Shown: positions 1-64,000 of the stretch, in pieces | How positions within the stretch are numbered: the stretch's first letter is position 1 | How the letters are laid out: every line of letters starts with the position of its first letter | Assembly (NCBI GenBank): GCA_004173475.1 | Contig: SEBU01000001.1 | Coordinates: 682,001 to 746,000, forward strand | Origin: Gammaproteobacteria bacterium | GTDB taxonomy: Bacteria; Pseudomonadota; Gammaproteobacteria; Pseudomonadales; Cellvibrionaceae | Length of the DNA stretch: 64,000 nucleotides | Direction: 5' to 3' | Position numbers and translations under genes: made by a program | Notes under the pieces: model-generated | What the model saw: only the letters and a program-made list of their open reading frames with translations | Databases searched by the model: none | Told to the model about the DNA's origin: nothing

Positions 1-179
1 TTGCCATTGGCGGAAACGAGCAACACGCCCTCGGGACTGCGACTTCCCTCTCGCAACATTCGTTGCGTGCCATCAATCATCAATACTGCGCTACCTTGCG
101 CCAGCATTTTTGCTTCAATCTCTAATGCCGAACAAACATGCGTAAACACACAAAAGAATAAAGTTAAACACAATTTCAT
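1..179 (-). CDS. Secreted protein, N-terminal fragment; possible retropepsin-like aspartic protease
   Basis: From the ATG at 179 the frame stays open to the left edge, giving about 59 residues. A hydrophobic signal peptide (residues 1-17, cleavage near CSA) is followed by a beta-rich stretch with AVLIDG, RMLREG and SPEGVLLVSANG. This pattern resembles the N-terminus of periplasmic clan AA (retropepsin-like) aspartic proteases of pseudomonad relatives. The catalytic DTG motif would lie outside the window, so the family call is an inference from the N-terminus only. It follows pgpA closely on the same strand (18 nt gap) and may be the last gene of that operon. A weak AGGG precedes the start. 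Confidence 0.5.
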   Translation of the reverse strand, partial: MKLCLTLFFCVFTHVCSALEIEAKMLAQGSAVLMIDGTQRMLREGSRSPEGVLLVSANG

Positions 180-197
180 TTTTTTCTGCCCTGAAAA

Positions 198-680
198 TTA
201 AAACGGATAAAAATAAACACAAGCTTGTAAAACAATTAATGCATAAACTCCAGCCAGTACATCGTCAATCATGATCCCCAGACCACCGTCTACTCTTCGA
301 TCCAGCCAACCGATTGGCCAGGGTTTTAAGACATCGAAAAAACGGAACAGTACAAAACCCACCACTATCCACAACAAACTTTTCGGCGCGAGAAACATGG
401 TAATCCAATAACCCACGAATTCGTCCCACACAATGCCGCCATGATCATGCACACCTAATAAACGCGATGAACGATCACACCAGTACACTCCCAACGCAAA
501 AGTAACGATTAGCCAGGTTGCATAAAGCGTCCACGGGAAATCCTGAATCAACCAGTAAATTGGAATCGCCGCCAGGGTACCAAATGTCCCAGGCGCTTTT
601 GGAGCCAAGCCGCTTCCGAAACCAAAAGCAAAAAAATGGTTGCTGTTACTTAGTACTTCTTTAAAAGATGGAGTGTGCAT
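198..680 (-). CDS. pgpA: Phosphatidylglycerophosphatase A
   Basis: Inner-membrane enzyme that dephosphorylates phosphatidylglycerophosphate to phosphatidylglycerol. The 160-residue product has the PgpA motifs: FGSGLAPKAPGTFGT near residues 21-35, DEFVGYW, RFFDVLKPWPIGW and MIDDVLAGVYA near the C-terminus, with several hydrophobic segments between them. I start it at the ATG at 680; a TTG two codons upstream (686) is in frame but has no better ribosome site. It follows thiL by about 28 nt, and thiL-pgpA is a common gammaproteobacterial gene order, so it is probably co-transcribed with the riboflavin/nusB genes upstream. Confidence 0.93.
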   Translation of the reverse strand: MHTPSFKEVLSNSNHFFAFGFGSGLAPKAPGTFGTLAAIPIYWLIQDFPWTLYATWLIVTFALGVYWCDRSSRLLGVHDHGGIVWDEFVGYWITMFLAPKSLLWIVVGFVLFRFFDVLKPWPIGWLDRRVDGGLGIMIDDVLAGVYALIVLQACVYFYPF

Positions 681-708
681 TCGCAAAACTCAGTTCAGGA
701 ATATCAAA

Positions 709-1698
709 TTAAAAATGTTGAAACCCTTTTGATGCCAATTCAAAAACATCGCCATCCAACTCACATCGCACACCACTGCCAGCGGTAATTTCGCCAACGA
801 CAGTTGCGTGAATTTTTCTTTCAGCAATCAACATAGCCAGTTCAGGCATTTTCTCTGGAGATACCGTAAAACATAATTCATAGTCATCCCCACCGGTCAG
901 CGCCCAAACGCGCGCTTGCTGTAAATCACTTGTAGCCTGCAGTGCATTAGACATAGGAATATTTTCAACATCAATCACAGCACCTAAATCACTGGCCTCA
1001 CAAATATGATTTAAATCCGCAATCAAACCATCTGAAATATCCAAAGCCGCGCTAGCAATTCCGCGTAAAAGAGTTGACTCAATTAAACGCGGTATAGGCC
1101 GATAAAAACGGTCGCGCAAATATTTTTCGTGTTCGTCGGCAAGAGTTAACCGATTTTGTATAACGGCAAGCGCTGCAGCTCCGTCACCGAGATAATTCGT
1201 TACGCAAACGAAATCACCAATGCTGGCGCCATCGCGCCTTAAGGCTTGATGGCTTGCAACATTGCCCATGGCTTGAATAGTAATACTCAAAGGACCGGAA
1301 GTGGTATCACCCCCAACTAACACAATTTCATATTCATTCGCAGTGCGAAACAAACCGCGACTAAAACCTCGGAGCCATTGTTCGGTGGAGTACTCAGAAT
1401 TTTTTGGCAATGTTAGTGCAAGGGTAAACCAAAGCGGTTCTGCACTCATGGCGGCGAGGTCGCTCAAATTTGTTCGTAGTGCTCGTTCAGCAATATCTTC
1501 AGGATTTGCGTCAGCAGGGAAATGAATATCTGCAACTAAGGTGTCTACAGAAATAGCTAACTGTTGTTTCGCAGGAATTTGTAAAAGCGCGCAGTCATCA
1601 CCAATGCCTAAGACAACACTTGCTTGCGCTTTTTCACTTAAGAGAAGATCCGCCTGTTCATTTTGAAAAAACTTCTGGATGAGTTGGAATTCATTCAT
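709..1698 (-). CDS. thiL: Thiamine-monophosphate kinase
   Basis: Phosphorylates thiamine monophosphate to the cofactor thiamine diphosphate using ATP; cytosolic. The 329-residue protein has the family pattern: GIGDDCALL at residues 31-39 (metal/ATP binding), SVDTLVADIHF near 50-60, VGGDTTSGPLSITIQAMG in the middle, then DISDGLIADL and LTGGDDYELCF in the C-terminal half. Length is normal for the family. It begins 12 nt after the nusB stop and is followed by pgpA, the usual nusB-thiL-pgpA order. The ATG at 1698 has only a weak ribosome site, which suggests coupling to nusB translation. Confidence 0.95.
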   Translation of the reverse strand: MNEFQLIQKFFQNEQADLLLSEKAQASVVLGIGDDCALLQIPAKQQLAISVDTLVADIHFPADANPEDIAERALRTNLSDLAAMSAEPLWFTLALTLPKNSEYSTEQWLRGFSRGLFRTANEYEIVLVGGDTTSGPLSITIQAMGNVASHQALRRDGASIGDFVCVTNYLGDGAAALAVIQNRLTLADEHEKYLRDRFYRPIPRLIESTLLRGIASAALDISDGLIADLNHICEASDLGAVIDVENIPMSNALQATSDLQQARVWALTGGDDYELCFTVSPEKMPELAMLIAERKIHATVVGEITAGSGVRCELDGDVFELASKGFQHF

Positions 1699-1710
1699 AT
1701 ATCGAATTAA

Positions 1711-2196
1711 TTAGCTTCGGTTAGCTTTGACTTCAACAGCGCGAACCACTGCTGCGGTTTTATCTAACACACCATTAATGAATTTATGACTATCTTCCGC
1801 ACCGAACTTTTTAGCGAGGGACACAGCTTCGTTAATAACAACCTTATAGGGAACATCAATACGAAACTTTAATTCGTAGGTTGACATGCGTAACAGCGCT
1901 TGAGTAACCGGATCTAATTCCGCCAGCGAACGTTCAACCAGGAAAGGTTCAAATGTAGCTTCGATATCAGATAGATGCTCTGGAACACCGTGCAAAATTT
2001 CGTGAAAATATTCAACATCAACGTTCGTCATATCGTTATCAACACGAAACTCTGCTTCAATGGCATTAATACTGGAACCTGCCATACGCCATTGATAAAG
2101 CGCTTGCATGGTGTAGTGACGAGCCATGCGACGGGTGGCAGCGGTTTGGCCTTTCTGAACTACTTTTTTAGCGCCAGTACTATCTTGGGAAGTCAT
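1711..2196 (-). CDS. nusB: Transcription antitermination factor NusB
   Basis: All-helical RNA-binding protein that joins NusE/S10 on boxA RNA for antitermination on rRNA operons. The 161-residue product carries [17 protein letters not shown] after a basic N-terminal extension of about 20 residues, then [25 protein letters not shown] in two adjacent parts and [10 protein letters not shown] at the C-terminus, all typical of NusB. Its place between ribH and thiL matches many gammaproteobacteria. An AGG lies about 10 nt before the ATG at 2196. The basic N-terminal tail is slightly longer than in E. coli NusB. Confidence 0.94.
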
Positions 2197-2281
2197 TTAC
2201 ATTTACCTGATAAAGAGCGAGTGGTGAAAAATACCACAATTAATTTTCGATCATTGCTTGCCAAATCGACAATCAAACTAT

Positions 2282-2752
2282 TTAGATATTTCCGATCAGC
2301 GACACCATTTCTAATGCAGTCGATGCTGCTTCAACACCTTTGTTGCCTGCTTTTGTACCGGAGCGTTCTATCGCTTGTTCAATTGAATCTACGGTTAGCA
2401 CACCGAACGTAATCGGAATACCTGAGTTGAGCGATACTTGAGCCAAACCTTTAGTGCATTCGCCCGCAACATAATCGAAATGCGGTGTTCCACCACGAAT
2501 GACAGCGCCTAACGCAATGATTGCATCATGTTGATTTTTTGCAGCAATTTTCTGTGCGACTAAAGGAAATTCGAATGCACCTGGCGCGTAATAAATAGTT
2601 ACATCTTCATCTTTAATACCGTGACGACGTAAGGTGTCCAATGCACCATCTTTCAAACTCTCAACGACAAAGCTATTCCAGCGGCTCACGATTAATGCGT
2701 ATTTTCCCTTCGATGCGGAAAAATCACCTTCGATTACTTTAATGTTGCTCAT
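2282..2752 (-). CDS. ribH: 6,7-dimethyl-8-ribityllumazine synthase
   Basis: Condenses 5-amino-6-ribitylaminouracil with dihydroxybutanone phosphate, the penultimate step of riboflavin synthesis; usually a 60-mer or pentamer-based shell. The 156-residue sequence has [29 protein letters not shown] and [17 protein letters not shown], covering the ribityl/phosphate site and the catalytic histidine region (HFDYV). It lies between ribBA and nusB on the same strand. The ribBA-ribH gap (about 130 nt) shows no hairpin with a U-tract, so read-through from ribBA is likely. Confidence 0.95.
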
Positions 2753-2881
2753 ATGTTTTTCTCATACATTTAAAATATTTTTAGTAAAAAGTCTTCGCAC
2801 CTTGAAAAGAATGACTCTCTGTTTTACTTGTTTTTTCCAGATTAAAACTATTGAGAAGACGGAAATAAAACCACATCGCGA

Positions 2882-3988
2882 TTATGGACAAACATATTCC
2901 ACCACTTCTAAATCAAAACCTGACAATGCGGAGTAACGCATGGGAGCGGACATCACGCGCATTTTGCGTACGCCAAGATCACGCAAAATTTGGGAGCCGG
3001 TACCGATTTGCTTATATAAAACTTCGGGGCTGCGGCGTTGTTGTTTACCGCTCAACAACCAGTCAATACTTTCTTCAACTTCACTGGTAGATTCGTCGTG
3101 ACAAATAAGTAGAACTACGCCGTTGCCTTCTTCGCTTACGCGCTTGAGCGAGTCCTGATACGTCCAACTTTTGCCGCCAGCGATAGACGGACGCTGCAAA
3201 CTTAAAATATCGCGCGCCAAATCCATTACGTGAACACGAACAAGGGTTGGTTCCGCCGTAATCTCACCTTTCACCATAACAAAATGCAAATCGCCGCGAG
3301 CGAGGTCGCGATAGGTGCGCAATTCGAACTCACCAAATAAAGTTTCTACTTTGCGCGTATTTATACACTCAACAGTTTTTTCTTTAATAGCGCGATAGTG
3401 AATCAGGTCGGCAATGGTACCGATTTTTAAGTTGTGTTGCTTGGCAAATTGCTCAAGATCTGGCCTGCGGGCCATGCTGCCATCAGAGTTCATAACTTCC
3501 ACTATGACTGCAGCCGGCTCAAAACCTGCCAAACGTGCAAGGTCACAACCTGCCTCAGTATGGCCGGCGCGACTCATCACACCGCCGGGCTGACTCATCA
3601 ATGGAAAGATATGACCTGGCTGTACAACATCTGTGGGTTTTGCATTGGCCTTTACCGCAGCACGCACTGTGAGGGCACGATCAGCGGCAGAAATTCCGGT
3701 AGTCACGCCCTCAGCAGCTTCAATTGACACGGTAAAGTTAGTTGTATGCTGGGATTTGTTGTCGCTTACCATTAAGGGTAAGTCCAACTGCAAACAGCGT
3801 TCACGCGTCAGCGTTAAACAAATCAAACCACGTGCGTGCGTCGCCATAAAGTTAATATCTTCTGGTCGCACTTGCTCGGCAACCATAATCAAGTCACCTT
3901 CATTTTCACGATCTTCATCATCCATGAGGATGACCATTTTGCCGTGGCGCAAATCTTCAATGAGTTCTTCTATAGTATTCAGTTGCAT
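2882..3988 (-). CDS. ribBA: 3,4-dihydroxy-2-butanone-4-phosphate synthase with degenerate GTP cyclohydrolase II domain
   Basis: The N-terminal half (about residues 1-205) is RibB, making dihydroxybutanone phosphate from ribulose 5-phosphate: DDEDRENEGDLIM near the start, HTEAGCDLARLAG, and VIVEVMNSDGSMAR. The C-terminal half aligns by position with GTP cyclohydrolase II, but the zinc-binding CLTGD...RCDC segment is replaced by a cysteine-free RVHVMDLARDILSL, and the DLRQEGRGIGL loop is replaced by KRVSEEGNGVVLL. The second domain is therefore probably not a working cyclohydrolase; a separate ribA should exist elsewhere. I start at the ATG at 3988 (GGAA upstream); the longer frame to 4027 would overlap the preceding gene and adds a non-family N-terminus. 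Confidence 0.92.
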   Translation of the reverse strand: MQLNTIEELIEDLRHGKMVILMDDEDRENEGDLIMVAEQVRPEDINFMATHARGLICLTLTRERCLQLDLPLMVSDNKSQHTTNFTVSIEAAEGVTTGISAADRALTVRAAVKANAKPTDVVQPGHIFPLMSQPGGVMSRAGHTEAGCDLARLAGFEPAAVIVEVMNSDGSMARRPDLEQFAKQHNLKIGTIADLIHYRAIKEKTVECINTRKVETLFGEFELRTYRDLARGDLHFVMVKGEITAEPTLVRVHVMDLARDILSLQRPSIAGGKSWTYQDSLKRVSEEGNGVVLLICHDESTSEVEESIDWLLSGKQQRRSPEVLYKQIGTGSQILRDLGVRKMRVMSAPMRYSALSGFDLEVVEYVCP

Positions 3989-4005
3989 GCTATTTCCAGT
4001 TCTAA

Positions 4006-4374
4006 TTACTGCGGTGGTTGTACCCATTCACCATTTACATTGACGATGACACAAGCACTTTCTTTCGGCCTCACATGCTTATTACAACCGGCCAATGCAT
4101 CTTCTTTAGCCATTTCGACCGTTACACGGTCTGACCGAAAATTCCAATGCCCTTCCGGTGATTGGGCGAATGCCTTGTTATCGGGAGCAACTAAATATTC
4201 TTCGTTGTAACTTTTTAATGCCTTGTTGGTTCGCAACACTTTTTCATTTAAGGGCGCAAGGTTTCCATTGGCTTGCGCTTTGTTTTCATCGGCAGTTTTC
4301 TTGCCCGACCCGTTTTCATCTGCAAAGGTAAATTGCGCCAGCACTACAAAAATCATTGTGAGTGTGAACTTCAT
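4006..4374 (-). CDS. Small secreted protein of unknown function within the riboflavin operon
   Basis: A 122-residue product with a clear signal peptide (MKFTLTMIFVVLAQFTFA), a Lys/Asn/Glu-rich linker (residues 20-45), then a compact C-terminal region with two cysteines (AGCNKHV and SACVIVNVNGEWVQPPQ) that could form a disulfide. AAGGA sits just before the ATG at 4374, supporting this start over an upstream one. It lies between ribC and ribBA, with about 30 nt on the ribC side and 17 nt on the ribBA side, and is almost certainly co-transcribed. I do not recognise the family. Periplasmic location is predicted from the signal peptide; the function and any link to flavin are unknown. Confidence 0.75.
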   Translation of the reverse strand: MKFTLTMIFVVLAQFTFADENGSGKKTADENKAQANGNLAPLNEKVLRTNKALKSYNEEYLVAPDNKAFAQSPEGHWNFRSDRVTVEMAKEDALAGCNKHVRPKESACVIVNVNGEWVQPPQ

Positions 4375-4405
4375 AAATCGTCCTTTAGATAAGTGGTATC
4401 CAAAA

Positions 4406-5065
4406 TCAAGCAAACCCGTTTTTTGCCAAAAATTCCAACGTAACGCCACTCTCATTTGCGGATTCAGCTGCCTTATCAGCTAACAGCAGACGCTCGAGAT
4501 AACGCGCAAGCACATCTACTTCAAGGTTAACGCTGGAACCTGGTTTGTACGTATCCATAATAGTTTGCGTCAGTGTATGGGGAACTATATTTAATTCAAA
4601 CTCGGCACCGTCAACTTTATTTACCGTAAGGCTGGCGCCATCCACCGTGATTGAACCTTTGTGGGCAATATATTTGGCGAGGTTTTTGGGCGCACGAATT
4701 CTGAAGCGCTCTGAGCGAGCGTCGGGATGACGGCTAACGACTTCGCCAACACCATCGACATGACCGCTAACAATGTGCCCTCCTAGTCGAGTTTGCGGTG
4801 TGAGCGCTTTTTCAAGATTGACGCGCTGCCCAACTTTCCAAAGTGGAAGACTGGTGTTGTCCAAAGTCTCGCGCGATACATCCGCCCAGTACCCATCACC
4901 GGGTAGATCAACTACCGTAAGACAAACGCCGTTGGTCGCGATGGAATCGCCCAAGCGAACATCAGATAAATCCAAGCCACCAGTCCTAATGCGCAAGCGC
5001 AGATCGCCGCTTTTTGGCTGGAGCGCAACAACTTCCCCCAAGGCTTCAATAATTCCGGTAAACAT
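4406..5065 (-). CDS. ribC: Riboflavin synthase, alpha subunit
   Basis: Dismutates two 6,7-dimethyl-8-ribityllumazine molecules to riboflavin and the pyrimidinedione. The 219-residue protein shows the internal duplication of the family: MFTGIIEALGEV at residues 1-12 and GHIVSGHVDGVGEV near residue 97 mark the two lumazine-binding barrels, with SIATNGVCLTV and SITVDGASLTV as the matching second motifs. It lies downstream of the RDD gene and ribD. It is also called ribE in some naming schemes. No FMN riboswitch-like sequence was recognised in the 127 nt before it. Confidence 0.95.
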   Translation of the reverse strand: MFTGIIEALGEVVALQPKSGDLRLRIRTGGLDLSDVRLGDSIATNGVCLTVVDLPGDGYWADVSRETLDNTSLPLWKVGQRVNLEKALTPQTRLGGHIVSGHVDGVGEVVSRHPDARSERFRIRAPKNLAKYIAHKGSITVDGASLTVNKVDGAEFELNIVPHTLTQTIMDTYKPGSSVNLEVDVLARYLERLLLADKAAESANESGVTLEFLAKNGFA

Positions 5066-5192
5066 AGTAGATGCTCTTTACGTTGCCGCACGAAGTGAAG
5101 AAAAATAACGGTACAGAGTTTATTAGCAGCAGCTCAAAAATTCGAGGATGTTTTTTAACTCGCTTTGATCAAAACTTTCGATGACGCTAAGA

Positions 5193-5777
5193 CTAGGCAA
5201 TTAAACTGTTGGGGTTAACCGCAACTTTCACGTTCAAATCAATAACTTTTGTCTTAGCGATTAAATCGTGTACGCAACGCTTGTCGGTCCGGAAAATCGC
5301 AAGCACATCCACCACACGCAGTAGTGGCCCAAGTCCCGGAACCATTCCGAGAATCCATTGCGTTAGATAGCGATTGAAAATTAACGGTAAAAAGGGAGGC
5401 TTTTGGTTATCCAAGGTCACTATAGCTATCCCCATCACCCTCTTGCCAATGGTTTGGCCTCTGAGAAATAAAGAGTAACCATGCAGCATAAAAAAAATGC
5501 CATATGGAGCAAGCACTACCAGCCATAGTTGCGCAGACGAAAGGGCTTCAATTTTGGCGATCATCATTTTTATGGCAGTCTCCATATTTACTGCCTGAGT
5601 CTCATCGGGAACCCAGCCTAAAATTTCAAACATTACCGCCAATAGCGCACCCATCATCAACGAGTCCAGCAAAAACGCCGCTAAACGTTTGTCATAACTA
5701 GCAGTATTCTCGACGGGCGCGCGGTTATTCGGGTTTGATCCATGCGCAGAATTAGCATCAGGTTGTAAATCGTTCAT
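5193..5777 (-). CDS. RDD family membrane protein
   Basis: A 194-residue protein with an N-terminal polar stretch (about 28 residues) and the RDD pattern: YDKRLAAFLLDSLMMGALL (first transmembrane segment with Arg and Asp), a second hydrophobic segment near LWLVVLAPYGIFFMLHGYS, then GQTIGKRVMGIAIV and VDVLAIFRTDKRCVHDLIAKTKV. RDD proteins are small inner-membrane proteins, some linked to ion or drug transport; the role here is unknown. Its ATG overlaps the ribD TGA by one base (TGATG), so it is translationally coupled to ribD. Its presence in a riboflavin operon is notable but its role is not shown by the sequence. Confidence 0.85.
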   Translation of the reverse strand: MNDLQPDANSAHGSNPNNRAPVENTASYDKRLAAFLLDSLMMGALLAVMFEILGWVPDETQAVNMETAIKMMIAKIEALSSAQLWLVVLAPYGIFFMLHGYSLFLRGQTIGKRVMGIAIVTLDNQKPPFLPLIFNRYLTQWILGMVPGLGPLLRVVDVLAIFRTDKRCVHDLIAKTKVIDLNVKVAVNPNSLIA

Positions 5778-6904
5778 CAGTATTCCGTATCAGGCGTGGC
5801 GGTGATTCGCCAGTCAGAGCCAACTGCGCGCATATCACTAATTTTGAGCGGCAGAGCAGATGACATTGTGTTTAACGAGAGATCAAATAGAGGGCGTGCT
5901 TGACTGCCAAGCAATTTGGGCGCCATGTAAATAATAATTTCATCTAGGAGTCCGCGCCTTAAAAAACTTGCAGCCAAGGTTGCGCCTGCCTCTACCAGAA
6001 CATCATTGCATTGGCGTTTGGCCAGTTCACGCAGTAGCGCGTTGAGGTCAATACGACCATCCTTTGCCCCCAAGGCTAACAATTCAATGTGGTCGGGCCA
6101 ACCGCTTAACTTTCCATTATTTTCTTCAGCGCCGTTATGCACTAGCCATATGGGTGTTTCCTGCTGAAGAATTTTTGCGTGGCGCTCCAATCGCAACCGT
6201 GAGTCCAACACTACCCGGAGGGGTTGCCTTTCAGCTATGGCGACTGCGTCTGGAAGATCCAGCTCTTCGGCGCGAACGGTCAACGATGAATTATCCAGTA
6301 ACACTGAATCTATTCCACTGACGATGGCGCAACTGCGAGCGCGCAATTGTTGTACATCGGCGCGCGCCTTCTTGCCGGTAACCCATTGACTCTCGCCACT
6401 GGCCATTGCGGTACGACCATCCAAACTCATGCCCATTTTACAGCGCACAAATGGCAGTTTACGCTCCATGCGTTTGATAAAACCCGGGTTTAACCGACGA
6501 GCGTCCTCTTCCAGAATCGGGCCATCGACCTGTATGTCAGCAGCGCGTAAATAATCGAGCCCACCACCTGCCACCAACGGGTTGGGGTCTTCCATTGCAT
6601 AAACCAGGCGTGCGATGCCAGCATCGACCAATGCATGACTGCAAGGGCCGGTCTTTCCTTTATGATTGCACGGCTCAAGCGTAACGTAGGCTGTCGCTCC
6701 GCGTGCTTTCTCGCCGGCAGCTCGCAATGCATTCACTTCTGCGTGAGCTTCACCTGCACGGACATGCCAGCCTTCACCAATCACAGCTCCATCTTTTACC
6801 AATACACATCCCACCCGAGGATTGGGCATAGTTGTGTAGATGCCGCGCTCCGCTAATCGAAGTGCCTGCGCCATAAACGCGTAATCCGCTGAAGTGATAG
6901 GCAT
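5777..6904 (-). CDS. ribD: Bifunctional diaminohydroxyphosphoribosylaminopyrimidine deaminase / 5-amino-6-(5-phosphoribosylamino)uracil reductase
   Basis: Carries out the second and third steps of riboflavin synthesis. The N-terminal deaminase domain has the zinc and catalytic residues His54-Ala-Glu56 and the cysteine pair Cys79/Cys88 in EPCNHKGKTGPC. The C-terminal reductase domain begins near residue 150 with LPFVRCKMGMSLDGRTAM and ends near 370, including DVLVEAGATLAASFL. At 375 residues it is of normal length. The ATG lies two bases after the nrdR stop and the TGA overlaps the start of the RDD gene, so all three are coupled. Confidence 0.95.
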   Translation of the reverse strand: MPITSADYAFMAQALRLAERGIYTTMPNPRVGCVLVKDGAVIGEGWHVRAGEAHAEVNALRAAGEKARGATAYVTLEPCNHKGKTGPCSHALVDAGIARLVYAMEDPNPLVAGGGLDYLRAADIQVDGPILEEDARRLNPGFIKRMERKLPFVRCKMGMSLDGRTAMASGESQWVTGKKARADVQQLRARSCAIVSGIDSVLLDNSSLTVRAEELDLPDAVAIAERQPLRVVLDSRLRLERHAKILQQETPIWLVHNGAEENNGKLSGWPDHIELLALGAKDGRIDLNALLRELAKRQCNDVLVEAGATLAASFLRRGLLDEIIIYMAPKLLGSQARPLFDLSLNTMSSALPLKISDMRAVGSDWRITATPDTEY

Positions 6905-6906
6905 GC

Positions 6907-7371
6907 TTAGAGAGAGTCTGGCTGCTGTTCGAGACGGTCGATTTCTTGCCGAAATTCGTTTAAATCTTTAAAACGGCGGTACACCGATGCGAAGCGTACA
7001 TAGGCCACTTCATCCAGCTTCTGCAACTGCTCCATCACTTTTTCGCCCACCACGATGGATTTCACTTCGCGCTCGCCGGTTGCTTGTAAAAAGTGCTTGA
7101 TGTGATTGATGGAAGATTCGATGGCTTCAATACTGACCGGACGTTTTTCCAGGGCTCGCAATAAACCCGCGCGCAGTTTATTTTCATCAAAGGGTTCACG
7201 CGTACCGTTTTGTTTAATGATGCGAGGCATCACCAGTTCCGCAACTTCAAAGGTGGTAAACCGCTCGTGGCATGACAAACATTCACGCCGCCTACGCACC
7301 TGATCCCCTTCCGCCACCAGGCGAGAGTCAATCACTTTAGTGTCTTCAGCGCTACAAAAAGGACAATGCAT
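6907..7371 (-). CDS. nrdR: Transcriptional repressor NrdR
   Basis: ATP/dATP-sensing repressor of ribonucleotide reductase genes. The 154-residue protein begins with a zinc ribbon (Cys3, Cys6, Cys31, Cys34), followed by the ATP-cone domain (about residues 49-139, starting [19 protein letters not shown]) and ending [18 protein letters not shown]. nrdR-ribD is a widely conserved gene order. It is the first gene of the minus-strand riboflavin block, so a promoter is expected upstream of 7371. Confidence 0.95.
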
Positions 7372-7918
7372 ATGAATATGCCCAACTCATGGAAAATAGT
7401 GCCGGCATACTAGCATAATTTTTATGAAAACCCTTGGCACTTAGGCTTCCAGCCGGTAATTTGATCGACCGGCATTTCCCCAAAGTAGCGCATAGAAATG
7501 TTCGCAAATTCTATCTGCTTCGATGGAAAAACAAGCTAAACATTCACAAACTTCACATTCCAATCGCGCTAACGTCAGCGCCCTTTTGCCCTACAGCTTT
7601 CCTTTGCCAAGCATTTGATTATGTAACCGCCACCTTCGATAAGGGTGATCCGAAAGTTTTGTAAAAAAACGTGATGAAAATTAAAAGTGGCGCTTGTTAA
7701 TTTCCTGTTTGAAAAAGGGCAGCTAAAATTCGAACAAGTAGCATGAGACAAGAATTTGCGTTCCCATCTGATTCTTCTAAAAACCTTCTACATTTATCCC
7801 CTCAAAAATGGACCCTTATAGGACTTAAGCCGCAATTGCGGCACAGGGTGCTTTGCCGCAATTTTGTCCGTCCAGCTAATGCCGGGTTCGCCGTATCAAC
7901 CACAGGTCTTCAAATGTT
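7372..7918. other. Intergenic region between divergent nrdR and the binding-protein gene
   Basis: This 547-nt stretch carries no convincing gene. Two open frames (7434-7664 and 7743-7940, plus strand) have no ribosome site and no recognisable family. It must contain the promoter of the riboflavin block on the minus strand and the promoter and leader of the 7919 gene on the plus strand. The only strong structure is the pair of overlapping hairpins at 7829-7865, annotated separately. Confidence 0.6.
7829..7865 (+). promoter_or_regulatory. Attenuator-like pair of overlapping hairpins upstream of the binding-protein gene
   Basis: A 14-base perfect palindrome GCCGCAATTGCGGC (7829-7842) can fold as GCCGC-AATT-GCGGC. 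Its right half, TTGCGGCA (7836-7843), can instead pair with TGCCGCAA (7854-7861), an 8-bp stem followed directly by TTTT (7862-7865). The two folds exclude each other and the second looks like a short intrinsic terminator. They lie 54-90 nt before the ATG at 7919. No known riboswitch aptamer was recognised around them. Confidence 0.45.
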
Positions 7919-8788
7919 ATGCGTAAGTCAAAATTTTTAAAAACGACAATTGCTGTAGTGTTAAGTGGTTGTTTTTGTGCGACAGCATTCGCCAACCCCA
8001 TTACATTAAAAGTTCAATGCGTAAGTAACGACAACGACAAGTACGTTTATGAAATGTTGCAACTCGCGCTTAGCTATTCCAAAGACAAATATACAACCCT
8101 CGTAGACCCCGCTAACGAAAAAACACTGGCACGTACAATGAGTGAAGTAGAGAGCGGTGTTACGGATATCATGTGGACAGCAACAGACCGCGAAAAAGAA
8201 AAAGCAATTTTGCCTATCAGAGTTCCACTCTATAAAGGTTTATTTGGTTACAGAGTACTGCTCGTTAACAAAGACAATCTTTCGAAATTTAATGGCGTCG
8301 AAACGCTTGATGATTTAAGAAAATTAACCTTGGGCCAAGGGTCTTCATGGGCTGATACAAAAATTCTCGAAGCTAACGGATTTAGTGTTATCAAGACCAT
8401 GAAATATCCAAGTTTGATTTACATGGTTGATGGCGGGCGGTTCGACGCATTCCCACGCGGCGTCCACGAACCCTGGGAAGAAATACATACATATTCGCAG
8501 CTCAATCTCGCAGTTGAGCCAAATATTATGCTTGTTTATAAAATGCCTTTCTATTTGTTCGTGAATAAAACCAACACAAATCTTGCGAGCGATATAGAAC
8601 GCGGTTTTAACCTGGCTATTGCCGATGGCAGCTTTGATAAACATTTCTATGCAAATCATTTAGTTCAAGCAGCCATCGAACATGCAAATATGCGCAACAG
8701 AAAAGTATTTGAACTTACCAATCCCAGCCTACCCGACGAAACACCTGTGGATCGACATGAATTATGGTTGGACGTTAGTAAATTGTAA
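7919..8788 (+). CDS. Periplasmic solute-binding-like protein (type 2 periplasmic-binding fold)
   Basis: A 289-residue exported protein with a signal peptide (about residues 1-25, ending TAFA). The body looks like a type 2 periplasmic-binding protein: an early beta-strand (ITLKVQCV), ARTMSEVESGVTDIMWTATD, a hinge region with VPLYKGLFGYRVLLVNK, GQGSSWADTKILEANGF, and the second lobe FYLFVNKTNTNLASDIERGFNLAIADGSFDKHF given here as consecutive pieces. No ABC permease or ATPase gene is nearby, so it may serve signalling or a distant transporter. The ligand cannot be read from the sequence. The ribosome site is weak. Confidence 0.7.
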   Translation: MRKSKFLKTTIAVVLSGCFCATAFANPITLKVQCVSNDNDKYVYEMLQLALSYSKDKYTTLVDPANEKTLARTMSEVESGVTDIMWTATDREKEKAILPIRVPLYKGLFGYRVLLVNKDNLSKFNGVETLDDLRKLTLGQGSSWADTKILEANGFSVIKTMKYPSLIYMVDGGRFDAFPRGVHEPWEEIHTYSQLNLAVEPNIMLVYKMPFYLFVNKTNTNLASDIERGFNLAIADGSFDKHFYANHLVQAAIEHANMRNRKVFELTNPSLPDETPVDRHELWLDVSKL

Positions 8789-8842
8789 AAATCATACTTT
8801 ATCGTTCGTCAACAATTTCGTTAATAGTTCTGAAATATAGAG

Positions 8843-8870
8843 ACAAAAAAAACCCAGCCGAAGCTGGGTT
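8843..8870 (-). terminator. Intrinsic terminator of the metalloprotease transcript
   Basis: Stem AACCCAGC (8851-8858), loop CGAA, stem GCTGGGTT (8863-8870). The A-run at 8845-8852 becomes the U-tract on the minus strand, so it ends transcription arriving from the metalloprotease gene at 8990. Confidence 0.75.
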
Positions 8871-8890
8871 GATTAAAGGAGCTTACCACA

Positions 8891-8917
8891 TCCTAATTAC
8901 TGGATTAGGACTATTTT
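8891..8917 (+). terminator. Probable terminator of the binding-protein gene
   Basis: Stem TCCTAAT (8891-8897) and ATTAGGA (8904-8910) with loop TACTGG, followed by CTATTTTT on the plus strand. It lies about 100 nt after the stop at 8788, just beyond the oppositely oriented terminator, giving an interleaved convergent pair. The stem is AT-rich and modest. Confidence 0.45.
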
Positions 8918-8918
8918 T

Positions 8919-8990
8919 ACCACACACTACTACTTCACACACTCACACACTTCACAACACACACGGGGCTTCACACACTTTCACACACAC
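8919..8990. repeat. CA-rich simple repeat with TTCACACAC units
   Basis: About 70 bases made of CACACA tracts broken by TTCACACAC units (three near-copies) and one CGGGG interruption. It lies in the 3-prime untranslated part of the metalloprotease transcript, between its stop and terminator. No open frame of quality uses it. It may be prone to slippage. Confidence 0.7.
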
Positions 8991-10336
8991 TAAAGTTTTC
9001 TTTCGTAAGCATCAGCCAAGCCTTTTGCTGAACCGTACCAGGGCTTGCCGGAGAAAAACACCGCGTCGCCCGTACGAAATAAACCTTTCGCACCTAACGA
9101 CATTTGCCCGCCCTTGGTAATAAAAAAGTAAGTGATTTTTGGGTTGGCTGCAGCGATGGCTCTCGCCTGATCAAGCGTTAAACCTTTATCGCGACGAACT
9201 TCATTTGCCCAATCGGCACCCAAGTACTGCGCAACATCTAACACACGATTGAACTCAACTTTTACAACACTTGCGCTAGAACTTGAGCTTACTTTTATAG
9301 TAGACGTAGCACTACTTTTAGCACTTGAATTTACCAAACTTGACTTATTACTTGATGAAACAGTAACAGCTGTAGCTTTTACACTCGACTTTGCACTCGA
9401 GGATAAAGAACTCGCTTTCGAACTTATTTTCACTGACTCCACCGACTTTGCTGTTGAAGTTGCAACAGCACTTGCTTTTGAGCTTGATTTCGATGAACTA
9501 ACTGAGCTTGCTTTTGAACTGGAACTCGACGAGCTTGGCGCCGCATAAAATTTTTCAATTTGTGGGCCAGTAATATTTAACGCGTAACGCGCATCTGCAC
9601 CATTAACTTTATCAGTGCGGCTCACTCCACAGGGAACACCTTTGCAAGTTAACTCAGGGTTGGAAAATTTATAAAGTTTACCCGTCCAGTAATCCACATT
9701 AAAGTCGGATTGATAAGCCATCACAGTAGTAAACTGGTTATTGACACCGTAACCCAACGCGTAAGGAAAAGTTCCGCCACTGCCATTCTGCTTACGAGAA
9801 TGTTTTAATCCCATGTTGTGGCCTAACTCATGAGCCGTTACAAAATCGCCGCATGAATTTATCGCGATGTGTGAAAACATATAATTTTTGATAGCGGGAT
9901 TCGAAAAGTTACCCTCAGTACTTTGTCCACCAATCCACGCTAAACCACAACTACCCTGCACCGATTTAAATGGACGATAAAAAATTACCATGTCCGCTTT
10001 CGCTTGTTCGCGCACAGCAGCGACCCCGGTAAAAGCAGCATGCTTCGCGAATGTGATGTCATTTAATGCTGTGTCTGCCGAGTTGTCATCGGTGTAATTG
10101 ACCATTAAGGTTTTAGCGACACGAATTTCCATATTTACATTGCTGTCTTTATAAATCTGGTTGGTAACCTGAAAAAGCTGATTAATGCGAGTCGTAGGAT
10201 TACCACCGTAAGCATCTGCGGTACCCTTCGAATAAACCACTAATACATCGATAACCGCGTTGGCTGCTGATACGCTTTTAGTACAAACAATCAGCGTAAT
10301 GGTAGAGACTATGAAAATGAGCTTTCTAAAATTCAT
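8990..10336 (-). CDS. Secreted zinc metalloprotease with serine-rich linker and C-terminal domain
   Basis: A 448-residue exported protein. Signal peptide residues 1-24; catalytic reprolysin/adamalysin-like domain about 26-268 with the zinc motif HELGHNMGLKH (His169, Glu170, His173, His179) and a Met-turn TTVMAY near residue 214; serine/lysine/alanine-rich linker about 269-365; then an unidentified C-terminal domain of about 80 residues (from FNRVLDVAQYLGADWANEV to the end). The layout resembles secreted peptidyl-Asp or M12B-like proteases. It lacks the long N-terminal propeptide usual for such enzymes; a propeptide-like protein is encoded 124 nt upstream as its own gene. The C-terminal domain may be a substrate-binding module, but I do not recognise it. 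Confidence 0.85.
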   Translation of the reverse strand: MNFRKLIFIVSTITLIVCTKSVSAANAVIDVLVVYSKGTADAYGGNPTTRINQLFQVTNQIYKDSNVNMEIRVAKTLMVNYTDDNSADTALNDITFAKHAAFTGVAAVREQAKADMVIFYRPFKSVQGSCGLAWIGGQSTEGNFSNPAIKNYMFSHIAINSCGDFVTAHELGHNMGLKHSRKQNGSGGTFPYALGYGVNNQFTTVMAYQSDFNVDYWTGKLYKFSNPELTCKGVPCGVSRTDKVNGADARYALNITGPQIEKFYAAPSSSSSSSKASSVSSSKSSSKASAVATSTAKSVESVKISSKASSLSSSAKSSVKATAVTVSSSNKSSLVNSSAKSSATSTIKVSSSSSASVVKVEFNRVLDVAQYLGADWANEVRRDKGLTLDQARAIAAANPKITYFFITKGGQMSLGAKGLFRTGDAVFFSGKPWYGSAKGLADAYERKL

Positions 10337-10460
10337 GAAATTTTTTCTCGTTTGACTTTACTTAAAGCCTTCCGTGACTCACATAATTGTGCGCGCATCC
10401 ATTAAAGCCAAAAAAATTAACTGTCACGTTTTCATAGCATTCATCTCAGCATCTAAAATA

Positions 10461-11162
10461 TTATTGAATTGCATTTACTTCCAGAAAATCGTTTGCCCCA
10501 GGAGAAGATAATTCTATTTCTGCCGGGTTTTTATAAAGCCAGCCTAGACCATCCAGTGACTCCATCGTATAACTGCCTTCAGGCGTGGTAATGGTTGCAA
10601 AAATTGAGCGCTCACCGTAGGTCATAACTATCGGGTAGTCGTCACCATATCCTTGCAAATGACCGGACCAGGTGTAGTCACCATTTGGATTTGTCACTAC
10701 CGACTGAACATTTGCGATAATCGTTTGCCCATTTAACATAGGCAACGCAATTTGTTGGCCCTCTACAGGGAGAACCTCCGGAATTTGCTCCAGCTCCACA
10801 ATCGCATAAGAAGATATTTGCTCACTTAACGAAATTTTTGGCGTAGGGGTTTTTAAGCTACCCATTTTCCATGAACCAGACGTTGTGGGCTGCGCAATGG
10901 ATTTTGCATCAGCCTGCACTACAGCTGACTGCTCCCCGACTTTCGCTTTTTCTCGCGGTAAATTTATTTCAGAAGTTGTGGCGCTATTGATTGGCAATTG
11001 TAATTTTACTTCTCTCGTTACAATCACGTTTTCGCTTGCCGCTAACTGAGCAGCTGATTCGCGTGTTGCTAACACCAACAAAACACTCAAACCCGCCGTC
11101 ACCGCAAGCAAGGCAATACCAAGAATTTTCTGAGGTTGAGAAAGTTGATAAATTTTCATCAT
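10461..11162 (-). CDS. Membrane-anchored protein resembling a metalloprotease propeptide
   Basis: A 233-residue protein with one N-terminal transmembrane segment (ILGIALLAVTAGLSVLLVLA, about residues 13-32), a low-complexity stretch to about residue 115, and a folded C-terminal half with NGQTIIANVQSV, NPNGDYTWSGHLQGYGDDYP, VMTYGERSIFATITTPEGSY and MESLDGLGWLYKNP. That half resembles the N-terminal propeptide of secreted reprolysin-like metalloproteases (a gly-rich beta domain with a TP-G-Y motif). Since the protease gene downstream lacks such a region, I infer that this is a separately encoded propeptide, chaperone or inhibitor. Two adjacent ATGs (11162, 11159) could both serve as start. Confidence 0.6.
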   Translation of the reverse strand: MMKIYQLSQPQKILGIALLAVTAGLSVLLVLATRESAAQLAASENVIVTREVKLQLPINSATTSEINLPREKAKVGEQSAVVQADAKSIAQPTTSGSWKMGSLKTPTPKISLSEQISSYAIVELEQIPEVLPVEGQQIALPMLNGQTIIANVQSVVTNPNGDYTWSGHLQGYGDDYPIVMTYGERSIFATITTPEGSYTMESLDGLGWLYKNPAEIELSSPGANDFLEVNAIQ

Positions 11163-11413
11163 TACCAGCCCGAATCAAGTCATAACAGGTGAGATCGAAA
11201 TCAGAATCTCCTTGTACAAAAATAGATCACCAAATGGATTCGCACTAATTTTTATTTCGAAAAGTAAAAGAAAATCTAAGTTTATTAACATTGCAGATTT
11301 TCAGTTCTAATGAGATGAGCATCACATTAGGGTATTTCGGAAAAACACATTCTTGTGGGCCGTAAAATTGACGCATGAGCATAAATATTCGCATGATTCC
11401 GAACCGGCGCCAT

Positions 11414-11443
11414 AAAAAAAGCAGCCTCTTGGGCTGCTTTTTT
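11414..11443 (-). terminator. Intrinsic terminator of glyA
   Basis: Stem AGCAGCC (11420-11426) and GGCTGCT (11432-11438) around TCTTG, flanked by seven As on the left (the U-tract on the minus strand) and six Ts on the right. It starts 16 nt after the glyA stop. The symmetric flanks would also let it work in the opposite direction. Confidence 0.9.
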
Positions 11444-11458
11444 ATCACACGGAAAATA

Positions 11459-12724
11459 TTACTCGGCGTATACAGGGAAATCTTTACACAAACCAGATAC
11501 CTTGGTCTTAACACTTGCAATGACTTCGTCAGCGTTTCCTGTTTCTAAAGCATCAAAAATATCGCAAATCCAATTCGTTAATTGCACGCACTCTGCTTCT
11601 TTAAAACCGCGAGTTGTTATCGCCGGAGTACCTACCCGAATTCCTGAAGTTACAAACGGAGAGCGCGGGTCGTTAGGCACTGCATTTTTGTTAACAGTGA
11701 TATGCGCTTTCCCTAGGGCTTCATCGGCATCTTTACCGCTGTAAGATTTACCAATCAAATTAACCAGCATCAAGTGGTTTTCAGTTCCGCCAGAAACTAT
11801 GTCAATACCACGAGCAAGGAAAGTCGTCGCCATCGCTTTTGCATTTACAACGACTTGTTGTTGATAGGCCTTGTACTCAGGTGTCATAGCTTCTTTAAAG
11901 CTTACTGCTTTTGCCGCGATCACATGCATCAATGGACCGCCTTGGCCACCAGGAAAAACCGCAGAGTTCAGTTTCTTTTCAATTTCTTCATTGGCCTTGG
12001 CAAGAATGATCCCACCGCGCGGGCCACGTAATGTTTTGTGAGTAGTAGATGTAGTCACGTCCGCAATTTGAACCGGGTTCGGGTATACGCCAGCAGCCAC
12101 TAAACCAGCTACGTGAGCCATATCTACGAATAAATAAGCACCTACTTTATCGGCGATATCACGGAAACGTTGCCAATCCATAATTTGTGAATAGGCGGAG
12201 AAGCCAGCAACGATCATTTTCGGCTTGTGCTCAACAGCCAAACGTTCAACCTCATCATAATCAACCAATCCGGTTTCCGGATTTAGGCCATATTGAACCG
12301 CATTGTAGATTTTTCCTGAAAAGCTAACTTTGGCGCCGTGAGTCAGGTGGCCGCCATGAGCCAAACTCATTCCCAATACGGTATCGCCCGGATTACATAA
12401 TGCAGCATAGACAGCGTTGTTAGCCTGAGAGCCTGAGTGAGGCTGCACGTTTGCGTAATCTGCACCAAATAATGTCTTGGCGCGAGAAATGGCCAAAGCT
12501 TCAGTGACGTCTACATATTCGCATCCACCGTAATAACGCTTACCCGGATAACCTTCAGCATACTTATTGGTCAGTTTGGTTCCTTGCGCTGCAATGACCA
12601 TAGGGCTGGTGTAGTTTTCAGAAGCTATAAGCTCGATGTGCTCTTCTTGACGCTTTCCTTCGTTTTGGATGGATGCCCAAATTTCTGGATCAAAAGAAGC
12701 AATAGTTTGGTTTTTATCAAACAT
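11459..12724 (-). CDS. glyA: Serine hydroxymethyltransferase
   Basis: PLP enzyme converting serine and tetrahydrofolate to glycine and 5,10-methylene-tetrahydrofolate. The 421-residue sequence is normal in length, with [10 protein letters not shown] near residue 31, [41 protein letters not shown] and the PLP lysine Lys230 in [15 protein letters not shown]. An AGGA lies 8 nt before the ATG at 12724. It is monocistronic: a terminator follows and a long intergenic region precedes it. A possible -10 (TACAAT on the minus strand, 12798-12803) lies about 75 nt upstream, with no good -35. Confidence 0.96.
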
Positions 12725-12877
12725 AGATGAGTCCTAGGCTACGCAACCGCCTGAAGAGGGTTGCCGGATTAATGAAAGGGGGGAAATTTAGGAGCGCATT
12801 GTACATCAATCACCCAAATTTTCGCCACGCAAAAAACTCATGCGGCGCGAGAATTTGACTCATGATCGAATCCCGAG

Positions 12878-12889
12878 ACCAGATCTGGT
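12878..12889. promoter_or_regulatory. Perfect 12-base palindrome ACCAGATCTGGT
   Basis: A fully symmetric 12-mer in the glyA/eps intergenic region, just before TAATAT (12889-12894). Its symmetry suggests binding of a dimeric repressor, but no regulator is encoded next to it and no second copy was noticed in the window. Confidence 0.3.
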
Positions 12890-12930
12890 AATATGCCTAA
12901 TTATTGATTTGTAAGCGATTATTGAAATAC

Positions 12931-12991
12931 AAACATCACATTCATAGTTGAAACTTGGCGACACGTTGAAGCGCCAGGTCCCTTGATGTTT
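12931..12991. other. Nested stem structure (possible structured leader or small RNA)
   Basis: Outer arms AAACATCA (12931-12938) and TGATGTTT (12984-12991) enclose a second stem ACTTGGCG (12953-12960) with CGCCAGGT (12972-12979, one G-U pair on the plus-strand reading). Both stems fold together, giving a long hairpin with internal loops. It lies about 490 nt before epsE. It could be an RNA element or chance; no known RNA family was recognised. Confidence 0.3.
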
Positions 12992-13072
12992 ACGTCTTTC
13001 TACAAAAATTCAACCAGTGAATTAGTTGTTCTGTAGCACAAAAAATTTACATTGCAAGCTCAAAATAGGGTT

Positions 13073-13090
13073 CCGTGCGCTGACGCACGG
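13073..13090. other. Perfect GC-rich hairpin in the exopolysaccharide leader
   Basis: CCGTGCG, loop CTGA, CGCACGG: a 7-bp GC-rich stem. A run of seven Ts occurs only 13 nt later, so it is not a normal intrinsic terminator but could act as a pause or protein-binding site. Confidence 0.35.
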
Positions 13091-13436
13091 ATAAAATTCA
13101 CGTTTTTTTGTATAAAGCGACGGCGTTTTTAGTTCGATTTAGATGAGTTGCACCATTAAGCAGCAAACCGAAGTTCGTATCCGTTGTCAGGGTTTTATTT
13201 CGATTCATCTTACAATCTGTTTGGACGATCCTGACGCAACGTTTTTAGGGGCAAGAGGACTTGATGAAAGTAAAGAAACGGGAGATCCAACTCTGTTTAT
13301 CGCCCACAGCTCATGTAGCTTAGGCTTCCGATCACATTACCGAGCATACTTTAACTACATCCCTATCCCGTGATTGTTTTACCCATGCTTTAACGATTGG
13401 GCCCTGGTTTTGCATTAAAAAATTTATTAACACAGT

Positions 13437-13454
13437 GCTCCTTACCAAGGGAGC
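13437..13454 (+). promoter_or_regulatory. Hairpin close to the epsE ribosome-binding site
   Basis: GCTCCTT (13437-13443) pairs with AAGGGAGC (13447-13454) with one bulged G. It ends 13 nt before the AAAGGA ribosome site of epsE, so it could influence translation or mRNA stability of the operon. Confidence 0.3.
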
Positions 13455-13480
13455 CTAAAACTTTATAAAGGACACGATTG

Positions 13481-14281
13481 ATGAATAGCGTTAAAAGATT
13501 GAAATGGTGCGGATTTCTACTGCTTTTACTTCCATTTACCGCAAATGCTCAGTCCAACTATTCAATTGGCGCCGGCGATGAAATAAAGATGACCGTATAC
13601 GGTCAGCCTGAATTAAGTATCGACGCCCAAGTCAATAACGACGGTACCGTTGAAATCCCGTTGCTGGGTAGTCTAAAAATTTCCGGCCGTTCAAGTGGCG
13701 ATGCCGCCAAACTCATTGCTGATCGCTATCAGAACGGCAATGTGCTAAAAAATCCTCAAGTTAATGTTCTCATCACGAAATATCGTAGCCACGTAGTTTC
13801 AATACTTGGCAAAGTCGCACGCCCTGGAAAACTCGTTCTGGAAGGGTCCACCTCCCTGACCCAAGCCATTGCGTGGGCAGGCGGTGTATTAGACGCAGGT
13901 AGTGAACGCATTATCCTCGTACGTACCGACGCAAATGGTAAGCAGGAGCGTCGCGAATATGACCTGCAAAAAGTGCTCGGTAAAGAAGTCGATAACAGCC
14001 CAATTGTTTGGCTGCAGGATGGCGATACTCTTTATGTTCCAAACGCGGGCCGTTTTTACGTCAGCGGAGAAGTTCGTACGCCTGGTATGTACCCTCTTGA
14101 TCGTCCTTTAAATGTGATGCAAGCCGTTGGTGTTGGTGGAGGGATTACCACACGTGCCAGTGAAAGGTCAGTAAAATTGTTCCGCAAACAAACGGACGGA
14201 AGCGTGAAGGAGCTGCGTGCTAAGCCGGAAGATACGGTACAAGACGGCGATATTTTAGTTGTTCAGGAAAGTCTTTTTTAA
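13481..14281 (+). CDS. epsE: Exopolysaccharide export protein, Wza/EpsE family
   Basis: Periplasmic/outer-membrane polysaccharide export protein. The 266-residue product has a signal peptide (about residues 1-24, ending NAQS) without a lipobox, then the Poly_export domain (SIGAGDEIKMTVYGQPELSI, VNNDGTVEIPLLGSLKISG, NPQVNVLITKYRS) and two SLBB repeats (VSILGKVARPGKLVLEG, FYVSGEVRTPGMYPLDRP). It fits the EpsE type rather than lipoprotein GumB. AAAGGA lies 8 nt before the ATG at 13481; an in-frame TTG just upstream (13478) is too close. It is the first gene of a tight ten-gene operon and works with EpsF at the next position. Confidence 0.88.
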   Translation: MNSVKRLKWCGFLLLLLPFTANAQSNYSIGAGDEIKMTVYGQPELSIDAQVNNDGTVEIPLLGSLKISGRSSGDAAKLIADRYQNGNVLKNPQVNVLITKYRSHVVSILGKVARPGKLVLEGSTSLTQAIAWAGGVLDAGSERIILVRTDANGKQERREYDLQKVLGKEVDNSPIVWLQDGDTLYVPNAGRFYVSGEVRTPGMYPLDRPLNVMQAVGVGGGITTRASERSVKLFRKQTDGSVKELRAKPEDTVQDGDILVVQESLF

Positions 14282-14295
14282 AGGGTTAAGCAAAC

Positions 14296-15687
14296 ATGAC
14301 TATTGATAATTTAATTCTCGTCTTTATCGCACGCTGGCGCACCATCGCGATCTCGACCGCAGTTGCTCTGGTATTCGCAGCTATAGTGACTATGTTGTTA
14401 CCCAAAACTTACACAGCTACTACTGACTTGATTATAGATAACAAAGATCAAGATCCTATTAGTGGCCAGGTCCAACCCACCCGAGTGCTCGCAAGTTATA
14501 TAGGCACCCAGGCGGTCATCATCCAAAGCCCTAATGTAGCTAAAAAGGTAATTGAAGAGTTAAAGTTAACCTCAAACGCTGTATTGGCTGAGCAGTTACA
14601 TTTTAAAGATGACTTGAAAAGCCGCCAAAGCGCGTTAATGGGGTTCCTCGATCGCGGATTAAGTGTTTCTCCCGCACAAAATAGCAGCGTTTTTAGTATC
14701 TCGTTCAGCGCGCGGGATCCCGAAATTGCGGCCCAGCTTGCCAATGCTTTTGCACAGACGTATATGAAAACCAACCTTGAGTTGCGTATTGAACCTGCCA
14801 AGCAAATTAACCAATGGTATGACGAGCAGTTAGCTTCTCTTCGTGAAACCCTTATTGAGAAGCAGAATGCCCTGGCAACTTATCAAGAGAAGCACGACAT
14901 TATTGCCAGTACTGATAGACTCGACCTGGAATCAAATAAGCTGGCGGAACTCTCCTCCATGCTAATTGCCGCCCAAGGTGAGCGACTAAATAACACATCG
15001 CGTAATGACCAGATTTTAAGTGGAATTCGTGGTGGCATTCCTGCCCAGGCAATGGAAAACCCGCAAGTGCAGCGTCTAAGCGGGGAGCTTGCACAAGCCC
15101 AAGTTAGATTGAATGACACAGCCACTCGCGTTGGTGAAAACCATCCACAATACCGTCAAGCGCTCAGCGATGTTGAAGGTATAAAGGCGCAGCTCCAACA
15201 AGCCGTTCGATCTGTTAGCGGCAGCCTAAAATCTTCACTCGAATTATCTTTATCGCGTGAAGAGCAACTCACTGCTGAGCTTGCTATCCAGAAAGAACGC
15301 GTATTGCAACTTAGCCGTACACGTAACGAGCTGAATTTGTTAAAGCAAGAAGTTGATAACGCTCAAGCAACATACGATCAAGCTCTTGGACGTTCGACTA
15401 AAACCAAGCTAGAAAGCCGAATCGCGCAGACGGATATTGCACTTCTTAATGCCGCCGAAGTTCCGAGAAGACCATCCTCCCCTAAAACTCCGATGAATTT
15501 AATGCTGGCCCTTATCGCGGGTCTTTTATTTGGTTCTGCTTTTGCACTCATACAAGAGTGGATGGATAGACGTGTGCGCAGCTCGGTAGATTTGGAACAA
15601 GGATTAGGAATCCCGGTTCTAGCCTACTTGCCTGCGGATATGGGCGTAAGACCTTCCCGTGGCCTTTTAAAGAAAGGAACGATGTGA
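14296..15687 (+). CDS. epsF: Polysaccharide chain-length determinant, EpsF/GumC-type co-polymerase
   Basis: Inner-membrane co-polymerase that sets chain length and bridges to the export channel. The 463-residue protein has an N-terminal transmembrane segment (about residues 16-36), the Wzz domain with a LLPKTYTATTDLIIDNKDQD strand, a long periplasmic coiled-coil region (about 150-380), the proline-rich exit PRRPSSPKTPMN and a second transmembrane segment (LMLALIAGLLFGSAFALI, about 405-425). The short cytosolic tail has no kinase domain; that part is the next gene. The stop overlaps the next start (TGATG), indicating coupling. Confidence 0.88.
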   Translation: MTIDNLILVFIARWRTIAISTAVALVFAAIVTMLLPKTYTATTDLIIDNKDQDPISGQVQPTRVLASYIGTQAVIIQSPNVAKKVIEELKLTSNAVLAEQLHFKDDLKSRQSALMGFLDRGLSVSPAQNSSVFSISFSARDPEIAAQLANAFAQTYMKTNLELRIEPAKQINQWYDEQLASLRETLIEKQNALATYQEKHDIIASTDRLDLESNKLAELSSMLIAAQGERLNNTSRNDQILSGIRGGIPAQAMENPQVQRLSGELAQAQVRLNDTATRVGENHPQYRQALSDVEGIKAQLQQAVRSVSGSLKSSLELSLSREEQLTAELAIQKERVLQLSRTRNELNLLKQEVDNAQATYDQALGRSTKTKLESRIAQTDIALLNAAEVPRRPSSPKTPMNLMLALIAGLLFGSAFALIQEWMDRRVRSSVDLEQGLGIPVLAYLPADMGVRPSRGLLKKGTM

Positions 15688-16565
15688 TGAATGATTTAGC
15701 CAAAACAATTCCCTTACAACCCCAAACTGTGTCAAAACCTATGAACAAGATGGGTAGGATGTTAGTCGAGAGCGGCAAACTCAGCCTCGAAGATTTAAAA
15801 GCAATTATTACTTACCAGGAGCGCCATGGTTTACGCTTCGGTGACGCCGCCCAGCAATTAGGTCTGCTCTCCAACGAAGATATAAATCTGGCGCTCGCAG
15901 ATCAGTTCTCCTATACCAGGACACCAGATCGCACTAGCAAATTAGACAAGCGTTTACTCGCTGCCTTTCAACCAGACAGCGTCCATGCAGAAGCTTTGCG
16001 CAGCTTACGCAGCGAACTTTTATTACGCTACTTTAACCAAGGTGATCATTTGAGCCTTGCACTTATAGGTGCGGAAGATGCGGAAGGTATTGCGCTTACG
16101 GCGGCTAATCTTGCCGTGGTTTTCTCACAATTAGGATTGCGCACGCTTTTGATTGATAGCAACCTACGCGCGCCACAATTACACAGTCTATTCGGCTTGA
16201 ATGAACGCAATCTCGGACTCTCGGATTTATTGGCTGGCCGAGCTTTCACTGCGCCGATCGAGATTCCTGAGCTTCGTTCGTTGTGGGTCATTCCTGCAGG
16301 AACTTTGGCTCCAAACCCACAAGAATTGCTCACAGGTAAGCTTTTCTCGCAACAAATGCGTGAATTGGCGGCCGGTTTTGACGTGACGCTGATTTGCACT
16401 CCACCTATGCGGGAAAATCGCGATGCACAGTTAGTCGCTGCGGTTATTGGCGCTGCACTTTTGGTCGTTCAAGAACATAACTCCCGTTATAAAGATCTCA
16501 ATAGTATTTGTTCTGGTCTACGCGAGCTCGGAGTGCGCCTTTTGGGGGCCGCGCTGAAGCAATAG
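15687..16565 (+). CDS. epsG: Chain-length-determinant tyrosine-kinase-like protein, EpsG family, degenerate P-loop
   Basis: Cytosolic partner of the co-polymerase. The 292-residue protein starts with an MshEN-like segment (MGRMLVESGKLSLEDLKAII, about 22-41), then a BY-kinase/MinD-like fold with HAEALRSLRSELLLRY, AANLAVVFSQLGLRTLLIDS and LRAPQLHSLFG (Walker A-prime region about 154-161). The Walker A site (about 128-138) reads IGAEDAEGIALTAAN, with no Lys-Ser/Thr pair, and the usual C-terminal tyrosine cluster is missing (tail ends LLGAALKQ). It may therefore be a structural regulator rather than an active kinase. ATG 15687 follows AAAGGA by 8 nt and overlaps the epsF stop. Confidence 0.82.
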   Translation: MNDLAKTIPLQPQTVSKPMNKMGRMLVESGKLSLEDLKAIITYQERHGLRFGDAAQQLGLLSNEDINLALADQFSYTRTPDRTSKLDKRLLAAFQPDSVHAEALRSLRSELLLRYFNQGDHLSLALIGAEDAEGIALTAANLAVVFSQLGLRTLLIDSNLRAPQLHSLFGLNERNLGLSDLLAGRAFTAPIEIPELRSLWVIPAGTLAPNPQELLTGKLFSQQMRELAAGFDVTLICTPPMRENRDAQLVAAVIGAALLVVQEHNSRYKDLNSICSGLRELGVRLLGAALKQ

Positions 16566-16599
16566 GTATGGTAGAGAATTTGATCGGAAGGACTAGGGA

Positions 16600-17898
16600 A
16601 TGCTAGGTACCTTATTTCAAAACCGGTTGGGTACGAGCAATCACCTGCCGGCAAACGGCAGATTAATGCGTAACAATGAATCATTTTTCACCGAGCAGGG
16701 AACGGTGATCGGAATTATCATTGCGAGCATTTCCTATCAAGCCATACTTTGCATGCTCAATACGCAAACCCACATGGTTTCACGCGCAATAGTCGGGTTG
16801 AGCGAGGGCCTAATCGTCCTCGCATGTCTCCCGCTTCTTGCTCGACGCATGCTTCCTGGTGTTCTGATTTTACTGTTGTTGTCCGCCGCCCTGCTCACAA
16901 TCTCTTCGATAATTAGTGGCGAATTGATGTTAAAGGCATTTCGTGACCTTCTAATTCCGCTCTGCTTTTTTTGGGCTGGTTATAATGTTGGGCGCGCCGA
17001 TTTGGCAGAGCGGGCGTTGAAAGTCGCTATCGCGGTAATAATTTCTTTCGGCCTATTCGAATTCTTTTTCGTCGACAAATTTACCAATCTCTTCGACATA
17101 TTTGGATATTACGTTAGCACCGGCAGCCTCGTACCTATAACGGATTACGTTCGTGACAGTAAACTGCAAATGAATGGTATTCGTCCGGAAGGTATAGGCC
17201 GTACTTTATTTCCTGGACTCTTGGGTTCTCATCGCGTTTCTTCCGTATTTTTGGAACCCATATCCATGGGTAACTTTGCGACCATGTGCGCAGCATGGGG
17301 ATTAAGCAAAGACACAAAACAGATACGCCAAATGCTTTGGTTTTTAGGCGCAGCCTTCGTGATGATGGTGCTCTCAGACTCACGCTTTGCCCTAATGTCA
17401 GTTAGCTTAATGATTTTGGCGCGGTTAACCTTGAAGGGAACTACGGTCAATCTTGTTGTTTTAGCCCCGTTTGTAGCAACCATCATGCTGCTAATTATGG
17501 GAATGGACGCGACTGGTAGGGGGGCAGATAGTTTTGGGGGACGTCTTTCATTTTCAGGATTCACGCTGCTTCACTTTGATTTGCCTCTACTTTTCGGTTT
17601 ATCTGGAATGCAGAATTTCGGCGATCAAGGCTATGCCTACGTCCTTTCCAGTTTTGGTTTACCAGTTGCCCTTTTATTTTGGTTTAGCCTTTGGCTGGTG
17701 AAAATGCCGGATGATCAGAGCCTACGTTTCCGCGCTTTCATCTCAATTTATTTGTCGCTAATTTTATGCATCAGCGGCAACTCAGCGTTCGCTTTTAAAA
17801 CTTCCGCGGTTGTATGGTTTCTGATAGGCAGCTGCCTAAAAAATCCTGCACCAAATGGTCAAAGAAACATCAGTTCTGGAGAACAGAAAAATGCCTAG
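16600..17898 (+). CDS. Polysaccharide polymerase-like membrane protein (GumE/Wzy type)
   Basis: A 432-residue integral membrane protein with about ten to twelve hydrophobic segments and a long central loop (about 170-215, including FGYYVSTGSLVPITDYVRDS and GIGRTLFPGLLGSHRVSSVF) as in Wzy/GumE polymerases, which join lipid-linked repeat units at the periplasmic face. Family members are poorly conserved, so the call rests on topology, length and position between the export genes and the first glycosyltransferase. A GGAAGGA precedes the ATG at 16600. The last 8 nt overlap the gumH start. Confidence 0.7.
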   Translation: MLGTLFQNRLGTSNHLPANGRLMRNNESFFTEQGTVIGIIIASISYQAILCMLNTQTHMVSRAIVGLSEGLIVLACLPLLARRMLPGVLILLLLSAALLTISSIISGELMLKAFRDLLIPLCFFWAGYNVGRADLAERALKVAIAVIISFGLFEFFFVDKFTNLFDIFGYYVSTGSLVPITDYVRDSKLQMNGIRPEGIGRTLFPGLLGSHRVSSVFLEPISMGNFATMCAAWGLSKDTKQIRQMLWFLGAAFVMMVLSDSRFALMSVSLMILARLTLKGTTVNLVVLAPFVATIMLLIMGMDATGRGADSFGGRLSFSGFTLLHFDLPLLFGLSGMQNFGDQGYAYVLSSFGLPVALLFWFSLWLVKMPDDQSLRFRAFISIYLSLILCISGNSAFAFKTSAVVWFLIGSCLKNPAPNGQRNISSGEQKNA

Positions 17899-19051
17899 AG
17901 TTACCCATGTGGTTAGGCAATACCTACCTTCAATTGGGGGAATGGAAGAAGTCGTCCGAAATATTGCACTGCATCAATTGAACACTGGGCACAAAGGCAT
18001 TCGCATTATTACGCTTAACCGTTTATTTCGTACCGCCAAGCAATCCGTGTCGGAAAATATTCTTCCTTCTCGTGAATTTATTGATGGCGTCGAAGTAGTA
18101 CGTCTTCCTTACTACGGCTCCAGCCGTTATCCAATTTGCCCTGGAATACTGCGTGAATTAGCTGACGCTGAAGTAATCCACGTGCATGGGGTAGATTTTT
18201 TCTATGATTTTCTCGCCGCAACAAAATGGATTCACAAGCGCCCACTTGTTTTGTCAACGCATGGTGGTTTCTTTCATACGGCGTTTGCATCAACAGCTAA
18301 AAATGTTTTTTTTAAAACCGTTACCAAACTTTCATCTAAAGCTTATGCAAAAGTTATAGCGACCAGTGCTAACGACGGTCAACTTTTTAGCAAAATTATG
18401 AGCGAACCTAAATTAAAAGTGATTGAAAATGGAGTTGACGTCACTAAATTTGCCAATCGGGGTGCAAAACAATTAAAACCAACGATAATTTATTTTGGCC
18501 GATGGTCAATTAATAAAGGATTACTCGAATCGCTGGATATGTTTGCACACTTGTACAAACAAGATAGCAGTTGGCGCTTCATTATCGCTGGACGCGAATA
18601 TGATCACAGCCTGGACGAACTGAAGTTACGCGCAAGCGAACTCGGTCTAGAACAATCTGTCGAACTTGTGCCCAATCCTTCAGATGAAATGTTGCGTGAG
18701 CTCATTGGACAATCAAGTTATTTTTTATGTTTGTCGCGTCACGAAGGTTTTGGCATAGCTCCAATTGAAGCCATGAGTGCTGGGTTAATACCTGTTCTAA
18801 GTGATATACCGCCATTTCGCACGCTATTGGAAAAGTCTGGACTGGGTGTGATTGTTGCTGATCGCAATAACACTCAACCGGCAGTTGGAAAATTGATAGA
18901 GTTGCACAAAGAGGGTGAAAATGCCTTCGAAGAACGGCGTGCGGCAGCTATTGCGTTCGCTCAACAATATGCGTGGCAACGAGTCGCTGATAATTACTTG
19001 GATGTCTACGCGGAGCTCGTTAAAGATCTATCTTTGGGAGAAGCAGTATGA
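17891..19051 (+). CDS. gumH: Alpha-1,3-mannosyltransferase GumH-like (GT4)
   Basis: GT-B glycosyltransferase that in xanthan synthesis adds the internal mannose to the cellobiose-lipid acceptor. The 386-residue product matches remembered Xanthomonas GumH along most of its length: VVRQYLPSIGGMEEVV near the start, YYGSSRYPICP, HVHGVDFFYDFLAATK, STHGGFFHTAFAS, VIENGVDVTKF, YFGRWSINKGL and the GT4 signature SRHEGFGIAPIEAMSAGL. I start at ATG 17891, preceded by TGGAG; the longer frame to 17855 lacks a ribosome site. Its stop overlaps the GH5 start (ATGA). Confidence 0.88.
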   Translation: MPRVTHVVRQYLPSIGGMEEVVRNIALHQLNTGHKGIRIITLNRLFRTAKQSVSENILPSREFIDGVEVVRLPYYGSSRYPICPGILRELADAEVIHVHGVDFFYDFLAATKWIHKRPLVLSTHGGFFHTAFASTAKNVFFKTVTKLSSKAYAKVIATSANDGQLFSKIMSEPKLKVIENGVDVTKFANRGAKQLKPTIIYFGRWSINKGLLESLDMFAHLYKQDSSWRFIIAGREYDHSLDELKLRASELGLEQSVELVPNPSDEMLRELIGQSSYFLCLSRHEGFGIAPIEAMSAGLIPVLSDIPPFRTLLEKSGLGVIVADRNNTQPAVGKLIELHKEGENAFEERRAAAIAFAQQYAWQRVADNYLDVYAELVKDLSLGEAV

Positions 19052-20103
19052 AAACCCTAAGTTTGATATTTTTCACTTTATTTCTTGCAAGTATGCAAGC
19101 CCAGGCAGGCTGTCTGGATCTACCACGATTAACCGGCGTAAATGTTGCTGGTGCAGAATCTAATTCAGGTGTGTTGCCGGGTGAGTTTGGTAAAAATTAT
19201 ATTTACCCAACCACAGCAGAATTAAATTTTCTCGCATCACAAAACGTTACCGTCATCCGTTTGCCAATCCGCTGGGAAAGAGTACAAACCGCGCTTAATG
19301 GTCCGCTGAACCCGCTTGAAATAAGACGTCTCCAAGAAACAATACACACTGCAAATAATTTAGGCATGTGTGTAATGATTGATATACATAACTACGCAAA
19401 ATATTTTGGTGTGGCTTTGAATGGTAACGCCGCATTGCAGAATGGTTTCGTCGATGTGTGGTTGAAACTCGCTGCTGAATTCTCAAATGCTGACACGACA
19501 ATTCTGGATTTAATGAATGAGCCAAACTATATTCCGCTCGCAGAATGGGGTCCTCTTGCAAAACGTACCGTCTCCGAATTACGAAAGGCTAAAGCAAAAA
19601 ATATCATCGTGGTATCGGGAGGAAAGTGGAGCGGTATTCACGATTGGTTTTCGTTGAGCGGAGAAGTTTCTAACGCTACTGCCTTTGCAGATCTTAGAGA
19701 CCCGCTGAATCGCACTATCATTCAAGTTCACCAATACGTTGATGAATATTATTCCGGCACAACTACTTTATGTAAATCGCCAGACAAGTTTGATGCTATG
19801 TTTTCAAAAATTACTCAATGGGCCAAGGATAACCAGCAACAACTTTTCCTCGGCGAATTTGGTATGCCTGCAACTACAGAATGCCTCGCGACCCTCGAAA
19901 AAATGTTGAGTTTAATGGGTGACCCGGTATGGCGTGGTTTTACTTACTGGGCGGTGGGACGCTGGTGGAACAATTATCCATTTGCATTGAACTTAACCAG
20001 CACGGCACCAGTGGCTCCTCAATGGGCAATATTGAAAAAATATTTTCAGAAACCGCTTGTTCGAAAAAGCGCGCCTAAACCACCCGTCGTGGACCCTATA
20101 TAG
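19048..20103 (+). CDS. Secreted glycoside hydrolase family 5 protein in the exopolysaccharide operon
   Basis: A 351-residue exported (beta/alpha)8 enzyme: signal peptide 1-20, TGVNVAGAES at the N-terminus of the barrel, RLPIRWERVQ, MCVMIDIHNYAKYFG, acid/base Glu158 in LMNEPN, and nucleophile Glu270 in LFLGEFGMPA. This is a cellulase-like GH5 layout with no binding module. Its ATG overlaps the gumH stop, so its synthesis is tied to the sugar-transfer enzymes. Since the predicted polymer has a beta-1,4-glucan backbone, a likely role is trimming or releasing the exopolysaccharide in the periplasm or outside; this is inference. A proline-rich tail (KPPVVDP) ends the protein. Confidence 0.85.
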   Translation: MKTLSLIFFTLFLASMQAQAGCLDLPRLTGVNVAGAESNSGVLPGEFGKNYIYPTTAELNFLASQNVTVIRLPIRWERVQTALNGPLNPLEIRRLQETIHTANNLGMCVMIDIHNYAKYFGVALNGNAALQNGFVDVWLKLAAEFSNADTTILDLMNEPNYIPLAEWGPLAKRTVSELRKAKAKNIIVVSGGKWSGIHDWFSLSGEVSNATAFADLRDPLNRTIIQVHQYVDEYYSGTTTLCKSPDKFDAMFSKITQWAKDNQQQLFLGEFGMPATTECLATLEKMLSLMGDPVWRGFTYWAVGRWWNNYPFALNLTSTAPVAPQWAILKKYFQKPLVRKSAPKPPVVDPI

Positions 20104-20183
20104 CTTTTATGGCTACATCTAGCTGTGCCTTACAGGCACAGCATTAAAGTAACTTCAGAGATTCTGTGTGAACGGAGATATTT

Positions 20184-21335
20184 ATGACAACTTCAATTGA
20201 AAGTGATAAGCCGCTGGGCAACGAGAATTTTTTAGTTCTCTCTGCCCATGATTTTCGCTCACCGCGCAAAGCAAATTTGCATTTCATCACATCTGAATTA
20301 GCAAAGCGCGGAAAAACGCGCTTTTTTTCATTGCGTTATAGCTTGCTGTCAAAGCGCACAGCGGATCCGCGCTTATCACTGGACGCAGAAGCAAATAAAA
20401 TTGGTACCTATCAGGGTGTAGAATGTTATTTGTGGAAGACCTTGATTCATCCTTTCAATACACGTCGTAAATGGCTTCGTCCTTTAGAAAGTTTAATGTA
20501 CACCTGGTACAGTCGTGGTCAAAACCCAGTACTTCGCCAATGGATTAGCGAAGCGACGGTCATTGTTTTGGAAAGCGGTATTGCACCTATTTTTTTCGAT
20601 TTAATCAAATCTTTAAATCCCAACGCCAAAATTCTTTACCGCGCATCAGACGCACTGGATACCATAAATGTTGCCGACTATATTCATGAAACTTTCGCGC
20701 GAGTTGCCGGACAATTGCATACGATAGCTCTACCTTCAAAGGCTATGGCAGATGCAATACCGAGCAAGCATAACCTTGCGTTCGTCCCCCAAGGTATAGA
20801 TCACTCGGTTACTGAAAAAGCAGATCCATCACCTTACGGTCCTGGTGTGCACGCAGTGTCCGTTGGTTCGATGCTGTTCGATGCAAGTTTTTTTGTCATA
20901 GCATCAAAACGTTTTCCTGAAATTACATTTCACGTTATTGGCTCAGGCCAAGGCGCAGACCCTGGTTATGGCGACAATGTAAAAGTTTACGGGGAAATGC
21001 CATTTGCGCAAACATTACGCTACATAAAACATGCGCAACTGGGCATAGCGCCCTACTCAAGCAACAACTTACCTGCGTACTTGCGTGACACTTCTATGAA
21101 GCTTATTCAATACGCATTTTTCGAAATACCCGCCATTTGTCCTTTCTTTATTGCAGCGGATTACCCAAACCGTTTCGGATATGAAATCGGTAATGAAGAA
21201 ACTATTGCCAACGCTATTACGCGTGCACTAATTCCGTCATCAAATACCGCACGTCAACAAGTATTAAGTTGGGGTGAAGTTACTGAACGTTTACTAACGC
21301 CAAAACTATATCGCGATACAGAGATCAGTTTATGA
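20184..21335 (+). CDS. gumK: Glucuronosyltransferase GumK-like (GT70)
   Basis: Adds beta-1,2-glucuronic acid to the mannose of the lipid-linked trisaccharide. The 383-residue product follows remembered Xanthomonas GumK closely: LSAHDFRSPRKANLHFIT at residues 18-35, RFFSLRYSLLSKR, LWKTLIHPFNTRRKWLRP, VIVLESGIAPIFFDLIK, LYRASDALDTINVADYI, VSVGSMLFDASFFVIASKRF, HVIGSGQGADPGYGDNVKVY, GEMPFAQTLRYIKHAQLGIA. CGGAG precedes the ATG at 20184. An 80-nt gap separates it from GH5; its stop overlaps the next gene (ATGA). This is one of the best-matched genes in the window. Confidence 0.92.
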   Translation: MTTSIESDKPLGNENFLVLSAHDFRSPRKANLHFITSELAKRGKTRFFSLRYSLLSKRTADPRLSLDAEANKIGTYQGVECYLWKTLIHPFNTRRKWLRPLESLMYTWYSRGQNPVLRQWISEATVIVLESGIAPIFFDLIKSLNPNAKILYRASDALDTINVADYIHETFARVAGQLHTIALPSKAMADAIPSKHNLAFVPQGIDHSVTEKADPSPYGPGVHAVSVGSMLFDASFFVIASKRFPEITFHVIGSGQGADPGYGDNVKVYGEMPFAQTLRYIKHAQLGIAPYSSNNLPAYLRDTSMKLIQYAFFEIPAICPFFIAADYPNRFGYEIGNEETIANAITRALIPSSNTARQQVLSWGEVTERLLTPKLYRDTEISL

Positions 21336-22111
21336 GCCAGGCAATAAGCATTGAATATCCAAGCGTGGATCTTGGCGGATTTCCCGTACAAAGTTTGACC
21401 GCACCTATTTTGGGCCAGAAACTTGAACGAGCAATTGACGAAAAAAAACAAATTTCACTTTTTTTTGCAAACACAAATTTCGTTGTTAAATGCCAGGACA
21501 TACGTGAGTCAATTTTAAAATCCAATTGTGTTATCACGAACGATGGCGTCGGATTAGATATAGCATCACTGCTTTTGTACAAGAAAAAGTTTCCAGAAAA
21601 CTTGTGTGGTACAGATTTTGTCCCTCAGTTCCTCATTGATATTAAACAAAAGGCACGCGTTTTTTTATTAGGCGCGAAACCAGGTATCGCAGACCGCGCC
21701 GCAAAAAATATGCGCGAACATTTGGGCATTACCGTTGTGGGAGCTCGCGATGGTTATTCGCAAATGCAAGACATTGATAAAGTCATTAACGACATTAATA
21801 CAAGCGAAGCAAATATTGTTATAGTGGCTATGGGAAATCCATTGCAAGAAAAATGGATACTGGATCATCAGCATTCACTCAATGCAAACATTTTTATGGG
21901 TGTCGGTGCGTTAATCGATTTTCTGGCCGGTGATAAGCCCCGTGCGCCCGTAGTGTTTCGTAAACTCAGACTCGAATGGCTTTATCGCTTATCTTTAGAG
22001 CCAACAAGATTATTGCGTCGATACACTTTGGATATAGGAATTTTTTTAGCGTTATGCCTTAATGCCGAACGAAACAAATCCAAATGGGTGGAAAAACATA
22101 ACGAACAGTAG
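21332..22111 (+). CDS. gumM: Glycosyltransferase GumM-like, WecG/TagA/CpsF family (GT26)
   Basis: In xanthan synthesis GumM forms the beta-1,4-glucosyl-glucose (cellobiose) lipid. The 259-residue protein has the GT26 pattern: FFANTNFVVKCQ, TNDGVGLDIASLLLYKKKF near residue 70, FLLGAKPGIADRAAKNM, IVIVAMGNPLQEKWILDH near residue 165 and MGVGALIDFLAGDKPRAP, followed by the C-terminal helix-rich tail with LRLEWLYRLSLEP that is typical of membrane-associated members. It overlaps gumK by 4 nt. Confidence 0.88.
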   Translation: MSQAISIEYPSVDLGGFPVQSLTAPILGQKLERAIDEKKQISLFFANTNFVVKCQDIRESILKSNCVITNDGVGLDIASLLLYKKKFPENLCGTDFVPQFLIDIKQKARVFLLGAKPGIADRAAKNMREHLGITVVGARDGYSQMQDIDKVINDINTSEANIVIVAMGNPLQEKWILDHQHSLNANIFMGVGALIDFLAGDKPRAPVVFRKLRLEWLYRLSLEPTRLLRRYTLDIGIFLALCLNAERNKSKWVEKHNEQ

Positions 22112-22151
22112 TGTGAAGTTTTATGCCCTTGAACTAATGATGAGATAATGA

Positions 22152-23222
22152 ATGCGAATTTTAGCCTCACCCGCTTTTAGTAATGAAAGGGTTAACCCTT
22201 ACAACGCGCAACTCTACCGAAGAATTGAAGCTAGCGGTCATGTCGTATTTGAATATTCGCACAAACGTGTTTTAAAAGAAAAGTTCGATATAATTCATGT
22301 TCATTGGCCAGATGGTTACATCGATCAAAAAAATTGGTTCAAAGCTATCCAACGTGCATTTTTGTTAACGCTTATGATGAGTATCGCCAAAATTAAAGGC
22401 GCACGATTGGTTTGGACTGCACACAACCTAAAACCCCACGATGCTTTTCATCCGAAATTTTCGCAATTTTTCCTGGGGCAGTTTCTAAAACTTTGTAACG
22501 GTTTAATTTTTCTCACCAATGACGGGAAAAATAGTTTTTTAGAGCGATACCCGGCTCAGCAGGAAATCCATCAAGCTGTTATTCCACATGGCCACTACCG
22601 CGATTCCTACCCTAATCCCGTAAATCAAAATGAGGCAAAAACTTCTCTGGGTTTGCCCATAGATAAAAAAATATTACTTTTTATGGGAATGATAAAACCC
22701 TATAAAAACTGTGATGCCTTAATCAAAGAATTTGGAGAAGCAAAACTCGAAAATTATATTTTGGTAATTGCGGGAAAACCGGAAACGCCTAAATACAAAC
22801 AGCAATTAGAGTTACTTGCGAAAGATCAAGATAATATTCATTTGCGCCTGGAATTTATTCCAGATGATCAGCTTCATATTTACATGAGTGCTGCTGATAC
22901 TGTAATACTACCCTACAAATCCATCTTAAACTCCGGCGCACTGTTATTGGCGCTTTCATTTAACAAACCGGTTATTGCCCCACACATGGGTGCCTTTGTA
23001 GAACTACAAAACGAATTAGGTTCGCAATGGATTTATAGCTATGCAAGCGAATTAAATGATGCTGATTTAGGCTTTATGCTTCAACAACTTGATCTACTTT
23101 CAAGACCCGCCTCCTGCCCTCTCGACAATTATGATTGGCGCAATCTCGCTGAATTAACTGTTAACTTCTACGAAGAAATTCTACTTAGCGAATCGCCCTC
23201 TCAGCACAAAGTATCGTTATGA
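22152..23222 (+). CDS. gumI: Beta-mannosyltransferase GumI-like
   Basis: GumI (GT94) adds the terminal beta-1,4-mannose to the glucuronic acid of the xanthan unit. The 356-residue GT-B protein has NPYNAQLYRRIE near residue 17, IIHVHWPDGYI, VWTAHNLKPHDAF, VIPHGHYRDSYPNP (GumI has the matching HGHYRDW), FMGMIKPYKNCDALI, and TVILPYKSILNSGALLLALS with NKPVIAP. Similarity to GumI is clear but lower than that of the gumH and gumK products, so the exact sugar is uncertain. The stop overlaps the flippase start (ATGA). Confidence 0.75.
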   Translation: MRILASPAFSNERVNPYNAQLYRRIEASGHVVFEYSHKRVLKEKFDIIHVHWPDGYIDQKNWFKAIQRAFLLTLMMSIAKIKGARLVWTAHNLKPHDAFHPKFSQFFLGQFLKLCNGLIFLTNDGKNSFLERYPAQQEIHQAVIPHGHYRDSYPNPVNQNEAKTSLGLPIDKKILLFMGMIKPYKNCDALIKEFGEAKLENYILVIAGKPETPKYKQQLELLAKDQDNIHLRLEFIPDDQLHIYMSAADTVILPYKSILNSGALLLALSFNKPVIAPHMGAFVELQNELGSQWIYSYASELNDADLGFMLQQLDLLSRPASCPLDNYDWRNLAELTVNFYEEILLSESPSQHKVSL

Positions 23223-24709
23223 ATATAAAAGCACAACTGGGGAAGAGCACAGCGTGGATGAGCTTAGCCGCGAGCGGCAATAGCGCCATAAGCTTTGTTA
23301 TTTTTATCGTTTTATCGCGATTGCTTAGCCCAGCAGAAATTGGATTGGTAGCATTTGCATTAATTATTGTTGAGCTAGGAAAAATAATAGTTAATGGTGG
23401 TTTTGCACAAGCCGTAGTGCAAAAGGCAGACTGGGATAACAAGTACGCATCAACATGCTTTTATTTAAATTTATTTTTCTCACTGGTGGTAGCACTTATA
23501 GTTCTCGGCATAGTTTCGCCTCTCGTGATTCGTTACTATCAACCCGAGGCCGGCACTATCTTAAATGTTTTTTCCATAATGTTTTTTTTAGAGGGCACCA
23601 AAGCCGTTCATGAAGGTAAATTAAAACGGGAATTTGCCTTTAAAATCATCGCAATTCGAACGGTTCTTGCGGGATTAATTCCTGGCGCAGTCGGCATCTT
23701 TCTCGCCTACCGAGGTTACGGTGTATGGGCGCTTGTTGCACAACAAATGTTAAATCAGGTGGTCGTGACCATTTTGACTCTGAGTACCGCCAAATGGATG
23801 CCTACGCTCGCCTTTTCAAAAGAGCATGCTCAACAAATTTTAAATTTTTCAATACCATTAATGCTTGCGCAATTTATTAGTAACGCAAGCTCAAAAATTT
23901 TTGAGCTCATGATAGGCATAATGATCGGCCCTGCAGCTCTCGGGCTGTATCGCGTTGGAGGGCGCGCTTTGTACATTTTACAAGATGTGTTGCTTAAGCC
24001 CTTTGAGCACACCGCGCTCTCCGCACTCGCGCGCGTCGACGGAACAGCCAATCAGGGTAGAGCTACCGTTAGAATGATTCGCATGAGCGCATTTTTAATA
24101 TTTCCTTTATTTTTTGGCGCAGCTGCCGTAGCGCCTGAATTTATAACCTTTGCCTTCGGTGTCAAATGGGAAGAAAGCGGCATAATAATGACGATCCTTT
24201 CTTTTGGTATCGCCCCTTACGTTTTGGGCCTTCACATCAACGCCGCGCTGACCGCCAGCGGCAACTCAGGCATGGTAATGACCATAGCGATAGTCTCCTT
24301 CATTATAAATTGCGTACTGGGTTTTATTTTTGTTCCTTTTGGTTTAATAGTTGCCGCATGGACCTTCTCGATCCGCGGTTTCATAATTAATTCGATGGGA
24401 ATTTTCTGGTTTAAAAAAGCTTTCAATGTTCCTATCGTGGATATACCAAAAGCCGTGGCACCGAGCTTCATATCATCGCTGCTTATGTTTTTAGCGGTTT
24501 ATTTTGCGACGCCAATATTAGCGGACCGTATTCCCACTCTTTTAAACATTATTGTACTGTGTGCATTAGGGGGAGTTATTTATACATTCCTTATGCTGGT
24601 AATTTTTAGATCCGCCACCAGCTTTGTTTTTAAGGAGGCCGAACAAATTGCACCGCAAAAATTTAAGCCAATTCTTATTTCGCTTAAAAAAGTGATGCGA
24701 TTAAATTAA
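23219..24709 (+). CDS. Polysaccharide flippase, Wzx/GumJ type
   Basis: A 496-residue inner-membrane protein with about 12-14 hydrophobic segments, the MATE/MVF-like oligosaccharidyl-lipid flippase layout: N-terminal STAWMSLAASGNSAISFVIF, LSRLLSPAEIGLVAFALI, FFLEGTKAVHEGKLKREF and a repeated second half. It probably moves the completed lipid-linked unit across the membrane, the GumJ position in the xanthan pathway. Last gene of the plus-strand operon, coupled to gumI by a 4-nt overlap. Confidence 0.85.
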   Translation: MNIKAQLGKSTAWMSLAASGNSAISFVIFIVLSRLLSPAEIGLVAFALIIVELGKIIVNGGFAQAVVQKADWDNKYASTCFYLNLFFSLVVALIVLGIVSPLVIRYYQPEAGTILNVFSIMFFLEGTKAVHEGKLKREFAFKIIAIRTVLAGLIPGAVGIFLAYRGYGVWALVAQQMLNQVVVTILTLSTAKWMPTLAFSKEHAQQILNFSIPLMLAQFISNASSKIFELMIGIMIGPAALGLYRVGGRALYILQDVLLKPFEHTALSALARVDGTANQGRATVRMIRMSAFLIFPLFFGAAAVAPEFITFAFGVKWEESGIIMTILSFGIAPYVLGLHINAALTASGNSGMVMTIAIVSFIINCVLGFIFVPFGLIVAAWTFSIRGFIINSMGIFWFKKAFNVPIVDIPKAVAPSFISSLLMFLAVYFATPILADRIPTLLNIIVLCALGGVIYTFLMLVIFRSATSFVFKEAEQIAPQKFKPILISLKKVMRLN

Positions 24710-24946
24710 TCGCCAATTCAAATATTGCATGGATGCATTCACCTACAAAACGTCATTAGTTTCAAAAATTGCTGCCGGGGAGTTATGCTTTATCTGACCT
24801 TAAAACTTATTTAGGCCGTTTCGAAAATGAGTAGCATTGGATCTCTGAACGCAAAAAAGAAGCATAAGAGAAGCGAGGCACTAAATAACATATCTAATGC
24901 TCAGGTGCTTTAGCTTTAAATGAGTTAAAAGAAATAAGAGATTGAG

Positions 24947-24977
24947 ATCGTTGAGAAGCAATTAATAGATCAACGAT
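24947..24977. terminator. Weak hairpin between convergent operons
   Basis: ATCGTTGA (24947-24954) pairs with TCAACGAT (24970-24977), which spans the gumL stop. There is no U-tract on either side, so it may terminate weakly or stabilise the 3-prime ends. The rest of the 260-nt gap between the flippase and gumL shows nothing else. Confidence 0.3.
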
Positions 24978-25797
24978 TTAAACGTTTGCCCCACAATGCC
25001 AAGGGAAATGCTTTTATCAGAGCTGTTGGATTGTAACGAATCCCAGGTGCACCTCCCATCTCCAAACCTTCTTCAATTGAAGTAGCAAACTTAAACTCGG
25101 ACTCAGTGCGTCCAGTTCCTAAATAATAGTCCTTGTATTTAAATACATCTTCAATTTCTGAAAAACGCACATATCTTGCCGGAATGCCGAAGGCTTCCGC
25201 AACAATCAAACCGTGTAACGAACTTGCTAATACCAGTCTGGATTTAAGGATACTTTCGACAACATTATTCCAGCCCCATAAAGGTGAAACGACATTTTTT
25301 TCTTGAGGGACCAATGCTAAATCGTGCAGATTGGGAATTACAACGTAACCGCTTTCCGCAGTAGGTTTAAATCGGTTTTTAAATATATGTGGTATTAGTA
25401 ACGCGGGGTCACCGAAAATATCGGGCGCATCAATTTTACGAGCTCTCATAAATTCTGCGGTCAATGGGCCGCGAACTGCATGAACTTTTAAACCCTTCGC
25501 TTTAAACTCCTTCTCATCTATTTTCCCGTTCCAACCGGTGCCCCAAATGTGGTCACCTGTCTTGGCAAAATGCAAAACTGAACCTATGGTAAATAGCCGC
25601 TCCTGTCTATCTACTTCATCATCTAAACTCAAGCCATGTAGAGCGAGCATTTGTCGCGAGATTATTTCAGCCAATCTATCGCCAAAATTTACACCACCGT
25701 TGGCTGGAGACCAATAAATTAACTCAATATGAGGATATGGTAACCGTCCAGTTGATAAAGATTTTCGATCCGCGAACGAAAAGATATTTTTAATCAT
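24970..25797 (-). CDS. gumL: Ketal pyruvyltransferase GumL-like (polysaccharide pyruvyl transferase)
   Basis: Adds a pyruvate ketal from phosphoenolpyruvate to the terminal sugar. The 275-residue protein matches GumL: YWSPANGGVNFGDRLAEII near residue 29, TIGSVLHFAKTGDHIWGTGW, VHAVRGPLTAEFMRARKI, DIFGDPALLIPHIF, VLASSLHGLIVAEAFGIPAR and FKYKDYYLGTGRTE. It is the last gene of the minus-strand operon gumD-epsL-gumL. A pyruvylated polymer would carry negative charge in addition to glucuronate. Confidence 0.9.
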   Translation of the reverse strand: MIKNIFSFADRKSLSTGRLPYPHIELIYWSPANGGVNFGDRLAEIISRQMLALHGLSLDDEVDRQERLFTIGSVLHFAKTGDHIWGTGWNGKIDEKEFKAKGLKVHAVRGPLTAEFMRARKIDAPDIFGDPALLIPHIFKNRFKPTAESGYVVIPNLHDLALVPQEKNVVSPLWGWNNVVESILKSRLVLASSLHGLIVAEAFGIPARYVRFSEIEDVFKYKDYYLGTGRTESEFKFATSIEEGLEMGGAPGIRYNPTALIKAFPLALWGKRLNR

Positions 25798-25923
25798 ATC
25801 TTCAACCCCTCAACTCACGTGAACATGATCGGCCTTGAAATGCAGAGAAGGCTCATTGAAATTATTTTTATTACTGGAACACTTAGTATTCCAGTATGCC
25901 ACATCATACAGTGCTGATTTACA

Positions 25924-27096
25924 CTAAAAACGAAAGGTCAGACCAAGGGAAGCTTGCGATGTTTCATATTCTCGTTCGAGCACGGGTGATTCATTTTTAC
26001 GCCATGACGTATCGAGCTTAAAATTCAACGAATCACTCATTGTGTAGGTTAGTACAAAAGGAGAAATGTTTACTTGCGATTCTGTGCGAGGAAATTCTTC
26101 TCCGAGATTTTTATAGTCACGTTTTATTTTTTCAACTCGACTTGAGATGCTCCACTTCGGGGAGAAACTCCAGGAAAAATTGATAAATCCGGCTTGAATT
26201 GTAGAAGGTAAATCAATCGTTTCACCTAAAGCAGGCTTTTTGTATGAATAACCTGTACGCCACTGAATTTTGGGTGTGGCGTCCCAACTAAAATCTACAG
26301 TCGCATAGTCTCCGGTTGAATCATTAAGGACACCATCACGCTTGAATCGCGTAAAACTGATAGTTGAAGTCGTTTTGGAAGACATCTTCCAAACATTTTC
26401 TATTTCCAATTGATCAAAATCGAAGTTGTAATCACGCTCAGGGTCGAGTACTGATAAATCGTCATATTGACGATCACCGCCTCTGTAACGCACAGTCAAT
26501 GTTGAAGCGGACGGAGTTTTGTACGTAAGACCAACAAACCCTTCCCTATCTTCAAAATTAAATTTGGTAAAAACATCATTGGAATGTTTTTGATTGGACT
26601 GGCTCGCCCCTAGCTGGAAAGAGAAACGATTATCGCGACCTTTTGTTACCATAAACTTCGTAGTATCGCGCTCAACTACGTCACTGGCATCGGCTCCTAC
26701 TTCCCATCTATCAACTAAATAGGCGTCACGCGACCATTCTAGATTAGATGTAAAATCGCCTGCCCAGGCTCCATTCCACCGCGCAAGACCATTCTGAACT
26801 GTTTCATCGAATTGTTCATATTCCGCGTGTTGATAGGATCGCACAGCCCAACGCGCACTGAGTTGCTGGCGACTTACATATGTCGCCAGTGCAACTCCTG
26901 CACTAAGAATGGTAGTTTGTTCCGAAAGCTCTTGATCATCGGGTTTTCGAAAAAAATTGCTGTCCCATAATTGAGTAGCTCCCACAGCGCCGCTGATTAG
27001 TTTTTCTTGTTCTGCCGCAATAATTTCACCACTTTGCAACACAAAAAATAACGTTATTCCAGCTAACTGAGTATGGCTTTTTTTAATATATCGCAT
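25924..27096 (-). CDS. epsL: Outer-membrane beta-barrel protein of EpsL type
   Basis: A 390-residue exported protein with a signal peptide (about 1-27) and a body of alternating amphipathic strands rich in aromatic residues, ending in LGLTFRF, the terminal-Phe signal of outer-membrane barrels. Motifs such as WDSNFFRKPDD near the N-terminus and long runs like STISFTRFKRDG fit the EpsL family of exopolysaccharide operons, thought to help the polymer leave the cell. AGGATT precedes the ATG at 27096. It lies 15 nt after gumD on the same strand. No classical Gum locus has this gene. Confidence 0.75.
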   Translation of the reverse strand: MRYIKKSHTQLAGITLFFVLQSGEIIAAEQEKLISGAVGATQLWDSNFFRKPDDQELSEQTTILSAGVALATYVSRQQLSARWAVRSYQHAEYEQFDETVQNGLARWNGAWAGDFTSNLEWSRDAYLVDRWEVGADASDVVERDTTKFMVTKGRDNRFSFQLGASQSNQKHSNDVFTKFNFEDREGFVGLTYKTPSASTLTVRYRGGDRQYDDLSVLDPERDYNFDFDQLEIENVWKMSSKTTSTISFTRFKRDGVLNDSTGDYATVDFSWDATPKIQWRTGYSYKKPALGETIDLPSTIQAGFINFSWSFSPKWSISSRVEKIKRDYKNLGEEFPRTESQVNISPFVLTYTMSDSLNFKLDTSWRKNESPVLEREYETSQASLGLTFRF

Positions 27097-27111
27097 TTTA
27101 ATCCTGCAATC

Positions 27112-28569
27112 TTAGTAGGCTTGTTGCCCTACAAAACCTCTGAACAAAGTTCCCCACAGGATTTTCAAATCCAGCATCAATGACCAGTTATGAATATATT
27201 CAAGGTCATAGGTGATACGGCCAGACATTTTATCCAAAGTCTCAGTTTCACCGCGGAAACCATTGATCTGAGCGAGCCCAGTAATCCCAGGCTTAACCTT
27301 ATGACGCAACATGTAACCTTTAATTTGGCCGCGATAAAATTCGTTGTGCGCAACCGCATGAGGGCGTGGCCCTACCAATGACATGCTTCCACTTAATACA
27401 TTGAACAACTGTGGCAGTTCGTCTAAAGACGTACGACGTAAAAATGCACCCAATGGAGTTACTCGCATATCGCCCTGCTTCGCTTGAACAACATTGTCTC
27501 CATCTTCACATACGCTCATCGAGCGGAATTTCCAGACTTTAATACGCTCACCACCCATTCCATAACGGGTTTGTTTAAAAAATACGGTGCCGGGAGAAGT
27601 TACTTTTACTGCTATCGCAATAATTAACATAGGAATAGCGAGCATCAATAACATCAATGAAGAAATAATGATGTCTTCGAGACGTTTCGCCCAACCATTA
27701 TCAACCAAAGGTGAGTCGTATATGCTTAATGCAGGAATACCTTTCAAACAGGTCAACCGTGAATGCATTAAATCAAAGCTGAATACGTCAGGAATTACGT
27801 AAGGGGTAACCGTGGTATCTGCCAAACGATTAATCAGCTCATGCATGCGCAACTCAGCGCGCATTGGGAGTGCCACATATACAATATCGATTTTGCCACT
27901 GTGCGCGTCTTTATAAAGTTGTTCAAGGCCGCCCTTAATATCAATGTCTTGGGCAATTAAACGACGGCTAGCATCATCTTTCTCTATACGGTCGTCATAG
28001 AACCCTACTACGCGATAACCCAACCAAGGCATGCCCGTCATTGAATTAACCAGGCGCAGACCTAACTCATTAGCACCCACTATAGCGACTCTGCGCGGCT
28101 CTGCGGGATTAGAACGTAATTTAGCTAAAAGTACGCGGCGCCCCCAATGAAGCCCAACCATAACAATGGGTGTTTCGATGGCCCATAAAGCAAGAATATT
28201 TATGTCTAATTCGCTGCCTTTATAAAAGAATAGCAGCGCCAAACTGATGATAAGCGCTGTGCCCGACCAGGCAGTAACTAGACGCGCACCCAAACCATAC
28301 GTCGAGTGCCCACGCCATAAATAATAAACTTCATTTCCCTCGGCAAAAAAGCCGAAAATAATTACAGCGGAAATTGCGCAGCTCGTATATGCGTTTATCC
28401 ATTCGACGTTTGCCACGTGCAAAATTGCCCACAGCATAAACACGATGATTAAACTATCAATCGCACGAAACAGTGCTAAGATTTTTGAATGATGTAAACG
28501 AATCCCCGGTGGCTGCGCGTTTATAGACACCGGGGACATGGGGCCACTAGGCATATCTGGACTGTTCAT
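27112..28569 (-). CDS. gumD: Undecaprenyl-phosphate glucose phosphotransferase GumD/WcaJ type
   Basis: Starts the repeat unit by moving glucose 1-phosphate from UDP-glucose to undecaprenyl phosphate. The 485-residue protein has four to five N-terminal transmembrane segments, a Rossmann-like middle domain (RRVAIVGANELGLRLVNSM), another membrane segment (about 295-320) and the C-terminal sugar transferase domain with PGTVFFKQTRYGMGGERI, VWKFRSMSV, RRTSLDELPQLFNVLSG and SMSLVGPRPHAVAHNE, PGITGLAQINGFRGET. I start at ATG 28569 (GGAG upstream); the GTG at 28581 overlaps that ribosome site. It lies in the minus-strand operon with epsL and gumL. Confidence 0.92.
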   Translation of the reverse strand: MNSPDMPSGPMSPVSINAQPPGIRLHHSKILALFRAIDSLIIVFMLWAILHVANVEWINAYTSCAISAVIIFGFFAEGNEVYYLWRGHSTYGLGARLVTAWSGTALIISLALLFFYKGSELDINILALWAIETPIVMVGLHWGRRVLLAKLRSNPAEPRRVAIVGANELGLRLVNSMTGMPWLGYRVVGFYDDRIEKDDASRRLIAQDIDIKGGLEQLYKDAHSGKIDIVYVALPMRAELRMHELINRLADTTVTPYVIPDVFSFDLMHSRLTCLKGIPALSIYDSPLVDNGWAKRLEDIIISSLMLLMLAIPMLIIAIAVKVTSPGTVFFKQTRYGMGGERIKVWKFRSMSVCEDGDNVVQAKQGDMRVTPLGAFLRRTSLDELPQLFNVLSGSMSLVGPRPHAVAHNEFYRGQIKGYMLRHKVKPGITGLAQINGFRGETETLDKMSGRITYDLEYIHNWSLMLDLKILWGTLFRGFVGQQAY

Positions 28570-29227
28570 TACTCTCTCCACTTAAGCTGTATGTGACTTA
28601 TTTAAGACCTGCATTATTCAGGCCAAAACAACACTGACGCTAAACTACATAAAATATTTTTGGTGATTATGAAAAATCCGGCTCAAGCTAAAACAAAAGC
28701 GAATTTCTTGCTGTAAAGCATTCTGAATTAAAAAAACAATATCCAGCCTCAACACGCTCCTTATCTAAAGTGCCCGAAAAAAGTTTCAAAAAAGTGAATG
28801 CCCTGAGAGGAGGGTATAAATAAAGCAGCGATCTAGGCAGCGGCGACTTTACTAGATTGTACAGGTTCATTTCGTGCGTTGCCGCACATAAGATTTTCAC
28901 ACAAAACCGCATACAAAATCCAACAAAGAAACTTAAGTGCCAACAAATAAAAAGCTTTTGCACAAAATTTGCGCCTCGTCACATATCAGGGCATGCAAAG
29001 CTTTAAAAGAGTGCGACAAAAGATAGATTTTTTCATTTTGAAGAAATCAAGATCAAAAATAAAACAGTCAAACGTCTTTTTAATATGACAATAAAATTTC
29101 AAAAATATGAACTAGGACACAAGATGGGATACCTTAGCCTTACGCCGATTTGATCAGTTTTTAAACTCACGATGATGGACAGCCATCTTCTCTGTTAATA
29201 GACACGACAAAAATAAAATTCAATAAA
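28570..29227. other. Intergenic region upstream of gumD
   Basis: 658 nt, AT-rich, between gumD and the oxygenase gene (both minus strand). A 91-codon minus-strand frame (28688-28963) has no ribosome site and a cysteine/phenylalanine-rich product of no family, so I do not call it. The gumD promoter must be here; no clear -35/-10 pair was found. No strong hairpin. Confidence 0.5.
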
Positions 29228-30082
29228 TTAATAATTTCGCCTTTCATGTCGCTTGGATCCGGATATCAAATCCCATATTACAGGTGGTGTTATGGCCTTA
29301 CTGAATCTACGAATACGATCGGCCTTGCTCCAAAACAAAAATAATGAGCTCTCACGAGCTTCCCTTTCAATACTTGCAAAGCGATTTGTGTAGTAATAAG
29401 TGGCAAGTGAACGGCGTAGAACACCTTCCGGTGGTGTGAGCGGTAATGGATGTCCGTGATAACTTGACTTGCCATGACGCATTAAAATTGTGCGTCCGAA
29501 TTCAGGTTCAACACTAATTACCTTTTTACTGGCTGTTGGATCCCACAACTCAAGTGCTCCATTCCATTCAGGGTTCCAATTTTTATTAAGATAAGTAATC
29601 AGCACCATTTCGTTATTTAGACCGGTGCGTACATTTCGATCAAAATCTCGGTGAATACCAAACATGCCCCCTGGCCTCGTTTCGTGAAGACCGCCACCAT
29701 ACATCTGGACGTCCACAATCAAGTCATCGACACTCGTCAACATGGATAACATCCGCACAAACCAGCCAGCATATACTATGGAAAAGTAAAGTTGGCTTGC
29801 GGGACCTAAGTCCATGCCGACTGCGGAACGGTGGGTACTTTGGTATTTATCAGCAACAGGTTTCCACGAAGGATCTGCTTTATCTTCAAACTCCTCCAAC
29901 ACAAGTTCAAGTAAATCGGGATTAAACCACCCTTCCTCAACAAAATGCTGGAAAGGCTGGGCATTTCGAATTCGGTCGCGCAATCCTAAAAGATACCCTT
30001 CGTTGCGAAGCCGCCTGTCGACTAAATCTTCCAAATCCAGTCGGCGACCGCGAATGCTGACAAAACTATCCGTCATGGACAT
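29228..30082 (-). CDS. 2-oxoglutarate/Fe(II) oxygenase, prolyl-4-hydroxylase-like
   Basis: A 284-residue cytosolic protein with a double-stranded beta-helix dioxygenase core. The iron ligands are His144 and Asp146 in GIHRDFDRN and a distal His (about 209 in SYHGHPLPL), and the 2-oxoglutarate arginine is about 223 in VLRRSLATYYYT. NPEWNGALELWDP matches the 2OG-FeII_Oxy_3 pattern. The N-terminal region (about 1-50) and C-terminal basic tail (FSKAITPPVIW to the end) are family-typical of rhizobial/proteobacterial proteins of unknown substrate, often found near glycan genes. Two in-frame ATGs (30082, 30076) are both usable with the GAGG upstream. Substrate unknown. Confidence 0.75.
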   Translation of the reverse strand: MSMTDSFVSIRGRRLDLEDLVDRRLRNEGYLLGLRDRIRNAQPFQHFVEEGWFNPDLLELVLEEFEDKADPSWKPVADKYQSTHRSAVGMDLGPASQLYFSIVYAGWFVRMLSMLTSVDDLIVDVQMYGGGLHETRPGGMFGIHRDFDRNVRTGLNNEMVLITYLNKNWNPEWNGALELWDPTASKKVISVEPEFGRTILMRHGKSSYHGHPLPLTPPEGVLRRSLATYYYTNRFASIEREARESSLFLFWSKADRIRRFSKAITPPVIWDLISGSKRHERRNY

Positions 30083-30573
30083 CTTACCTCTACCATTTAT
30101 TTAATCCGGAAGCATCCAATACTAACGGCTTTTCAGTTGTCACGTAAAGCAACATGTAAAACTTCCGCCTACTTAAACTTCTGCTCATTGCAAACCATTG
30201 AGATGGCTTTGATGCAAATATACATAGGGTACAATATTCAGGCCGTATAGCACCCAACCCATAGCACATAACGCGTAATCATCGTATCAATTGCATTTGC
30301 TTCTGCTTCATTGGCTAATCTAGGTCATGAAAGTATTGCACGCCCAATAACTAGTGGCCATTACACGAGATTTCAAGATAATCTGCGACTTCGGCATAAA
30401 ATCGTAAAATGACCAGCATTTCAAACTGATCAGCCTGGGACATGCACTTTCAGCGCCATGACTGCCCGAATTTTAAGCGATTAAAAATATATTGATCAAA
30501 CATCAATCTTTGGGTCGTTGTCGTTTAGAAAGCGTTTCCCAAAAGTGCTTTAGACATAAGTAGCGATATAAGC
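30083..30573. other. Divergent intergenic region
   Basis: 491 nt between divergently transcribed genes, presumably with promoters for both. A possible -10 TACAAT at about 30230 with a poor -35 is the only promoter-like feature seen. No hairpin with a U-tract and no open frame worth calling. Confidence 0.5.
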
Positions 30574-31089
30574 ATGCATAACTCACCTCCTTTCAAATAT
30601 CTCGTTGGATACCCTACGCAAACAATCGCCCAGCTTGAGCAAATCATTAAAGATAACCGTTTGGGAGAATTGCTTTTACAAAAATACCCTGACACACACA
30701 GGGTGCGCACTGACAAACAACTTTACGAATATTCCACTGCGTTAAAAAACCACTATCTCAGTAACGCGCAACCACTTAATCGTGTGCGATACGACTCCAA
30801 AATAAAAGTCATTCAACACGCGCTCGGGCAACATCATTATATTAACCGTGTACAGGGCAACAAAATAAAAGCGGTTAATGAAATAAAAATTGCCAGTCTA
30901 TTTCGTGTTGCACCAGAAGCGTTTTTAAGAATGATTATCGTGCATGAGCTTGCGCATTTTAAGGAAAAAGAACACAACAAAAGCTTCTATCAGCTTTGTC
31001 GGCATATGGAGCCCAATTATCATCAATATGAATTTGATTTGCGTTTATATCTAACACATTTGGATTTATACGGAGAGCTTTACTCATGA
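30574..31089 (+). CDS. YgjP/WLM-type zinc metallopeptidase-like protein
   Basis: A 171-residue protein with the zinc motif HELAHFKEKEHNKSFY: His124, Glu125, His128 and a third ligand His134. LFRVAPEAFLRMIIVHELAH followed by FYQLCRHMEPNYH is the DUF45/YgjP-like (M48-related) arrangement. No signal peptide. Some relatives are clustered with restriction or nucleotide-processing genes, but nothing like that is nearby; the substrate is unknown. Its TGA overlaps the next gene by 4 nt (ATGA), so the two are coupled. Confidence 0.78.
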   Translation: MHNSPPFKYLVGYPTQTIAQLEQIIKDNRLGELLLQKYPDTHRVRTDKQLYEYSTALKNHYLSNAQPLNRVRYDSKIKVIQHALGQHHYINRVQGNKIKAVNEIKIASLFRVAPEAFLRMIIVHELAHFKEKEHNKSFYQLCRHMEPNYHQYEFDLRLYLTHLDLYGELYS

Positions 31090-31994
31090 GCGAAGGAAAA
31101 TCTGCTCAATATGTACGTGGTGTAACTTTTATTTTAATAGGTACTTGCTGCTTTGCTGCTAAAGGGATTTTAATAAAATTGGCATATAGATATGGCGTGA
31201 ATGCATCACCGCTCTTAATGTTACGGATGTTATTCGCTTTACCGTTTTATATAGCCGTAGCTATCTGGTTACAAACGCAAAAACATAAGCGACTTACAAA
31301 TAAAGAAATTTGGCAGATCATTGGCTTAGGTCTGTTAAGTTATTATATCTCCAGCCTATTTGATTTTATGGGGTTGAAATACATATCTGCAGGATTGGAA
31401 CGCCTGATTTTATATCTATACCCCACATTGGTTTTGTTAATTTTTGCATTTGTAAAGCATAAAAAAATTCACACAATAGAAAAATTAGCGCTTGCAGTGG
31501 CTTATGCTGGAGTGATTCTAGTGTTTGTGCACGATATTCGTCTTAATAGCTCTTGGCAGTTAACTATTTTGGGAAGCGTGTTAGTATTTGTGAGTACTAT
31601 TACATTTGCTATTTTTATTGTGCTCGCTGGCGATATAATTCCGCGAATAGGTTCACTTCGTTTTACTGCGTATGGAATGATGTCCGCATGCGCGGGTGTT
31701 ATTATCCATAATTTCATTGTTGAAGAAGCGCAGAGTATCTATCAGGCCTCATCAGTGTATGGATTGGCGTTATTGCTCGCTATTTTCTGTACGGTTATTC
31801 CATCTTTTCTAATGAACGAAGGTATACGCATTCTCGGGAGCGGTCGCGCAGTAACTTTAGGGACAATTGGGCCAATAATCACGCTATTTTTAGGTGCTTT
31901 AATTTTGGATGAAACTCTAGGCATAATACAACTTCTTGGCGCAGCTTTGGTAATCGTTGGGGTAGCTCTAATCAGCGTTCACAAACCTTCTTAA
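31086..31994 (+). CDS. DMT-superfamily permease with two EamA domains
   Basis: A 302-residue inner-membrane protein with ten predicted transmembrane segments in two repeats. The first repeat starts RGVTFILIGTCCFAAKGILI and includes ISAGLERLILYLYPTLVLLI; the second starts LTILGSVLVFVSTITFAIFI and ends LDETLGIIQLLGAALVIVGV. EamA transporters export metabolites or amino acids. The substrate cannot be inferred. It is translationally coupled to the YgjP-like gene. Confidence 0.85.
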   Translation: MSEGKSAQYVRGVTFILIGTCCFAAKGILIKLAYRYGVNASPLLMLRMLFALPFYIAVAIWLQTQKHKRLTNKEIWQIIGLGLLSYYISSLFDFMGLKYISAGLERLILYLYPTLVLLIFAFVKHKKIHTIEKLALAVAYAGVILVFVHDIRLNSSWQLTILGSVLVFVSTITFAIFIVLAGDIIPRIGSLRFTAYGMMSACAGVIIHNFIVEEAQSIYQASSVYGLALLLAIFCTVIPSFLMNEGIRILGSGRAVTLGTIGPIITLFLGALILDETLGIIQLLGAALVIVGVALISVHKPS

Positions 31995-32266
31995 AAAGTT
32001 CTTACCAATGTTAAGTATTGATATTCTGCAGTTAACATTTCTTAGCTACATATTTTTAAAATTTCGTATTATTTTCGCCAAATTCAACCTAATAAAAATC
32101 GAATAATTTTCGGCAAAGCACTCGTACAAAATATTTAACATCGCTATCTTTTACCACTAAACTGATCGGTAGCTTCAATCAAACATGTAGGTAATTTTAG
32201 CCAAGCGATTCGAAATTCACGTTGATAATCTACCTTACTACAACCAACTTCACCTAGAGATAGCTA

Positions 32267-33052
32267 ATGAAAATAATATCCTTAAAACTAATTACCCTCG
32301 CGATGACTACATTGTTTTCTCTACCATCACTCTCGGCATCAAACAGTTCAGCATCTCCCAAAGAGCCTTGGCAACTAGCGGAAGAAACCGAAGTTTGGAC
32401 ACCTGTGCCAGCAGTTGTAACGGCCAATGAAAATAGTGCTCCATCTGACGCTATTATTTTATTTGATGGTAAGTCTCTTAACCAATGGCAAGGGGCTGAA
32501 GGTGGGGAGCCAAAATGGGATATTCAAAAAGGTGTTTTAACTATCGTCCCAAAAACTGGGGACATTAAAACAAAAGAATCATTTTGCGATGTGCAACTGC
32601 ACGTTGAATGGGCCACACCTACCAAAGTCACCGGCGACGATGGCAAAGAATTAACCAGTCAGGCTCGCAATAACAGTGGCGTTTTTTTACAGGAACAATA
32701 TGAAGTTCAAATTTTGGATTCCTACAATAATAAAACTTATTCAAACGGTCAGGCAGGATCCATCTATAAGCAACACATTCCACTGGTCAATCCCACTCGC
32801 GCACCAGGTAGCTGGCAAACCTACGACATTATCTTTACGGCACCAAAATTTACCGAGGCCAAAAAACTTCTCGCTCCTGCACGCGTAACGGTTTTGTTAA
32901 ATGGCGTACTTGTTCAAAATAACGTAGAAATTCAGGGGGCGACTGCCTGGATTGGCAAGCCCGTTTATACGGCACATGGCTGTGCTCCGCTACGGCTACA
33001 AGATCATGGAAATACAGTTAGCTTCCGTAACATCTGGCTTAGAAAACTCTAG
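32267..33052 (+). CDS. Exported DUF1080 (3-keto-disaccharide hydrolase-like) protein
   Basis: A 261-residue protein with signal peptide (about 1-24, ending SLSA) and one DUF1080 jelly-roll domain (about residues 60-261): AIILFDGKSLNQWQG, WDIQKGVLTIVPKTGDI, FCDVQLHVEW, ARNNSGVFLQEQYEVQILDS, GQAGSIYKQH and the end VSFRNIWLRKL. DUF1080 proteins form a concanavalin-like fold, and some cleave 3-keto-glucosides after oxidation of the sugar. It lies 77 nt before the long cytochrome c protein, whose N-terminus is related, so the two probably act together. Confidence 0.82.
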   Translation: MKIISLKLITLAMTTLFSLPSLSASNSSASPKEPWQLAEETEVWTPVPAVVTANENSAPSDAIILFDGKSLNQWQGAEGGEPKWDIQKGVLTIVPKTGDIKTKESFCDVQLHVEWATPTKVTGDDGKELTSQARNNSGVFLQEQYEVQILDSYNNKTYSNGQAGSIYKQHIPLVNPTRAPGSWQTYDIIFTAPKFTEAKKLLAPARVTVLLNGVLVQNNVEIQGATAWIGKPVYTAHGCAPLRLQDHGNTVSFRNIWLRKL

Positions 33053-33090
33053 CATTATTTGCTAGGGATAACCTTCTCATGTGCTGCGTT

Positions 33091-33110
33091 GGTTGCGGCA
33101 CATCGCAACC
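33091..33110 (+). promoter_or_regulatory. Hairpin before the cytochrome c fusion gene
   Basis: GGTTGCG (33091-33097), loop GCACAT, CGCAACC (33104-33110): a perfect 7-bp stem 19 nt before the ATG at 33130, just before the GGGAA ribosome site. It may modulate translation or mark an mRNA processing site in this bicistronic unit. Confidence 0.35.
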
Positions 33111-33129
33111 TTTAGCGGGAACCAAAGCC

Positions 33130-36100
33130 ATGTATTTTTCAAAAAAAATTTTAATCAGTGTTGCGTTAATCGGCTTTACCTTTAACGCATTCGCCGACTC
33201 ACCTTTAGATTCATTTGTTGAAAATTCAGATTGGGTTCCTGTCACGAGCGTGAGCGTAGTTGGCAAAAAATTTCAAATCGACAACAGAAAATCGGACCCA
33301 GAAATTATCCTGACAAATAAGAGTGGTACAGCCGAAAAATATTTGGTTGGAAATTATTTTTATGGGGATGCAGTGCTTACCATGGACTATTTACTTCCGC
33401 AGGGATCTTCAGCAAAAATTTTTATTCAAGGCCACTACGGCTATACATTAGGTGGTGAAAGTAAGTATAAAAATAACGAATGGCAACGCTTAAGCATAAA
33501 ATTTCGTGCGCCGCGTTTTAACGAAGCCAGTGAAAAACTTGAGTCAGCATTGCTCCTTGAGGTGAGCATTAATGGCGACATAGTAACTAGCAATCAAATT
33601 ATTCCGAATCAAAGTGACGATGCTTTTACCAAGTGGGAAAGCGCTTTCGGACAAACCGCAATTCTAGCCAACCAAGGCCCGTTTGCTTTTCGCAACTTCA
33701 AGGTACAACCCGCAGATTACTCAAACATTACACCGCCAACCACAAGCGGAGGCACAACCAATATCAACGAACTTGTTGATTATGTCGCACTAGGTAAAGA
33801 AACATTTGAATCGGTAGGTTGCAATGTTTGCCATTCCGTATTCAAGGACGATACAACCGTAACCACAGGTCCAAATTTATTTGGTTTATTTACCCGCGAA
33901 CCAAGATTGCGTGAGGTGGTTGAAGGTGGCGAGGGGCATCGTTTCAATGTTAAAGCCAACACTGAATATTTGTATCGTAGCTTGCGCGCTCCTACAGATC
34001 AGTTAGCAATCGCTGAAAAAGGCGAAAAGAAAGGCAGCGCTTATCCGCCAGTAATGCCACCCTTTAATTCGCAAATACTTAACGACACACAAATTGATGC
34101 TATTGGAGCATATTTAGCAAGCCAGAACGATTTACAAAAGCAAGGGCCTGTTATCAAACTTATGAAGCAAGGCACTTCAGAAAAATACGATCCTATTGAA
34201 GATAGGTTGCAATTATTAGTCGATGACAAAGTACGTATCCAACGTGGGCCTATGGCTAACCTTTCCGGACGAGCCATTCATGTTGGACAGGTGAATGGAG
34301 TCAACTATTCCTTTGATCCTCGAATCCTCGCTATCGCAAAAATATGGCAGGGTGGATTTTTGGATATGACTGGCGAGTTTACTAATCGTGGCGGCAAAGG
34401 TTTAAAAACTGGTTTTGAAAGTCGCGAAATTAATTTGAGCGATAAAGAATATTTGTTCGCTCCGCTGAATCGCTCTGGTAGGCTCGTTGATTTCTCATTT
34501 AAGGACGCAAAATTCGGCGACGTGGAGACCGTAAAGAAATCGCTTTACAGCAGTCAGGATCAACTAGCGCTTTTGGCCGAGATAGACGCTCAGTTCTTAG
34601 GATATTCACGTAATTCAAAAAGCAAAGCGGCGACGCCCTACTTTAAATATCGCGTAGGTAAGAATCTGATATCCGTACAAACAACATTTGAAAAGGATAA
34701 TTTAAAAATAAATGTGATTGGCGAATTGGAAGAGGAACAGAAATTTTCTTTAAATACAAATGTTCTTTCGAACGCTCGCGCTAATAGTGGCGATATTCAA
34801 ACCGAAACCTGGACCTTACCTGCTGGAAAAGTTAACGCAACTTTGAATGCAAAAATAGCACTCGCCGCCAAGGCGTGGCACGCGCCAAAATCTACGTTTA
34901 ATGGTCTCAAACAACCCTTAAGACGTGTTAAGTCATCAGCCGATTTGCCAGCAGGTTACAGTATTGAAAGCTACTACCCACCTAAAGATAATTTTGGCCG
35001 TGAACAGTTATTTGAAGCACTTGGCCTTGCACTTTCCGACAATGAAACTCTCGTAGTTGGAACACGTACCGCTGGTATCTGGCGATTGGTTAAAGGTGAA
35101 TGGCGCCTATTTGCAGAGGGCACTTTTGATAGTCTCGGTGTGTTAGTTGAAGATAAAAAAGGTCTCACAATAGTAGCGGGGCAAAAAGCAGAGTTGACAC
35201 GCATCAGCGACACTAATGGTGACGGTATTGCTGATAATTATGACACTTTATTTGATGCGCACTCCTATCACGGAAATTATCACTCCTACATGCACGGCCC
35301 CGTGCGCGGAAGCGATGGTGCGTTTTACATCAATATTAATCTCGCGGACGGTAGCGACGGATCTGCATATAATGCCGGCGGAAAATATATGGGTAGTGCT
35401 GGAGGCTTCGCAGGTTGGAATATTCGTGTTGAAAATAATAGTAAAAATGAAGTGAGTAAATTTACACCTTGGGCAAATGGTTTGCGTAGTCCAGCAGGTT
35501 TGGCCAAAGGTCCAGACGGTCGACTTTGGTATTCTGAAAATCAGGGTGAGTTTGTTGGTACTTCTAAAATCTTCGTGCTTGAACAAAATAAATTTTATGG
35601 TCATCCCTCAAGCCTTGTTGATTTACCAGGCATGACTCCTGATTCGCCCGACATCACGTGGAATAAAGTCTCGGACAAGCGTGTAGCCCCAATCATTTTA
35701 CTGCCGCACAATAAAGTCGCTAACTCTCCAGGCAACCCGGCGTGGGATGACACCAAAGGAAAATTTGGGCCTTTCACTGAACAAATGTTAATCGGTGACC
35801 AAACACAATCAAATTTGTTACGCGTAAACGCTGAAATAATTGATGGAATACAACAAGGCGCTGTGATGCCTTTTATTGACGGCCTTGAATCAGGTGTCAT
35901 GCGTCCATTATTTTTGCCTGATGGTAGTTTGCTATTAGGTCAAACTGGCCGTGGCTGGCAAGCAAAAGGTGGCCACGTTGCCAGCATGCAACGCATTGAG
36001 TGGGATGGCAAAACGATTGCTCCTGCGATTCACAGTACGCATGCCACCAATGATGGTTTTGTGTTGCAGCTAACTCAACCAATCGATGAAAAACTAGATG

Positions 36101-36393
36101 CCAATTATTTACAAAAACTTATAAATATCGAGTCATGGGTATACCGAGACGCCGCCGATTACGGATCTGAAGAGTTAGGTAAAGCTATGGAAAGAATTAC
36201 AAACATCAGTATCAGCTCTGATCGCAAACAAATTACAATTAAACTCGCGGAACTTGGCCATCCATCAGTTCATCCGCAACAAACCGCGCGTGTCTATCAT
36301 ATCGAGCTAAACAATCAACAATTGTTTAGGGATGCTGCACCTGCACAATTGCACAGTTACTACACCCTGTATAAATTTGCGAAAGCGAATTAG
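33130..36393 (+). CDS. Large secreted protein: DUF1080-like domain, cytochrome c domain, and C-terminal sugar-dehydrogenase-like beta-propeller
   Basis: A 1087-residue exported protein: signal peptide about 1-22; DUF1080-like sandwich about 25-200 (WQRLSIKFRAPRFNEA); single heme c domain about 220-335 with CNVCH at residues 231-235, GPNLFGLF and methionine-containing PPVMPPFN; a beta-rich middle (about 340-600, FDPRILAIAKIWQGGFLDM) resembling domains seen with planctomycete-type cytochromes; then a propeller (about 620-1087) with PAGYSIESYYPP, EF-hand-like DTNGDGIADNYD, GLRSPAGLAKGPDGRLWYSEN and FLPDGSLLLGQ. This suggests oxidation of a sugar outside the membrane with electrons passed through heme. 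I start at ATG 33130 (GGGAA upstream); the frame to 33079 has no signal peptide at its N-terminus. Confidence 0.8.
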   Translation: MYFSKKILISVALIGFTFNAFADSPLDSFVENSDWVPVTSVSVVGKKFQIDNRKSDPEIILTNKSGTAEKYLVGNYFYGDAVLTMDYLLPQGSSAKIFIQGHYGYTLGGESKYKNNEWQRLSIKFRAPRFNEASEKLESALLLEVSINGDIVTSNQIIPNQSDDAFTKWESAFGQTAILANQGPFAFRNFKVQPADYSNITPPTTSGGTTNINELVDYVALGKETFESVGCNVCHSVFKDDTTVTTGPNLFGLFTREPRLREVVEGGEGHRFNVKANTEYLYRSLRAPTDQLAIAEKGEKKGSAYPPVMPPFNSQILNDTQIDAIGAYLASQNDLQKQGPVIKLMKQGTSEKYDPIEDRLQLLVDDKVRIQRGPMANLSGRAIHVGQVNGVNYSFDPRILAIAKIWQGGFLDMTGEFTNRGGKGLKTGFESREINLSDKEYLFAPLNRSGRLVDFSFKDAKFGDVETVKKSLYSSQDQLALLAEIDAQFLGYSRNSKSKAATPYFKYRVGKNLISVQTTFEKDNLKINVIGELEEEQKFSLNTNVLSNARANSGDIQTETWTLPAGKVNATLNAKIALAAKAWHAPKSTFNGLKQPLRRVKSSADLPAGYSIESYYPPKDNFGREQLFEALGLALSDNETLVVGTRTAGIWRLVKGEWRLFAEGTFDSLGVLVEDKKGLTIVAGQKAELTRISDTNGDGIADNYDTLFDAHSYHGNYHSYMHGPVRGSDGAFYININLADGSDGSAYNAGGKYMGSAGGFAGWNIRVENNSKNEVSKFTPWANGLRSPAGLAKGPDGRLWYSENQGEFVGTSKIFVLEQNKFYGHPSSLVDLPGMTPDSPDITWNKVSDKRVAPIILLPHNKVANSPGNPAWDDTKGKFGPFTEQMLIGDQTQSNLLRVNAEIIDGIQQGAVMPFIDGLESGVMRPLFLPDGSLLLGQTGRGWQAKGGHVASMQRIEWDGKTIAPAIHSTHATNDGFVLQLTQPIDEKLDANYLQKLINIESWVYRDAADYGSEELGKAMERITNISISSDRKQITIKLAELGHPSVHPQQTARVYHIELNNQQLFRDAAPAQLHSYYTLYKFAKAN

Positions 36394-36428
36394 ATTTATT
36401 TGTAGGTACTAGTCGCAAGTTTGTTCTT

Positions 36429-36455
36429 ATGGCCACCTGATACGTGGCCATTTTT
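36429..36455 (+). terminator. Intrinsic terminator after the cytochrome c fusion gene
   Basis: ATGGCCAC (36429-36436), loop CTGATAC, GTGGCCAT (36444-36451), then TTTTT. It separates the DUF1080/cytochrome unit from the receptor gene and shows that the receptor ORF cannot begin as early as 36444. Confidence 0.85.
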
Positions 36456-36470
36456 ATTAAGGTTTCTCAC

Positions 36471-38330
36471 ATGATGTTAAAAAAATTACCTCTTCTTATT
36501 AGCACATTAGTCGCAACTCATGCTTATGCTGCTACTGATGAAATTATTGTTACCGGAACTTATAGCCCTATCTCAGCGGAGCAAATCGCTTCGTCGGTTA
36601 CAACGATTAGCCAGGAACAACTACTCGCATTGAGTAGCCACAGTTTGGTAGACGCATTGCGTCAAGTTCCCAGCATTTGGGTGGAAGAGCAAGGCGGGCC
36701 TGGCGGGCTTACCGCCATTTCATTGCGCGGCGCAGAGAGCAATCACACTCTTGTTATGTTGGATGGGACACAACTAAATGATCCCACTAATACACGTGGA
36801 GGCGCGTTTGATGCCAACAATATTAATATTGATTCCATTAAACGCATTGAAATTATTCGCGGCGCGCAATCATCTATTTATGGTTCAGATGCAGTCGCAG
36901 GCGTTATTCATATTATTACGATCGAACCCACCAAAAATGCGCAACAAAATTTGTCAGCTTCTGTTGGTGAAGATGGTTACAAAACTGGTAGTTTTAGTAC
37001 AACAGGCACACTCGATAAAATTGGTTACGCGGTAAAACTACAGAGCAAGGATGGTGGCGAACCGATTAAGGGCAGCACCGCCGAGAGCAAAGAAGCGCTG
37101 GTAAAATTAAATTGGATCAGTGACGCACAACGTGTCGATTTTACCTATCGTTATTTAGATGGAGAAAAAACGACTTTTCCAGAGCAAAGTGGCGGCTCAT
37201 TATTTGCTGTAAATCGCGATTTAGATCACAGTGAATATACCGATCAGAATACAGCGCTTGCATGGCAGTGGCAAGTCAATGAAATCTGGCGCAGCAAAGT
37301 GCAGGCTTCATGGTTTAATCGTCAGGAAACATTAACATCTCCGGGAATCATTCCCTACTTTGCAGTTCCGCCGAATGGTAGCGATACAGACTTTACTCGT
37401 GAAAATATTAGCTGGGTAAATACTATTGGTGACGAAAAATCTGTGTGGGGAAATATTGGCGTAGAAACCAAACACGAATCCGGAGATAGCAAGGGCTACA
37501 TTGTTGGAATTGATATTCCACCTGACTTTGCACTAGACCGTCGCATTAACAGTGCATTTATTAATCTTAATGGTTATGCCACTGAAAATTTATTCTTACA
37601 AGCTAGCGGCCGTCATGATAAAACAGAAAATCTTGATGCAAAAGATACTGGGCAAGTAGGCGTACGTTACCAGATTAATAGCGCACTAAGCATCTTTGGA
37701 AATGCAGGTAAAGGTTATAAATTGCCAGGTTTTTCCGCGCTCGGACATCCACTCGTCGGGAATCCTGATCTGAAACCGGAAACTGCTACTACGCGCGATG
37801 TGGGCTTCGAATGGAAACAAAATAACACCGCTATCAATATCAGCTATTTTAGAAATACTTACGAAAACTTAATCGATTTTGATAGCGACTTATTTAGAAA
37901 CGTAAACCGTACCGATATCATTGATACTCGCGGAGTTGAAACTGAAGTTCACTGGCATACGCAAAACAACCAGTGGCAACTCAGTGCGCATGCAAGCTAC
38001 GCAGATATAGACGCGCAACATCCGTTAATGGGGAGACCTCAGGTTAAAGCTGGGGCAAATGTTATCTTTGCGCTAAATGATAGCTGGCAGTTCAACGCGA
38101 ATTATTTATGGGTGGATGAACGTTTTGCATCAAGTCTCTACACCGGTGAAAGTGTGATTGAAACTTTAGATACCTATAATCGTTTTGATCTTGGGGCAAG
38201 GTGGCAAGCGACCAATCAATTATCGATCAACGTCAGTATCGAAAATATTACTGACGAAAAATATTATAATGACGTCGGATTCCCATCTGTAGGACGCTCA
38301 GGTTTTATTGGGTTTAATTTTAACTTTTAA
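36471..38330 (+). CDS. TonB-dependent outer-membrane receptor, BtuB-like
   Basis: A 619-residue protein with signal peptide (about 1-20), TonB box region DEIIVTGTYSP, plug domain (about 30-150: QVPSIWVEEQGGPGGLTAISLRGAESNHTLVMLDGTQLND in shorter overlapping pieces, IEIIRGAQSSIYGSDAVAGVI) and a 22-strand barrel ending VGRSGFIGFNFNF. The plug matches BtuB-type cobalamin receptors, though related receptors carry other ligands. No cobalamin riboswitch fits in the short leader. AAGG lies 8 nt before the ATG at 36471. The terminator just upstream gives it a separate transcript from the cytochrome gene unless read-through occurs. Confidence 0.85.
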   Translation: MMLKKLPLLISTLVATHAYAATDEIIVTGTYSPISAEQIASSVTTISQEQLLALSSHSLVDALRQVPSIWVEEQGGPGGLTAISLRGAESNHTLVMLDGTQLNDPTNTRGGAFDANNINIDSIKRIEIIRGAQSSIYGSDAVAGVIHIITIEPTKNAQQNLSASVGEDGYKTGSFSTTGTLDKIGYAVKLQSKDGGEPIKGSTAESKEALVKLNWISDAQRVDFTYRYLDGEKTTFPEQSGGSLFAVNRDLDHSEYTDQNTALAWQWQVNEIWRSKVQASWFNRQETLTSPGIIPYFAVPPNGSDTDFTRENISWVNTIGDEKSVWGNIGVETKHESGDSKGYIVGIDIPPDFALDRRINSAFINLNGYATENLFLQASGRHDKTENLDAKDTGQVGVRYQINSALSIFGNAGKGYKLPGFSALGHPLVGNPDLKPETATTRDVGFEWKQNNTAINISYFRNTYENLIDFDSDLFRNVNRTDIIDTRGVETEVHWHTQNNQWQLSAHASYADIDAQHPLMGRPQVKAGANVIFALNDSWQFNANYLWVDERFASSLYTGESVIETLDTYNRFDLGARWQATNQLSINVSIENITDEKYYNDVGFPSVGRSGFIGFNFNF

Positions 38331-38363
38331 AAAAAACGCCTGGTTATTGCCAGGCGTTTTTTT
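38331..38363 (+). terminator. Intrinsic terminator of the receptor gene
   Basis: ACGCCTGG (38336-38343), loop TTATTG, CCAGGCGT (38350-38357), flanked by As and followed by seven Ts in total. It directly follows the stop at 38330. Confidence 0.93.
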
Positions 38364-38477
38364 AAATTCATCACCAAGCTTTTATATATTAAGTTAAAGC
38401 CTTACGGTCAGGCTCGCTCAATTGTGTACGTTGGGTCTATGGATCTTTCTTAGTAGTTTATGATAGGTGGCCAACAA

Positions 38478-39104
38478 TTAACGCTTCTGGAACTCTGCAA
38501 ACACTTCGACACTTACATCATCGCCAATCGCTGGAACCAGGTAGTCCATACCAAATTGCGAGCGCTTAAACTGCGTTATGGCGGTAAACCCTAATGTGTA
38601 TCGACCAGTTAACATATTGTTGCCTCCGCCGTTAAAAACTACATCCAAAACTATAGGTGCGGTAACGCCATGCAGAGTCATGTCGCCGCTAAACTTCGCT
38701 TGTGTATCGCTAATCATTTCTACCTTGCGCGTCGTAAATTGGGCTTGTGGCCAGGTCACTGCATCAAACCAACTACTACCACGCAAAGTTTCCTCCAGAT
38801 CTCTGTTATTTACATCAACGCTTTCAATGTTAATTACCGCAGATAAGATCGCGTTTTCCATGTGCTCAGGATTGAATTCCAATGACGCATCTACCGAATT
38901 AAAACGACCGACAAAGGTGGACATTCCCATGTGGTTTATCTTGAATATAACTGTCGCATGCTGCTTATCAATTTGATAACTACCTGGAGCAAGATTAACA
39001 ACACCCGCTTTAACCTTAGGTTGAATGAGGTAACCACACGCGCTCAGTGACATTATTGCAGTTGCCAAGGTTAGCTTTTTAAAAAAATTATAATAAGCTT
39101 GCAT
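38478..39104 (-). CDS. YceI-family lipoprotein
   Basis: A 208-residue protein with a lipoprotein signal (TLATAIMSLSACGYL; lipobox LSAC, acylated Cys about residue 23) and a YceI lipocalin-like domain: APGSYQIDKQHATVIFKINHMGMSTFVGRF, given here in shorter pieces SYQIDKQHATVIFKI and MGMSTFVGRFNSVDASL, then SSWFDAVTWPQAQFTTRKV, FSGDMTLHGVTAPIVLDV and RSQFGMDYLVPAIGDDVSV. YceI proteins bind isoprenoid chains such as ubiquinone precursors. AGGAG lies before ATG 39104; the longer frame to 39146 overlaps this site. Between minE and this gene lies a terminator, so it has its own promoter. Confidence 0.88.
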   Translation of the reverse strand: MQAYYNFFKKLTLATAIMSLSACGYLIQPKVKAGVVNLAPGSYQIDKQHATVIFKINHMGMSTFVGRFNSVDASLEFNPEHMENAILSAVINIESVDVNNRDLEETLRGSSWFDAVTWPQAQFTTRKVEMISDTQAKFSGDMTLHGVTAPIVLDVVFNGGGNNMLTGRYTLGFTAITQFKRSQFGMDYLVPAIGDDVSVEVFAEFQKR

Positions 39105-39151
39105 AAAAACTCCTGTGAACTCGAGATCTGGAACAACGAGTCCCATAAATT

Positions 39152-39191
39152 CAAAAAAAAAGGAAGGCTATTTTACAGCCTTCCTTTTTTT
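39152..39191 (-). terminator. Intrinsic terminator of minCDE
   Basis: AGGAAGGCT (39161-39169), loop ATTTTAC, AGCCTTCCT (39177-39185), with a run of As on the left (U-tract on the minus strand) and Ts on the right. It lies 19 nt after the minE stop and before yceI. Confidence 0.92.
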
Positions 39192-39209
39192 ATTCAGACT
39201 CAAAACGCC

Positions 39210-39467
39210 TTACTCAGGCAATGTAATATTCAATTCCAATACCGAGCAGTTATCGGTGTTATCCAAATTCACGGTCACCTGATCTGACTCGATATGAATG
39301 TATTTACGGATAACAGCAATAATTTCCTGTTGCATTTGTGGTAAAAAATCCGGCTGCTTCAAATTACGTTTATTGCGCTCGTGTGCAACAATAATTTGCA
39401 ATCGCTCCTTAGCGGTGGAAGCAGACGACGGTGCACTTTTCTTTTTAAAGTAATCAAAAAGGCTCAC
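39210..39467 (-). CDS. minE: Cell division topological specificity factor MinE
   Basis: An 85-residue protein with the anti-MinCD helix [21 protein letters not shown] split here as [13 protein letters not shown] (about 20-32) and the dimerisation domain ending EITLPE-like LELNITLPE. It stimulates MinD ATPase to drive pole-to-pole oscillation. The start codon is GTG (39465-39467), overlapping the minD TAG by one base, with a strong GGAGGT just upstream inside minD. Confidence 0.95.
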
Positions 39468-40279
39468 TATTTACCTCCAAGCAAACGCGCTAAGAAACTT
39501 TTCTTTTCGGCCTCAAGGAAACGGTGTGGAAGCTCACTACCTAATAATCTATCTACCGCGTCACTGTAGGCTTGGCCGGCCTGGGTTTCTGCATCAAGAA
39601 TTACCGGAGTTCCCTGGTTTGATGCTTTAAGTACCGCATCCGATTCTGGAATCACCCCCAACAACGGAATCGCAAGAATTTCTTCAACATCCGTTACACT
39701 CAGCATTTCTCCTGCAGCAACACGCGTTGGGTTATAACGTGTTAATAATAAATGCTCTTTGATAGGTTCAAGGTTTTGCTCTGCGCGACGCGATTTACTT
39801 TGCAAAATTCCGATAATACGGTCTGAGTCGCGCACCGACGAAACTTCGGGGTTGGTTACCACTATAGCGATATCGGCAAAGTACAATGCCATTTGCGCAC
39901 CTTGCTCAATACCCGCAGGAGAATCACAAACGATGTAATCAAAATCTTTCGATAATTCATTAAGTACAGCTTCAACACCTTCTTTCGTTAGCGCATCTTT
40001 ATCTCTGGTTTGCGATGCAGGTAGAACGTATAAATTATCGGTGCGTTTATCTTTGATCAACGATTGGCTTAGATTGGACTCACCTTTAATCACGTTTACA
40101 AAATCGTAAACTACACGACGCTCGCAACCCATAATTAAATCCAGGTTACGCAGACCTACGTCAAAATCAATAACGACAGTCTTATGGCCACGCATTGCTA
40201 AACCCGTGCTGATTGCCGCGCTGGATGTGGTTTTCCCCACCCCGCCTTTACCCGATGTAACAACAATAATTTTAGCCAA
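39467..40279 (-). CDS. minD: Septum site-determining ATPase MinD
   Basis: Membrane-cycling ATPase that recruits MinC. The 270-residue protein has the deviant Walker [10 protein letters not shown] at residues 10-18, [22 protein letters not shown] as the switch region (in two parts: [22 protein letters not shown]), [14 protein letters not shown] and a C-terminal amphipathic helix [18 protein letters not shown] for membrane binding. The start is a TTG (40277-40279) preceded by AAGGAG at 7 nt. About 77 nt separate it from minC. Position in minC-minD-minE order is standard. Confidence 0.95.
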
Positions 40280-40356
40280 GGTAGGCTCCTTAATTTTCTA
40301 TGGTCGATTTTAATGTTTGAAATTATGTGCGCGCACCATGCGTGCGATGTATTTTC

Positions 40357-41127
40357 TTATGCGCTAACGAGCGCATCTACTACAACTTTTTCACCTTTCA
40401 GAGAAATCTGAACAGGCTTTTTAAATAATTCTTTTGGCAACACATCTTGCAGAATAAAATTGCCGGCTACCGACACCAATTCGGCCTCAAGACTTTGGCA
40501 AAAAATCCGTGCGCTTTCATCACCTTTAACGCCTGCCAAGGCACGGCCACGCAAAGACCCGTAAATATGAATATTCCCATCTGCTAGCACTTCCGCACCT
40601 TCACTCACCTGAGCGAGCACAATGAGATCCGCACCTTCTGCATAAATTTGCTGACCCGAACGAACGGGGCGTGTAACTACGCGGCTCGTACGCTGGACCA
40701 AACGCTCTTCGACAACCCGCTCAATAATTGTTTCAACTCGGGTTTCAACGATTGGTTCAGATACCTGGGCTTTTGCAGCAGTAGGAATCTTCAACGCACG
40801 CTCGGAAGGTGTTGGCAAAATTGCTAAGCCAGTTTTTTGGACACCCGCCAATAAAACCTCTGGCACCGCAGTAAATCCTAAGGGTTGTAAATCCAGTTTG
40901 CGGCAAATTTGGATTAAATCATTTGCGCTATCAATCAGCGCAGCGCATTTCCCAGGGTTTTCCAAACGCTCGAAGCTAATAAGAACCGGTGAATTCACAA
41001 AAAAATGCGGGGCTTGGTCAATCTTTTCTTTTAACTCTGTAGCGAGGGTTTTCGGGTCGTATTCAACCAAAGCCAATACCACAACCGTTAAAGCACTACC
41101 CTTCAGCTGAAAACTCACATCTATCAT
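40357..41127 (-). CDS. minC: Septum site-determining protein MinC
   Basis: Inhibitor of FtsZ polymerisation. The 256-residue protein has an N-terminal domain (about 1-105) of beta/alpha form and a C-terminal beta-helix with RSGQQIYAEGADLIVLAQVSEGAEVLADGNIHIYGSLRGRALAG (in parts: GADLIVLAQVSEGAEV, ADGNIHIYGSLRGRA). Between them lies a stretch predicted to be flexible, with repeated Glu/Val/Arg (IVETRVETIIERVVEER) that may form a coiled coil. I start at ATG 41127 rather than the TTG at 41133. A good promoter lies 36 nt upstream. Confidence 0.92.
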   Translation of the reverse strand: MIDVSFQLKGSALTVVVLALVEYDPKTLATELKEKIDQAPHFFVNSPVLISFERLENPGKCAALIDSANDLIQICRKLDLQPLGFTAVPEVLLAGVQKTGLAILPTPSERALKIPTAAKAQVSEPIVETRVETIIERVVEERLVQRTSRVVTRPVRSGQQIYAEGADLIVLAQVSEGAEVLADGNIHIYGSLRGRALAGVKGDESARIFCQSLEAELVSVAGNFILQDVLPKELFKKPVQISLKGEKVVVDALVSA

Positions 41128-41162
41128 TAGCAACTCGCTGATTCAAACCACATATGGCCGCC

Positions 41163-41190
41163 ATTATCAAGCCGTTAGCGTTTTAGTCAA
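41163..41190 (-). promoter_or_regulatory. Probable sigma-70 promoter of minCDE
   Basis: On the minus strand: TTGACT (41185-41190), 16-nt spacer, GATAAT (41163-41168). The start of transcription would be near 41156, about 30 nt before the minC ATG. Confidence 0.6.
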
Positions 41191-41409
41191 GATAAAGCGC
41201 TTGCTCGCTCTCAAGTGTTATTCCATGATGATGTTATTAAAAGCGAGCATTCTGAGTGCTGCTACTATTCAGGCGCTATTAAGCAGTCGCAACTTATAAA
41301 GGACGCAAGGTGTCGAAGTCTTATGAGATCGGTCTCATACTGAGCTTAATGCCTTCGAAATCGCAGCGCTCCAGCGAATCCGCATTGGATCAACACACGA
41401 GAAACTACC

Positions 41410-42957
41410 ATGAACCTCTTGAATCGTTTGTCAAAGCGTTTTCAAACTCTTTTATTCGTATTGCTAGCCATTGTGCCCTTGTGGTCGACGTCACCTTCGA
41501 CATTTGCAGCAGATGACGAATCGGGAGACTTTAGTCAGGCGGAACTGGATCAGATGCTCGCGCCAATAGCGCTCTACCCCGATGCCTTACTTTCACAAGT
41601 GCTCATTGCTTCAACATACCCCCTGGAAGTTGTTCAGGCTGACCGCTGGGTGCGCACCAATAAAGATCTTAAGACAGACGATGCTCTGAAGTTTGCAGAA
41701 AATAAGGACTGGGATCCAAGCGTGAAAGCATTGGTCGCCTTTCCCGATGTTTTACAACGCATGAGCGAAAATATTGACTGGACGCAGCGTTTGGGCGACG
41801 CATTTTTGGGTGATGAAGATGAAGTCATGGACGCCGTTCAAAGATTACGTAAGCGTGCTTACGCGAGCGGTAATTTGGAAAAAGCACAACACATAAGCGT
41901 TGAACAAGATAACGACAATATCGTTATCGAGCCTGCACAAGAACGTGTTGTTTATGTTCCCGTTTACGATACACGTGTTGTGTACGGCAATTGGTGGTGG
42001 CCGGAATATCCACCCGTATATTGGCATTACCCGAGCAGTTATACCTATGTTTCAGGATTTTACTGGGGCTCAAGCATCTACGTTGGTCCAACGTACTTCT
42101 ACAGCTCATGTCACTGGCGTGACCGCCGGGTAGTAGTGATAGACCGTCATACCCATTACTCCGGTAACCCTCGCTTTTATACGGGCCGAAGTATCGTACG
42201 ACATGAAGGCGCGCGCGCTTGGCGTCACGATCCCGTCCATAGACATGGTGTTGGGTACTACAACAATAACTTGCGTGAGACATACGGTAGTCGGCACGAC
42301 ACCCGCCGCAGTGATCGTGAATATCGCGAACAATATCGTGATCGAATAAGACAAGATCAGCGTGGTGGCAATGCAAACAACGATCCACGTGTGGAACACA
42401 GATTTAACAATGGAACCAATCGAACCGAAGTTAAAAATGATGTACAGGATAGAGCTAGTAATGTTGACCGAGCTGATCGGATTCGCGACCGTTTAAACCA
42501 ACGTCAGTCGGTAGGCGAAAGCAATATCGGTAACGCGAACGAAGGCGCAATGCAAAATCGTGGTCACCGCCGCGATCAGCGTGATGGTGCTAATATTCAG
42601 GCCCAGGCTCCAACCGCGAATGGTGAAGGCAACCCACGCCCTAGGGATATCGAAAGAGTGCGTCCTTCGATCCAACAGCGAATAGAAACAAACCGAGGAG
42701 ACGCGAATGATGGCGGTGGTAGGGTAATCCAGGAGCGCCGTTTAACCAATGAGCAAGCGCGACCAAACTTCACTCCACCTGCCCCTCGCGTAGCTCCTGA
42801 GGAACGAGCAAATCCCTCCCCGAGGACGGAACGACGGGAAGAGTCCCCTAGACGAGCAGAATTCTCACCAAGTCAAAGAATGGAGAATCGTAATGAGCAG
42901 CGCGCAGAGCGAATGAATTCGCGCGAAAGACAGGGCGACCAGGATAGAGCAAGATAG
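41410..42957 (+). CDS. Secreted DUF3300 protein with long charged tail
   Basis: A 515-residue exported protein: signal peptide about 1-33; DUF3300 domain about 40-240, with LAPIALYPDALLSQVLIAST, QADRWVRTN, WDPSVKALVAFPDVLQRMSE and ERVVYVPVYDTRVVYGNWWW; then a Tyr/His-rich bridge and a low-complexity tail (about 265-515) rich in Arg, Asn, Glu and Asp. DUF3300 function is unknown; members are predicted to be in the periplasm or outer membrane. It is divergent from minC and ends with no plus-strand terminator that I can see. Confidence 0.85.
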   Translation: MNLLNRLSKRFQTLLFVLLAIVPLWSTSPSTFAADDESGDFSQAELDQMLAPIALYPDALLSQVLIASTYPLEVVQADRWVRTNKDLKTDDALKFAENKDWDPSVKALVAFPDVLQRMSENIDWTQRLGDAFLGDEDEVMDAVQRLRKRAYASGNLEKAQHISVEQDNDNIVIEPAQERVVYVPVYDTRVVYGNWWWPEYPPVYWHYPSSYTYVSGFYWGSSIYVGPTYFYSSCHWRDRRVVVIDRHTHYSGNPRFYTGRSIVRHEGARAWRHDPVHRHGVGYYNNNLRETYGSRHDTRRSDREYREQYRDRIRQDQRGGNANNDPRVEHRFNNGTNRTEVKNDVQDRASNVDRADRIRDRLNQRQSVGESNIGNANEGAMQNRGHRRDQRDGANIQAQAPTANGEGNPRPRDIERVRPSIQQRIETNRGDANDGGGRVIQERRLTNEQARPNFTPPAPRVAPEERANPSPRTERREESPRRAEFSPSQRMENRNEQRAERMNSRERQGDQDRAR

Positions 42958-43015
42958 TAATCTGCCACCATCAAAAGACAAATTTTGCTGCTGGCATAAT
43001 CGACAGGAATTCAAA

Positions 43016-43046
43016 TAAAAAAGCCGCCAGGAGTTACTCTGGCGGC
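43016..43046 (-). terminator. Terminator-like hairpin oriented leftward
   Basis: GCCGCCAG (43023-43030), loop GAGTTACT, CTGGCGGC (43039-43046). The A-run on its left (AATAAAAAA) is a U-tract only for minus-strand transcripts; the plus strand has no Ts after the stem. It therefore suggests a transcript entering from the right, although no firm minus-strand gene exists there. Confidence 0.6.
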
Positions 43047-43072
43047 GAAAAATGGTGTGGGCAACATGGTTG

Positions 43073-43276
43073 CTACACCCTCCAACGACAAAAAATAAAA
43101 ACAATTAAAACTGGTAACAGTGCCGCCACGAAATTTAGGGCCAGCGCATAACCGAACAAATACAATTTGTAATATAATAAGCACCAAAAATTCAAATTGC
43201 TAGAATTTTTACACTTTTCAACAATGTCATTCCCCACGTAGAAAGTAACTTGTTCAATACAATTGATATCCGTCAT
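43073..43276 (-). CDS. Doubtful small hydrophobic protein
   Basis: A 67-residue frame whose second half is a plausible membrane segment (YALALNFVAALLPVLIVFIF) with a short basic tail. It ends 27 nt before a leftward terminator-like hairpin, which is the main support. The ATG at 43276 lacks a clear ribosome site and no family is recognised, so it may be chance. Confidence 0.25.
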   Translation of the reverse strand: MTDINCIEQVTFYVGNDIVEKCKNSSNLNFWCLLYYKLYLFGYALALNFVAALLPVLIVFIFCRWRV

Positions 43277-43397
43277 TATTTAGCCGGTAAGGAATTTAAT
43301 AGCTAAGGGTATTAATAGTATAATAGGATGTTAGTTTTAGTATGCAGCAGAAAACTATCTGTTAAATTGCTGGCCTTTTACATCTCGTTAACATAAT

Positions 43398-43414
43398 TTT
43401 AGCGGGGCGCTAAA
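43398..43414. promoter_or_regulatory. Perfect palindrome next to the permease promoter (candidate operator)
   Basis: TTTAGCG-GGG-CGCTAAA, 7-bp arms, 17 bases in total. It ends where the probable -35 begins (43415), a typical operator position for a repressor or activator. No second copy was noticed in the window. Confidence 0.45.
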
Positions 43415-43443
43415 TTGCGCAGGCTCTTTGCAACATAGACAAT
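43415..43443 (+). promoter_or_regulatory. Candidate promoter of the FHS permease gene
   Basis: TTGCGC (43415-43420), 17-nt spacer, GACAAT (43438-43443). The match to sigma-70 consensus is moderate. Transcription would begin about 20 nt before the ATG at 43469. Confidence 0.4.
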
Positions 43444-43468
43444 AAAAACTTATAACAAGGGTATTAGC

Positions 43469-44881
43469 ATGTCCGCTAATGACCAAGACCTTACTTTCGA
43501 TAAATCAACGGATAAAAATATGTCTAAGACCAACTCAAAAGGCGGGAGCCTTGTACTCTCAATTATCTATATAACAGCCTTATTTTTTATCTGGGCATTT
43601 GTTACAAACTTAATCGACCCCTTGGTTAAGAGCATGAAGGTGATTTACACCCTCAGCGATGCAGAAGCCCAGCTCAACCAATTCGCGTTTTTTATTGCTT
43701 ACGGGATAATGTCTATCCCATCAGCCGCTTATCTGGCGAAAAAAGGTTATACCAAGTCAATTATTCTTGGACTTATTGGGATCATAGCGGGCTGCTTAAT
43801 CGCTTGGTCTACAACATTCTCGCATAGCTTTGTAACTGTATTACTTGGTCTGTTCGTAGCTGCATCTGGCATCACTTTATTGCAGGTTGCAGCCAACCCC
43901 TTGATCGCTTCCATGGGCGACCAAAAAGGTGCTGCCTTCCGATTGAACCTCTCACAATCATTCAACTCGTTGGGTGCTTATGTCGGAGGCGTAGTCGGCG
44001 CAAAATACTTGCTTGATGGCCCACTGTTCCATAAAGACGTTGTGGTCACTCAGGATTTGTTAGATACAGGTTTGTCATTTGTAACTAACACCTATTTGTT
44101 ACTTGCCTTGGTATTAGCTGTTTTTACCGTTGCTGTATTCCTTATTCGCAACACAATTTCAGAGCATGCGCCTAAAATGGCAGCGCACTCCGAGTCGCCT
44201 TTTTCGGCCTTAAAATCAAAATGGGCGAACCTTGGAGCGCTGGGGATTTTCTTGTACGTTGGTGCCGAAGTGTGTGTTATTTCAGGCATGATCTTCTTCC
44301 TTGAACAAAAAGAAATCCTGAATATTCCATCGCAAACCGCAGGTTATATAACTGCTTACTTCATGTTACTTGCAATGATTGGTCGTTTCGCAGGCTCGGC
44401 GTTATTGAGATATATAAACGCGACCACTATGTTGGCATTTGTTGCGTTCTGGGCAACGTTGTTATGCACAGTAGTCATTTGCACCTACAACCTTGCTCCA
44501 TCAGCGTTGAGCGGAACCATTTCTTTGCACGGATACGAAACCCCGATCACTATGGGCTTCTTACCTGGACTAGCGGCAATTTCTCTTGGTCTGTTCAATT
44601 CCATCATGTTCCCAACCATATTCACATTAACCCTTGAACGCTCAAGCGCACCCGCGTCGGCGACATCGGGCCTAATGTGTATGGCAATTTGCGGTGGTGG
44701 TTTCATCTCTGTACTCTACGGCTTCACCGTAGATCAGCTGCTGGCACACTTCCCGGTTGGCGCAAGGTCAATAGCATTTGTTGTTCCGCTCTTGTGTTAC
44801 CTGTATGTATTGTGGTTTGCCTTTGCAGCGAGAAAAGCACCAACTCACGTCATTGAAGAAGGCGTAGCAGTAGGTCATTAA
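43469..44881 (+). CDS. FHS/FucP-type sugar:proton symporter, probable arabinose transporter
   Basis: A 470-residue major facilitator with twelve transmembrane segments after a polar 27-residue N-terminus. It has FFIWAFVTNLIDPLVKSMK, LNQFAFFIAYGIMSIPSAAYL, LQVAANPLIASMGD and FRLNLSQSFNSLGAYVGGVVG, all typical of the fucose/glucose-galactose/hexose FHS family. AAGGG precedes the ATG. Its position beside an aldose epimerase and araBDA suggests L-arabinose or a related pentose as substrate; that is inference from context. It is followed by a convergent terminator. Confidence 0.88.
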   Translation: MSANDQDLTFDKSTDKNMSKTNSKGGSLVLSIIYITALFFIWAFVTNLIDPLVKSMKVIYTLSDAEAQLNQFAFFIAYGIMSIPSAAYLAKKGYTKSIILGLIGIIAGCLIAWSTTFSHSFVTVLLGLFVAASGITLLQVAANPLIASMGDQKGAAFRLNLSQSFNSLGAYVGGVVGAKYLLDGPLFHKDVVVTQDLLDTGLSFVTNTYLLLALVLAVFTVAVFLIRNTISEHAPKMAAHSESPFSALKSKWANLGALGIFLYVGAEVCVISGMIFFLEQKEILNIPSQTAGYITAYFMLLAMIGRFAGSALLRYINATTMLAFVAFWATLLCTVVICTYNLAPSALSGTISLHGYETPITMGFLPGLAAISLGLFNSIMFPTIFTLTLERSSAPASATSGLMCMAICGGGFISVLYGFTVDQLLAHFPVGARSIAFVVPLLCYLYVLWFAFAARKAPTHVIEEGVAVGH

Positions 44882-44921
44882 TAAAATGCGCTTACTCTGA
44901 AGTTAGAGAAAGTGTCATAAA

Positions 44922-44959
44922 TAAAAAAAGCGATCAAGTTACCTTGATCGCTTTTTTTA
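44922..44959. terminator. Bidirectional terminator between the permease and galM
   Basis: GCGATCAAG (44930-44938), loop TTAC, CTTGATCGC (44943-44951), with seven As before and seven Ts after, serving both convergent genes. Confidence 0.95.
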
Positions 44960-44977
44960 TTTCATAAGGTTTAAATT

Positions 44978-46165
44978 TTATTTATTAACTAAAAATTTGA
45001 AGCCAATTTTACTATTGTACTCAGCGCCGGGTTTTACCAAAGTACTCGGGAAGTTAGGCTTGTTAGGTGTATCTGGGTAGTGTTGCGGTTCCAAACATAT
45101 AGCGCCGCGATTTTCAAAAGTCACGCCCTTACCAACCACTTTCCCAGTCAGGAAATTACCGCTGTAAAATTGAATGCCGGGTTCATCAGAATAAACTTCC
45201 AATACACGACCAGAAACCGGATCTGAAAAACGCGCGTCCAAGCCCCATTCGTTGTCAGACTTTTTGTTAAGCACGTAGTTGTGATCGTATCCACCGCCAT
45301 TTTTTAGCTGCTCATTATTCTTCTGCCCAATCATTTTTCCGATAGCATGCGACGTTGTGAAATCAAACGGAGTTCCAGCAACCTCTGCAATTTCACCGGT
45401 TGGAATCAAACCACTATCGACGGGGGTGTAACGGCTCGCATTAATGTACAGTTCTTGGTCCAAAATACTTCCCTTGCCCGCCAAATTAAAATAGGGGTGA
45501 TGAGTCATATTCAAATGTGTTGCTTTGTCGGTAGTTGCACTGTATTTCACAGTCAATTCATCGCTGTTGGTAAGTTCGTAAACCACCAACACTTTTAAAT
45601 TGCCTGGATAGCCACCTTCACCATCAGGACTGTTGTGAGTCAAGGTTACACCTACAGAGGTTTCTGTTTTAAATGGTTTTGCATCCCACAATACCGACCA
45701 GAAACCTTTTGCGCCGCCGTGTAAATGATTCTTACCGTCGTTAATGTCTAATTGATATTTTTTGCCATCTATTGAAAATTGCCCTTTATCTATACGATTA
45801 CCGTAACGACCGATCAAAGCACCAAAATAGGATTTATTTTCCAGATAGCCAGTAACATTATCAAAGCCCAAAACAATATCACCCAGCTTGCCGTTTTTAT
45901 CAGGTGTATTAATCGCAGTGATGATGCCGCCGTAGTTAGTCACCTTAACTACCACACCATTTGCGTTCGTAAATGTATATAAAGTGGTAGCCTCACCCGT
46001 TGGCAATTTTCCGAAAGACGATTCAGAAAAACTTAATTGTGCAACCGCTTTCGTAGCCTCCGCAACCTTCTTAGCAGGAGCAGTAGTAGATGTTTGAGCA
46101 TAGGCAACTTGTGCACAACCCATGGCAACGCACACAGCGAGTGTTAAATGTTTTAGGTGCATCAT
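44978..46165 (-). CDS. galM: Exported aldose 1-epimerase (mutarotase)
   Basis: Interconverts alpha and beta anomers of aldoses. The 395-residue protein has a signal peptide (about 1-23, VAYAQ), so it acts in the periplasm, then a 350-residue GalM domain: VTNYGGIITAINTPDKNGKLGDIVLGFD (in parts), FGALIGRYGNRID, LHGGAKGFWSVLWDAK, THNSPDGEGGYPGNL, MTHHPYFNLAG (catalytic His), GGYDHNYVLNK (second His) and CLEPQHYPDTPNKPNFPSTL (catalytic Glu). Start is ATG 46165 or ATG 46162, both after GGAG; the second has better spacing. It could epimerise arabinose or galactose for the neighbouring permease. Confidence 0.9.
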   Translation of the reverse strand: MMHLKHLTLAVCVAMGCAQVAYAQTSTTAPAKKVAEATKAVAQLSFSESSFGKLPTGEATTLYTFTNANGVVVKVTNYGGIITAINTPDKNGKLGDIVLGFDNVTGYLENKSYFGALIGRYGNRIDKGQFSIDGKKYQLDINDGKNHLHGGAKGFWSVLWDAKPFKTETSVGVTLTHNSPDGEGGYPGNLKVLVVYELTNSDELTVKYSATTDKATHLNMTHHPYFNLAGKGSILDQELYINASRYTPVDSGLIPTGEIAEVAGTPFDFTTSHAIGKMIGQKNNEQLKNGGGYDHNYVLNKKSDNEWGLDARFSDPVSGRVLEVYSDEPGIQFYSGNFLTGKVVGKGVTFENRGAICLEPQHYPDTPNKPNFPSTLVKPGAEYNSKIGFKFLVNK

Positions 46166-46219
46166 TTTCTCCAATTATTATAAAAAAATAAAAACAACGT
46201 AGTGAAAGTAAAACATAAG

Positions 46220-46247
46220 TTTATAAAAAGAATATTGCAGCGGCCAA
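46220..46247 (-). promoter_or_regulatory. Possible promoter of galM
   Basis: Minus strand: TTGGCC (46242-46247), 16-nt spacer, TATAAA (46220-46225), about 55 nt before the galM start. Confidence 0.35.
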
Positions 46248-46326
46248 AAATCTAACGCGATAAAAGATAGTGTATAGACAAACTTGGCAGCAAAGGTTCG
46301 ATTAGGCGACGATCTTTTAACGTTGA

Positions 46327-46338
46327 TTTTGGCCAAAA
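46327..46338. promoter_or_regulatory. Palindrome TTTTGGCCAAAA upstream of galM
   Basis: Perfect 12-base palindrome about 80 nt upstream of the possible galM -35. Followed by a second TGGCCA, giving a direct repeat TGGCCA-AAA-TGGCCA. Candidate regulator site. Confidence 0.3.
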
Positions 46339-46489
46339 TGGCCATGCGAATATACCGCAAAATGGTGCGTGTAGTAGCTTGTTGGAAAACTATTTACGCA
46401 TGTTATTACAGGTTAAATTTTGACTTCACCTTTATTAAGGGCAATCTAAATTATTATTCATTGTGAATTAAAGATTGTATTTCGGCATT

Positions 46490-46518
46490 AAAAAAAGCGG
46501 CAAACCTTCTGCCGCTTT
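46490..46518 (-). terminator. Intrinsic terminator of araBDA
   Basis: AAAGCGGCA (46494-46502), loop AACCTTC, TGCCGCTTT (46510-46518). The A-run at the left is the U-tract for the minus strand. It lies about 150 nt after the araA stop. Confidence 0.85.
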
Positions 46519-46666
46519 CTATTTGTTATCGGTTCTCTCACCGTTTTGATCTACTACGTCTTACTCTTGCCCACTAAACTACAGCTTTAATCAGCATACT
46601 CCTCGATAAAAACTATTTTTACTTTAGAGTATTACAAACTAAATTAATTAAATTTAATTAAGAATT

Positions 46667-48169
46667 TTATACGCCATCTTTCAAATGATAATACGCAGCG
46701 TTATGACGCAATTCTGTTTTGAACGCACGAACACTGGTGTTTGCATCAATTACAACAGCTTCAATACCAGCCATTTCCGCATAATCTACTATTTCGTCCG
46801 CTGTCACACCTTGAGTATAAGCGCTGTGGTGCGCACCACCTGCTTGTATCCAGGCAGCTGCAGAAATTTCGAGATTTGGGCGAGGCTCCCAAAGCGCTTT
46901 TGCGACAGGTAGCTTCGGTAATTCTTGCGGTGGGGTTACTGTATCCACTTCGTTAACAATTAAGCGGAAGCGCGTGCCTATATCAATCAATGAAATACAC
47001 AACGCAAGGCCAGCTTTACCGGTAAATATCAAACGAGCAATATCATTTCGACAACCAATGGTATGTAAATGAACTTCAAGTTTTGGTTTAGACGCGGCAA
47101 TTGAAGGACAAACCTCCAACATATGAGCGCCCAGAACCTGATCCGTGCCACCAAAGTGATAAGTGTAGTCTTCCATAAAGGATGAACCACCTTCGCGACC
47201 TTTGGACATCACTTTGCAGATGTGAACCATGGCGGCTGTTTTCCAATCGCCTTCGCCGCCGTAACCATAACCCGCAGCCATCAAGCGTTGTGTTGCCAAT
47301 CCTGGAAGATTAGTTAAACCAGTCAAGTTTTCGAAGCAGTTGGTAAATGCACCGAAACCACCTTCAGTTAAAAATTTCAGCATACCTAATTCGAGGCGCG
47401 CTTCGTTTTTTAACATTTGATGTTGATGCTCATCATCAAAAATTGCTGGAGAAACATCGTATTCTTTTTTGTAGATTTCGATTTGCGTTTTAACTTGCTC
47501 ATCGGTAATTGCATCAACCACTTTTTGTAGATCACCTAAACCATAGGCATGAACTTCGTAGCCAAAAGTAATTTGCGCAGCAACTTTGTCGCCATCAGTA
47601 ACTGCTACTTGACGCATATTGTCGCCGAAGCGTGCAACCTTCAACGTTTGGCTTGCGTGCCAACCCATAGCTACACGGCACCAGCTGTCAATTTGCTTCT
47701 GTACAGATTCCGTTGCCCAGTGCCCTACCACCACTTTGCGATCTTGACGCAACCGTGTGCTCACATGACCGAACTCACGGTCGCCGTGCGCACTTTGGTT
47801 GAGGTTCATAAAATTCATATTGATTTCTGCGAAAGGTAATTCCGCATTAAATTGTGTGTGCAAATGCATATAAGGCTTGCTCAACGCACGCAAACCGGCA
47901 ATCCACATTTTTGCAGGAGAGAAAGTATGCATCCACAGAATCAAACCAACGCAGTTCGGATTACTGTTTGCAGCCTGACAGACTGCCAAAATTTCAGCAG
48001 GAGATTTCACCGTATCCTGCGCAACAACTTTGATCGAAATTTTGCTGGACTCTGTCAAACCCGCTGCAATTTTCTGACTATTCTCGGCAACCTGTTTTAA
48101 TACACCAGGGCCGTACAAATGTTGCGAGCCAGTGACTAACCAGACTTCTTTATCGCCGTAGATTTTCAT
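46667..48169 (-). CDS. araA: L-arabinose isomerase
   Basis: Converts L-arabinose to L-ribulose (Mn-dependent). The 500-residue sequence matches AraA throughout: [19 protein letters not shown] near the start, [80 protein letters not shown] (metal/catalytic Glu) and [16 protein letters not shown] precedes the ATG at 48169. Last of the three ara genes, 71 nt after araD. Confidence 0.96.
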
Positions 48170-48240
48170 GTGGATTTCCTCTAAAAAACTTCTGTGTATT
48201 CAATATCGGTTACAAAACACGACAGTAATAAATTGCTAAT

Positions 48241-48933
48241 CTATTTCTGTCCGTAATAGGCATTCTTACCGTGTTTACGCAAATAATGTTTATCAATAAT
48301 GCCTTGCTTTAATGCTGGCGTGTTCTGCTGCAAGGTTTTCGTCAAGTAAGCCATACGCGCAATTTCTTCCAGAATGACCGCGTGATAAACCGCATCGGCT
48401 CCGTTCTTACCCCAAGTAAAAGGAGCATGACCAGCCACAATTACCATAGGCACTTCTTTTGGATCACGTGATTTAAAGCAATCGGTAATTTGAACTCCGG
48501 TTTCTTCTTCGTAATCCCGTTCAATCTGTTCGTCGCTCATCACGGCCGTGCATGGAATTTCACCGTAAGCATAATCCGCATGCGTTGTACCATAGCACGG
48601 GATTGCTTGTTGTGTTTGCGCCCAAGCCGTTGCATAGGTGGAATGCGTATGAGTTACACCGCCAATATTTTCGAAATGCCGATAGAGATGAGTGTGGGTT
48701 TTGGTATCCGATGAAGGACGCATTTTCCCTTCAACAATATTGTTTTCCAAATCCACAATCACGATGTCATCCGGTGTTAACTTTTCATAAGCCACACCAC
48801 TTGGTTTTATTCCGATGACGCTTTTCGCACGATCAATTTGGGATACATTTCCCCAGGTATAAACGACTAAATTACGACGCTGCAATTCCATATTGGCTTC
48901 GTAAACTTCACGTTTTAATTCTAGATAACTCAT
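48241..48933 (-). CDS. araD: L-ribulose-5-phosphate 4-epimerase
   Basis: Zinc-dependent class II aldolase-fold enzyme that turns L-ribulose 5-phosphate into D-xylulose 5-phosphate. The 230-residue protein has WGNVSQIDRAKSVIGIKPSGV, the zinc histidines in THTHLYRHF / GVTHTHSTYATAWAQ and AGHAPFTWGKNGADAVYHA, and KHYLRKHGKNAYYGQK at the C-terminus. It starts 4 nt after araB and 71 nt before araA. Confidence 0.95.
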   Translation of the reverse strand: MSYLELKREVYEANMELQRRNLVVYTWGNVSQIDRAKSVIGIKPSGVAYEKLTPDDIVIVDLENNIVEGKMRPSSDTKTHTHLYRHFENIGGVTHTHSTYATAWAQTQQAIPCYGTTHADYAYGEIPCTAVMSDEQIERDYEEETGVQITDCFKSRDPKEVPMVIVAGHAPFTWGKNGADAVYHAVILEEIARMAYLTKTLQQNTPALKQGIIDKHYLRKHGKNAYYGQK

Positions 48934-48937
48934 TAGT

Positions 48938-50611
48938 TTACGCCTTCACTCCGCCTGCATTCTCAAATGACGCAAGCTTGAGATATTGTTGATACAAACC
49001 CTCGTAAGCAGAAGCAGCTTGCGCATTAGGTTTATAAGTTTTGCAGACCGTAGATGCCATGACTTTTTGCGCGCTCGCAACATCTGGATATACACCGCCG
49101 ACAACCGCCGCAAAAATCGCTGCACCTAGAGCACAGCTCTGCTCGCTTTCTAAAACTTCAATCGGACAGTTCCATACATCTGCGCAGGTCTGCATAACGA
49201 AATCGGATTTTTTTGAAATTCCGCCAATAGCCACTACCGAGGTAATTGCTACCCCCTCCTCTTTAAAACGCTCGATAATTGCGCGAGCACCGTAGGCAGT
49301 CGCTTCAACCAGACCTCGGAAAATCTGTGGTGCCTGACTTCCCATTTTTAGTCCCGCAATAACCATAGCCACGGATTGATCGGCATCTGGCGTACGACGG
49401 CCGTTTACCCAGTCAGTCGCGGTGACACCCGCCTCCCCTATGGCAAGCTTGCTGGCAGCTGCGCTGAGGGCGCCCAACGTCTTCTCTTCAATCTCTTCCA
49501 CAAGTTTGGCTTTAGTAGCTTCATCTAACAATGTTGAAGAGCTTAAAAGATTCGTTGTTGGCCAATTGATGAGATTACGAAACCAGGCATAAAGATCACC
49601 GAATGCAGATTGACCAGCTTCAAGGCCAACAAAACCGGGAGTTACCGAGCCATCAACCTGTCCGCAAATGCCACGAATGCATTTACTAGCTATATCTTCG
49701 TAACTTGCAACTGTAATGTCACAAGTAGATGTACCCATAATCTTGGTCAAAACACCAGGCTTAACGTTCGCGGCAACCGCACCCATATGACAATCAAAAG
49801 CACTGAAACTTACCGGCGTCCCAACTGGCAGACCTAATAATGCAGCCCAATCTGATGTTAACAAACCACAGGTTTGATCCGAGGTGAATGTTTCTGCCGG
49901 CAAGCGATCACGAATGCCATTAAGCAAAGGGTCTATACCAACAAAGAATTCATTAGGCGGATAACCGCCCCAGCTCTCGTGCCACATGAGCTTGTGGCCA
50001 GTAGCGCATCGCCCCATACGCAGTTTGCTCGGATGCGTCGTTCCCGTAATAACTGCAGACATCCAATCACAATGTTCAACCCAAAGATAAGCTGCTTTAG
50101 CAACTGATGCGTCTTCGCGCAAAACGTGCAAAGTTTTAGCCCAAAACCACTCAGACGAGTAGATACCGCCTTCGTATTTCAAATAATTTTCACGCGCGGC
50201 AGCCGCAGCAAGAGTTATTTCCTGGGCCTCTTTAATCGCCGTATGGTCTTTCCACAACACAAACATGGCATTTGGATTTTCAGCAAATTCGGGCTTCAAG
50301 GCCAAAGCCATGCCTTCGCTATCAACAGCAATAGGTGTGGAACCTGTTGTGTCAAACGCAATCCCCACAACCTGGGCGGCGGCATTAGCAGGAGCTTTAG
50401 CCCACAATCCTTGAACTACTTGCTCAAGACTTTCTAGATAATCCAATGGATGTTGGCGAAATTGGTCTTTGACAGGTATTGAATACAAGCCTTTTTTCCA
50501 ACGCGGGTAATACACAACGTTACTTGCAACTTCACTGCCGGTTAACGCGTCTACCAAGAGTGCACGAACTGAATCAGTGCCGTAATCAAGGCCTAAAGCA
50601 TAGGAGGTCAT
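48938..50611 (-). CDS. araB: Ribulokinase
   Basis: FGGY-family kinase phosphorylating L-ribulose. The 557-residue protein starts YALGLDYGTDSVRALLVDA, has SFSAFDCHMGAVAANVKPG, GTSTCDITVASYEDIASK, GLEAGQSAFGDLYAWF, RGLVEATAYGARAIIERF and IGGISKKSDFVMQTCADV. This set is specific for AraB rather than xylulokinase. First gene of araB-araD-araA with a strong promoter upstream (50665-50694). The start ATG 50611 has a weak ribosome site. Confidence 0.95.
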   Translation of the reverse strand: MTSYALGLDYGTDSVRALLVDALTGSEVASNVVYYPRWKKGLYSIPVKDQFRQHPLDYLESLEQVVQGLWAKAPANAAAQVVGIAFDTTGSTPIAVDSEGMALALKPEFAENPNAMFVLWKDHTAIKEAQEITLAAAAARENYLKYEGGIYSSEWFWAKTLHVLREDASVAKAAYLWVEHCDWMSAVITGTTHPSKLRMGRCATGHKLMWHESWGGYPPNEFFVGIDPLLNGIRDRLPAETFTSDQTCGLLTSDWAALLGLPVGTPVSFSAFDCHMGAVAANVKPGVLTKIMGTSTCDITVASYEDIASKCIRGICGQVDGSVTPGFVGLEAGQSAFGDLYAWFRNLINWPTTNLLSSSTLLDEATKAKLVEEIEEKTLGALSAAASKLAIGEAGVTATDWVNGRRTPDADQSVAMVIAGLKMGSQAPQIFRGLVEATAYGARAIIERFKEEGVAITSVVAIGGISKKSDFVMQTCADVWNCPIEVLESEQSCALGAAIFAAVVGGVYPDVASAQKVMASTVCKTYKPNAQAASAYEGLYQQYLKLASFENAGGVKA

Positions 50612-50664
50612 CGGGTCACCATAAGTATTCCGGCACCTTTTTTGATGCCTTATTTTGTATGATA

Positions 50665-50694
50665 ATATTATTCACTAAGACTGGATAAAGTCAA
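50665..50694 (-). promoter_or_regulatory. Probable sigma-70 promoter of araBDA
   Basis: Minus strand: TTGACT (50689-50694), 18-nt spacer, TAATAT (50665-50670), placing the transcript start near 50658, about 47 nt before the araB ATG. The -10 lies in an ATAATATTAT palindrome. Confidence 0.65.
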
Positions 50695-50814
50695 TGTGTC
50701 TCACTCATAAACCAGCTTGCTATCAAATTATTTTTTTCTATTTTTCTTACTAAACGACGTAAACAGTTATTGGATTTTTCAGTCTTAACAAATCTTTTCC
50801 TAAGGTAATAATGA

Positions 50815-50826
50815 CTTGTATACATG
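50815..50826. promoter_or_regulatory. GntR/FCD-type candidate operator
   Basis: CTTGTATACATG contains the symmetric core TGTATACA (50817-50824), of the TNGTNNNACNA form bound by FadR-subfamily GntR proteins. It is 123 nt upstream of the araB -35. The neighbouring regulator at 51498 is of that subfamily. Confidence 0.4.
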
Positions 50827-51078
50827 AATTGCCGATTGGCATTGCTTTATAAAGATATGGATTATCTATATGCAAAGCTCAAAGTGAGATTATTACTTCA
50901 TTTTTTTTCTTGAGCACCTATACTCGTGATCCCGATTTTTTTCGTGGACCCGCCTCTAACCTACTAAAAAAATCGATGGTCCGTGCAAGCACCAACTTAC
51001 AGCATCGATTTTATCGTGATAGTCACTAACGATCCGTCTTCGCTGAACCAGCAACTAGATCACAAGCTTAGGATCAAA

Positions 51079-51094
51079 ATATGTATTTACATAT
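51079..51094. promoter_or_regulatory. Inverted repeat ATATGTA-TT-TACATAT
   Basis: A perfect 7-bp inverted repeat with a 2-base centre (16 bases), between araB and the regulator gene. Its GTA..TAC half-sites resemble those of GntR-family operators and of the site at 50815. Confidence 0.4.
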
Positions 51095-51497
51095 ATTAAT
51101 CAAAAAATTAAGGCGCACAATGTTGCAAAAACGATTAAGTCTTTTATTGTATTACAATATTAACACTCAAGCCAAAGCTTAATTGACATTCGCTAAGACA
51201 ATATAAATTTTGAAAAATTGAAGGCAAACAAACCGTTCATTTGCATTATGAAAGCCGGTGAATATGAATTTACGATCCACCAAAGCGCCAGTTTTTTCAC
51301 TCACTTTTTCTAAGCAATCCCCAATTAATTTGCATGATAATTGGTGCCTAACTCGCAATAAGACTTAACAAAAAAAAGTTCCTTTTTAATGAGCCAGCCC
51401 GCACGAGACAGCTGGCGCATTGAATTACCCAGATTGTATTCTCAATGATAAATCGTTAATCTTCAGCCAATTTATTTTCACATCGGATCACACGCCA

Positions 51498-52223
51498 ATG
51501 ACTTTACTTGACCGCAACTTCAATCTGTCTCACCGCATGGTCCAGGAATTAGGGAAATCTATTATCTGTGGAGAATATAATCTCGATGGCTTACCGACAG
51601 AAGCTGAGCTTTGCGACAAGTTTGGTGTCAGTAGAAGTGCGGTGCGCGAGGCGGTAAAAATGCTTTCCGCAAAAGGTTTGATATCCAGCAAACCACGCCA
51701 GGGAATCCGCGTTCAGCCCGAACAAGAATGGAATATATTTGATCCCGATTTATTAAGCTGGTCACTCGAAAGTAGACCTTCAATGAAGGTATTAAAAGAA
51801 TTTTTGCAAATGCGCATCGCCATAGAACCTGAAGCAGCATCTCTGGCCGCTCGCTACGCAACTCAAGAACAACTGGATGCTATAGAGAACGCTTTAGAAC
51901 GCATGAAAAATGCGGAAGATAATACTCAGGAGGATCTGGAAGCGGATATCGCTTTTCACGTGAGCATTTTATTTGCGAGCAACAACCGCTTTTATATACG
52001 TTTGCGCGATTTTATTCATACTGCTTTGCGCGTGAGTATTAGTCATACCAGTCCTATGAAAGGCAATCACGAAGGCATAGTGGAAGATCACGCTAAAGTT
52101 TTTAACGCGATCAAAAATCGCAATCCTGAACGCGCTAAACACGCAATGCTTTTGTTAATTGATGAAGCGTTGAATTTCATCGAAGAAGAATTGGCAGCAA
52201 AGCAGGAAGTCACGACCCCTTAA
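51498..52223 (+). CDS. GntR-family transcriptional regulator, FadR/FCD subfamily, probable arabinose regulator
   Basis: A 241-residue regulator. N-terminal winged helix (about 5-70) with GLPTEAELCDKFGVSRSAVREAVKMLSAKGLISSKPRQGIRV in pieces GLPTEAELCDKFGVSRS and AVREAVKMLSAKGL; C-terminal FCD all-helical domain (about 90-230) with RIAIEPEAASLAARYAT, DIAFHVSILFASNNRF and EDHAKVFNAIKNRNPERA, whose Asp/His residues usually bind a metal and the sugar-acid effector. It is divergent from araB, so control of araBDA is a natural guess. An in-frame start further up (51420) adds a stretch without family similarity, so I use ATG 51498. Confidence 0.85.
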   Translation: MTLLDRNFNLSHRMVQELGKSIICGEYNLDGLPTEAELCDKFGVSRSAVREAVKMLSAKGLISSKPRQGIRVQPEQEWNIFDPDLLSWSLESRPSMKVLKEFLQMRIAIEPEAASLAARYATQEQLDAIENALERMKNAEDNTQEDLEADIAFHVSILFASNNRFYIRLRDFIHTALRVSISHTSPMKGNHEGIVEDHAKVFNAIKNRNPERAKHAMLLLIDEALNFIEEELAAKQEVTTP

Positions 52224-52240
52224 TTTTTCCACTCGCTAAA

Positions 52241-52275
52241 CAACAAGAGGCCAGCTATACGCTGGCCTCTTGTTG
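52241..52275 (+). terminator. Long hairpin terminator after the GntR gene
   Basis: CAACAAGAGGCCAGC (52241-52255), loop TATAC, GCTGGCCTCTTGTTG (52261-52275): 15 perfect base pairs. The following bases (TAATTAG) contain no long U-tract. It also lies just after the stop of the minus-strand gene at 52315. Confidence 0.75.
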
Positions 52276-52314
52276 TAATTAGTTGAATCCAAAGTTTAAC
52301 AATCGCTAGATTTC

Positions 52315-53538
52315 CTAGCGTTGATTATCCTGCCTTTCCCGGCGCTGACTATCGCGATCTCTAGATCGATCTCCTCGATCACCATTGTGTTGCTTCTGCT
52401 CATCGCCTTGTCGCTCCTGTCGCTGCTGATCCCCTTGTTGCTGACGTCGTTGTTCTTCCTGGCGACGCTGATCATCCTGCTGGCGTCTTTGGTCCTCCTG
52501 ACGGCGCTGATCATCCTGCTGACGTCGTTGCTGCTCGTCTTGCTGACGCCGTTGATCTTCTTGACGACGCTGGTCATCTTGCTGATGTCTTTGCTGTTGT
52601 TGCTGGCGACGCTGATCGTCCTGTTGGCGTCTTTGATCCTGTTGACGACGTTGGTCATCCTGCCGGCGTTGATTTTCCTGCTGGCGGTGTTGATCCTGTT
52701 GCTGACGACGTTGATCTGCTTGTTGCTGTTCCTGCCGACGGTGTTCCTGCTGGCGCTGATCCTGTTCACGACGCCTTTGTTCTTGCTGTCTATTTTCCTG
52801 CTCACGTTGCTGTTGATGACGGCGTTCCTGTTGACGTTGTTCGTCTTCACGTTTCCGCTGTTGTTCGCGATCATCCTGCTGACGACGGTCATCGCGTCGA
52901 TGATCTCTATCACCCCACTGCTCGTTGCGCTGATTGTTGCGTTGATCATTACGGCGCTCATTTCGGTAATGGTCAGCCACCACTTGATTGCGCGGTTGAT
53001 AATGATAGTTTCGTTGCTGCAATTCACGCTGGCGATGAGCATCTGGATAACGGTCGCCGGAATAACGCCGTTGGTAACTTGGAAGCGGTGGAGGCTTGGG
53101 TACATTACGTCGATCCCATCTATCCCAACCGTGACGGTGGCGATGCCAATCCTGCCCCCAATGATCGTGCCAGTGCGGCGCAGCTTCGCGAGACCAGCCA
53201 TGGAAATATGAAGGAGGACGACGGTAATAACGCACCGGAACACGCAACACATAAACCGGAACTACATAAGGATCGACAAAACTCCATGGGCCGTTGTACC
53301 AAGAGCTGGCGTACCAGGAATCATCCTGATAAATCCAATAGAGTCCATCGTAGAAAAAATAATTAGAATCCATATGAGGTGCGTAATAAACGGGATAACC
53401 TCGGATAGGCACTAGATCCGGATACTCTCGTACATTTACACCAATACTTAAATTAGGTGAGCCGATGCTAACACTTACATCAGCGGCGCTCACATTAATT
53501 GCGTATAAAAAAGAAAAAAGAACGAGAAATTTGCGCAT
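52315..53538 (-). CDS. Secreted glutamine/arginine-repeat protein
   Basis: A 407-residue exported protein: signal peptide about 1-18 (NVSA), then a structured part (about 20-165) rich in Tyr/Trp/Pro (YYAPHMDSNYFFYDGLYWI, DDSWYASSWYNGPWSFVDP, VPVYVLRVPVRYYRRPP), a His/Trp-rich segment, and from about residue 170 a highly repetitive tail of 6-8 residue units (DDQRRQQ, EDQRRQQ, DEQQRRQQ). The N-terminal fold resembles small proteins often seen with the DUF3300 type. The repeats are also direct DNA repeats, so length may vary between strains. The function is unknown. A long hydrophobic frame on the opposite strand is only its antisense shadow. Confidence 0.78.
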   Translation of the reverse strand: MRKFLVLFSFLYAINVSAADVSVSIGSPNLSIGVNVREYPDLVPIRGYPVYYAPHMDSNYFFYDGLYWIYQDDSWYASSWYNGPWSFVDPYVVPVYVLRVPVRYYRRPPSYFHGWSREAAPHWHDHWGQDWHRHRHGWDRWDRRNVPKPPPLPSYQRRYSGDRYPDAHRQRELQQRNYHYQPRNQVVADHYRNERRNDQRNNQRNEQWGDRDHRRDDRRQQDDREQQRKREDEQRQQERRHQQQREQENRQQEQRRREQDQRQQEHRRQEQQQADQRRQQQDQHRQQENQRRQDDQRRQQDQRRQQDDQRRQQQQQRHQQDDQRRQEDQRRQQDEQQRRQQDDQRRQEDQRRQQDDQRRQEEQRRQQQGDQQRQERQGDEQKQHNGDRGDRSRDRDSQRRERQDNQR

Positions 53539-54247
53539 GTTATTTACTCAAATACCAGATGCCGATGTGTTTGATTGCGAAATTAATACCCAGGCCACGT
53601 GCTAACTTCGAAACACAGAAACCAGATTAAATTCTCCAACGGTGATGATTCGTGCAACTGGAAAATCCAATGAGACATAAATAGACGCCAAGGCATGAAT
53701 ACTACCTGAATACCCTTGATTCAAATGAACAGCGCTCGTAAAGCTTGCGTTAATCCACAATTTCAATCACATGATCGTTTCTGTGTGATTTGTTCGCGCA
53801 TCGTGCATCAATCTCGGAGTCGCATATCTGATGCTCGTTGATTATCGAAATATTTATCTGTTTTATTTTTATCCAAGAGTTCGTAATTAAACATCCGCCT
53901 CAAAGCATTAAAAAAAGTCGCGGAAAACAACGGAACTTTTACAATGTATAGCTTTCCAGAACTAACGCTGGTGAATAATGCTCAGGCATCCAGCGACTAC
54001 CTTATTTACTTGAGCTTATCTATACCTGAAATTTCATAATATGAAGGTAACGGATTAACAGGCTTGCGGCGTCGAAAAGGTAGTTAGCTTTTACATCCAC
54101 GTCTTAACTATTTCATTCTTAACAATAGTTTAAAAAAACATGCTGCCTGTTTGAGCATCTTCCTGTACCCTAACAGCGGCCAATCATCACGTACTAATAA
54201 TTCACTCACTGGCAAAACTGAAACCTCTTTTATCGAAGGAATTTTCC
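53539..54247. other. Intergenic region upstream of the exported methyltransferase
   Basis: 709 nt between divergent genes. An interrupted inverted repeat AATCACA ... TGTGATT (about 53764-53790, 12-nt centre) is the only symmetric feature. No gene and no strong promoter were recognised; an open frame at 54151 is only an out-of-frame overlap. Confidence 0.5.
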
Positions 54248-55057
54248 ATGAAAAAAATTTTAATCAGTGCTGTTTTAGCGTGCAGTTTTATTTTACCGGT
54301 ACACGCAGAAGACGCTTTGAAAACTGCTATTTCAGGATCACACCGCAGTGCAGAAAACGTAGCGCGTGACCCCGCACGCCACCCTTACGAAACACTAACT
54401 TTTCTTGGCATAAAACCTAACATGACAGTTGTTGAGCTTTCGCCAGGTGGAGGTTGGTACACGGAAATTCTCGCGCCTTACTTACGTAACAAAGGTAATT
54501 TAATTGCGGCGGGTGGTGATCCAGAATCATCTAGCGAATATGCGCGTAAAGGTGCAGCAGCATTTCGCCAAAAACTGGATGCGAACCCGGCTGTTTACGA
54601 CAAAGTAAAAGTTGGAATTTTTGAACCTGGCAATAAATATAAATTCGCGGCGCCAAACAGCGTTGATTTGGTACTTACTTTTCGCAATATTCACAATTGG
54701 GCCGGCGGTGGCGATGAGCAACTTACCACTGCATTCAAACAAGTATATGACTCATTAAAACCCGGTGGAGTTTTTGGTGTGGTTGACCATCGACTACCGG
54801 CAAACAAAGAAGCTAATTTAAAGTCTGGCTATTTACACGAGGCTTACGTTATTGCCCAGATCGAAAAAGCCGGTTTTAAACTAGCAGAAAAATCGGAAAT
54901 TAACGCAAATCCAAAAGATACCGCGGATCACAAAAGCGGAGTCTGGGCGTTGCCACCATCATTTGCCAATAAAGATGAAGACCGGGCAAAATACGCAGCG
55001 ATTGGTGAGAGTGACCGCATGACATTAAAGTTCGTCAAACCATCTGCTAAAAAATAA
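54248..55057 (+). CDS. Exported SAM-dependent methyltransferase-like protein
   Basis: A 269-residue protein with a clear signal peptide (about 1-20, LPVHA-ED) and a class I methyltransferase fold: motif I VVELSPGGGWYTEILAPYL (about 61-79), VDLVLTFRNIHNWAG, and the later motif LKPGGVFGVVDHRL. Such exported methyltransferase-like proteins occur in several proteobacteria; with no SAM in the periplasm their activity is unclear. AAGGA precedes the ATG at 54248. A terminator follows. It is not linked to an obvious substrate gene; gamma-glutamyltransferase follows downstream. Confidence 0.8.
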   Translation: MKKILISAVLACSFILPVHAEDALKTAISGSHRSAENVARDPARHPYETLTFLGIKPNMTVVELSPGGGWYTEILAPYLRNKGNLIAAGGDPESSSEYARKGAAAFRQKLDANPAVYDKVKVGIFEPGNKYKFAAPNSVDLVLTFRNIHNWAGGGDEQLTTAFKQVYDSLKPGGVFGVVDHRLPANKEANLKSGYLHEAYVIAQIEKAGFKLAEKSEINANPKDTADHKSGVWALPPSFANKDEDRAKYAAIGESDRMTLKFVKPSAKK

Positions 55058-55100
55058 AATGTGTTTCAGAAAATCTACCTCAAGATAGTTTTAGCAACGC

Positions 55101-55132
55101 AATAAGGAGGCATCATCGCCTCCTTATTTTCT
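55101..55132 (+). terminator. Intrinsic terminator of the methyltransferase gene
   Basis: AATAAGGAGGC (55101-55111), loop ATCATC, GCCTCCTTATT (55118-55128), then TTCTG; the stem is 11 bp. It ends 44 nt before the ggt start. Confidence 0.9.
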
Positions 55133-55175
55133 GTACCCGCCGTTCTCTCTCTGCAAACAAAAAATAGGAATTACT

Positions 55176-56867
55176 ATGAAAACCTGGTTGCTCGTTTTAA
55201 TTTCCTTAAGCTTTTCACAGTTCCTTCACGCCAAAGAACAAGCCCAACCAAATGCTTACGCACGAGTTAGTGTCGACGGGAAAGCAGCTATTGCTACTGT
55301 GAATCCTTATGCAAGCGGAATAGCAATGGATGTAATTGAGCGCGGCGGTAACGCAGTGGACGCTGCAATCGCAGCAGCGTTTACCCTAGGTGTTGTGGAC
55401 GGACAGAATTCTGGAATCGGCGGAGGCTGTTTCATATTAGTTCGTTTAGCCAATGGAAAAATTTTTGCAATTGATGGCCGCGAAATGGCACCTGCTGCCG
55501 CAAACCGGGATATGTTTTTAGTTAAAGGAAATGCAAATCCGGAATTAAGCCGCACTGGCGCCTTAGCCATTGGTATCCCAGGCTCGGTGATGGCATTACA
55601 TAAATTGCAACAGTTAGGTGGGACGTTAAAATTTAGCGATGTTGTTTTGCCCGCTGCAAATTTGGCTGAAACTGGATTCCCGATTTCTGCAACTGTGGCC
55701 GAACGTCTTGCATCAACAAGTTCGAAACTTGCGCTGTTTCCTGCGAGCGCTGAAATCTTTTTAGATAAAGATGGAAAACCTTTGCCAGCAAAAACACAAC
55801 TTCAACAAAAAGATTTGGCTGCAACTTACCGTGCAATTGCAAAACACGGCCCGAAATATTTTTACAAAGGCGACTTTGCCAAAAAAACTGCACAATGGAT
55901 GAAAGAAAACGGCGGTCTTATCACCAAGAAAGATTTTGAAAATTATCACGTTGAAATGCGTAAACCTGTGATATCAGAATTTTCGGGTTACACGCTTTAT
56001 GGTTTCCCACCACCCAGTTCTGGTGGAACTCATGTCGCGCAAATTTTAAATATTCTTGAACAATTTGATCTGAAAAATGCGACGTCCGAGTTGCGCTACC
56101 ATTTAATCGCGGAGGCAATGAAATTCGCATTTGCCGATCGAGCACAGTGGTTAGGCGATAGCGACTTTACCCAGGTGCCAGCGGGGCTAACAGATAAACG
56201 CTACGCAAAAATTATTGCATCCAAAATTAATCTAGAAAAAACTACTTCTGATATTAGTTTCGGAAATCCGGATGTCGATGTTGAAGCACTTATGAATAAA
56301 CACACAACTCACATTGCTGCTGCAGATCTAGCCGGTAATTGGGTTGCAATTACCTCGACTGTAAACACCAGTTTTGGCAGTAAAGTTGTTATCCCGGGAA
56401 CGGGTGTTGTAATGAATAATCAAATGGATGACTTTTCTGCGCAAATAGGCGCGAAGAATGCGTTTGGTTTGGTTGGCTCAAATGCAAACTCTGTTCAACC
56501 GGGCAAACGCCCGCTCTCTAGTATGAGTCCAACAATAATATTTAAGGATGGCAAACCTGTCATGACAGTAGGTGCAGCAGGCGGCCCCACTATTATTTCG
56601 CAAGTTGTTCAAACACTACTTTATACGCTCAATGACGGTGTAACCGCAGAACAGGCTATGGCTCAACCGCGAATTCATCAGCAATGGAACCCAAACCAAT
56701 TATTTGTTGAAGCTTCGATGTCAGATGCGGTTCAACAATCGTTAAAACAAAAAGGTCATGAGCTAAAAATTTGGCCAACGATGGGGGCAACCCAAGCTAT
56801 CCAACTAAGAGATGGAAAACTGGTACCGGTCGCTGAGCCCAGGGTAATTGCGCAAAATTCAAAGTAG
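55176..56867 (+). CDS. ggt: Gamma-glutamyltransferase (glutathione hydrolase)
   Basis: Periplasmic Ntn-hydrolase that cleaves gamma-glutamyl bonds of glutathione and self-processes into two subunits. The 563-residue protein: signal peptide about 1-19; ATVNPYASGIAMDVIERGGNAVDAAIAAAF (in parts) and DGQNSGIGGGCF; GREMAPAAA (Arg for gamma-carboxylate); FPPPSSGGTHVAQIL; the cleavage site and nucleophile Thr377 in NKHTTHIAAAD; NNQMDDFS; PLSSMSPTI. All key residues are present. AGGAA precedes the ATG at 55176. It is followed by a bidirectional terminator shared with GH62. Confidence 0.95.
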   Translation: MKTWLLVLISLSFSQFLHAKEQAQPNAYARVSVDGKAAIATVNPYASGIAMDVIERGGNAVDAAIAAAFTLGVVDGQNSGIGGGCFILVRLANGKIFAIDGREMAPAAANRDMFLVKGNANPELSRTGALAIGIPGSVMALHKLQQLGGTLKFSDVVLPAANLAETGFPISATVAERLASTSSKLALFPASAEIFLDKDGKPLPAKTQLQQKDLAATYRAIAKHGPKYFYKGDFAKKTAQWMKENGGLITKKDFENYHVEMRKPVISEFSGYTLYGFPPPSSGGTHVAQILNILEQFDLKNATSELRYHLIAEAMKFAFADRAQWLGDSDFTQVPAGLTDKRYAKIIASKINLEKTTSDISFGNPDVDVEALMNKHTTHIAAADLAGNWVAITSTVNTSFGSKVVIPGTGVVMNNQMDDFSAQIGAKNAFGLVGSNANSVQPGKRPLSSMSPTIIFKDGKPVMTVGAAGGPTIISQVVQTLLYTLNDGVTAEQAMAQPRIHQQWNPNQLFVEASMSDAVQQSLKQKGHELKIWPTMGATQAIQLRDGKLVPVAEPRVIAQNSK

Positions 56868-57035
56868 TATTTTGAATACATAGCGGTTCAAAAAAATAAG
56901 GCTTGATGCATGAACACCTAAGATGGGAATTGGCATTCGCGACAATTACAGTGAAGGAATAAACGAAATGATTAGAAACAAATACAAACAATCTTAATCA
57001 ACACACGAAAGTGAAATGACTGAAACCACTTAAAT

Positions 57036-57066
57036 AAATAAGGCGCCTTAAATAGGCGCCTTATTT
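57036..57066. terminator. Bidirectional terminator between ggt and the GH62 gene
   Basis: AAATAAGGCGCCT (57036-57048), loop TAAAT, AGGCGCCTTATTT (57054-57066): 13 bp perfect. It lies between convergent genes. There is no long U-tract beyond the AT-rich stem base. Confidence 0.75.
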
Positions 57067-57105
57067 ACAAATAAAGCTTTGACACTCTATTCAGTTTTAC
57101 GAGCA

Positions 57106-59106
57106 CTATCTTTGAAGTTTTAACACACCCAATTTGTAAGGGATTGTATTGTACTCTGAACTGGTGCCAGCTTGACCTTGATAAAGGAATTCTAAATTAC
57201 AAGGATCAATGGTCAACCTTTCGTCATAACCAGAGCGAATCAACTCACCATGGCTGATGCCGTCTGCCCACTTACCGCCAGGCCACGAAACGTTATTGTT
57301 GCCAGCAAACGGATTCGAATCAGTATCAGCGAGTGCTGTCCATGGGCCATCCAAACTGCTTGAGGTCCACGAGCGGAACATACGTGGTCCGCTTGGGTAT
57401 GCTTCAACCATCAACAAATATTTATTTTGGCCATCCAACTTATAAACGTTTGGTGCTTCAAACAAATATTGATTGCCATTGCCGCGATGATCTTCCATTA
57501 CTTTCGTATAGCCAGAGAAATTAGGGAAGTTTGCGATGGTAGTTTTGGACATGTATAACACACCGTCATCACGTGAGAAATATAAGTAACAATAGTTGGC
57601 ATCACAGATGTTCCAGAAATCCAATGCGTTAGTAGGTTCACCTTGCAGTAATTTCTTTTTCGCTGACCAGTTAGGTCTACTGATATCGTCAGTGGTTGAA
57701 TAAGCACCGCCCCATTGGGTGATCAAATACCACTTATTATGCGGACGGAAATAAAACACTTGCGGCGCAACGGAGTTTCCAACCGTAGTTCCATTCATTG
57801 AAATATGCTGAGCGCTTTGAGCGCTGCTCCAATCGGTAAAGCTGGTGTACATAGATTTGTACGAGCTGTCGTAGTACGTCGCGTACACATGATAGACGCC
57901 GTTATATTTCACAATTGATGGATCTTTAATTGATTTCCAACCTGAATTTTTTGGGCTGATAACCGGGCCGCTAGATACCCATTTCAACGGTGCTTTCAAA
58001 TCACAGACTGCGGATTGCGAGCTTGAAGAACTGCTAGTAGATGAACTGCTGGAAGATTTTGGATCGATTGTTCCAGTGTAAGTACCGATGTAAATCCAAT
58101 CGAGATCGAGATAATCAGTGCTGCCTACAGTCACGCGAATTTTTTGGTAGCCAGGTGCTAAATGTACTTTGCCAGCTGACCAAGTTTTGAATTCGCCCCA
58201 GGTAGAAACATTAGGTACAGCGAAAGATTCAATCAATGTAGTGCTGCATTGAGAAATCTTCAGAGTACGACCATCACCTACAGCGCCTGAGCGAATTGTT
58301 ACATCGTAATCGCCTTCAGTTTCAACATAAATGGTGTATTCCAACCACTCACCATTAGTCATCCAACCTACTGCGTTGCCACCGGTGATAGATTTGATAT
58401 CTACCGCTGTATCAGTTCTGTAAGCACCGCCTTCGTTAGTAGTGCTTGAATCAGAATAACCAGCTGGATCGAAATCTTCCGCCTGAACAGCGACCGGAAT
58501 TTTCGGTGCGTAAGTTTGGAACGCATTTGATTGCTGGCTTGGGCATGCGTTTGCAACAGAGCTGGCAACCGATGAGCTTGATCTCACGGACGATGACGCA
58601 ATTGAAGAACGCACCGAGCTAGACGCTACCGAACTTGGTGCGGCAGAACTTGGTCTTAAAGAACTTGATGCAACACTTGAACGAACAGAGCTTGCAGATG
58701 AGGTTGTGGCTCCGCACCCGGTTCCAGAAATTGTTGGGCGTTCAGCAGAGCCGCCATTTTTTTCACCTTGGAATCCAAACGAAACAGATTGGCCAGCCGC
58801 AATGTTTCCATTCCAGGATAGGTTGGATGCGCTGTAAGGATTGGTGCCAGAAATATTTGCGTTCCATCCACCGGCGATGCGATTGGTGGAATATTGCCAA
58901 TTCACATTCCAACCACTAATAGCAGAGGACGTATCATTTTTTATCGTAATACTTGCAGTGAATCCGTTACCCCATTCGTTATCGACTGAGTAGGTACAGC
59001 TTGCAGATGACGAAGTTGAATAAATTGCCATTGCAGCAACCAACATGGGACTCGTACGTTTGAGCGCACCCACCAGCGCGTCAAATGTTTTATTAATAGT
59101 TAACAT
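57106..59106 (-). CDS. Secreted alpha-L-arabinofuranosidase GH62 with CBM2 and CBM6
   Basis: Removes arabinose side chains from arabinoxylan. The 666-residue protein: signal peptide about 1-35; CBM2 about 37-131 (NEWGNGFTASITIKNDTSSA, exposed Trp residues); serine linker to about 185; CBM6 about 203-343 (VAVQAEDFDPAGYSDSST, YLDLDWIYIGTY); a second serine linker; GH62 about 370-666 with base Asp395 (IKDPSIVKY), Asp496 (LDFWN) and acid Glu550 (FEAPNVYKL). It follows the GH43 gene by about 95 nt on the same strand. CBM6 is nearly identical to that of the GH10 gene. In Cellvibrio japonicus a xylanase and an arabinofuranosidase with near-identical N-terminal regions are encoded by adjacent genes. 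Confidence 0.93.
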   Translation of the reverse strand: MLTINKTFDALVGALKRTSPMLVAAMAIYSTSSSASCTYSVDNEWGNGFTASITIKNDTSSAISGWNVNWQYSTNRIAGGWNANISGTNPYSASNLSWNGNIAAGQSVSFGFQGEKNGGSAERPTISGTGCGATTSSASSVRSSVASSSLRPSSAAPSSVASSSVRSSIASSSVRSSSSVASSVANACPSQQSNAFQTYAPKIPVAVQAEDFDPAGYSDSSTTNEGGAYRTDTAVDIKSITGGNAVGWMTNGEWLEYTIYVETEGDYDVTIRSGAVGDGRTLKISQCSTTLIESFAVPNVSTWGEFKTWSAGKVHLAPGYQKIRVTVGSTDYLDLDWIYIGTYTGTIDPKSSSSSSTSSSSSSQSAVCDLKAPLKWVSSGPVISPKNSGWKSIKDPSIVKYNGVYHVYATYYDSSYKSMYTSFTDWSSAQSAQHISMNGTTVGNSVAPQVFYFRPHNKWYLITQWGGAYSTTDDISRPNWSAKKKLLQGEPTNALDFWNICDANYCYLYFSRDDGVLYMSKTTIANFPNFSGYTKVMEDHRGNGNQYLFEAPNVYKLDGQNKYLLMVEAYPSGPRMFRSWTSSSLDGPWTALADTDSNPFAGNNNVSWPGGKWADGISHGELIRSGYDERLTIDPCNLEFLYQGQAGTSSEYNTIPYKLGVLKLQR

Positions 59107-59201
59107 AAGGTCTCTCCGTTAATTAACTCGGTTAAAAACAGCCAGCGTTTAGCCAGGCCGGATGAAAACAAAATTGCAAGAGTGCAGCGAGCTTAAATTT
59201 T

Positions 59202-60809
59202 TTATTCTGCCAAGCGGTAATAATCGAAATCCACATAACCACCTGAAGATTGACTCGCATAATTAAACAGCGCAAAACGGTAGCCCATAAAATGCTTCAG
59301 GTCATAAGTCATGCGCAGGGTATTGCCGATCACCGTCCAACTGGAACCATCGATACTGTAGTAAAATTTCGCTTGATCAATTTGGTTCCGAAAATCCATT
59401 TCAATTTTTAAATAAACACGATTTTGATAAAGTCCTATGCGGATAATTTCTTGTGGTACGCCCGACGTGTTATCCACCATTACAATCGCTTTGTTGCCGT
59501 TTGACTTGGCAACACCTACAAATCCATATCGCGCTTGTAATGCTCCCAAGCCAGCATAATCACCGTCTTTCATGCCAGCCGTTTCCATTGAAATTTGTGC
59601 AGAACCTTGAGGGCCGAATGTGCGTTGCGTAAGTGTGTTACGCGCATATTCAAACGTAGTATCTATGCGCTTTGTAGTCAGGCGTAAATAACCAGGCCTG
59701 CTCAATAAAGACCACCCACTATTATCGGGATTATGATTCCACTGCCATTGCAGCGGTAAGGAGGCTATACCTTGCGCGCCCTGGTTAAACTCATCCGATG
59801 CAACAACACCTGTTAACGCGGAATCTTCCACTGTGAAATTTAAATTTTTCGGGGTTTGCTCATTAACTCCCATTACTGGCCATCCGTTCTGCCAACTCAC
59901 AGGTACGAGATAAGGAGTCCGCCCTACTGCACCACTATCTTTAAATAAAAATGCATACCAATTACCACTGGGTGCATCAACAAAACCGCCTTGAGCTATA
60001 CCCTGATCCTGTAACGCAATTCGTCCTTCATAAATGCCTGTTAACGAACTCGCACGATAAATTAATTGTGTACGCCCTTTGCCGGACGGCCAGGCAATCA
60101 GGGATACATAGTAATAGCCATTGATTTTTTGAAGATGTGTTCCTTCCGCCTTCACAACAAAGCTGCTGCCTGCGATAGCTGAAGATTTAGGAATAATAGT
60201 TTGATTCAGTCCGCCCGATTTAATGGCCGATGCGTCTGAGGTTAATTCAATTAATTTAATATCGTCGCTGCCGTACGCGAGGAAAGCTCGGCCATTTTCA
60301 AAAAATAATGCGCAATCGTGATAAACCCCATCAAGGACGGATAAGTTCCAGGGGCCCTGCTCAATATTTTGAGTTTTATAGATGTAAGTTTTATTAGTTG
60401 TGTAAGAAAATGTACTCACGTAATAAATGCCATTGACGTAGCGAATGCTGCTCGCCCATGAACCTTTGCCATAAGCATTTTGGCCATTTTCTAAATTTAA
60501 TTGATTTGAATTTACGAGAGTGTTGTAAGCGTAATTAATTATTTTCCAATTAATTAAATCTGTCGATTTCATAATAGGCACACCAGGGCTCATGTGCATG
60601 GTTGTGCTACTCATAAAGTAGTTATTGCCTACGCGAATAACTGACGGATCGGGCACATCTGCCCAGATAACTGGATTGCTCGCTTCTTTTAGCGCAACAG
60701 CTAATGCACTACTAGTAACTGCACAAAGAAAACACGCTAACAATATCGCTAATTGAGAAATTACCTTTTTGCAGGCAATAGAATTCACTGAGGCTGATAA
60801 TTTATACAC
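59202..60809 (-). CDS. Secreted GH43 glycosidase (arabinofuranosidase or xylosidase type)
   Basis: A 535-residue exported enzyme without binding modules. Signal peptide about 1-38; five-bladed propeller with base Asp54 (DVPDPSVIRV), pKa-setting Asp165 (VYHDCALFF) and acid Glu222 (KAEGTHLQKI); then a C-terminal beta-sandwich (about 345-535) including FEYARNTLTQRTFGPQGSAQ and ending SGGYVDFDYYRLAE. This order matches the GH43 subfamily with arabinofuranosidase or exo-xylosidase activity. The start is a GTG (60807-60809) preceded by GAGG; no ATG is in a better place. It lies between GH10 and GH62, probably in one transcript. Confidence 0.85.
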   Translation of the reverse strand: MYKLSASVNSIACKKVISQLAILLACFLCAVTSSALAVALKEASNPVIWADVPDPSVIRVGNNYFMSSTTMHMSPGVPIMKSTDLINWKIINYAYNTLVNSNQLNLENGQNAYGKGSWASSIRYVNGIYYVSTFSYTTNKTYIYKTQNIEQGPWNLSVLDGVYHDCALFFENGRAFLAYGSDDIKLIELTSDASAIKSGGLNQTIIPKSSAIAGSSFVVKAEGTHLQKINGYYYVSLIAWPSGKGRTQLIYRASSLTGIYEGRIALQDQGIAQGGFVDAPSGNWYAFLFKDSGAVGRTPYLVPVSWQNGWPVMGVNEQTPKNLNFTVEDSALTGVVASDEFNQGAQGIASLPLQWQWNHNPDNSGWSLLSRPGYLRLTTKRIDTTFEYARNTLTQRTFGPQGSAQISMETAGMKDGDYAGLGALQARYGFVGVAKSNGNKAIVMVDNTSGVPQEIIRIGLYQNRVYLKIEMDFRNQIDQAKFYYSIDGSSWTVIGNTLRMTYDLKHFMGYRFALFNYASQSSGGYVDFDYYRLAE

Positions 60810-60859
60810 GATAAATACCTCAACGCAATTTTGACGCGAATAGAAACAAGGGGGTGGAA

Positions 60860-60887
60860 GATAACGCGTAATTTCTTACGCGTTATC
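60860..60887. other. 12-bp hairpin between the GH10 and GH43 genes
   Basis: GATAACGCGTAA (60860-60871), loop TTTC, TTACGCGTTATC (60876-60887). There is no U-tract on the minus strand (GATAACG ends into TTCCACC), so rather than a strong terminator it may stabilise the xylanase mRNA 3-prime end or allow processing. Confidence 0.55.
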
Positions 60888-60911
60888 CGTTTTACTCACT
60901 AGGATGAAAAA

Positions 60912-62849
60912 TTACTTACCTATGTAATTCATCAACCAGCTCATTGCAGGACGTTGTGCACCGCTGTCGGTCATTAAACCGGAACCGTCGATCCAGGTTC
61001 TACCGTTTACGTAGCCCCAGATGGTAATACCCTCTACGTGAGGATGGTTCCAGAACACTGGGAAATGCGCTTGGAAGTTTTGCAGTTGAACTTGGTCGTT
61101 GCTATCGCCAATATCGTATTCAGAGATGTAAATGGGCTTGCCCACTTGATTCCAAATATTGTCGATCGCAGTTTTAACGTCTGACGCTGACATGCCTTTC
61201 AATTCGTGAGATTGCAAGCCGACCGCGTCGATGTAGTTACCTTGAGCTTTTGCAAGCGCGATAAACTCATTGTGCTGCCAACGAATATTGTTGTAGTCGT
61301 TCAGAATCAGAATTGAGTTAGGGCAATATTGGCGAGCCAACTGGAACACTTTCTGAATCCAGTTATTGCCGTATGCCTTCTGTGCATAAGCCGCTGGTTG
61401 GTGACCTGCTACAGCTTCGTTAACCACGTCGATGTACTTGGTATCTGGGTAACGCGTGCAGTAATCATGAATCCACTCTTCGATTTCCGCAGCAGTTTCA
61501 GATGCGCTCAGGTTGTTAATCCAGGTTGGGTATTGTGCGCCCCAGATAAACGTATGTGCTTTTACTGGAATGTTGTTTTGGCGAGCGTAAGCATAGATGC
61601 GATCCACTGGTGCCCAGTTGTAAACGTCACGAGTACCTTCAACAGATCCCCACTTGCCTTCGTTTTCACCGGTAATTTGATTCCAATATCTGCTGAAATC
61701 AGAACGTACTTGGCCGCCAGTTGTAATGTTACCAACAAACTTTTTGCCAGATGCGCTTGATGATGAGCTTCTTACAGAGCTGGAACTAACAGAAGAGCTG
61801 CTGGAAGATTTTGGATCAATTGTTCCAGTGTAAGTACCGATGTAAATCCAATCGAGATCGAGATAATCAGTGCTGCCTACAGTCACGCGAATTTTTTGGT
61901 AGCCAGGCGCTAAATGTACTTTGCCAGCTGACCAGGTTTTGAATTCGCCCCAGGTAGAAACATTAGGCACAGCGAAAGATTCAATCAATGTAGTGCTGCA
62001 TTGAGAAATCTTCAGAGTACGACCATCACCTACAGCGCCTGAGCGAATAGTGACATCGTAATCGCCTTCAGTTTCAACATAAATGGTGTATTCCAACCAC
62101 TCACCATTAATCATCCAACCTACTGCGTTACCACCGGTGATAGATTTGATATCTACCGCTGTATCAGTTCTATAAGCACCACCTTCGTTGGTAGTACTCG
62201 AGTCGGAGTAACCAGCTGGGTCGAAATCCTCTGCCTGAACAGCAACCGGAATTTTCGGTGCGTAAGTTTGGAATGCATTTGATTGCTGGCTTGGGCAAGC
62301 ATTCGCAACGGAGCTAGTTGAAGACGCAACAGATGAGCTTGATCTCACAGAAGACACAACAGACGAAACAGAAGAGCTTGATGGACGCAAAGAGCTTGAT
62401 ACAACGCTTGAGCGAACGGAGCTTGACGCAACTGAAGATGTAGCGCCATTACAAGCGGTTCCAGAAATGGTTGGACGCTCTGCTGAGCCACCATTTTTGT
62501 TACCTTGAATACCGAAGGAAACAGATTGTCCTACCGGTATATTTGCATTCCAACCCAAATTAGAAGCGCTATATGGATTTGAACCAGAAAAGTTCGCGTT
62601 CCATCCACCAGCAGATCTGTTAGTGGTGTACTGCCAACCCACATTCCAGCCATTAATGGCCGCAGAAGTGTCGTTTTTGATGGTGACAGTCGCCACAAAG
62701 CCAGACGACCATTCGTTGTCAATTGTGTAACTGCAACTTGCCAACGCACTTTGCGTATAAGCCGTTGCAACCACACCGAGACCGAGAATTAACCCGGCTC
62801 GTTTGATCGCGTAAGCGAGCATAGTGGATGTTTTATTAGTGTTATACAT
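60912..62849 (-). CDS. Secreted GH10 endo-1,4-beta-xylanase with CBM2 and CBM6
   Basis: Cuts the xylan backbone. The 645-residue protein: N-terminal signal peptide about 1-37; CBM2 about 39-133; serine linker; CBM6 about 200-340; serine linker; GH10 barrel about 368-645 with FIWGAQYPTWINNL, acid/base Glu478 (DVVNEAVAG) and nucleophile Glu577 (ISEYDIGD), SHELKGMSASD and VEGITIWGYVNGRTW. At about 275 residues the catalytic domain is short but complete. GGAGATATGT precedes the ATG at 62849. It is the first gene of a probable GH10-GH43-GH62 transcript; its leader holds a terminator-like hairpin (62882-62909). Confidence 0.95.
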   Translation of the reverse strand: MYNTNKTSTMLAYAIKRAGLILGLGVVATAYTQSALASCSYTIDNEWSSGFVATVTIKNDTSAAINGWNVGWQYTTNRSAGGWNANFSGSNPYSASNLGWNANIPVGQSVSFGIQGNKNGGSAERPTISGTACNGATSSVASSSVRSSVVSSSLRPSSSSVSSVVSSVRSSSSVASSTSSVANACPSQQSNAFQTYAPKIPVAVQAEDFDPAGYSDSSTTNEGGAYRTDTAVDIKSITGGNAVGWMINGEWLEYTIYVETEGDYDVTIRSGAVGDGRTLKISQCSTTLIESFAVPNVSTWGEFKTWSAGKVHLAPGYQKIRVTVGSTDYLDLDWIYIGTYTGTIDPKSSSSSSVSSSSVRSSSSSASGKKFVGNITTGGQVRSDFSRYWNQITGENEGKWGSVEGTRDVYNWAPVDRIYAYARQNNIPVKAHTFIWGAQYPTWINNLSASETAAEIEEWIHDYCTRYPDTKYIDVVNEAVAGHQPAAYAQKAYGNNWIQKVFQLARQYCPNSILILNDYNNIRWQHNEFIALAKAQGNYIDAVGLQSHELKGMSASDVKTAIDNIWNQVGKPIYISEYDIGDSNDQVQLQNFQAHFPVFWNHPHVEGITIWGYVNGRTWIDGSGLMTDSGAQRPAMSWLMNYIGK

Positions 62850-63261
62850 ACATATCTCCGGTTGTAACTGAGGTTTAGTAAGAAAAAAAGCCTAATGAGT
62901 TATCAGGCTAAACGTGCGACACAGGAAAGACGGCGATGCTCATGATTAAAATTATCGTTGGAGCGGTGGAACCATATTACAATACTATAAGCGACACAAT
63001 TATTAGAGTTCTTTTTAGCCAAATGAGTCATCTACCGTTCTCACAAGAACTGCGAGAGTTTTTCCAGTACACACAGCTGGGCACAGCTTACTGACAAAGC
63101 ACTTTTGTTAATTGAATATTTGAAAGTGTTTTTACAAAACCAATAAAAGTTGAAGAATTTTTGTAATTTTTTGAATGAATCTGACGACACAACTTTGAAT
63201 AATGCGACTCTTTTCACAAAAAATTTTTACTTATTTTACGCCTTATGTATGACAAAACTGA
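62850..63261. other. Intergenic region between the AraC regulator and the xylanase gene
   Basis: 412 nt, AT-rich, both flanking genes on the minus strand. It contains the leader hairpin (62882-62909). The stretch around 62975-63005 has TAATAT- and TTGTGT-like pieces on the minus strand, but the spacing (14 nt) is poor. No gene is seen. Confidence 0.55.
62882..62909 (-). promoter_or_regulatory. Terminator-like hairpin in the xylanase leader
   Basis: On the minus strand AGCCTGAT, loop AACTC, ATTAGGCT (62889-62909, one G-U pair), followed by a seven-base U-tract (62883-62889 read in reverse). It is only about 33 nt before the xylanase ATG, with no room for a promoter in between, so any xylanase mRNA must cross it. 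It can be either the end of the regulator transcript from the right or an attenuator. Confidence 0.55.
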
Positions 63262-64000
63262 TTAATCCGCGTCTTTGTGTTTGTACAAAGCTTTAAATGT
63301 TTTGGGAGTACAGTCGTATTCGATCTTAAAAAGTTTATTGAAATAAGAAGGATTGTTGTAACCAACCAAATAAGCGATTTCAGAAACGTTTACGTCCTCA
63401 TTTTCAGACAATAATCTTGCAGCTTCGGTGAGCCGCAACTTGTTTAAGTACGCAGTAAATGTGAGACCCAATTCATCTTTTAGAATGTCATTAATTTTTG
63501 TTCTATTTATTCCCAATTGCGTTGCAGCGGACTCAAGACTTAAATCCGCCTTCGCATATTCCGTTGCCATAAACCGTAACACCGAACTTTTTTCTTTATC
63601 TTTTTGCGGTTCAATCGATAATTTTTTGTAGGCCATTAAAGGTTGATCCTGCTTCACCTTGTCTTTGAGCTGAATCGTTAACATGGTCACATAACGGCGG
63701 AATATCCAGATAACAAACAAAATCCACAACGCTAAGGTCAGCGCGATTGCAATATAAAGAAAGCGGAAATCTCTTCCCACGAGCGTTACGTCTGTTACCT
63801 TTACGTGAGACATGGTGTTTAGCGGACTTTGCAATGAGTTCACCCAGGCAAATCCCATAGTCTTGTTAAGCTGGTATCCCCTATCGCTGAAATCGTAGCC
63901 GTTTCTACCAAGCCACCAGTGGGGAGTATCCAGATGATCAAATGAAACAGTTACGGTGTCCCATTTATTGTCACAGGTGAATGCGGTAGACGAGACTCTA
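63262..64000 (-). CDS. Membrane-anchored AraC-family regulator, N-terminus outside the window
   Basis: The frame is open to the right edge: 245 residues are visible and the true start lies beyond 64000, so the ATG at 63858 is an internal methionine. Visible parts: a periplasmic sensor tail (TVSFDHLDTPHWWLGRNGYD and KTMGFAWVNSLQS), one transmembrane helix (FLYIAIALTLALWILFVIWIF), a cytosolic linker, and a C-terminal double helix-turn-helix (LRFMATEYAKADLSLESAAT, LRLTEAARLLSENEDVNVSEIAYLVGYNNPSYFNKLFK in pieces). It looks like a one-component regulator sensing a carbohydrate outside the membrane; position suggests control of the xylan genes. Confidence 0.82.
   Translation of the reverse strand, partial: RVSSTAFTCDNKWDTVTVSFDHLDTPHWWLGRNGYDFSDRGYQLNKTMGFAWVNSLQSPLNTMSHVKVTDVTLVGRDFRFLYIAIALTLALWILFVIWIFRRYVTMLTIQLKDKVKQDQPLMAYKKLSIEPQKDKEKSSVLRFMATEYAKADLSLESAATQLGINRTKINDILKDELGLTFTAYLNKLRLTEAARLLSENEDVNVSEIAYLVGYNNPSYFNKLFKIEYDCTPKTFKALYKHKDAD

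Follow-up and report, generated by a model that had tools for sequence, protein, structure and literature searches.

A 13-gene Wzx/Wzy locus in a Cellvibrio genome is predicted to build and export a xanthan-type exopolysaccharide, with a Glc-Glc-Man-GlcA-Man repeat carrying pyruvate, through a paired OPX protein and beta-barrel. We assign this sequence-based reading a probability of about 0.77. The locus spans positions 13478 to 28581 of the window, by which we mean the entire 64-kb stretch of DNA analyzed. Its outermost ORFs start with TTG at 13478 and GTG at 28581; the initial annotation had placed the ends at 13481 and 28569, which are correct positions of ATGs just within those ORFs. All 13 ORFs are open, ten on the forward strand and three on the reverse strand, in an order unlike the colinear gumB-to-gumM operon. 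ATGA overlaps couple the GumH-like gene to a GH5 gene, gumK to the GumM-like gene, and the GumI-like gene to the GumJ-like gene. The locus encodes homologs of ten gum-type proteins: GumB, GumC, GumD, GumE, GumH, GumI, GumJ, GumK, GumL, and GumM. The sequence-level support comprises protein families, gum homology, these operon overlaps, conserved catalytic residues, loss of a kinase P-loop, and conservation in three lineages.

Gum proteins were compared with the Xanthomonas gum cluster of locus L062, whose GumK is 92% identical to PDB GumK, and GumB and GumC with those of another Xanthomonadaceae locus, L064. Each gum similarity named in the initial annotation was recovered by profile or pairwise comparison, and the Glc-Glc-Man-GlcA portion of the proposed repeat is well supported by GumD, GumM, GumH, and GumK. 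The GumD/WcaJ-like undecaprenyl-phosphate glucose-1-phosphate transferase (27112..28581, reverse strand) scores 514.3 bits against TIGR03023 (cutoff 410.75) and is 35% identical to GumD over 448 aa. A GT26 beta-1,4-glucosyltransferase (21332..22111, forward) matches PF03808 and is 42% identical to GumM over 238 aa. The GT4 alpha-mannosyltransferase (17855..19051, forward) is 50% identical to GumH over 385 aa and has the EX7E motif EGFGIAPIE; generic glycosyltransferase similarity was ruled out, as its best NCBIfam score is 70.5 bits (cutoff 575) versus E = 2e-136 with GumH. An alternative ATG twelve codons into this gene would reduce its overlap with the polymerase gene. GumK, a GT70 glucuronosyltransferase (20184..21335, forward), matches Pfam GumK_N at E = 1e-65 and is 56% identical to the L062 protein and 55 to 58% identical to ten Xanthomonadaceae GumKs; both PDB sequences found are named GumK, the better at E = 3.8e-139 over residues 15 to 380. 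The equivalent of catalytic Asp157 is kept in 34/34 rows. At residue 272, which the GumK paper writes as Asp, the PDB-derived row and all 34 others read Glu.

Addition of the terminal mannose and pyruvate is reasonably supported, the two enzymes being placed in the gum set by homology. The putative GT94-like beta-mannosyltransferase (22152..23222, forward) is 27% identical to GumI over 347 aa (E = 1.5e-35), and the putative pyruvyltransferase (24970..25797, reverse; PF04230) is 40% identical to GumL over 253 aa. In none of 16 Cellvibrio loci is the GumL-like gene present unless the GumI-like gene is there too (8/10 versus 0/6; Fisher p = 0.007, uncorrected for kinship); in Oxalicibacterium, however, a GumL-like gene stands in a locus with no clear GumI-like counterpart. 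The absence of gumF and gumG noted earlier is borne out within the 64-kb window, where tblastn gave a best E of 0.16; both genes are present in 10/10 Xanthomonadaceae loci. On contig C58 of the same genome, the genes for three donor sugars adjoin one another: UDP-glucose-dehydrogenase-type ugd, GMP/PMI, and galU score above their cutoffs, and a CpsG-family phosphomannomutase scores below its own (734.5 versus 801). In Oxalicibacterium, GMP/PMI lies within the gum-like cluster in 3/3 loci (one a stub at a contig end) and ugd in 2/3.

The Wzy-type polymerase (16600..17898, forward) has no match in Pfam or NCBIfam and is 26% identical to GumE over 396 aa (E = 5e-15). The Wzx-type flippase (23219..24709, forward) matches PF13440 and is 26% identical to GumJ over 313 aa. 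Enzymes as distant as the GumI-, GumE-, and GumJ-like proteins can use other donors or linkages. On the export side, a 267-aa EpsE-type OPX protein (13478..14281, forward; PF02563 and PF10531) scores 227.6 bits against TIGR03028 (cutoff 262.65). It has a signal peptide by eye, and a Poly_export domain and two SLBB stretches make it a short OPX protein, with PES and SLBB domains only. An EpsF-type chain-length determinant, or co-polymerase (14296..15687, forward), has Wzz and GNVR regions and no kinase domain and scores 416.7 bits against TIGR03017 (cutoff 422.75). The EpsL-like outer-membrane protein (25924..27096, reverse), without a Pfam match, scores 109.8 bits against TIGR03014 (cutoff 275); this below-cutoff family match makes it the probable beta-barrel partner of EpsE. 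The claim of Eps-type export holds insofar as the EpsE, EpsF, EpsG, and EpsL models are the best NCBIfam models for their proteins, with EpsE and EpsF scores about twice those of one Xanthomonadaceae GumB/GumC pair. However, all four fall below equivalog cutoffs, and because the EpsE- and EpsF-type proteins are themselves distant relatives of GumB (31% over 167 aa) and GumC (27% over 432 aa), the real additions are EpsG and EpsL. The Oxalicibacterium locus L036 exceeds the cutoffs for EpsE, EpsF, and EpsG, and the Marinobacter locus L034 for none of the four. A link to an exosortase was rejected: XrtB and EpsI do not occur in the locus, and the sole exosortase match in this genome is some 700 kb distant, with no EpsE, EpsF, or EpsG homolog within 20 kb around it.

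The EpsG-type partner (15684..16565, forward), a BY-kinase relative scoring 260.9 bits against TIGR03029 (cutoff 313.8), is a predicted pseudokinase. The P-loop (GK[ST]) is absent and Walker A' reads DxN rather than DxD in 20/20 rows, and the P-loop loss recurs in a PDB alignment to CapB. The window protein also has no Tyr-rich tail, so that it lacks both this tail and the Walker A lysine, as BY pseudokinases do, within a fold assigned by homology. Residues 23 to 74 match an MshE-like c-di-GMP-binding domain, NF053729, at 39.2 bits (cutoff 38), and the domain was detected in 4/4 EpsG proteins scanned (43.0 bits in both L034 and L036, and 40.8 in L024).

Between the GumH-like gene and gumK lies a single-domain GH5 endo-beta-1,4-glucanase (19048..20103, forward; PF00150, E = 1.3e-41) with a signal peptide by eye; no other Pfam match appeared up to 0.01, hence no binding module was found. 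NEP and LGE motifs are present in 24/24 rows. Its closest PDB chains, among them "Cellulase" 5hpc (E = 1e-70), are ordinary cellulases, which leaves the polymer backbone a tentative substrate; we take the 4W7U and 5HPC chains to be from Xanthomonas citri. The GH5 gene stands between GumH and GumK in 16/16 Cellvibrio and 2/2 Marinobacter loci, falls inside that interval in 3/3 Oxalicibacterium loci, and adjoins GumK or is one gene off in L039, L045, and L040. None of ten Xanthomonadaceae stretches of about 20 kb contained a match to GH5, EpsG, or EpsL. GH5 protein distances track those of GumK (r = 0.84, 19 loci; 0/2000 shuffles that high), and this joint descent is common to the other operon genes tested.

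The initial annotation judged that a xanthan-like polymer in a plant-cell-wall degrader would be an unusual find; this soil bacterium does belong to a genus known for such degradation. The locus is a genus trait rather than a single-strain oddity: GumK_N was found in 16/21 genomes of Cellvibrio. It was found in 0/16 further relatives, 23/198 Xanthomonadaceae, and 4/398 genomes sampled across the phylum, the four including our own genome and one match below cutoff. Because GumK_N is widespread in the genus and rare across the phylum, the gum-type match is not a chance one. Plasmid relatives of GumK are only 23 to 39% identical in 15/15 records. EpsE-F-G, Wzy, GumH, GH5, GumK, and GumM are kept in 16/16 Cellvibrio loci (save parts beyond contig ends in L026 and L030), in 2/2 Marinobacter loci, and in Oxalicibacterium for the parts within its stretches. 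The distal side-chain genes vary among species. This variation, the GH5 gene, the genes resembling gumE and gumJ, and the loss of the EpsG P-loop alongside a c-di-GMP-binding domain are features beyond those annotated initially.

Recent transfer from Xanthomonas was rejected on the basis of trees that set the Cellvibrio rows on one side, apart from Xanthomonadaceae, for GumK (support 100/99) and the GumH-like protein (99/99). The GumM tree does not decide, since its Cellvibrio rows need two changes (one change in 46% of bootstrap trees). Of the three trees, two place L045 on a long branch. Xanthomonadaceae genomes were picked by the XanA protein marker (5bmn being, we presume, X. citri XanA); sX9 RNA and the X-Tfes domain did not serve. 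Eleven Xanthomonadaceae loci were taken, and L068 was left out of the comparison because its GumK matched only weakly (32% over 74 aa). Also outside the locus comparison were L001-L012, L041-L044, L046, L047, L052-L057, the plasmid loci L079-L081, and L027-L029 and L031-L033, which are second copies of loci already in the set. Two Cellvibrio GumK peptide patterns yielded 15 named loci, a partial list with no Xanthomonas among them.

Other readings of the product were weighed against the proposed pentasaccharide. In an acetan-type polymer, the enzyme encoded at 22152-23222 would add another sugar (e.g., glucose) to the Glc-Glc-Man-GlcA core, and the pyruvyltransferase would act on that. The GumI match of just 27% would allow this, as would the Cellvibrio loci with an additional GT4 or GT25 or with no GumI-like gene, and clusters like those of acetic acid bacteria share this core, also with an endoglucanase or GH gene. 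However, the acetan-like loci L039, L040, and L045 show no GumI-like or GumL-like match in the stretch covered, whereas both are present here as in Xanthomonas, and we consider an acetan-type product unlikely. A silent or decayed locus that yields no polymer is highly improbable, given 13 open ORFs kept across the genus at 44 to 93% identity to the window (EpsL, 29 to 58%).

Two further alternatives concern single proteins of the predicted xanthan-type machine. EpsG could be a working kinase whose nucleotide site is atypical, leaving export driven by tyrosine phosphorylation; its match to the autokinase model TIGR01007 is just above cutoff (108.6 versus 108.05), as are, more clearly, those from Marinobacter (118.2) and Oxalicibacterium (130.3), with L024 below it (103.7). 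Set against the altered nucleotide motifs and missing tail, and against the Mitsuaria EpsG, the sole XrtB-linked one compared, which retains GKS and DxD, this appears quite improbable. The GH5 protein could be an ordinary enzyme for degrading plant cellulose that is in the operon by chance and has no relation to the polymer. Its nearest PDB chains and the known ability of Cellvibrio to degrade plant walls (PMC5816542) agree with this, and the Kozakia paper suggests that the endoglucanase encoded in its gum-like cluster serves to degrade plant walls (PMC5050591). We nevertheless regard a chance association as rather doubtful in light of the coupled ATGA start, the lack of a binding module in Pfam, and the placement by GumH and GumK that is constant in Cellvibrio, Marinobacter, and Oxalicibacterium and near GumK in L039, L045, and L040.

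In the following scheme, we infer the donors and linkages, the target of the pyruvate, the pairing within the translocon, control by c-di-GMP, and the substrate of GH5. GumD would prime undecaprenyl phosphate with Glc-1-P. Next, the second glucose would be attached by the GumM-like enzyme, alpha-mannose by the GumH-like enzyme, glucuronic acid by GumK, and a terminal beta-mannose by the GumI-like enzyme; pyruvylation of that mannose would fall to the GumL-like enzyme. Wzx would flip the pentasaccharide, and Wzy, with EpsF as its co-polymerase, would join successive repeats to form a cellulose-like backbone. The chain would exit via the short OPX protein EpsE and the EpsL beta-barrel, with the EpsG pseudokinase acting as a scaffold for EpsF and probably tuned by c-di-GMP through its N-terminal domain rather than by tyrosine phosphorylation. 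Either in the periplasm or extracellularly, GH5 would attack the polymer backbone, its most likely task being to trim, release, or clear under-substituted chains.

Among industrial thickeners, xanthan is a major one. We tentatively suggest that Cellvibrio, Marinobacter, and Oxalicibacterium possess a separate lineage of xanthan-type machines, with a dead-kinase c-di-GMP export gate, dedicated endoglucanase editing, and swapped distal enzymes, and that some species, among them the one carrying L016, might make a tetrasaccharide-repeat xanthan, known to us only from gumI-inactivated strains. Such a lineage outside Xanthomonadaceae, with a full sugar-adding set, natural side-chain variants, another export unit, and no gumF or gumG in the locus, would offer ready parts for altering xanthan structure. 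Two questions also become testable: what role an endoglucanase gene plays within a gum-like cluster, and how a co-polymerase functions when the kinase beside it is probably unable to phosphorylate.

The export genes resemble the EpsD-EpsE-EpsF-EpsG-XrtB-EpsI module of the Mitsuaria sp. 7 plasmid, which we take to be of the methanolan type, in their EpsE-F-G order and in homology of 34 to 37%; they differ from it in having no EpsD, XrtB, or EpsI in the locus, an EpsG without a P-loop, and gum-type glycosyltransferases. As in the composite EpsY/EpsX translocon of M. xanthus (PMC9601211, whose main text names neither EpsE, EpsL, nor GumB), a short OPX protein without an outer-membrane domain is encoded near a predicted outer-membrane protein, EpsL being the putative counterpart of the 18-stranded partner barrel. 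Like EcpK of M. xanthus and HfsB of Caulobacter, EpsG is a BY-kinase relative lacking the Walker A lysine and the Tyr-rich tail and encoded next to a PCP-2 that has no kinase domain (PMC12004946). Unlike them, it bears an N-terminal c-di-GMP-binding domain; the main text of that paper mentions neither MshEN nor c-di-GMP. Xanthan-like clusters with an endoglucanase gene are already known from acetic acid bacteria: the acetan-like clusters of Komagataeibacter, Gluconacetobacter, and Kozakia share with our locus a GumD/M/H/K core, a polymerase homolog, and an endoglucanase or GH gene (PMC5050591, PMC7961339), and acetan agrees up to the fourth sugar and diverges from there (PMC7961339). The acetan-like loci compared here are without the GumI/GumL-like pair and have lower identities (GumK, 46 to 49%; GumM, 28 to 31%), and the Gluconacetobacter Wzc is described with intact Walker motifs and a Tyr cluster (PMC8620434), in contrast to the lost P-loop of Cellvibrio EpsG. 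Relative to the Xanthomonas gumB-gumM cluster, the locus has no gumF or gumG in the window, another gene order, an OPX and a PCP nearer to EpsE and EpsF, and the additions EpsG, EpsL, and GH5, but it shares homologs of GumD, M, H, K, I, L, E, and J and the same predicted order of sugars with pyruvate.

The 13 ORFs of the locus span 13478-28581 of the window (contig C1:682001-746000 of G000, the source genome, a Cellvibrio), with ten on the forward strand, epsE through the flippase gene, and three on the reverse strand, encoding the pyruvyltransferase, EpsL, and GumD. Four-base overlaps (GTGA or ATGA) were found at four forward-strand junctions: EpsF/EpsG, GumH/GH5, GumK/GumM, and GumI/Wzx. The GumH/GH5 overlap couples GH5 to the genes encoding glycosyltransferases. 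Adjoining GumD, a reverse-strand gene (29228-30082) encodes a 2OG-Fe(II) oxygenase (PF13640), which may have a role in modifying the polymer or its carrier. Relatives of this oxygenase flank gum-like clusters in Cellvibrio (L027 and L028), Xanthomonadaceae (L066, 47% identity), and Acidisoma (L040, 35-37%); the majority of the loci compared have none. Farther out lie a reprolysin-type metallopeptidase gene with serine-rich stretches (8990-10336, reverse strand) and a forward-strand gene pair matching 3-keto-disaccharide hydrolase (32267-36393), whose second product (1104 aa) also matches cytochrome c and, under cut-off, DUF7133.

To compare the assembly enzymes, Xanthomonadaceae were located through the XanA protein, which gave 82-83% identity in two genomes of this single family. 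A GumK search of 198 Xanthomonadaceae genomes returned 23 matches, and 11 loci were taken for comparison. The GumK proteins of L061 and L062 share 94% and 92% identity with the PDB GumK sequence, and on this basis we took both loci for Xanthomonas gum clusters; L062 contains gumF and gumG, with acyltransferase domains. The window GumK matched the PDB protein over residues 15-380 (E = 3.8e-139). The likeness to GumH, GumK, GumM, GumI, GumL, and GumD proposed in the initial annotation was borne out, with identities to L062 of 50%, 56%, 42%, 27% (over 347 aa), 40%, and 35%, respectively; GumI, GumE (26%), and GumJ (26%) are remote. The window also showed 31% and 27% identity to GumB and GumC of L064, a further Xanthomonadaceae locus. 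The equivalent of Asp157, the catalytic residue of GumK (PMC12768416), is conserved in 34/34 aligned rows, and the EX7E motif named for GumH (PMC13104830) was found in the GumH-like protein. Enzyme roles were assigned after PMC4443731. From sequence, the predicted polymer is a Glc-Glc-Man-GlcA-Man repeat with pyruvate.

The precursors could be made by the same genome. On contig C58, genes for ugd, GMP/PMI, galU, and phosphomannomutase are adjacent to one another, a group predicted to supply UDP-Glc, UDP-GlcA, and GDP-Man. The nearest PDB entries to the phosphomannomutase are 5bmn, which we take to be X. citri XanA, and its kin. In Oxalicibacterium, GMP/PMI lies inside the cluster, as does ugd in two of the three loci.

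The GH5 protein has solved cellulases as its closest relatives. Its NEP and LGEFG/LGETG motifs, whose glutamates are presumably catalytic, are both present in all 24 rows. The gene lies within the GumH-to-GumK interval at every Cellvibrio (16/16), Marinobacter (2/2), and Oxalicibacterium (3/3) locus, and it adjoins GumK or is one gene off in L039, L040 (Acidisoma), and L045, loci that we labeled as like those of acetic acid bacteria; no GH5 match was found in 10/10 Xanthomonadaceae stretches. GH5 and GumK protein distances are correlated (r = 0.84 across 19 loci and r = 0.73 across 15 loci of Cellvibrio; in neither set did any of 2000 shuffles come as high). Since the distances of four further operon genes tested likewise track GumK, this correlation is evidence of common inheritance but not of function. 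Gum-like clusters that include an endoglucanase are already known, from Kozakia (PMC5050591) and from the acetan set of Komagataeibacter (PMC7961339).

The export proteins had been described initially as Eps-type. NCBIfam models place them with EpsE, EpsF, EpsG, and EpsL, which upholds the type, although none reaches its curated cut-off. The EpsE model gave 227.6 bits for the window, 222.2 for Marinobacter L034, 332.9 (over cut-off) for Oxalicibacterium L036, and 96.3 for GumB of L064, the sole Xanthomonadaceae GumB/GumC pair scored; the corresponding EpsF values were 416.7, 411.2, 558.7 (over cut-off), and 199.8 for GumC. On a Mitsuaria plasmid, epsEFG is flanked by EpsD, XrtB, and EpsI, whereas none of these three occurs at the window locus. 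The single exosortase match in the source genome is ~700 kb away, and the 20 kb surrounding it contain no EpsE/F/G relatives. EpsE consists of Poly_export and two SLBB stretches with no other domains, the same architecture as in the D1D2D2 OPX proteins paired with an outer-membrane beta-barrel by PMC9601211. By analogy, EpsL is a candidate beta-barrel that might pair with EpsE; the main text of that source names none of EpsE, EpsL, or GumB.

EpsG is a predicted pseudokinase. In all 20 rows of an alignment drawn from Cellvibrio, Marinobacter, and Oxalicibacterium, GK[ST] of the P-loop is lost and Walker A' reads DxN; the L038 row is without its N-terminal part. In a PDB alignment, CapB (3bfv) has GAGKS at the lost position. 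Mitsuaria EpsG, the single comparator, retains DGKS and DxD, and the window EpsG has no Tyr-rich tail. Against this, the window protein exceeds the autokinase family cut-off by half a bit. An N-terminal c-di-GMP domain model was over cut-off in all four EpsG proteins scanned, and the same stretch matched PilF (6f8l, E = 3.8e-5). BY pseudokinases of this sort are described as scaffolds of the co-polymerase (PMC12004946, whose main text mentions neither MshEN nor c-di-GMP). We infer that export may be gated by c-di-GMP through EpsG.

Distal side-chain genes vary among the 16 Cellvibrio loci (the window and 15 others). Ten have a GumI-like gene, and a GumL-like gene occurs in eight of these ten versus none of the six without GumI (8/16 overall; Fisher p = 0.007, kinship ignored). 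Contrary to this rule, all three Oxalicibacterium loci have a GumL-like gene, and their best match to the GumI-like protein is 22%. Adjoining that pyruvyltransferase gene in L036 (6677-7684) and L037 (6683-7687) is one for a ~335-aa protein, at most 22% identical to the GumI-like protein and, in the L036 copy, without a Pfam match. The 15 other Cellvibrio loci include an extra GT4 in five, GT25 in five, and a second pyruvyltransferase type in two. None of these five distal genes was found in the Cellvibrio locus L016, so its predicted product should be a bare tetrasaccharide repeat, resembling that of gumI-inactivated Xanthomonas (PMC4443731). The gumK-positive C. mixtus subsp. mixtus J3-8 (L033) carries a GT25 but neither a GumI- nor a GumL-like gene at its locus. 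GumI-, GumL-, and flippase-like genes were not found inside ~21 kb in Marinobacter, nor GumD and EpsL in the Oxalicibacterium stretch compared.

GumK_N was present in 16 of 21 Cellvibrio genomes (two of the five negatives are <80% complete) and in none of 16 others of the family and order. Counting the source genome, it occurred in 2/369 genomes class-wide and 4/398 phylum-wide, one under cut-off. In the GumK and GumH trees (34 rows), the Cellvibrio sequences form a single, separate, strongly supported group (100/99 and 99/99), which points to long-standing presence in the genus rather than recent import from Xanthomonas; the GumM tree is undecided. More distant GumK relatives were seen on a Sphingomonas paucimobilis plasmid (L080, 9001-10059; 37%), in an exopolysaccharide cluster between transposases, and, elsewhere in the class, in a genome of 2.0 Mb (L047, 8616-9764; 28%), in whose neighborhood no further gum gene matched beyond a weak nucleotide-sugar-dehydrogenase match.

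No xanthan-like cluster from Cellvibrio, Marinobacter, or Oxalicibacterium was described in the titles and abstract openings surveyed, mostly outside the subscription literature, and neither was the predicted combination of gum-type enzymes with EpsEFGL-type export, an EpsG that lacks the P-loop but bears a c-di-GMP domain, and a naturally variable distal side chain. The kind of system is already known, from xanthan and acetan.
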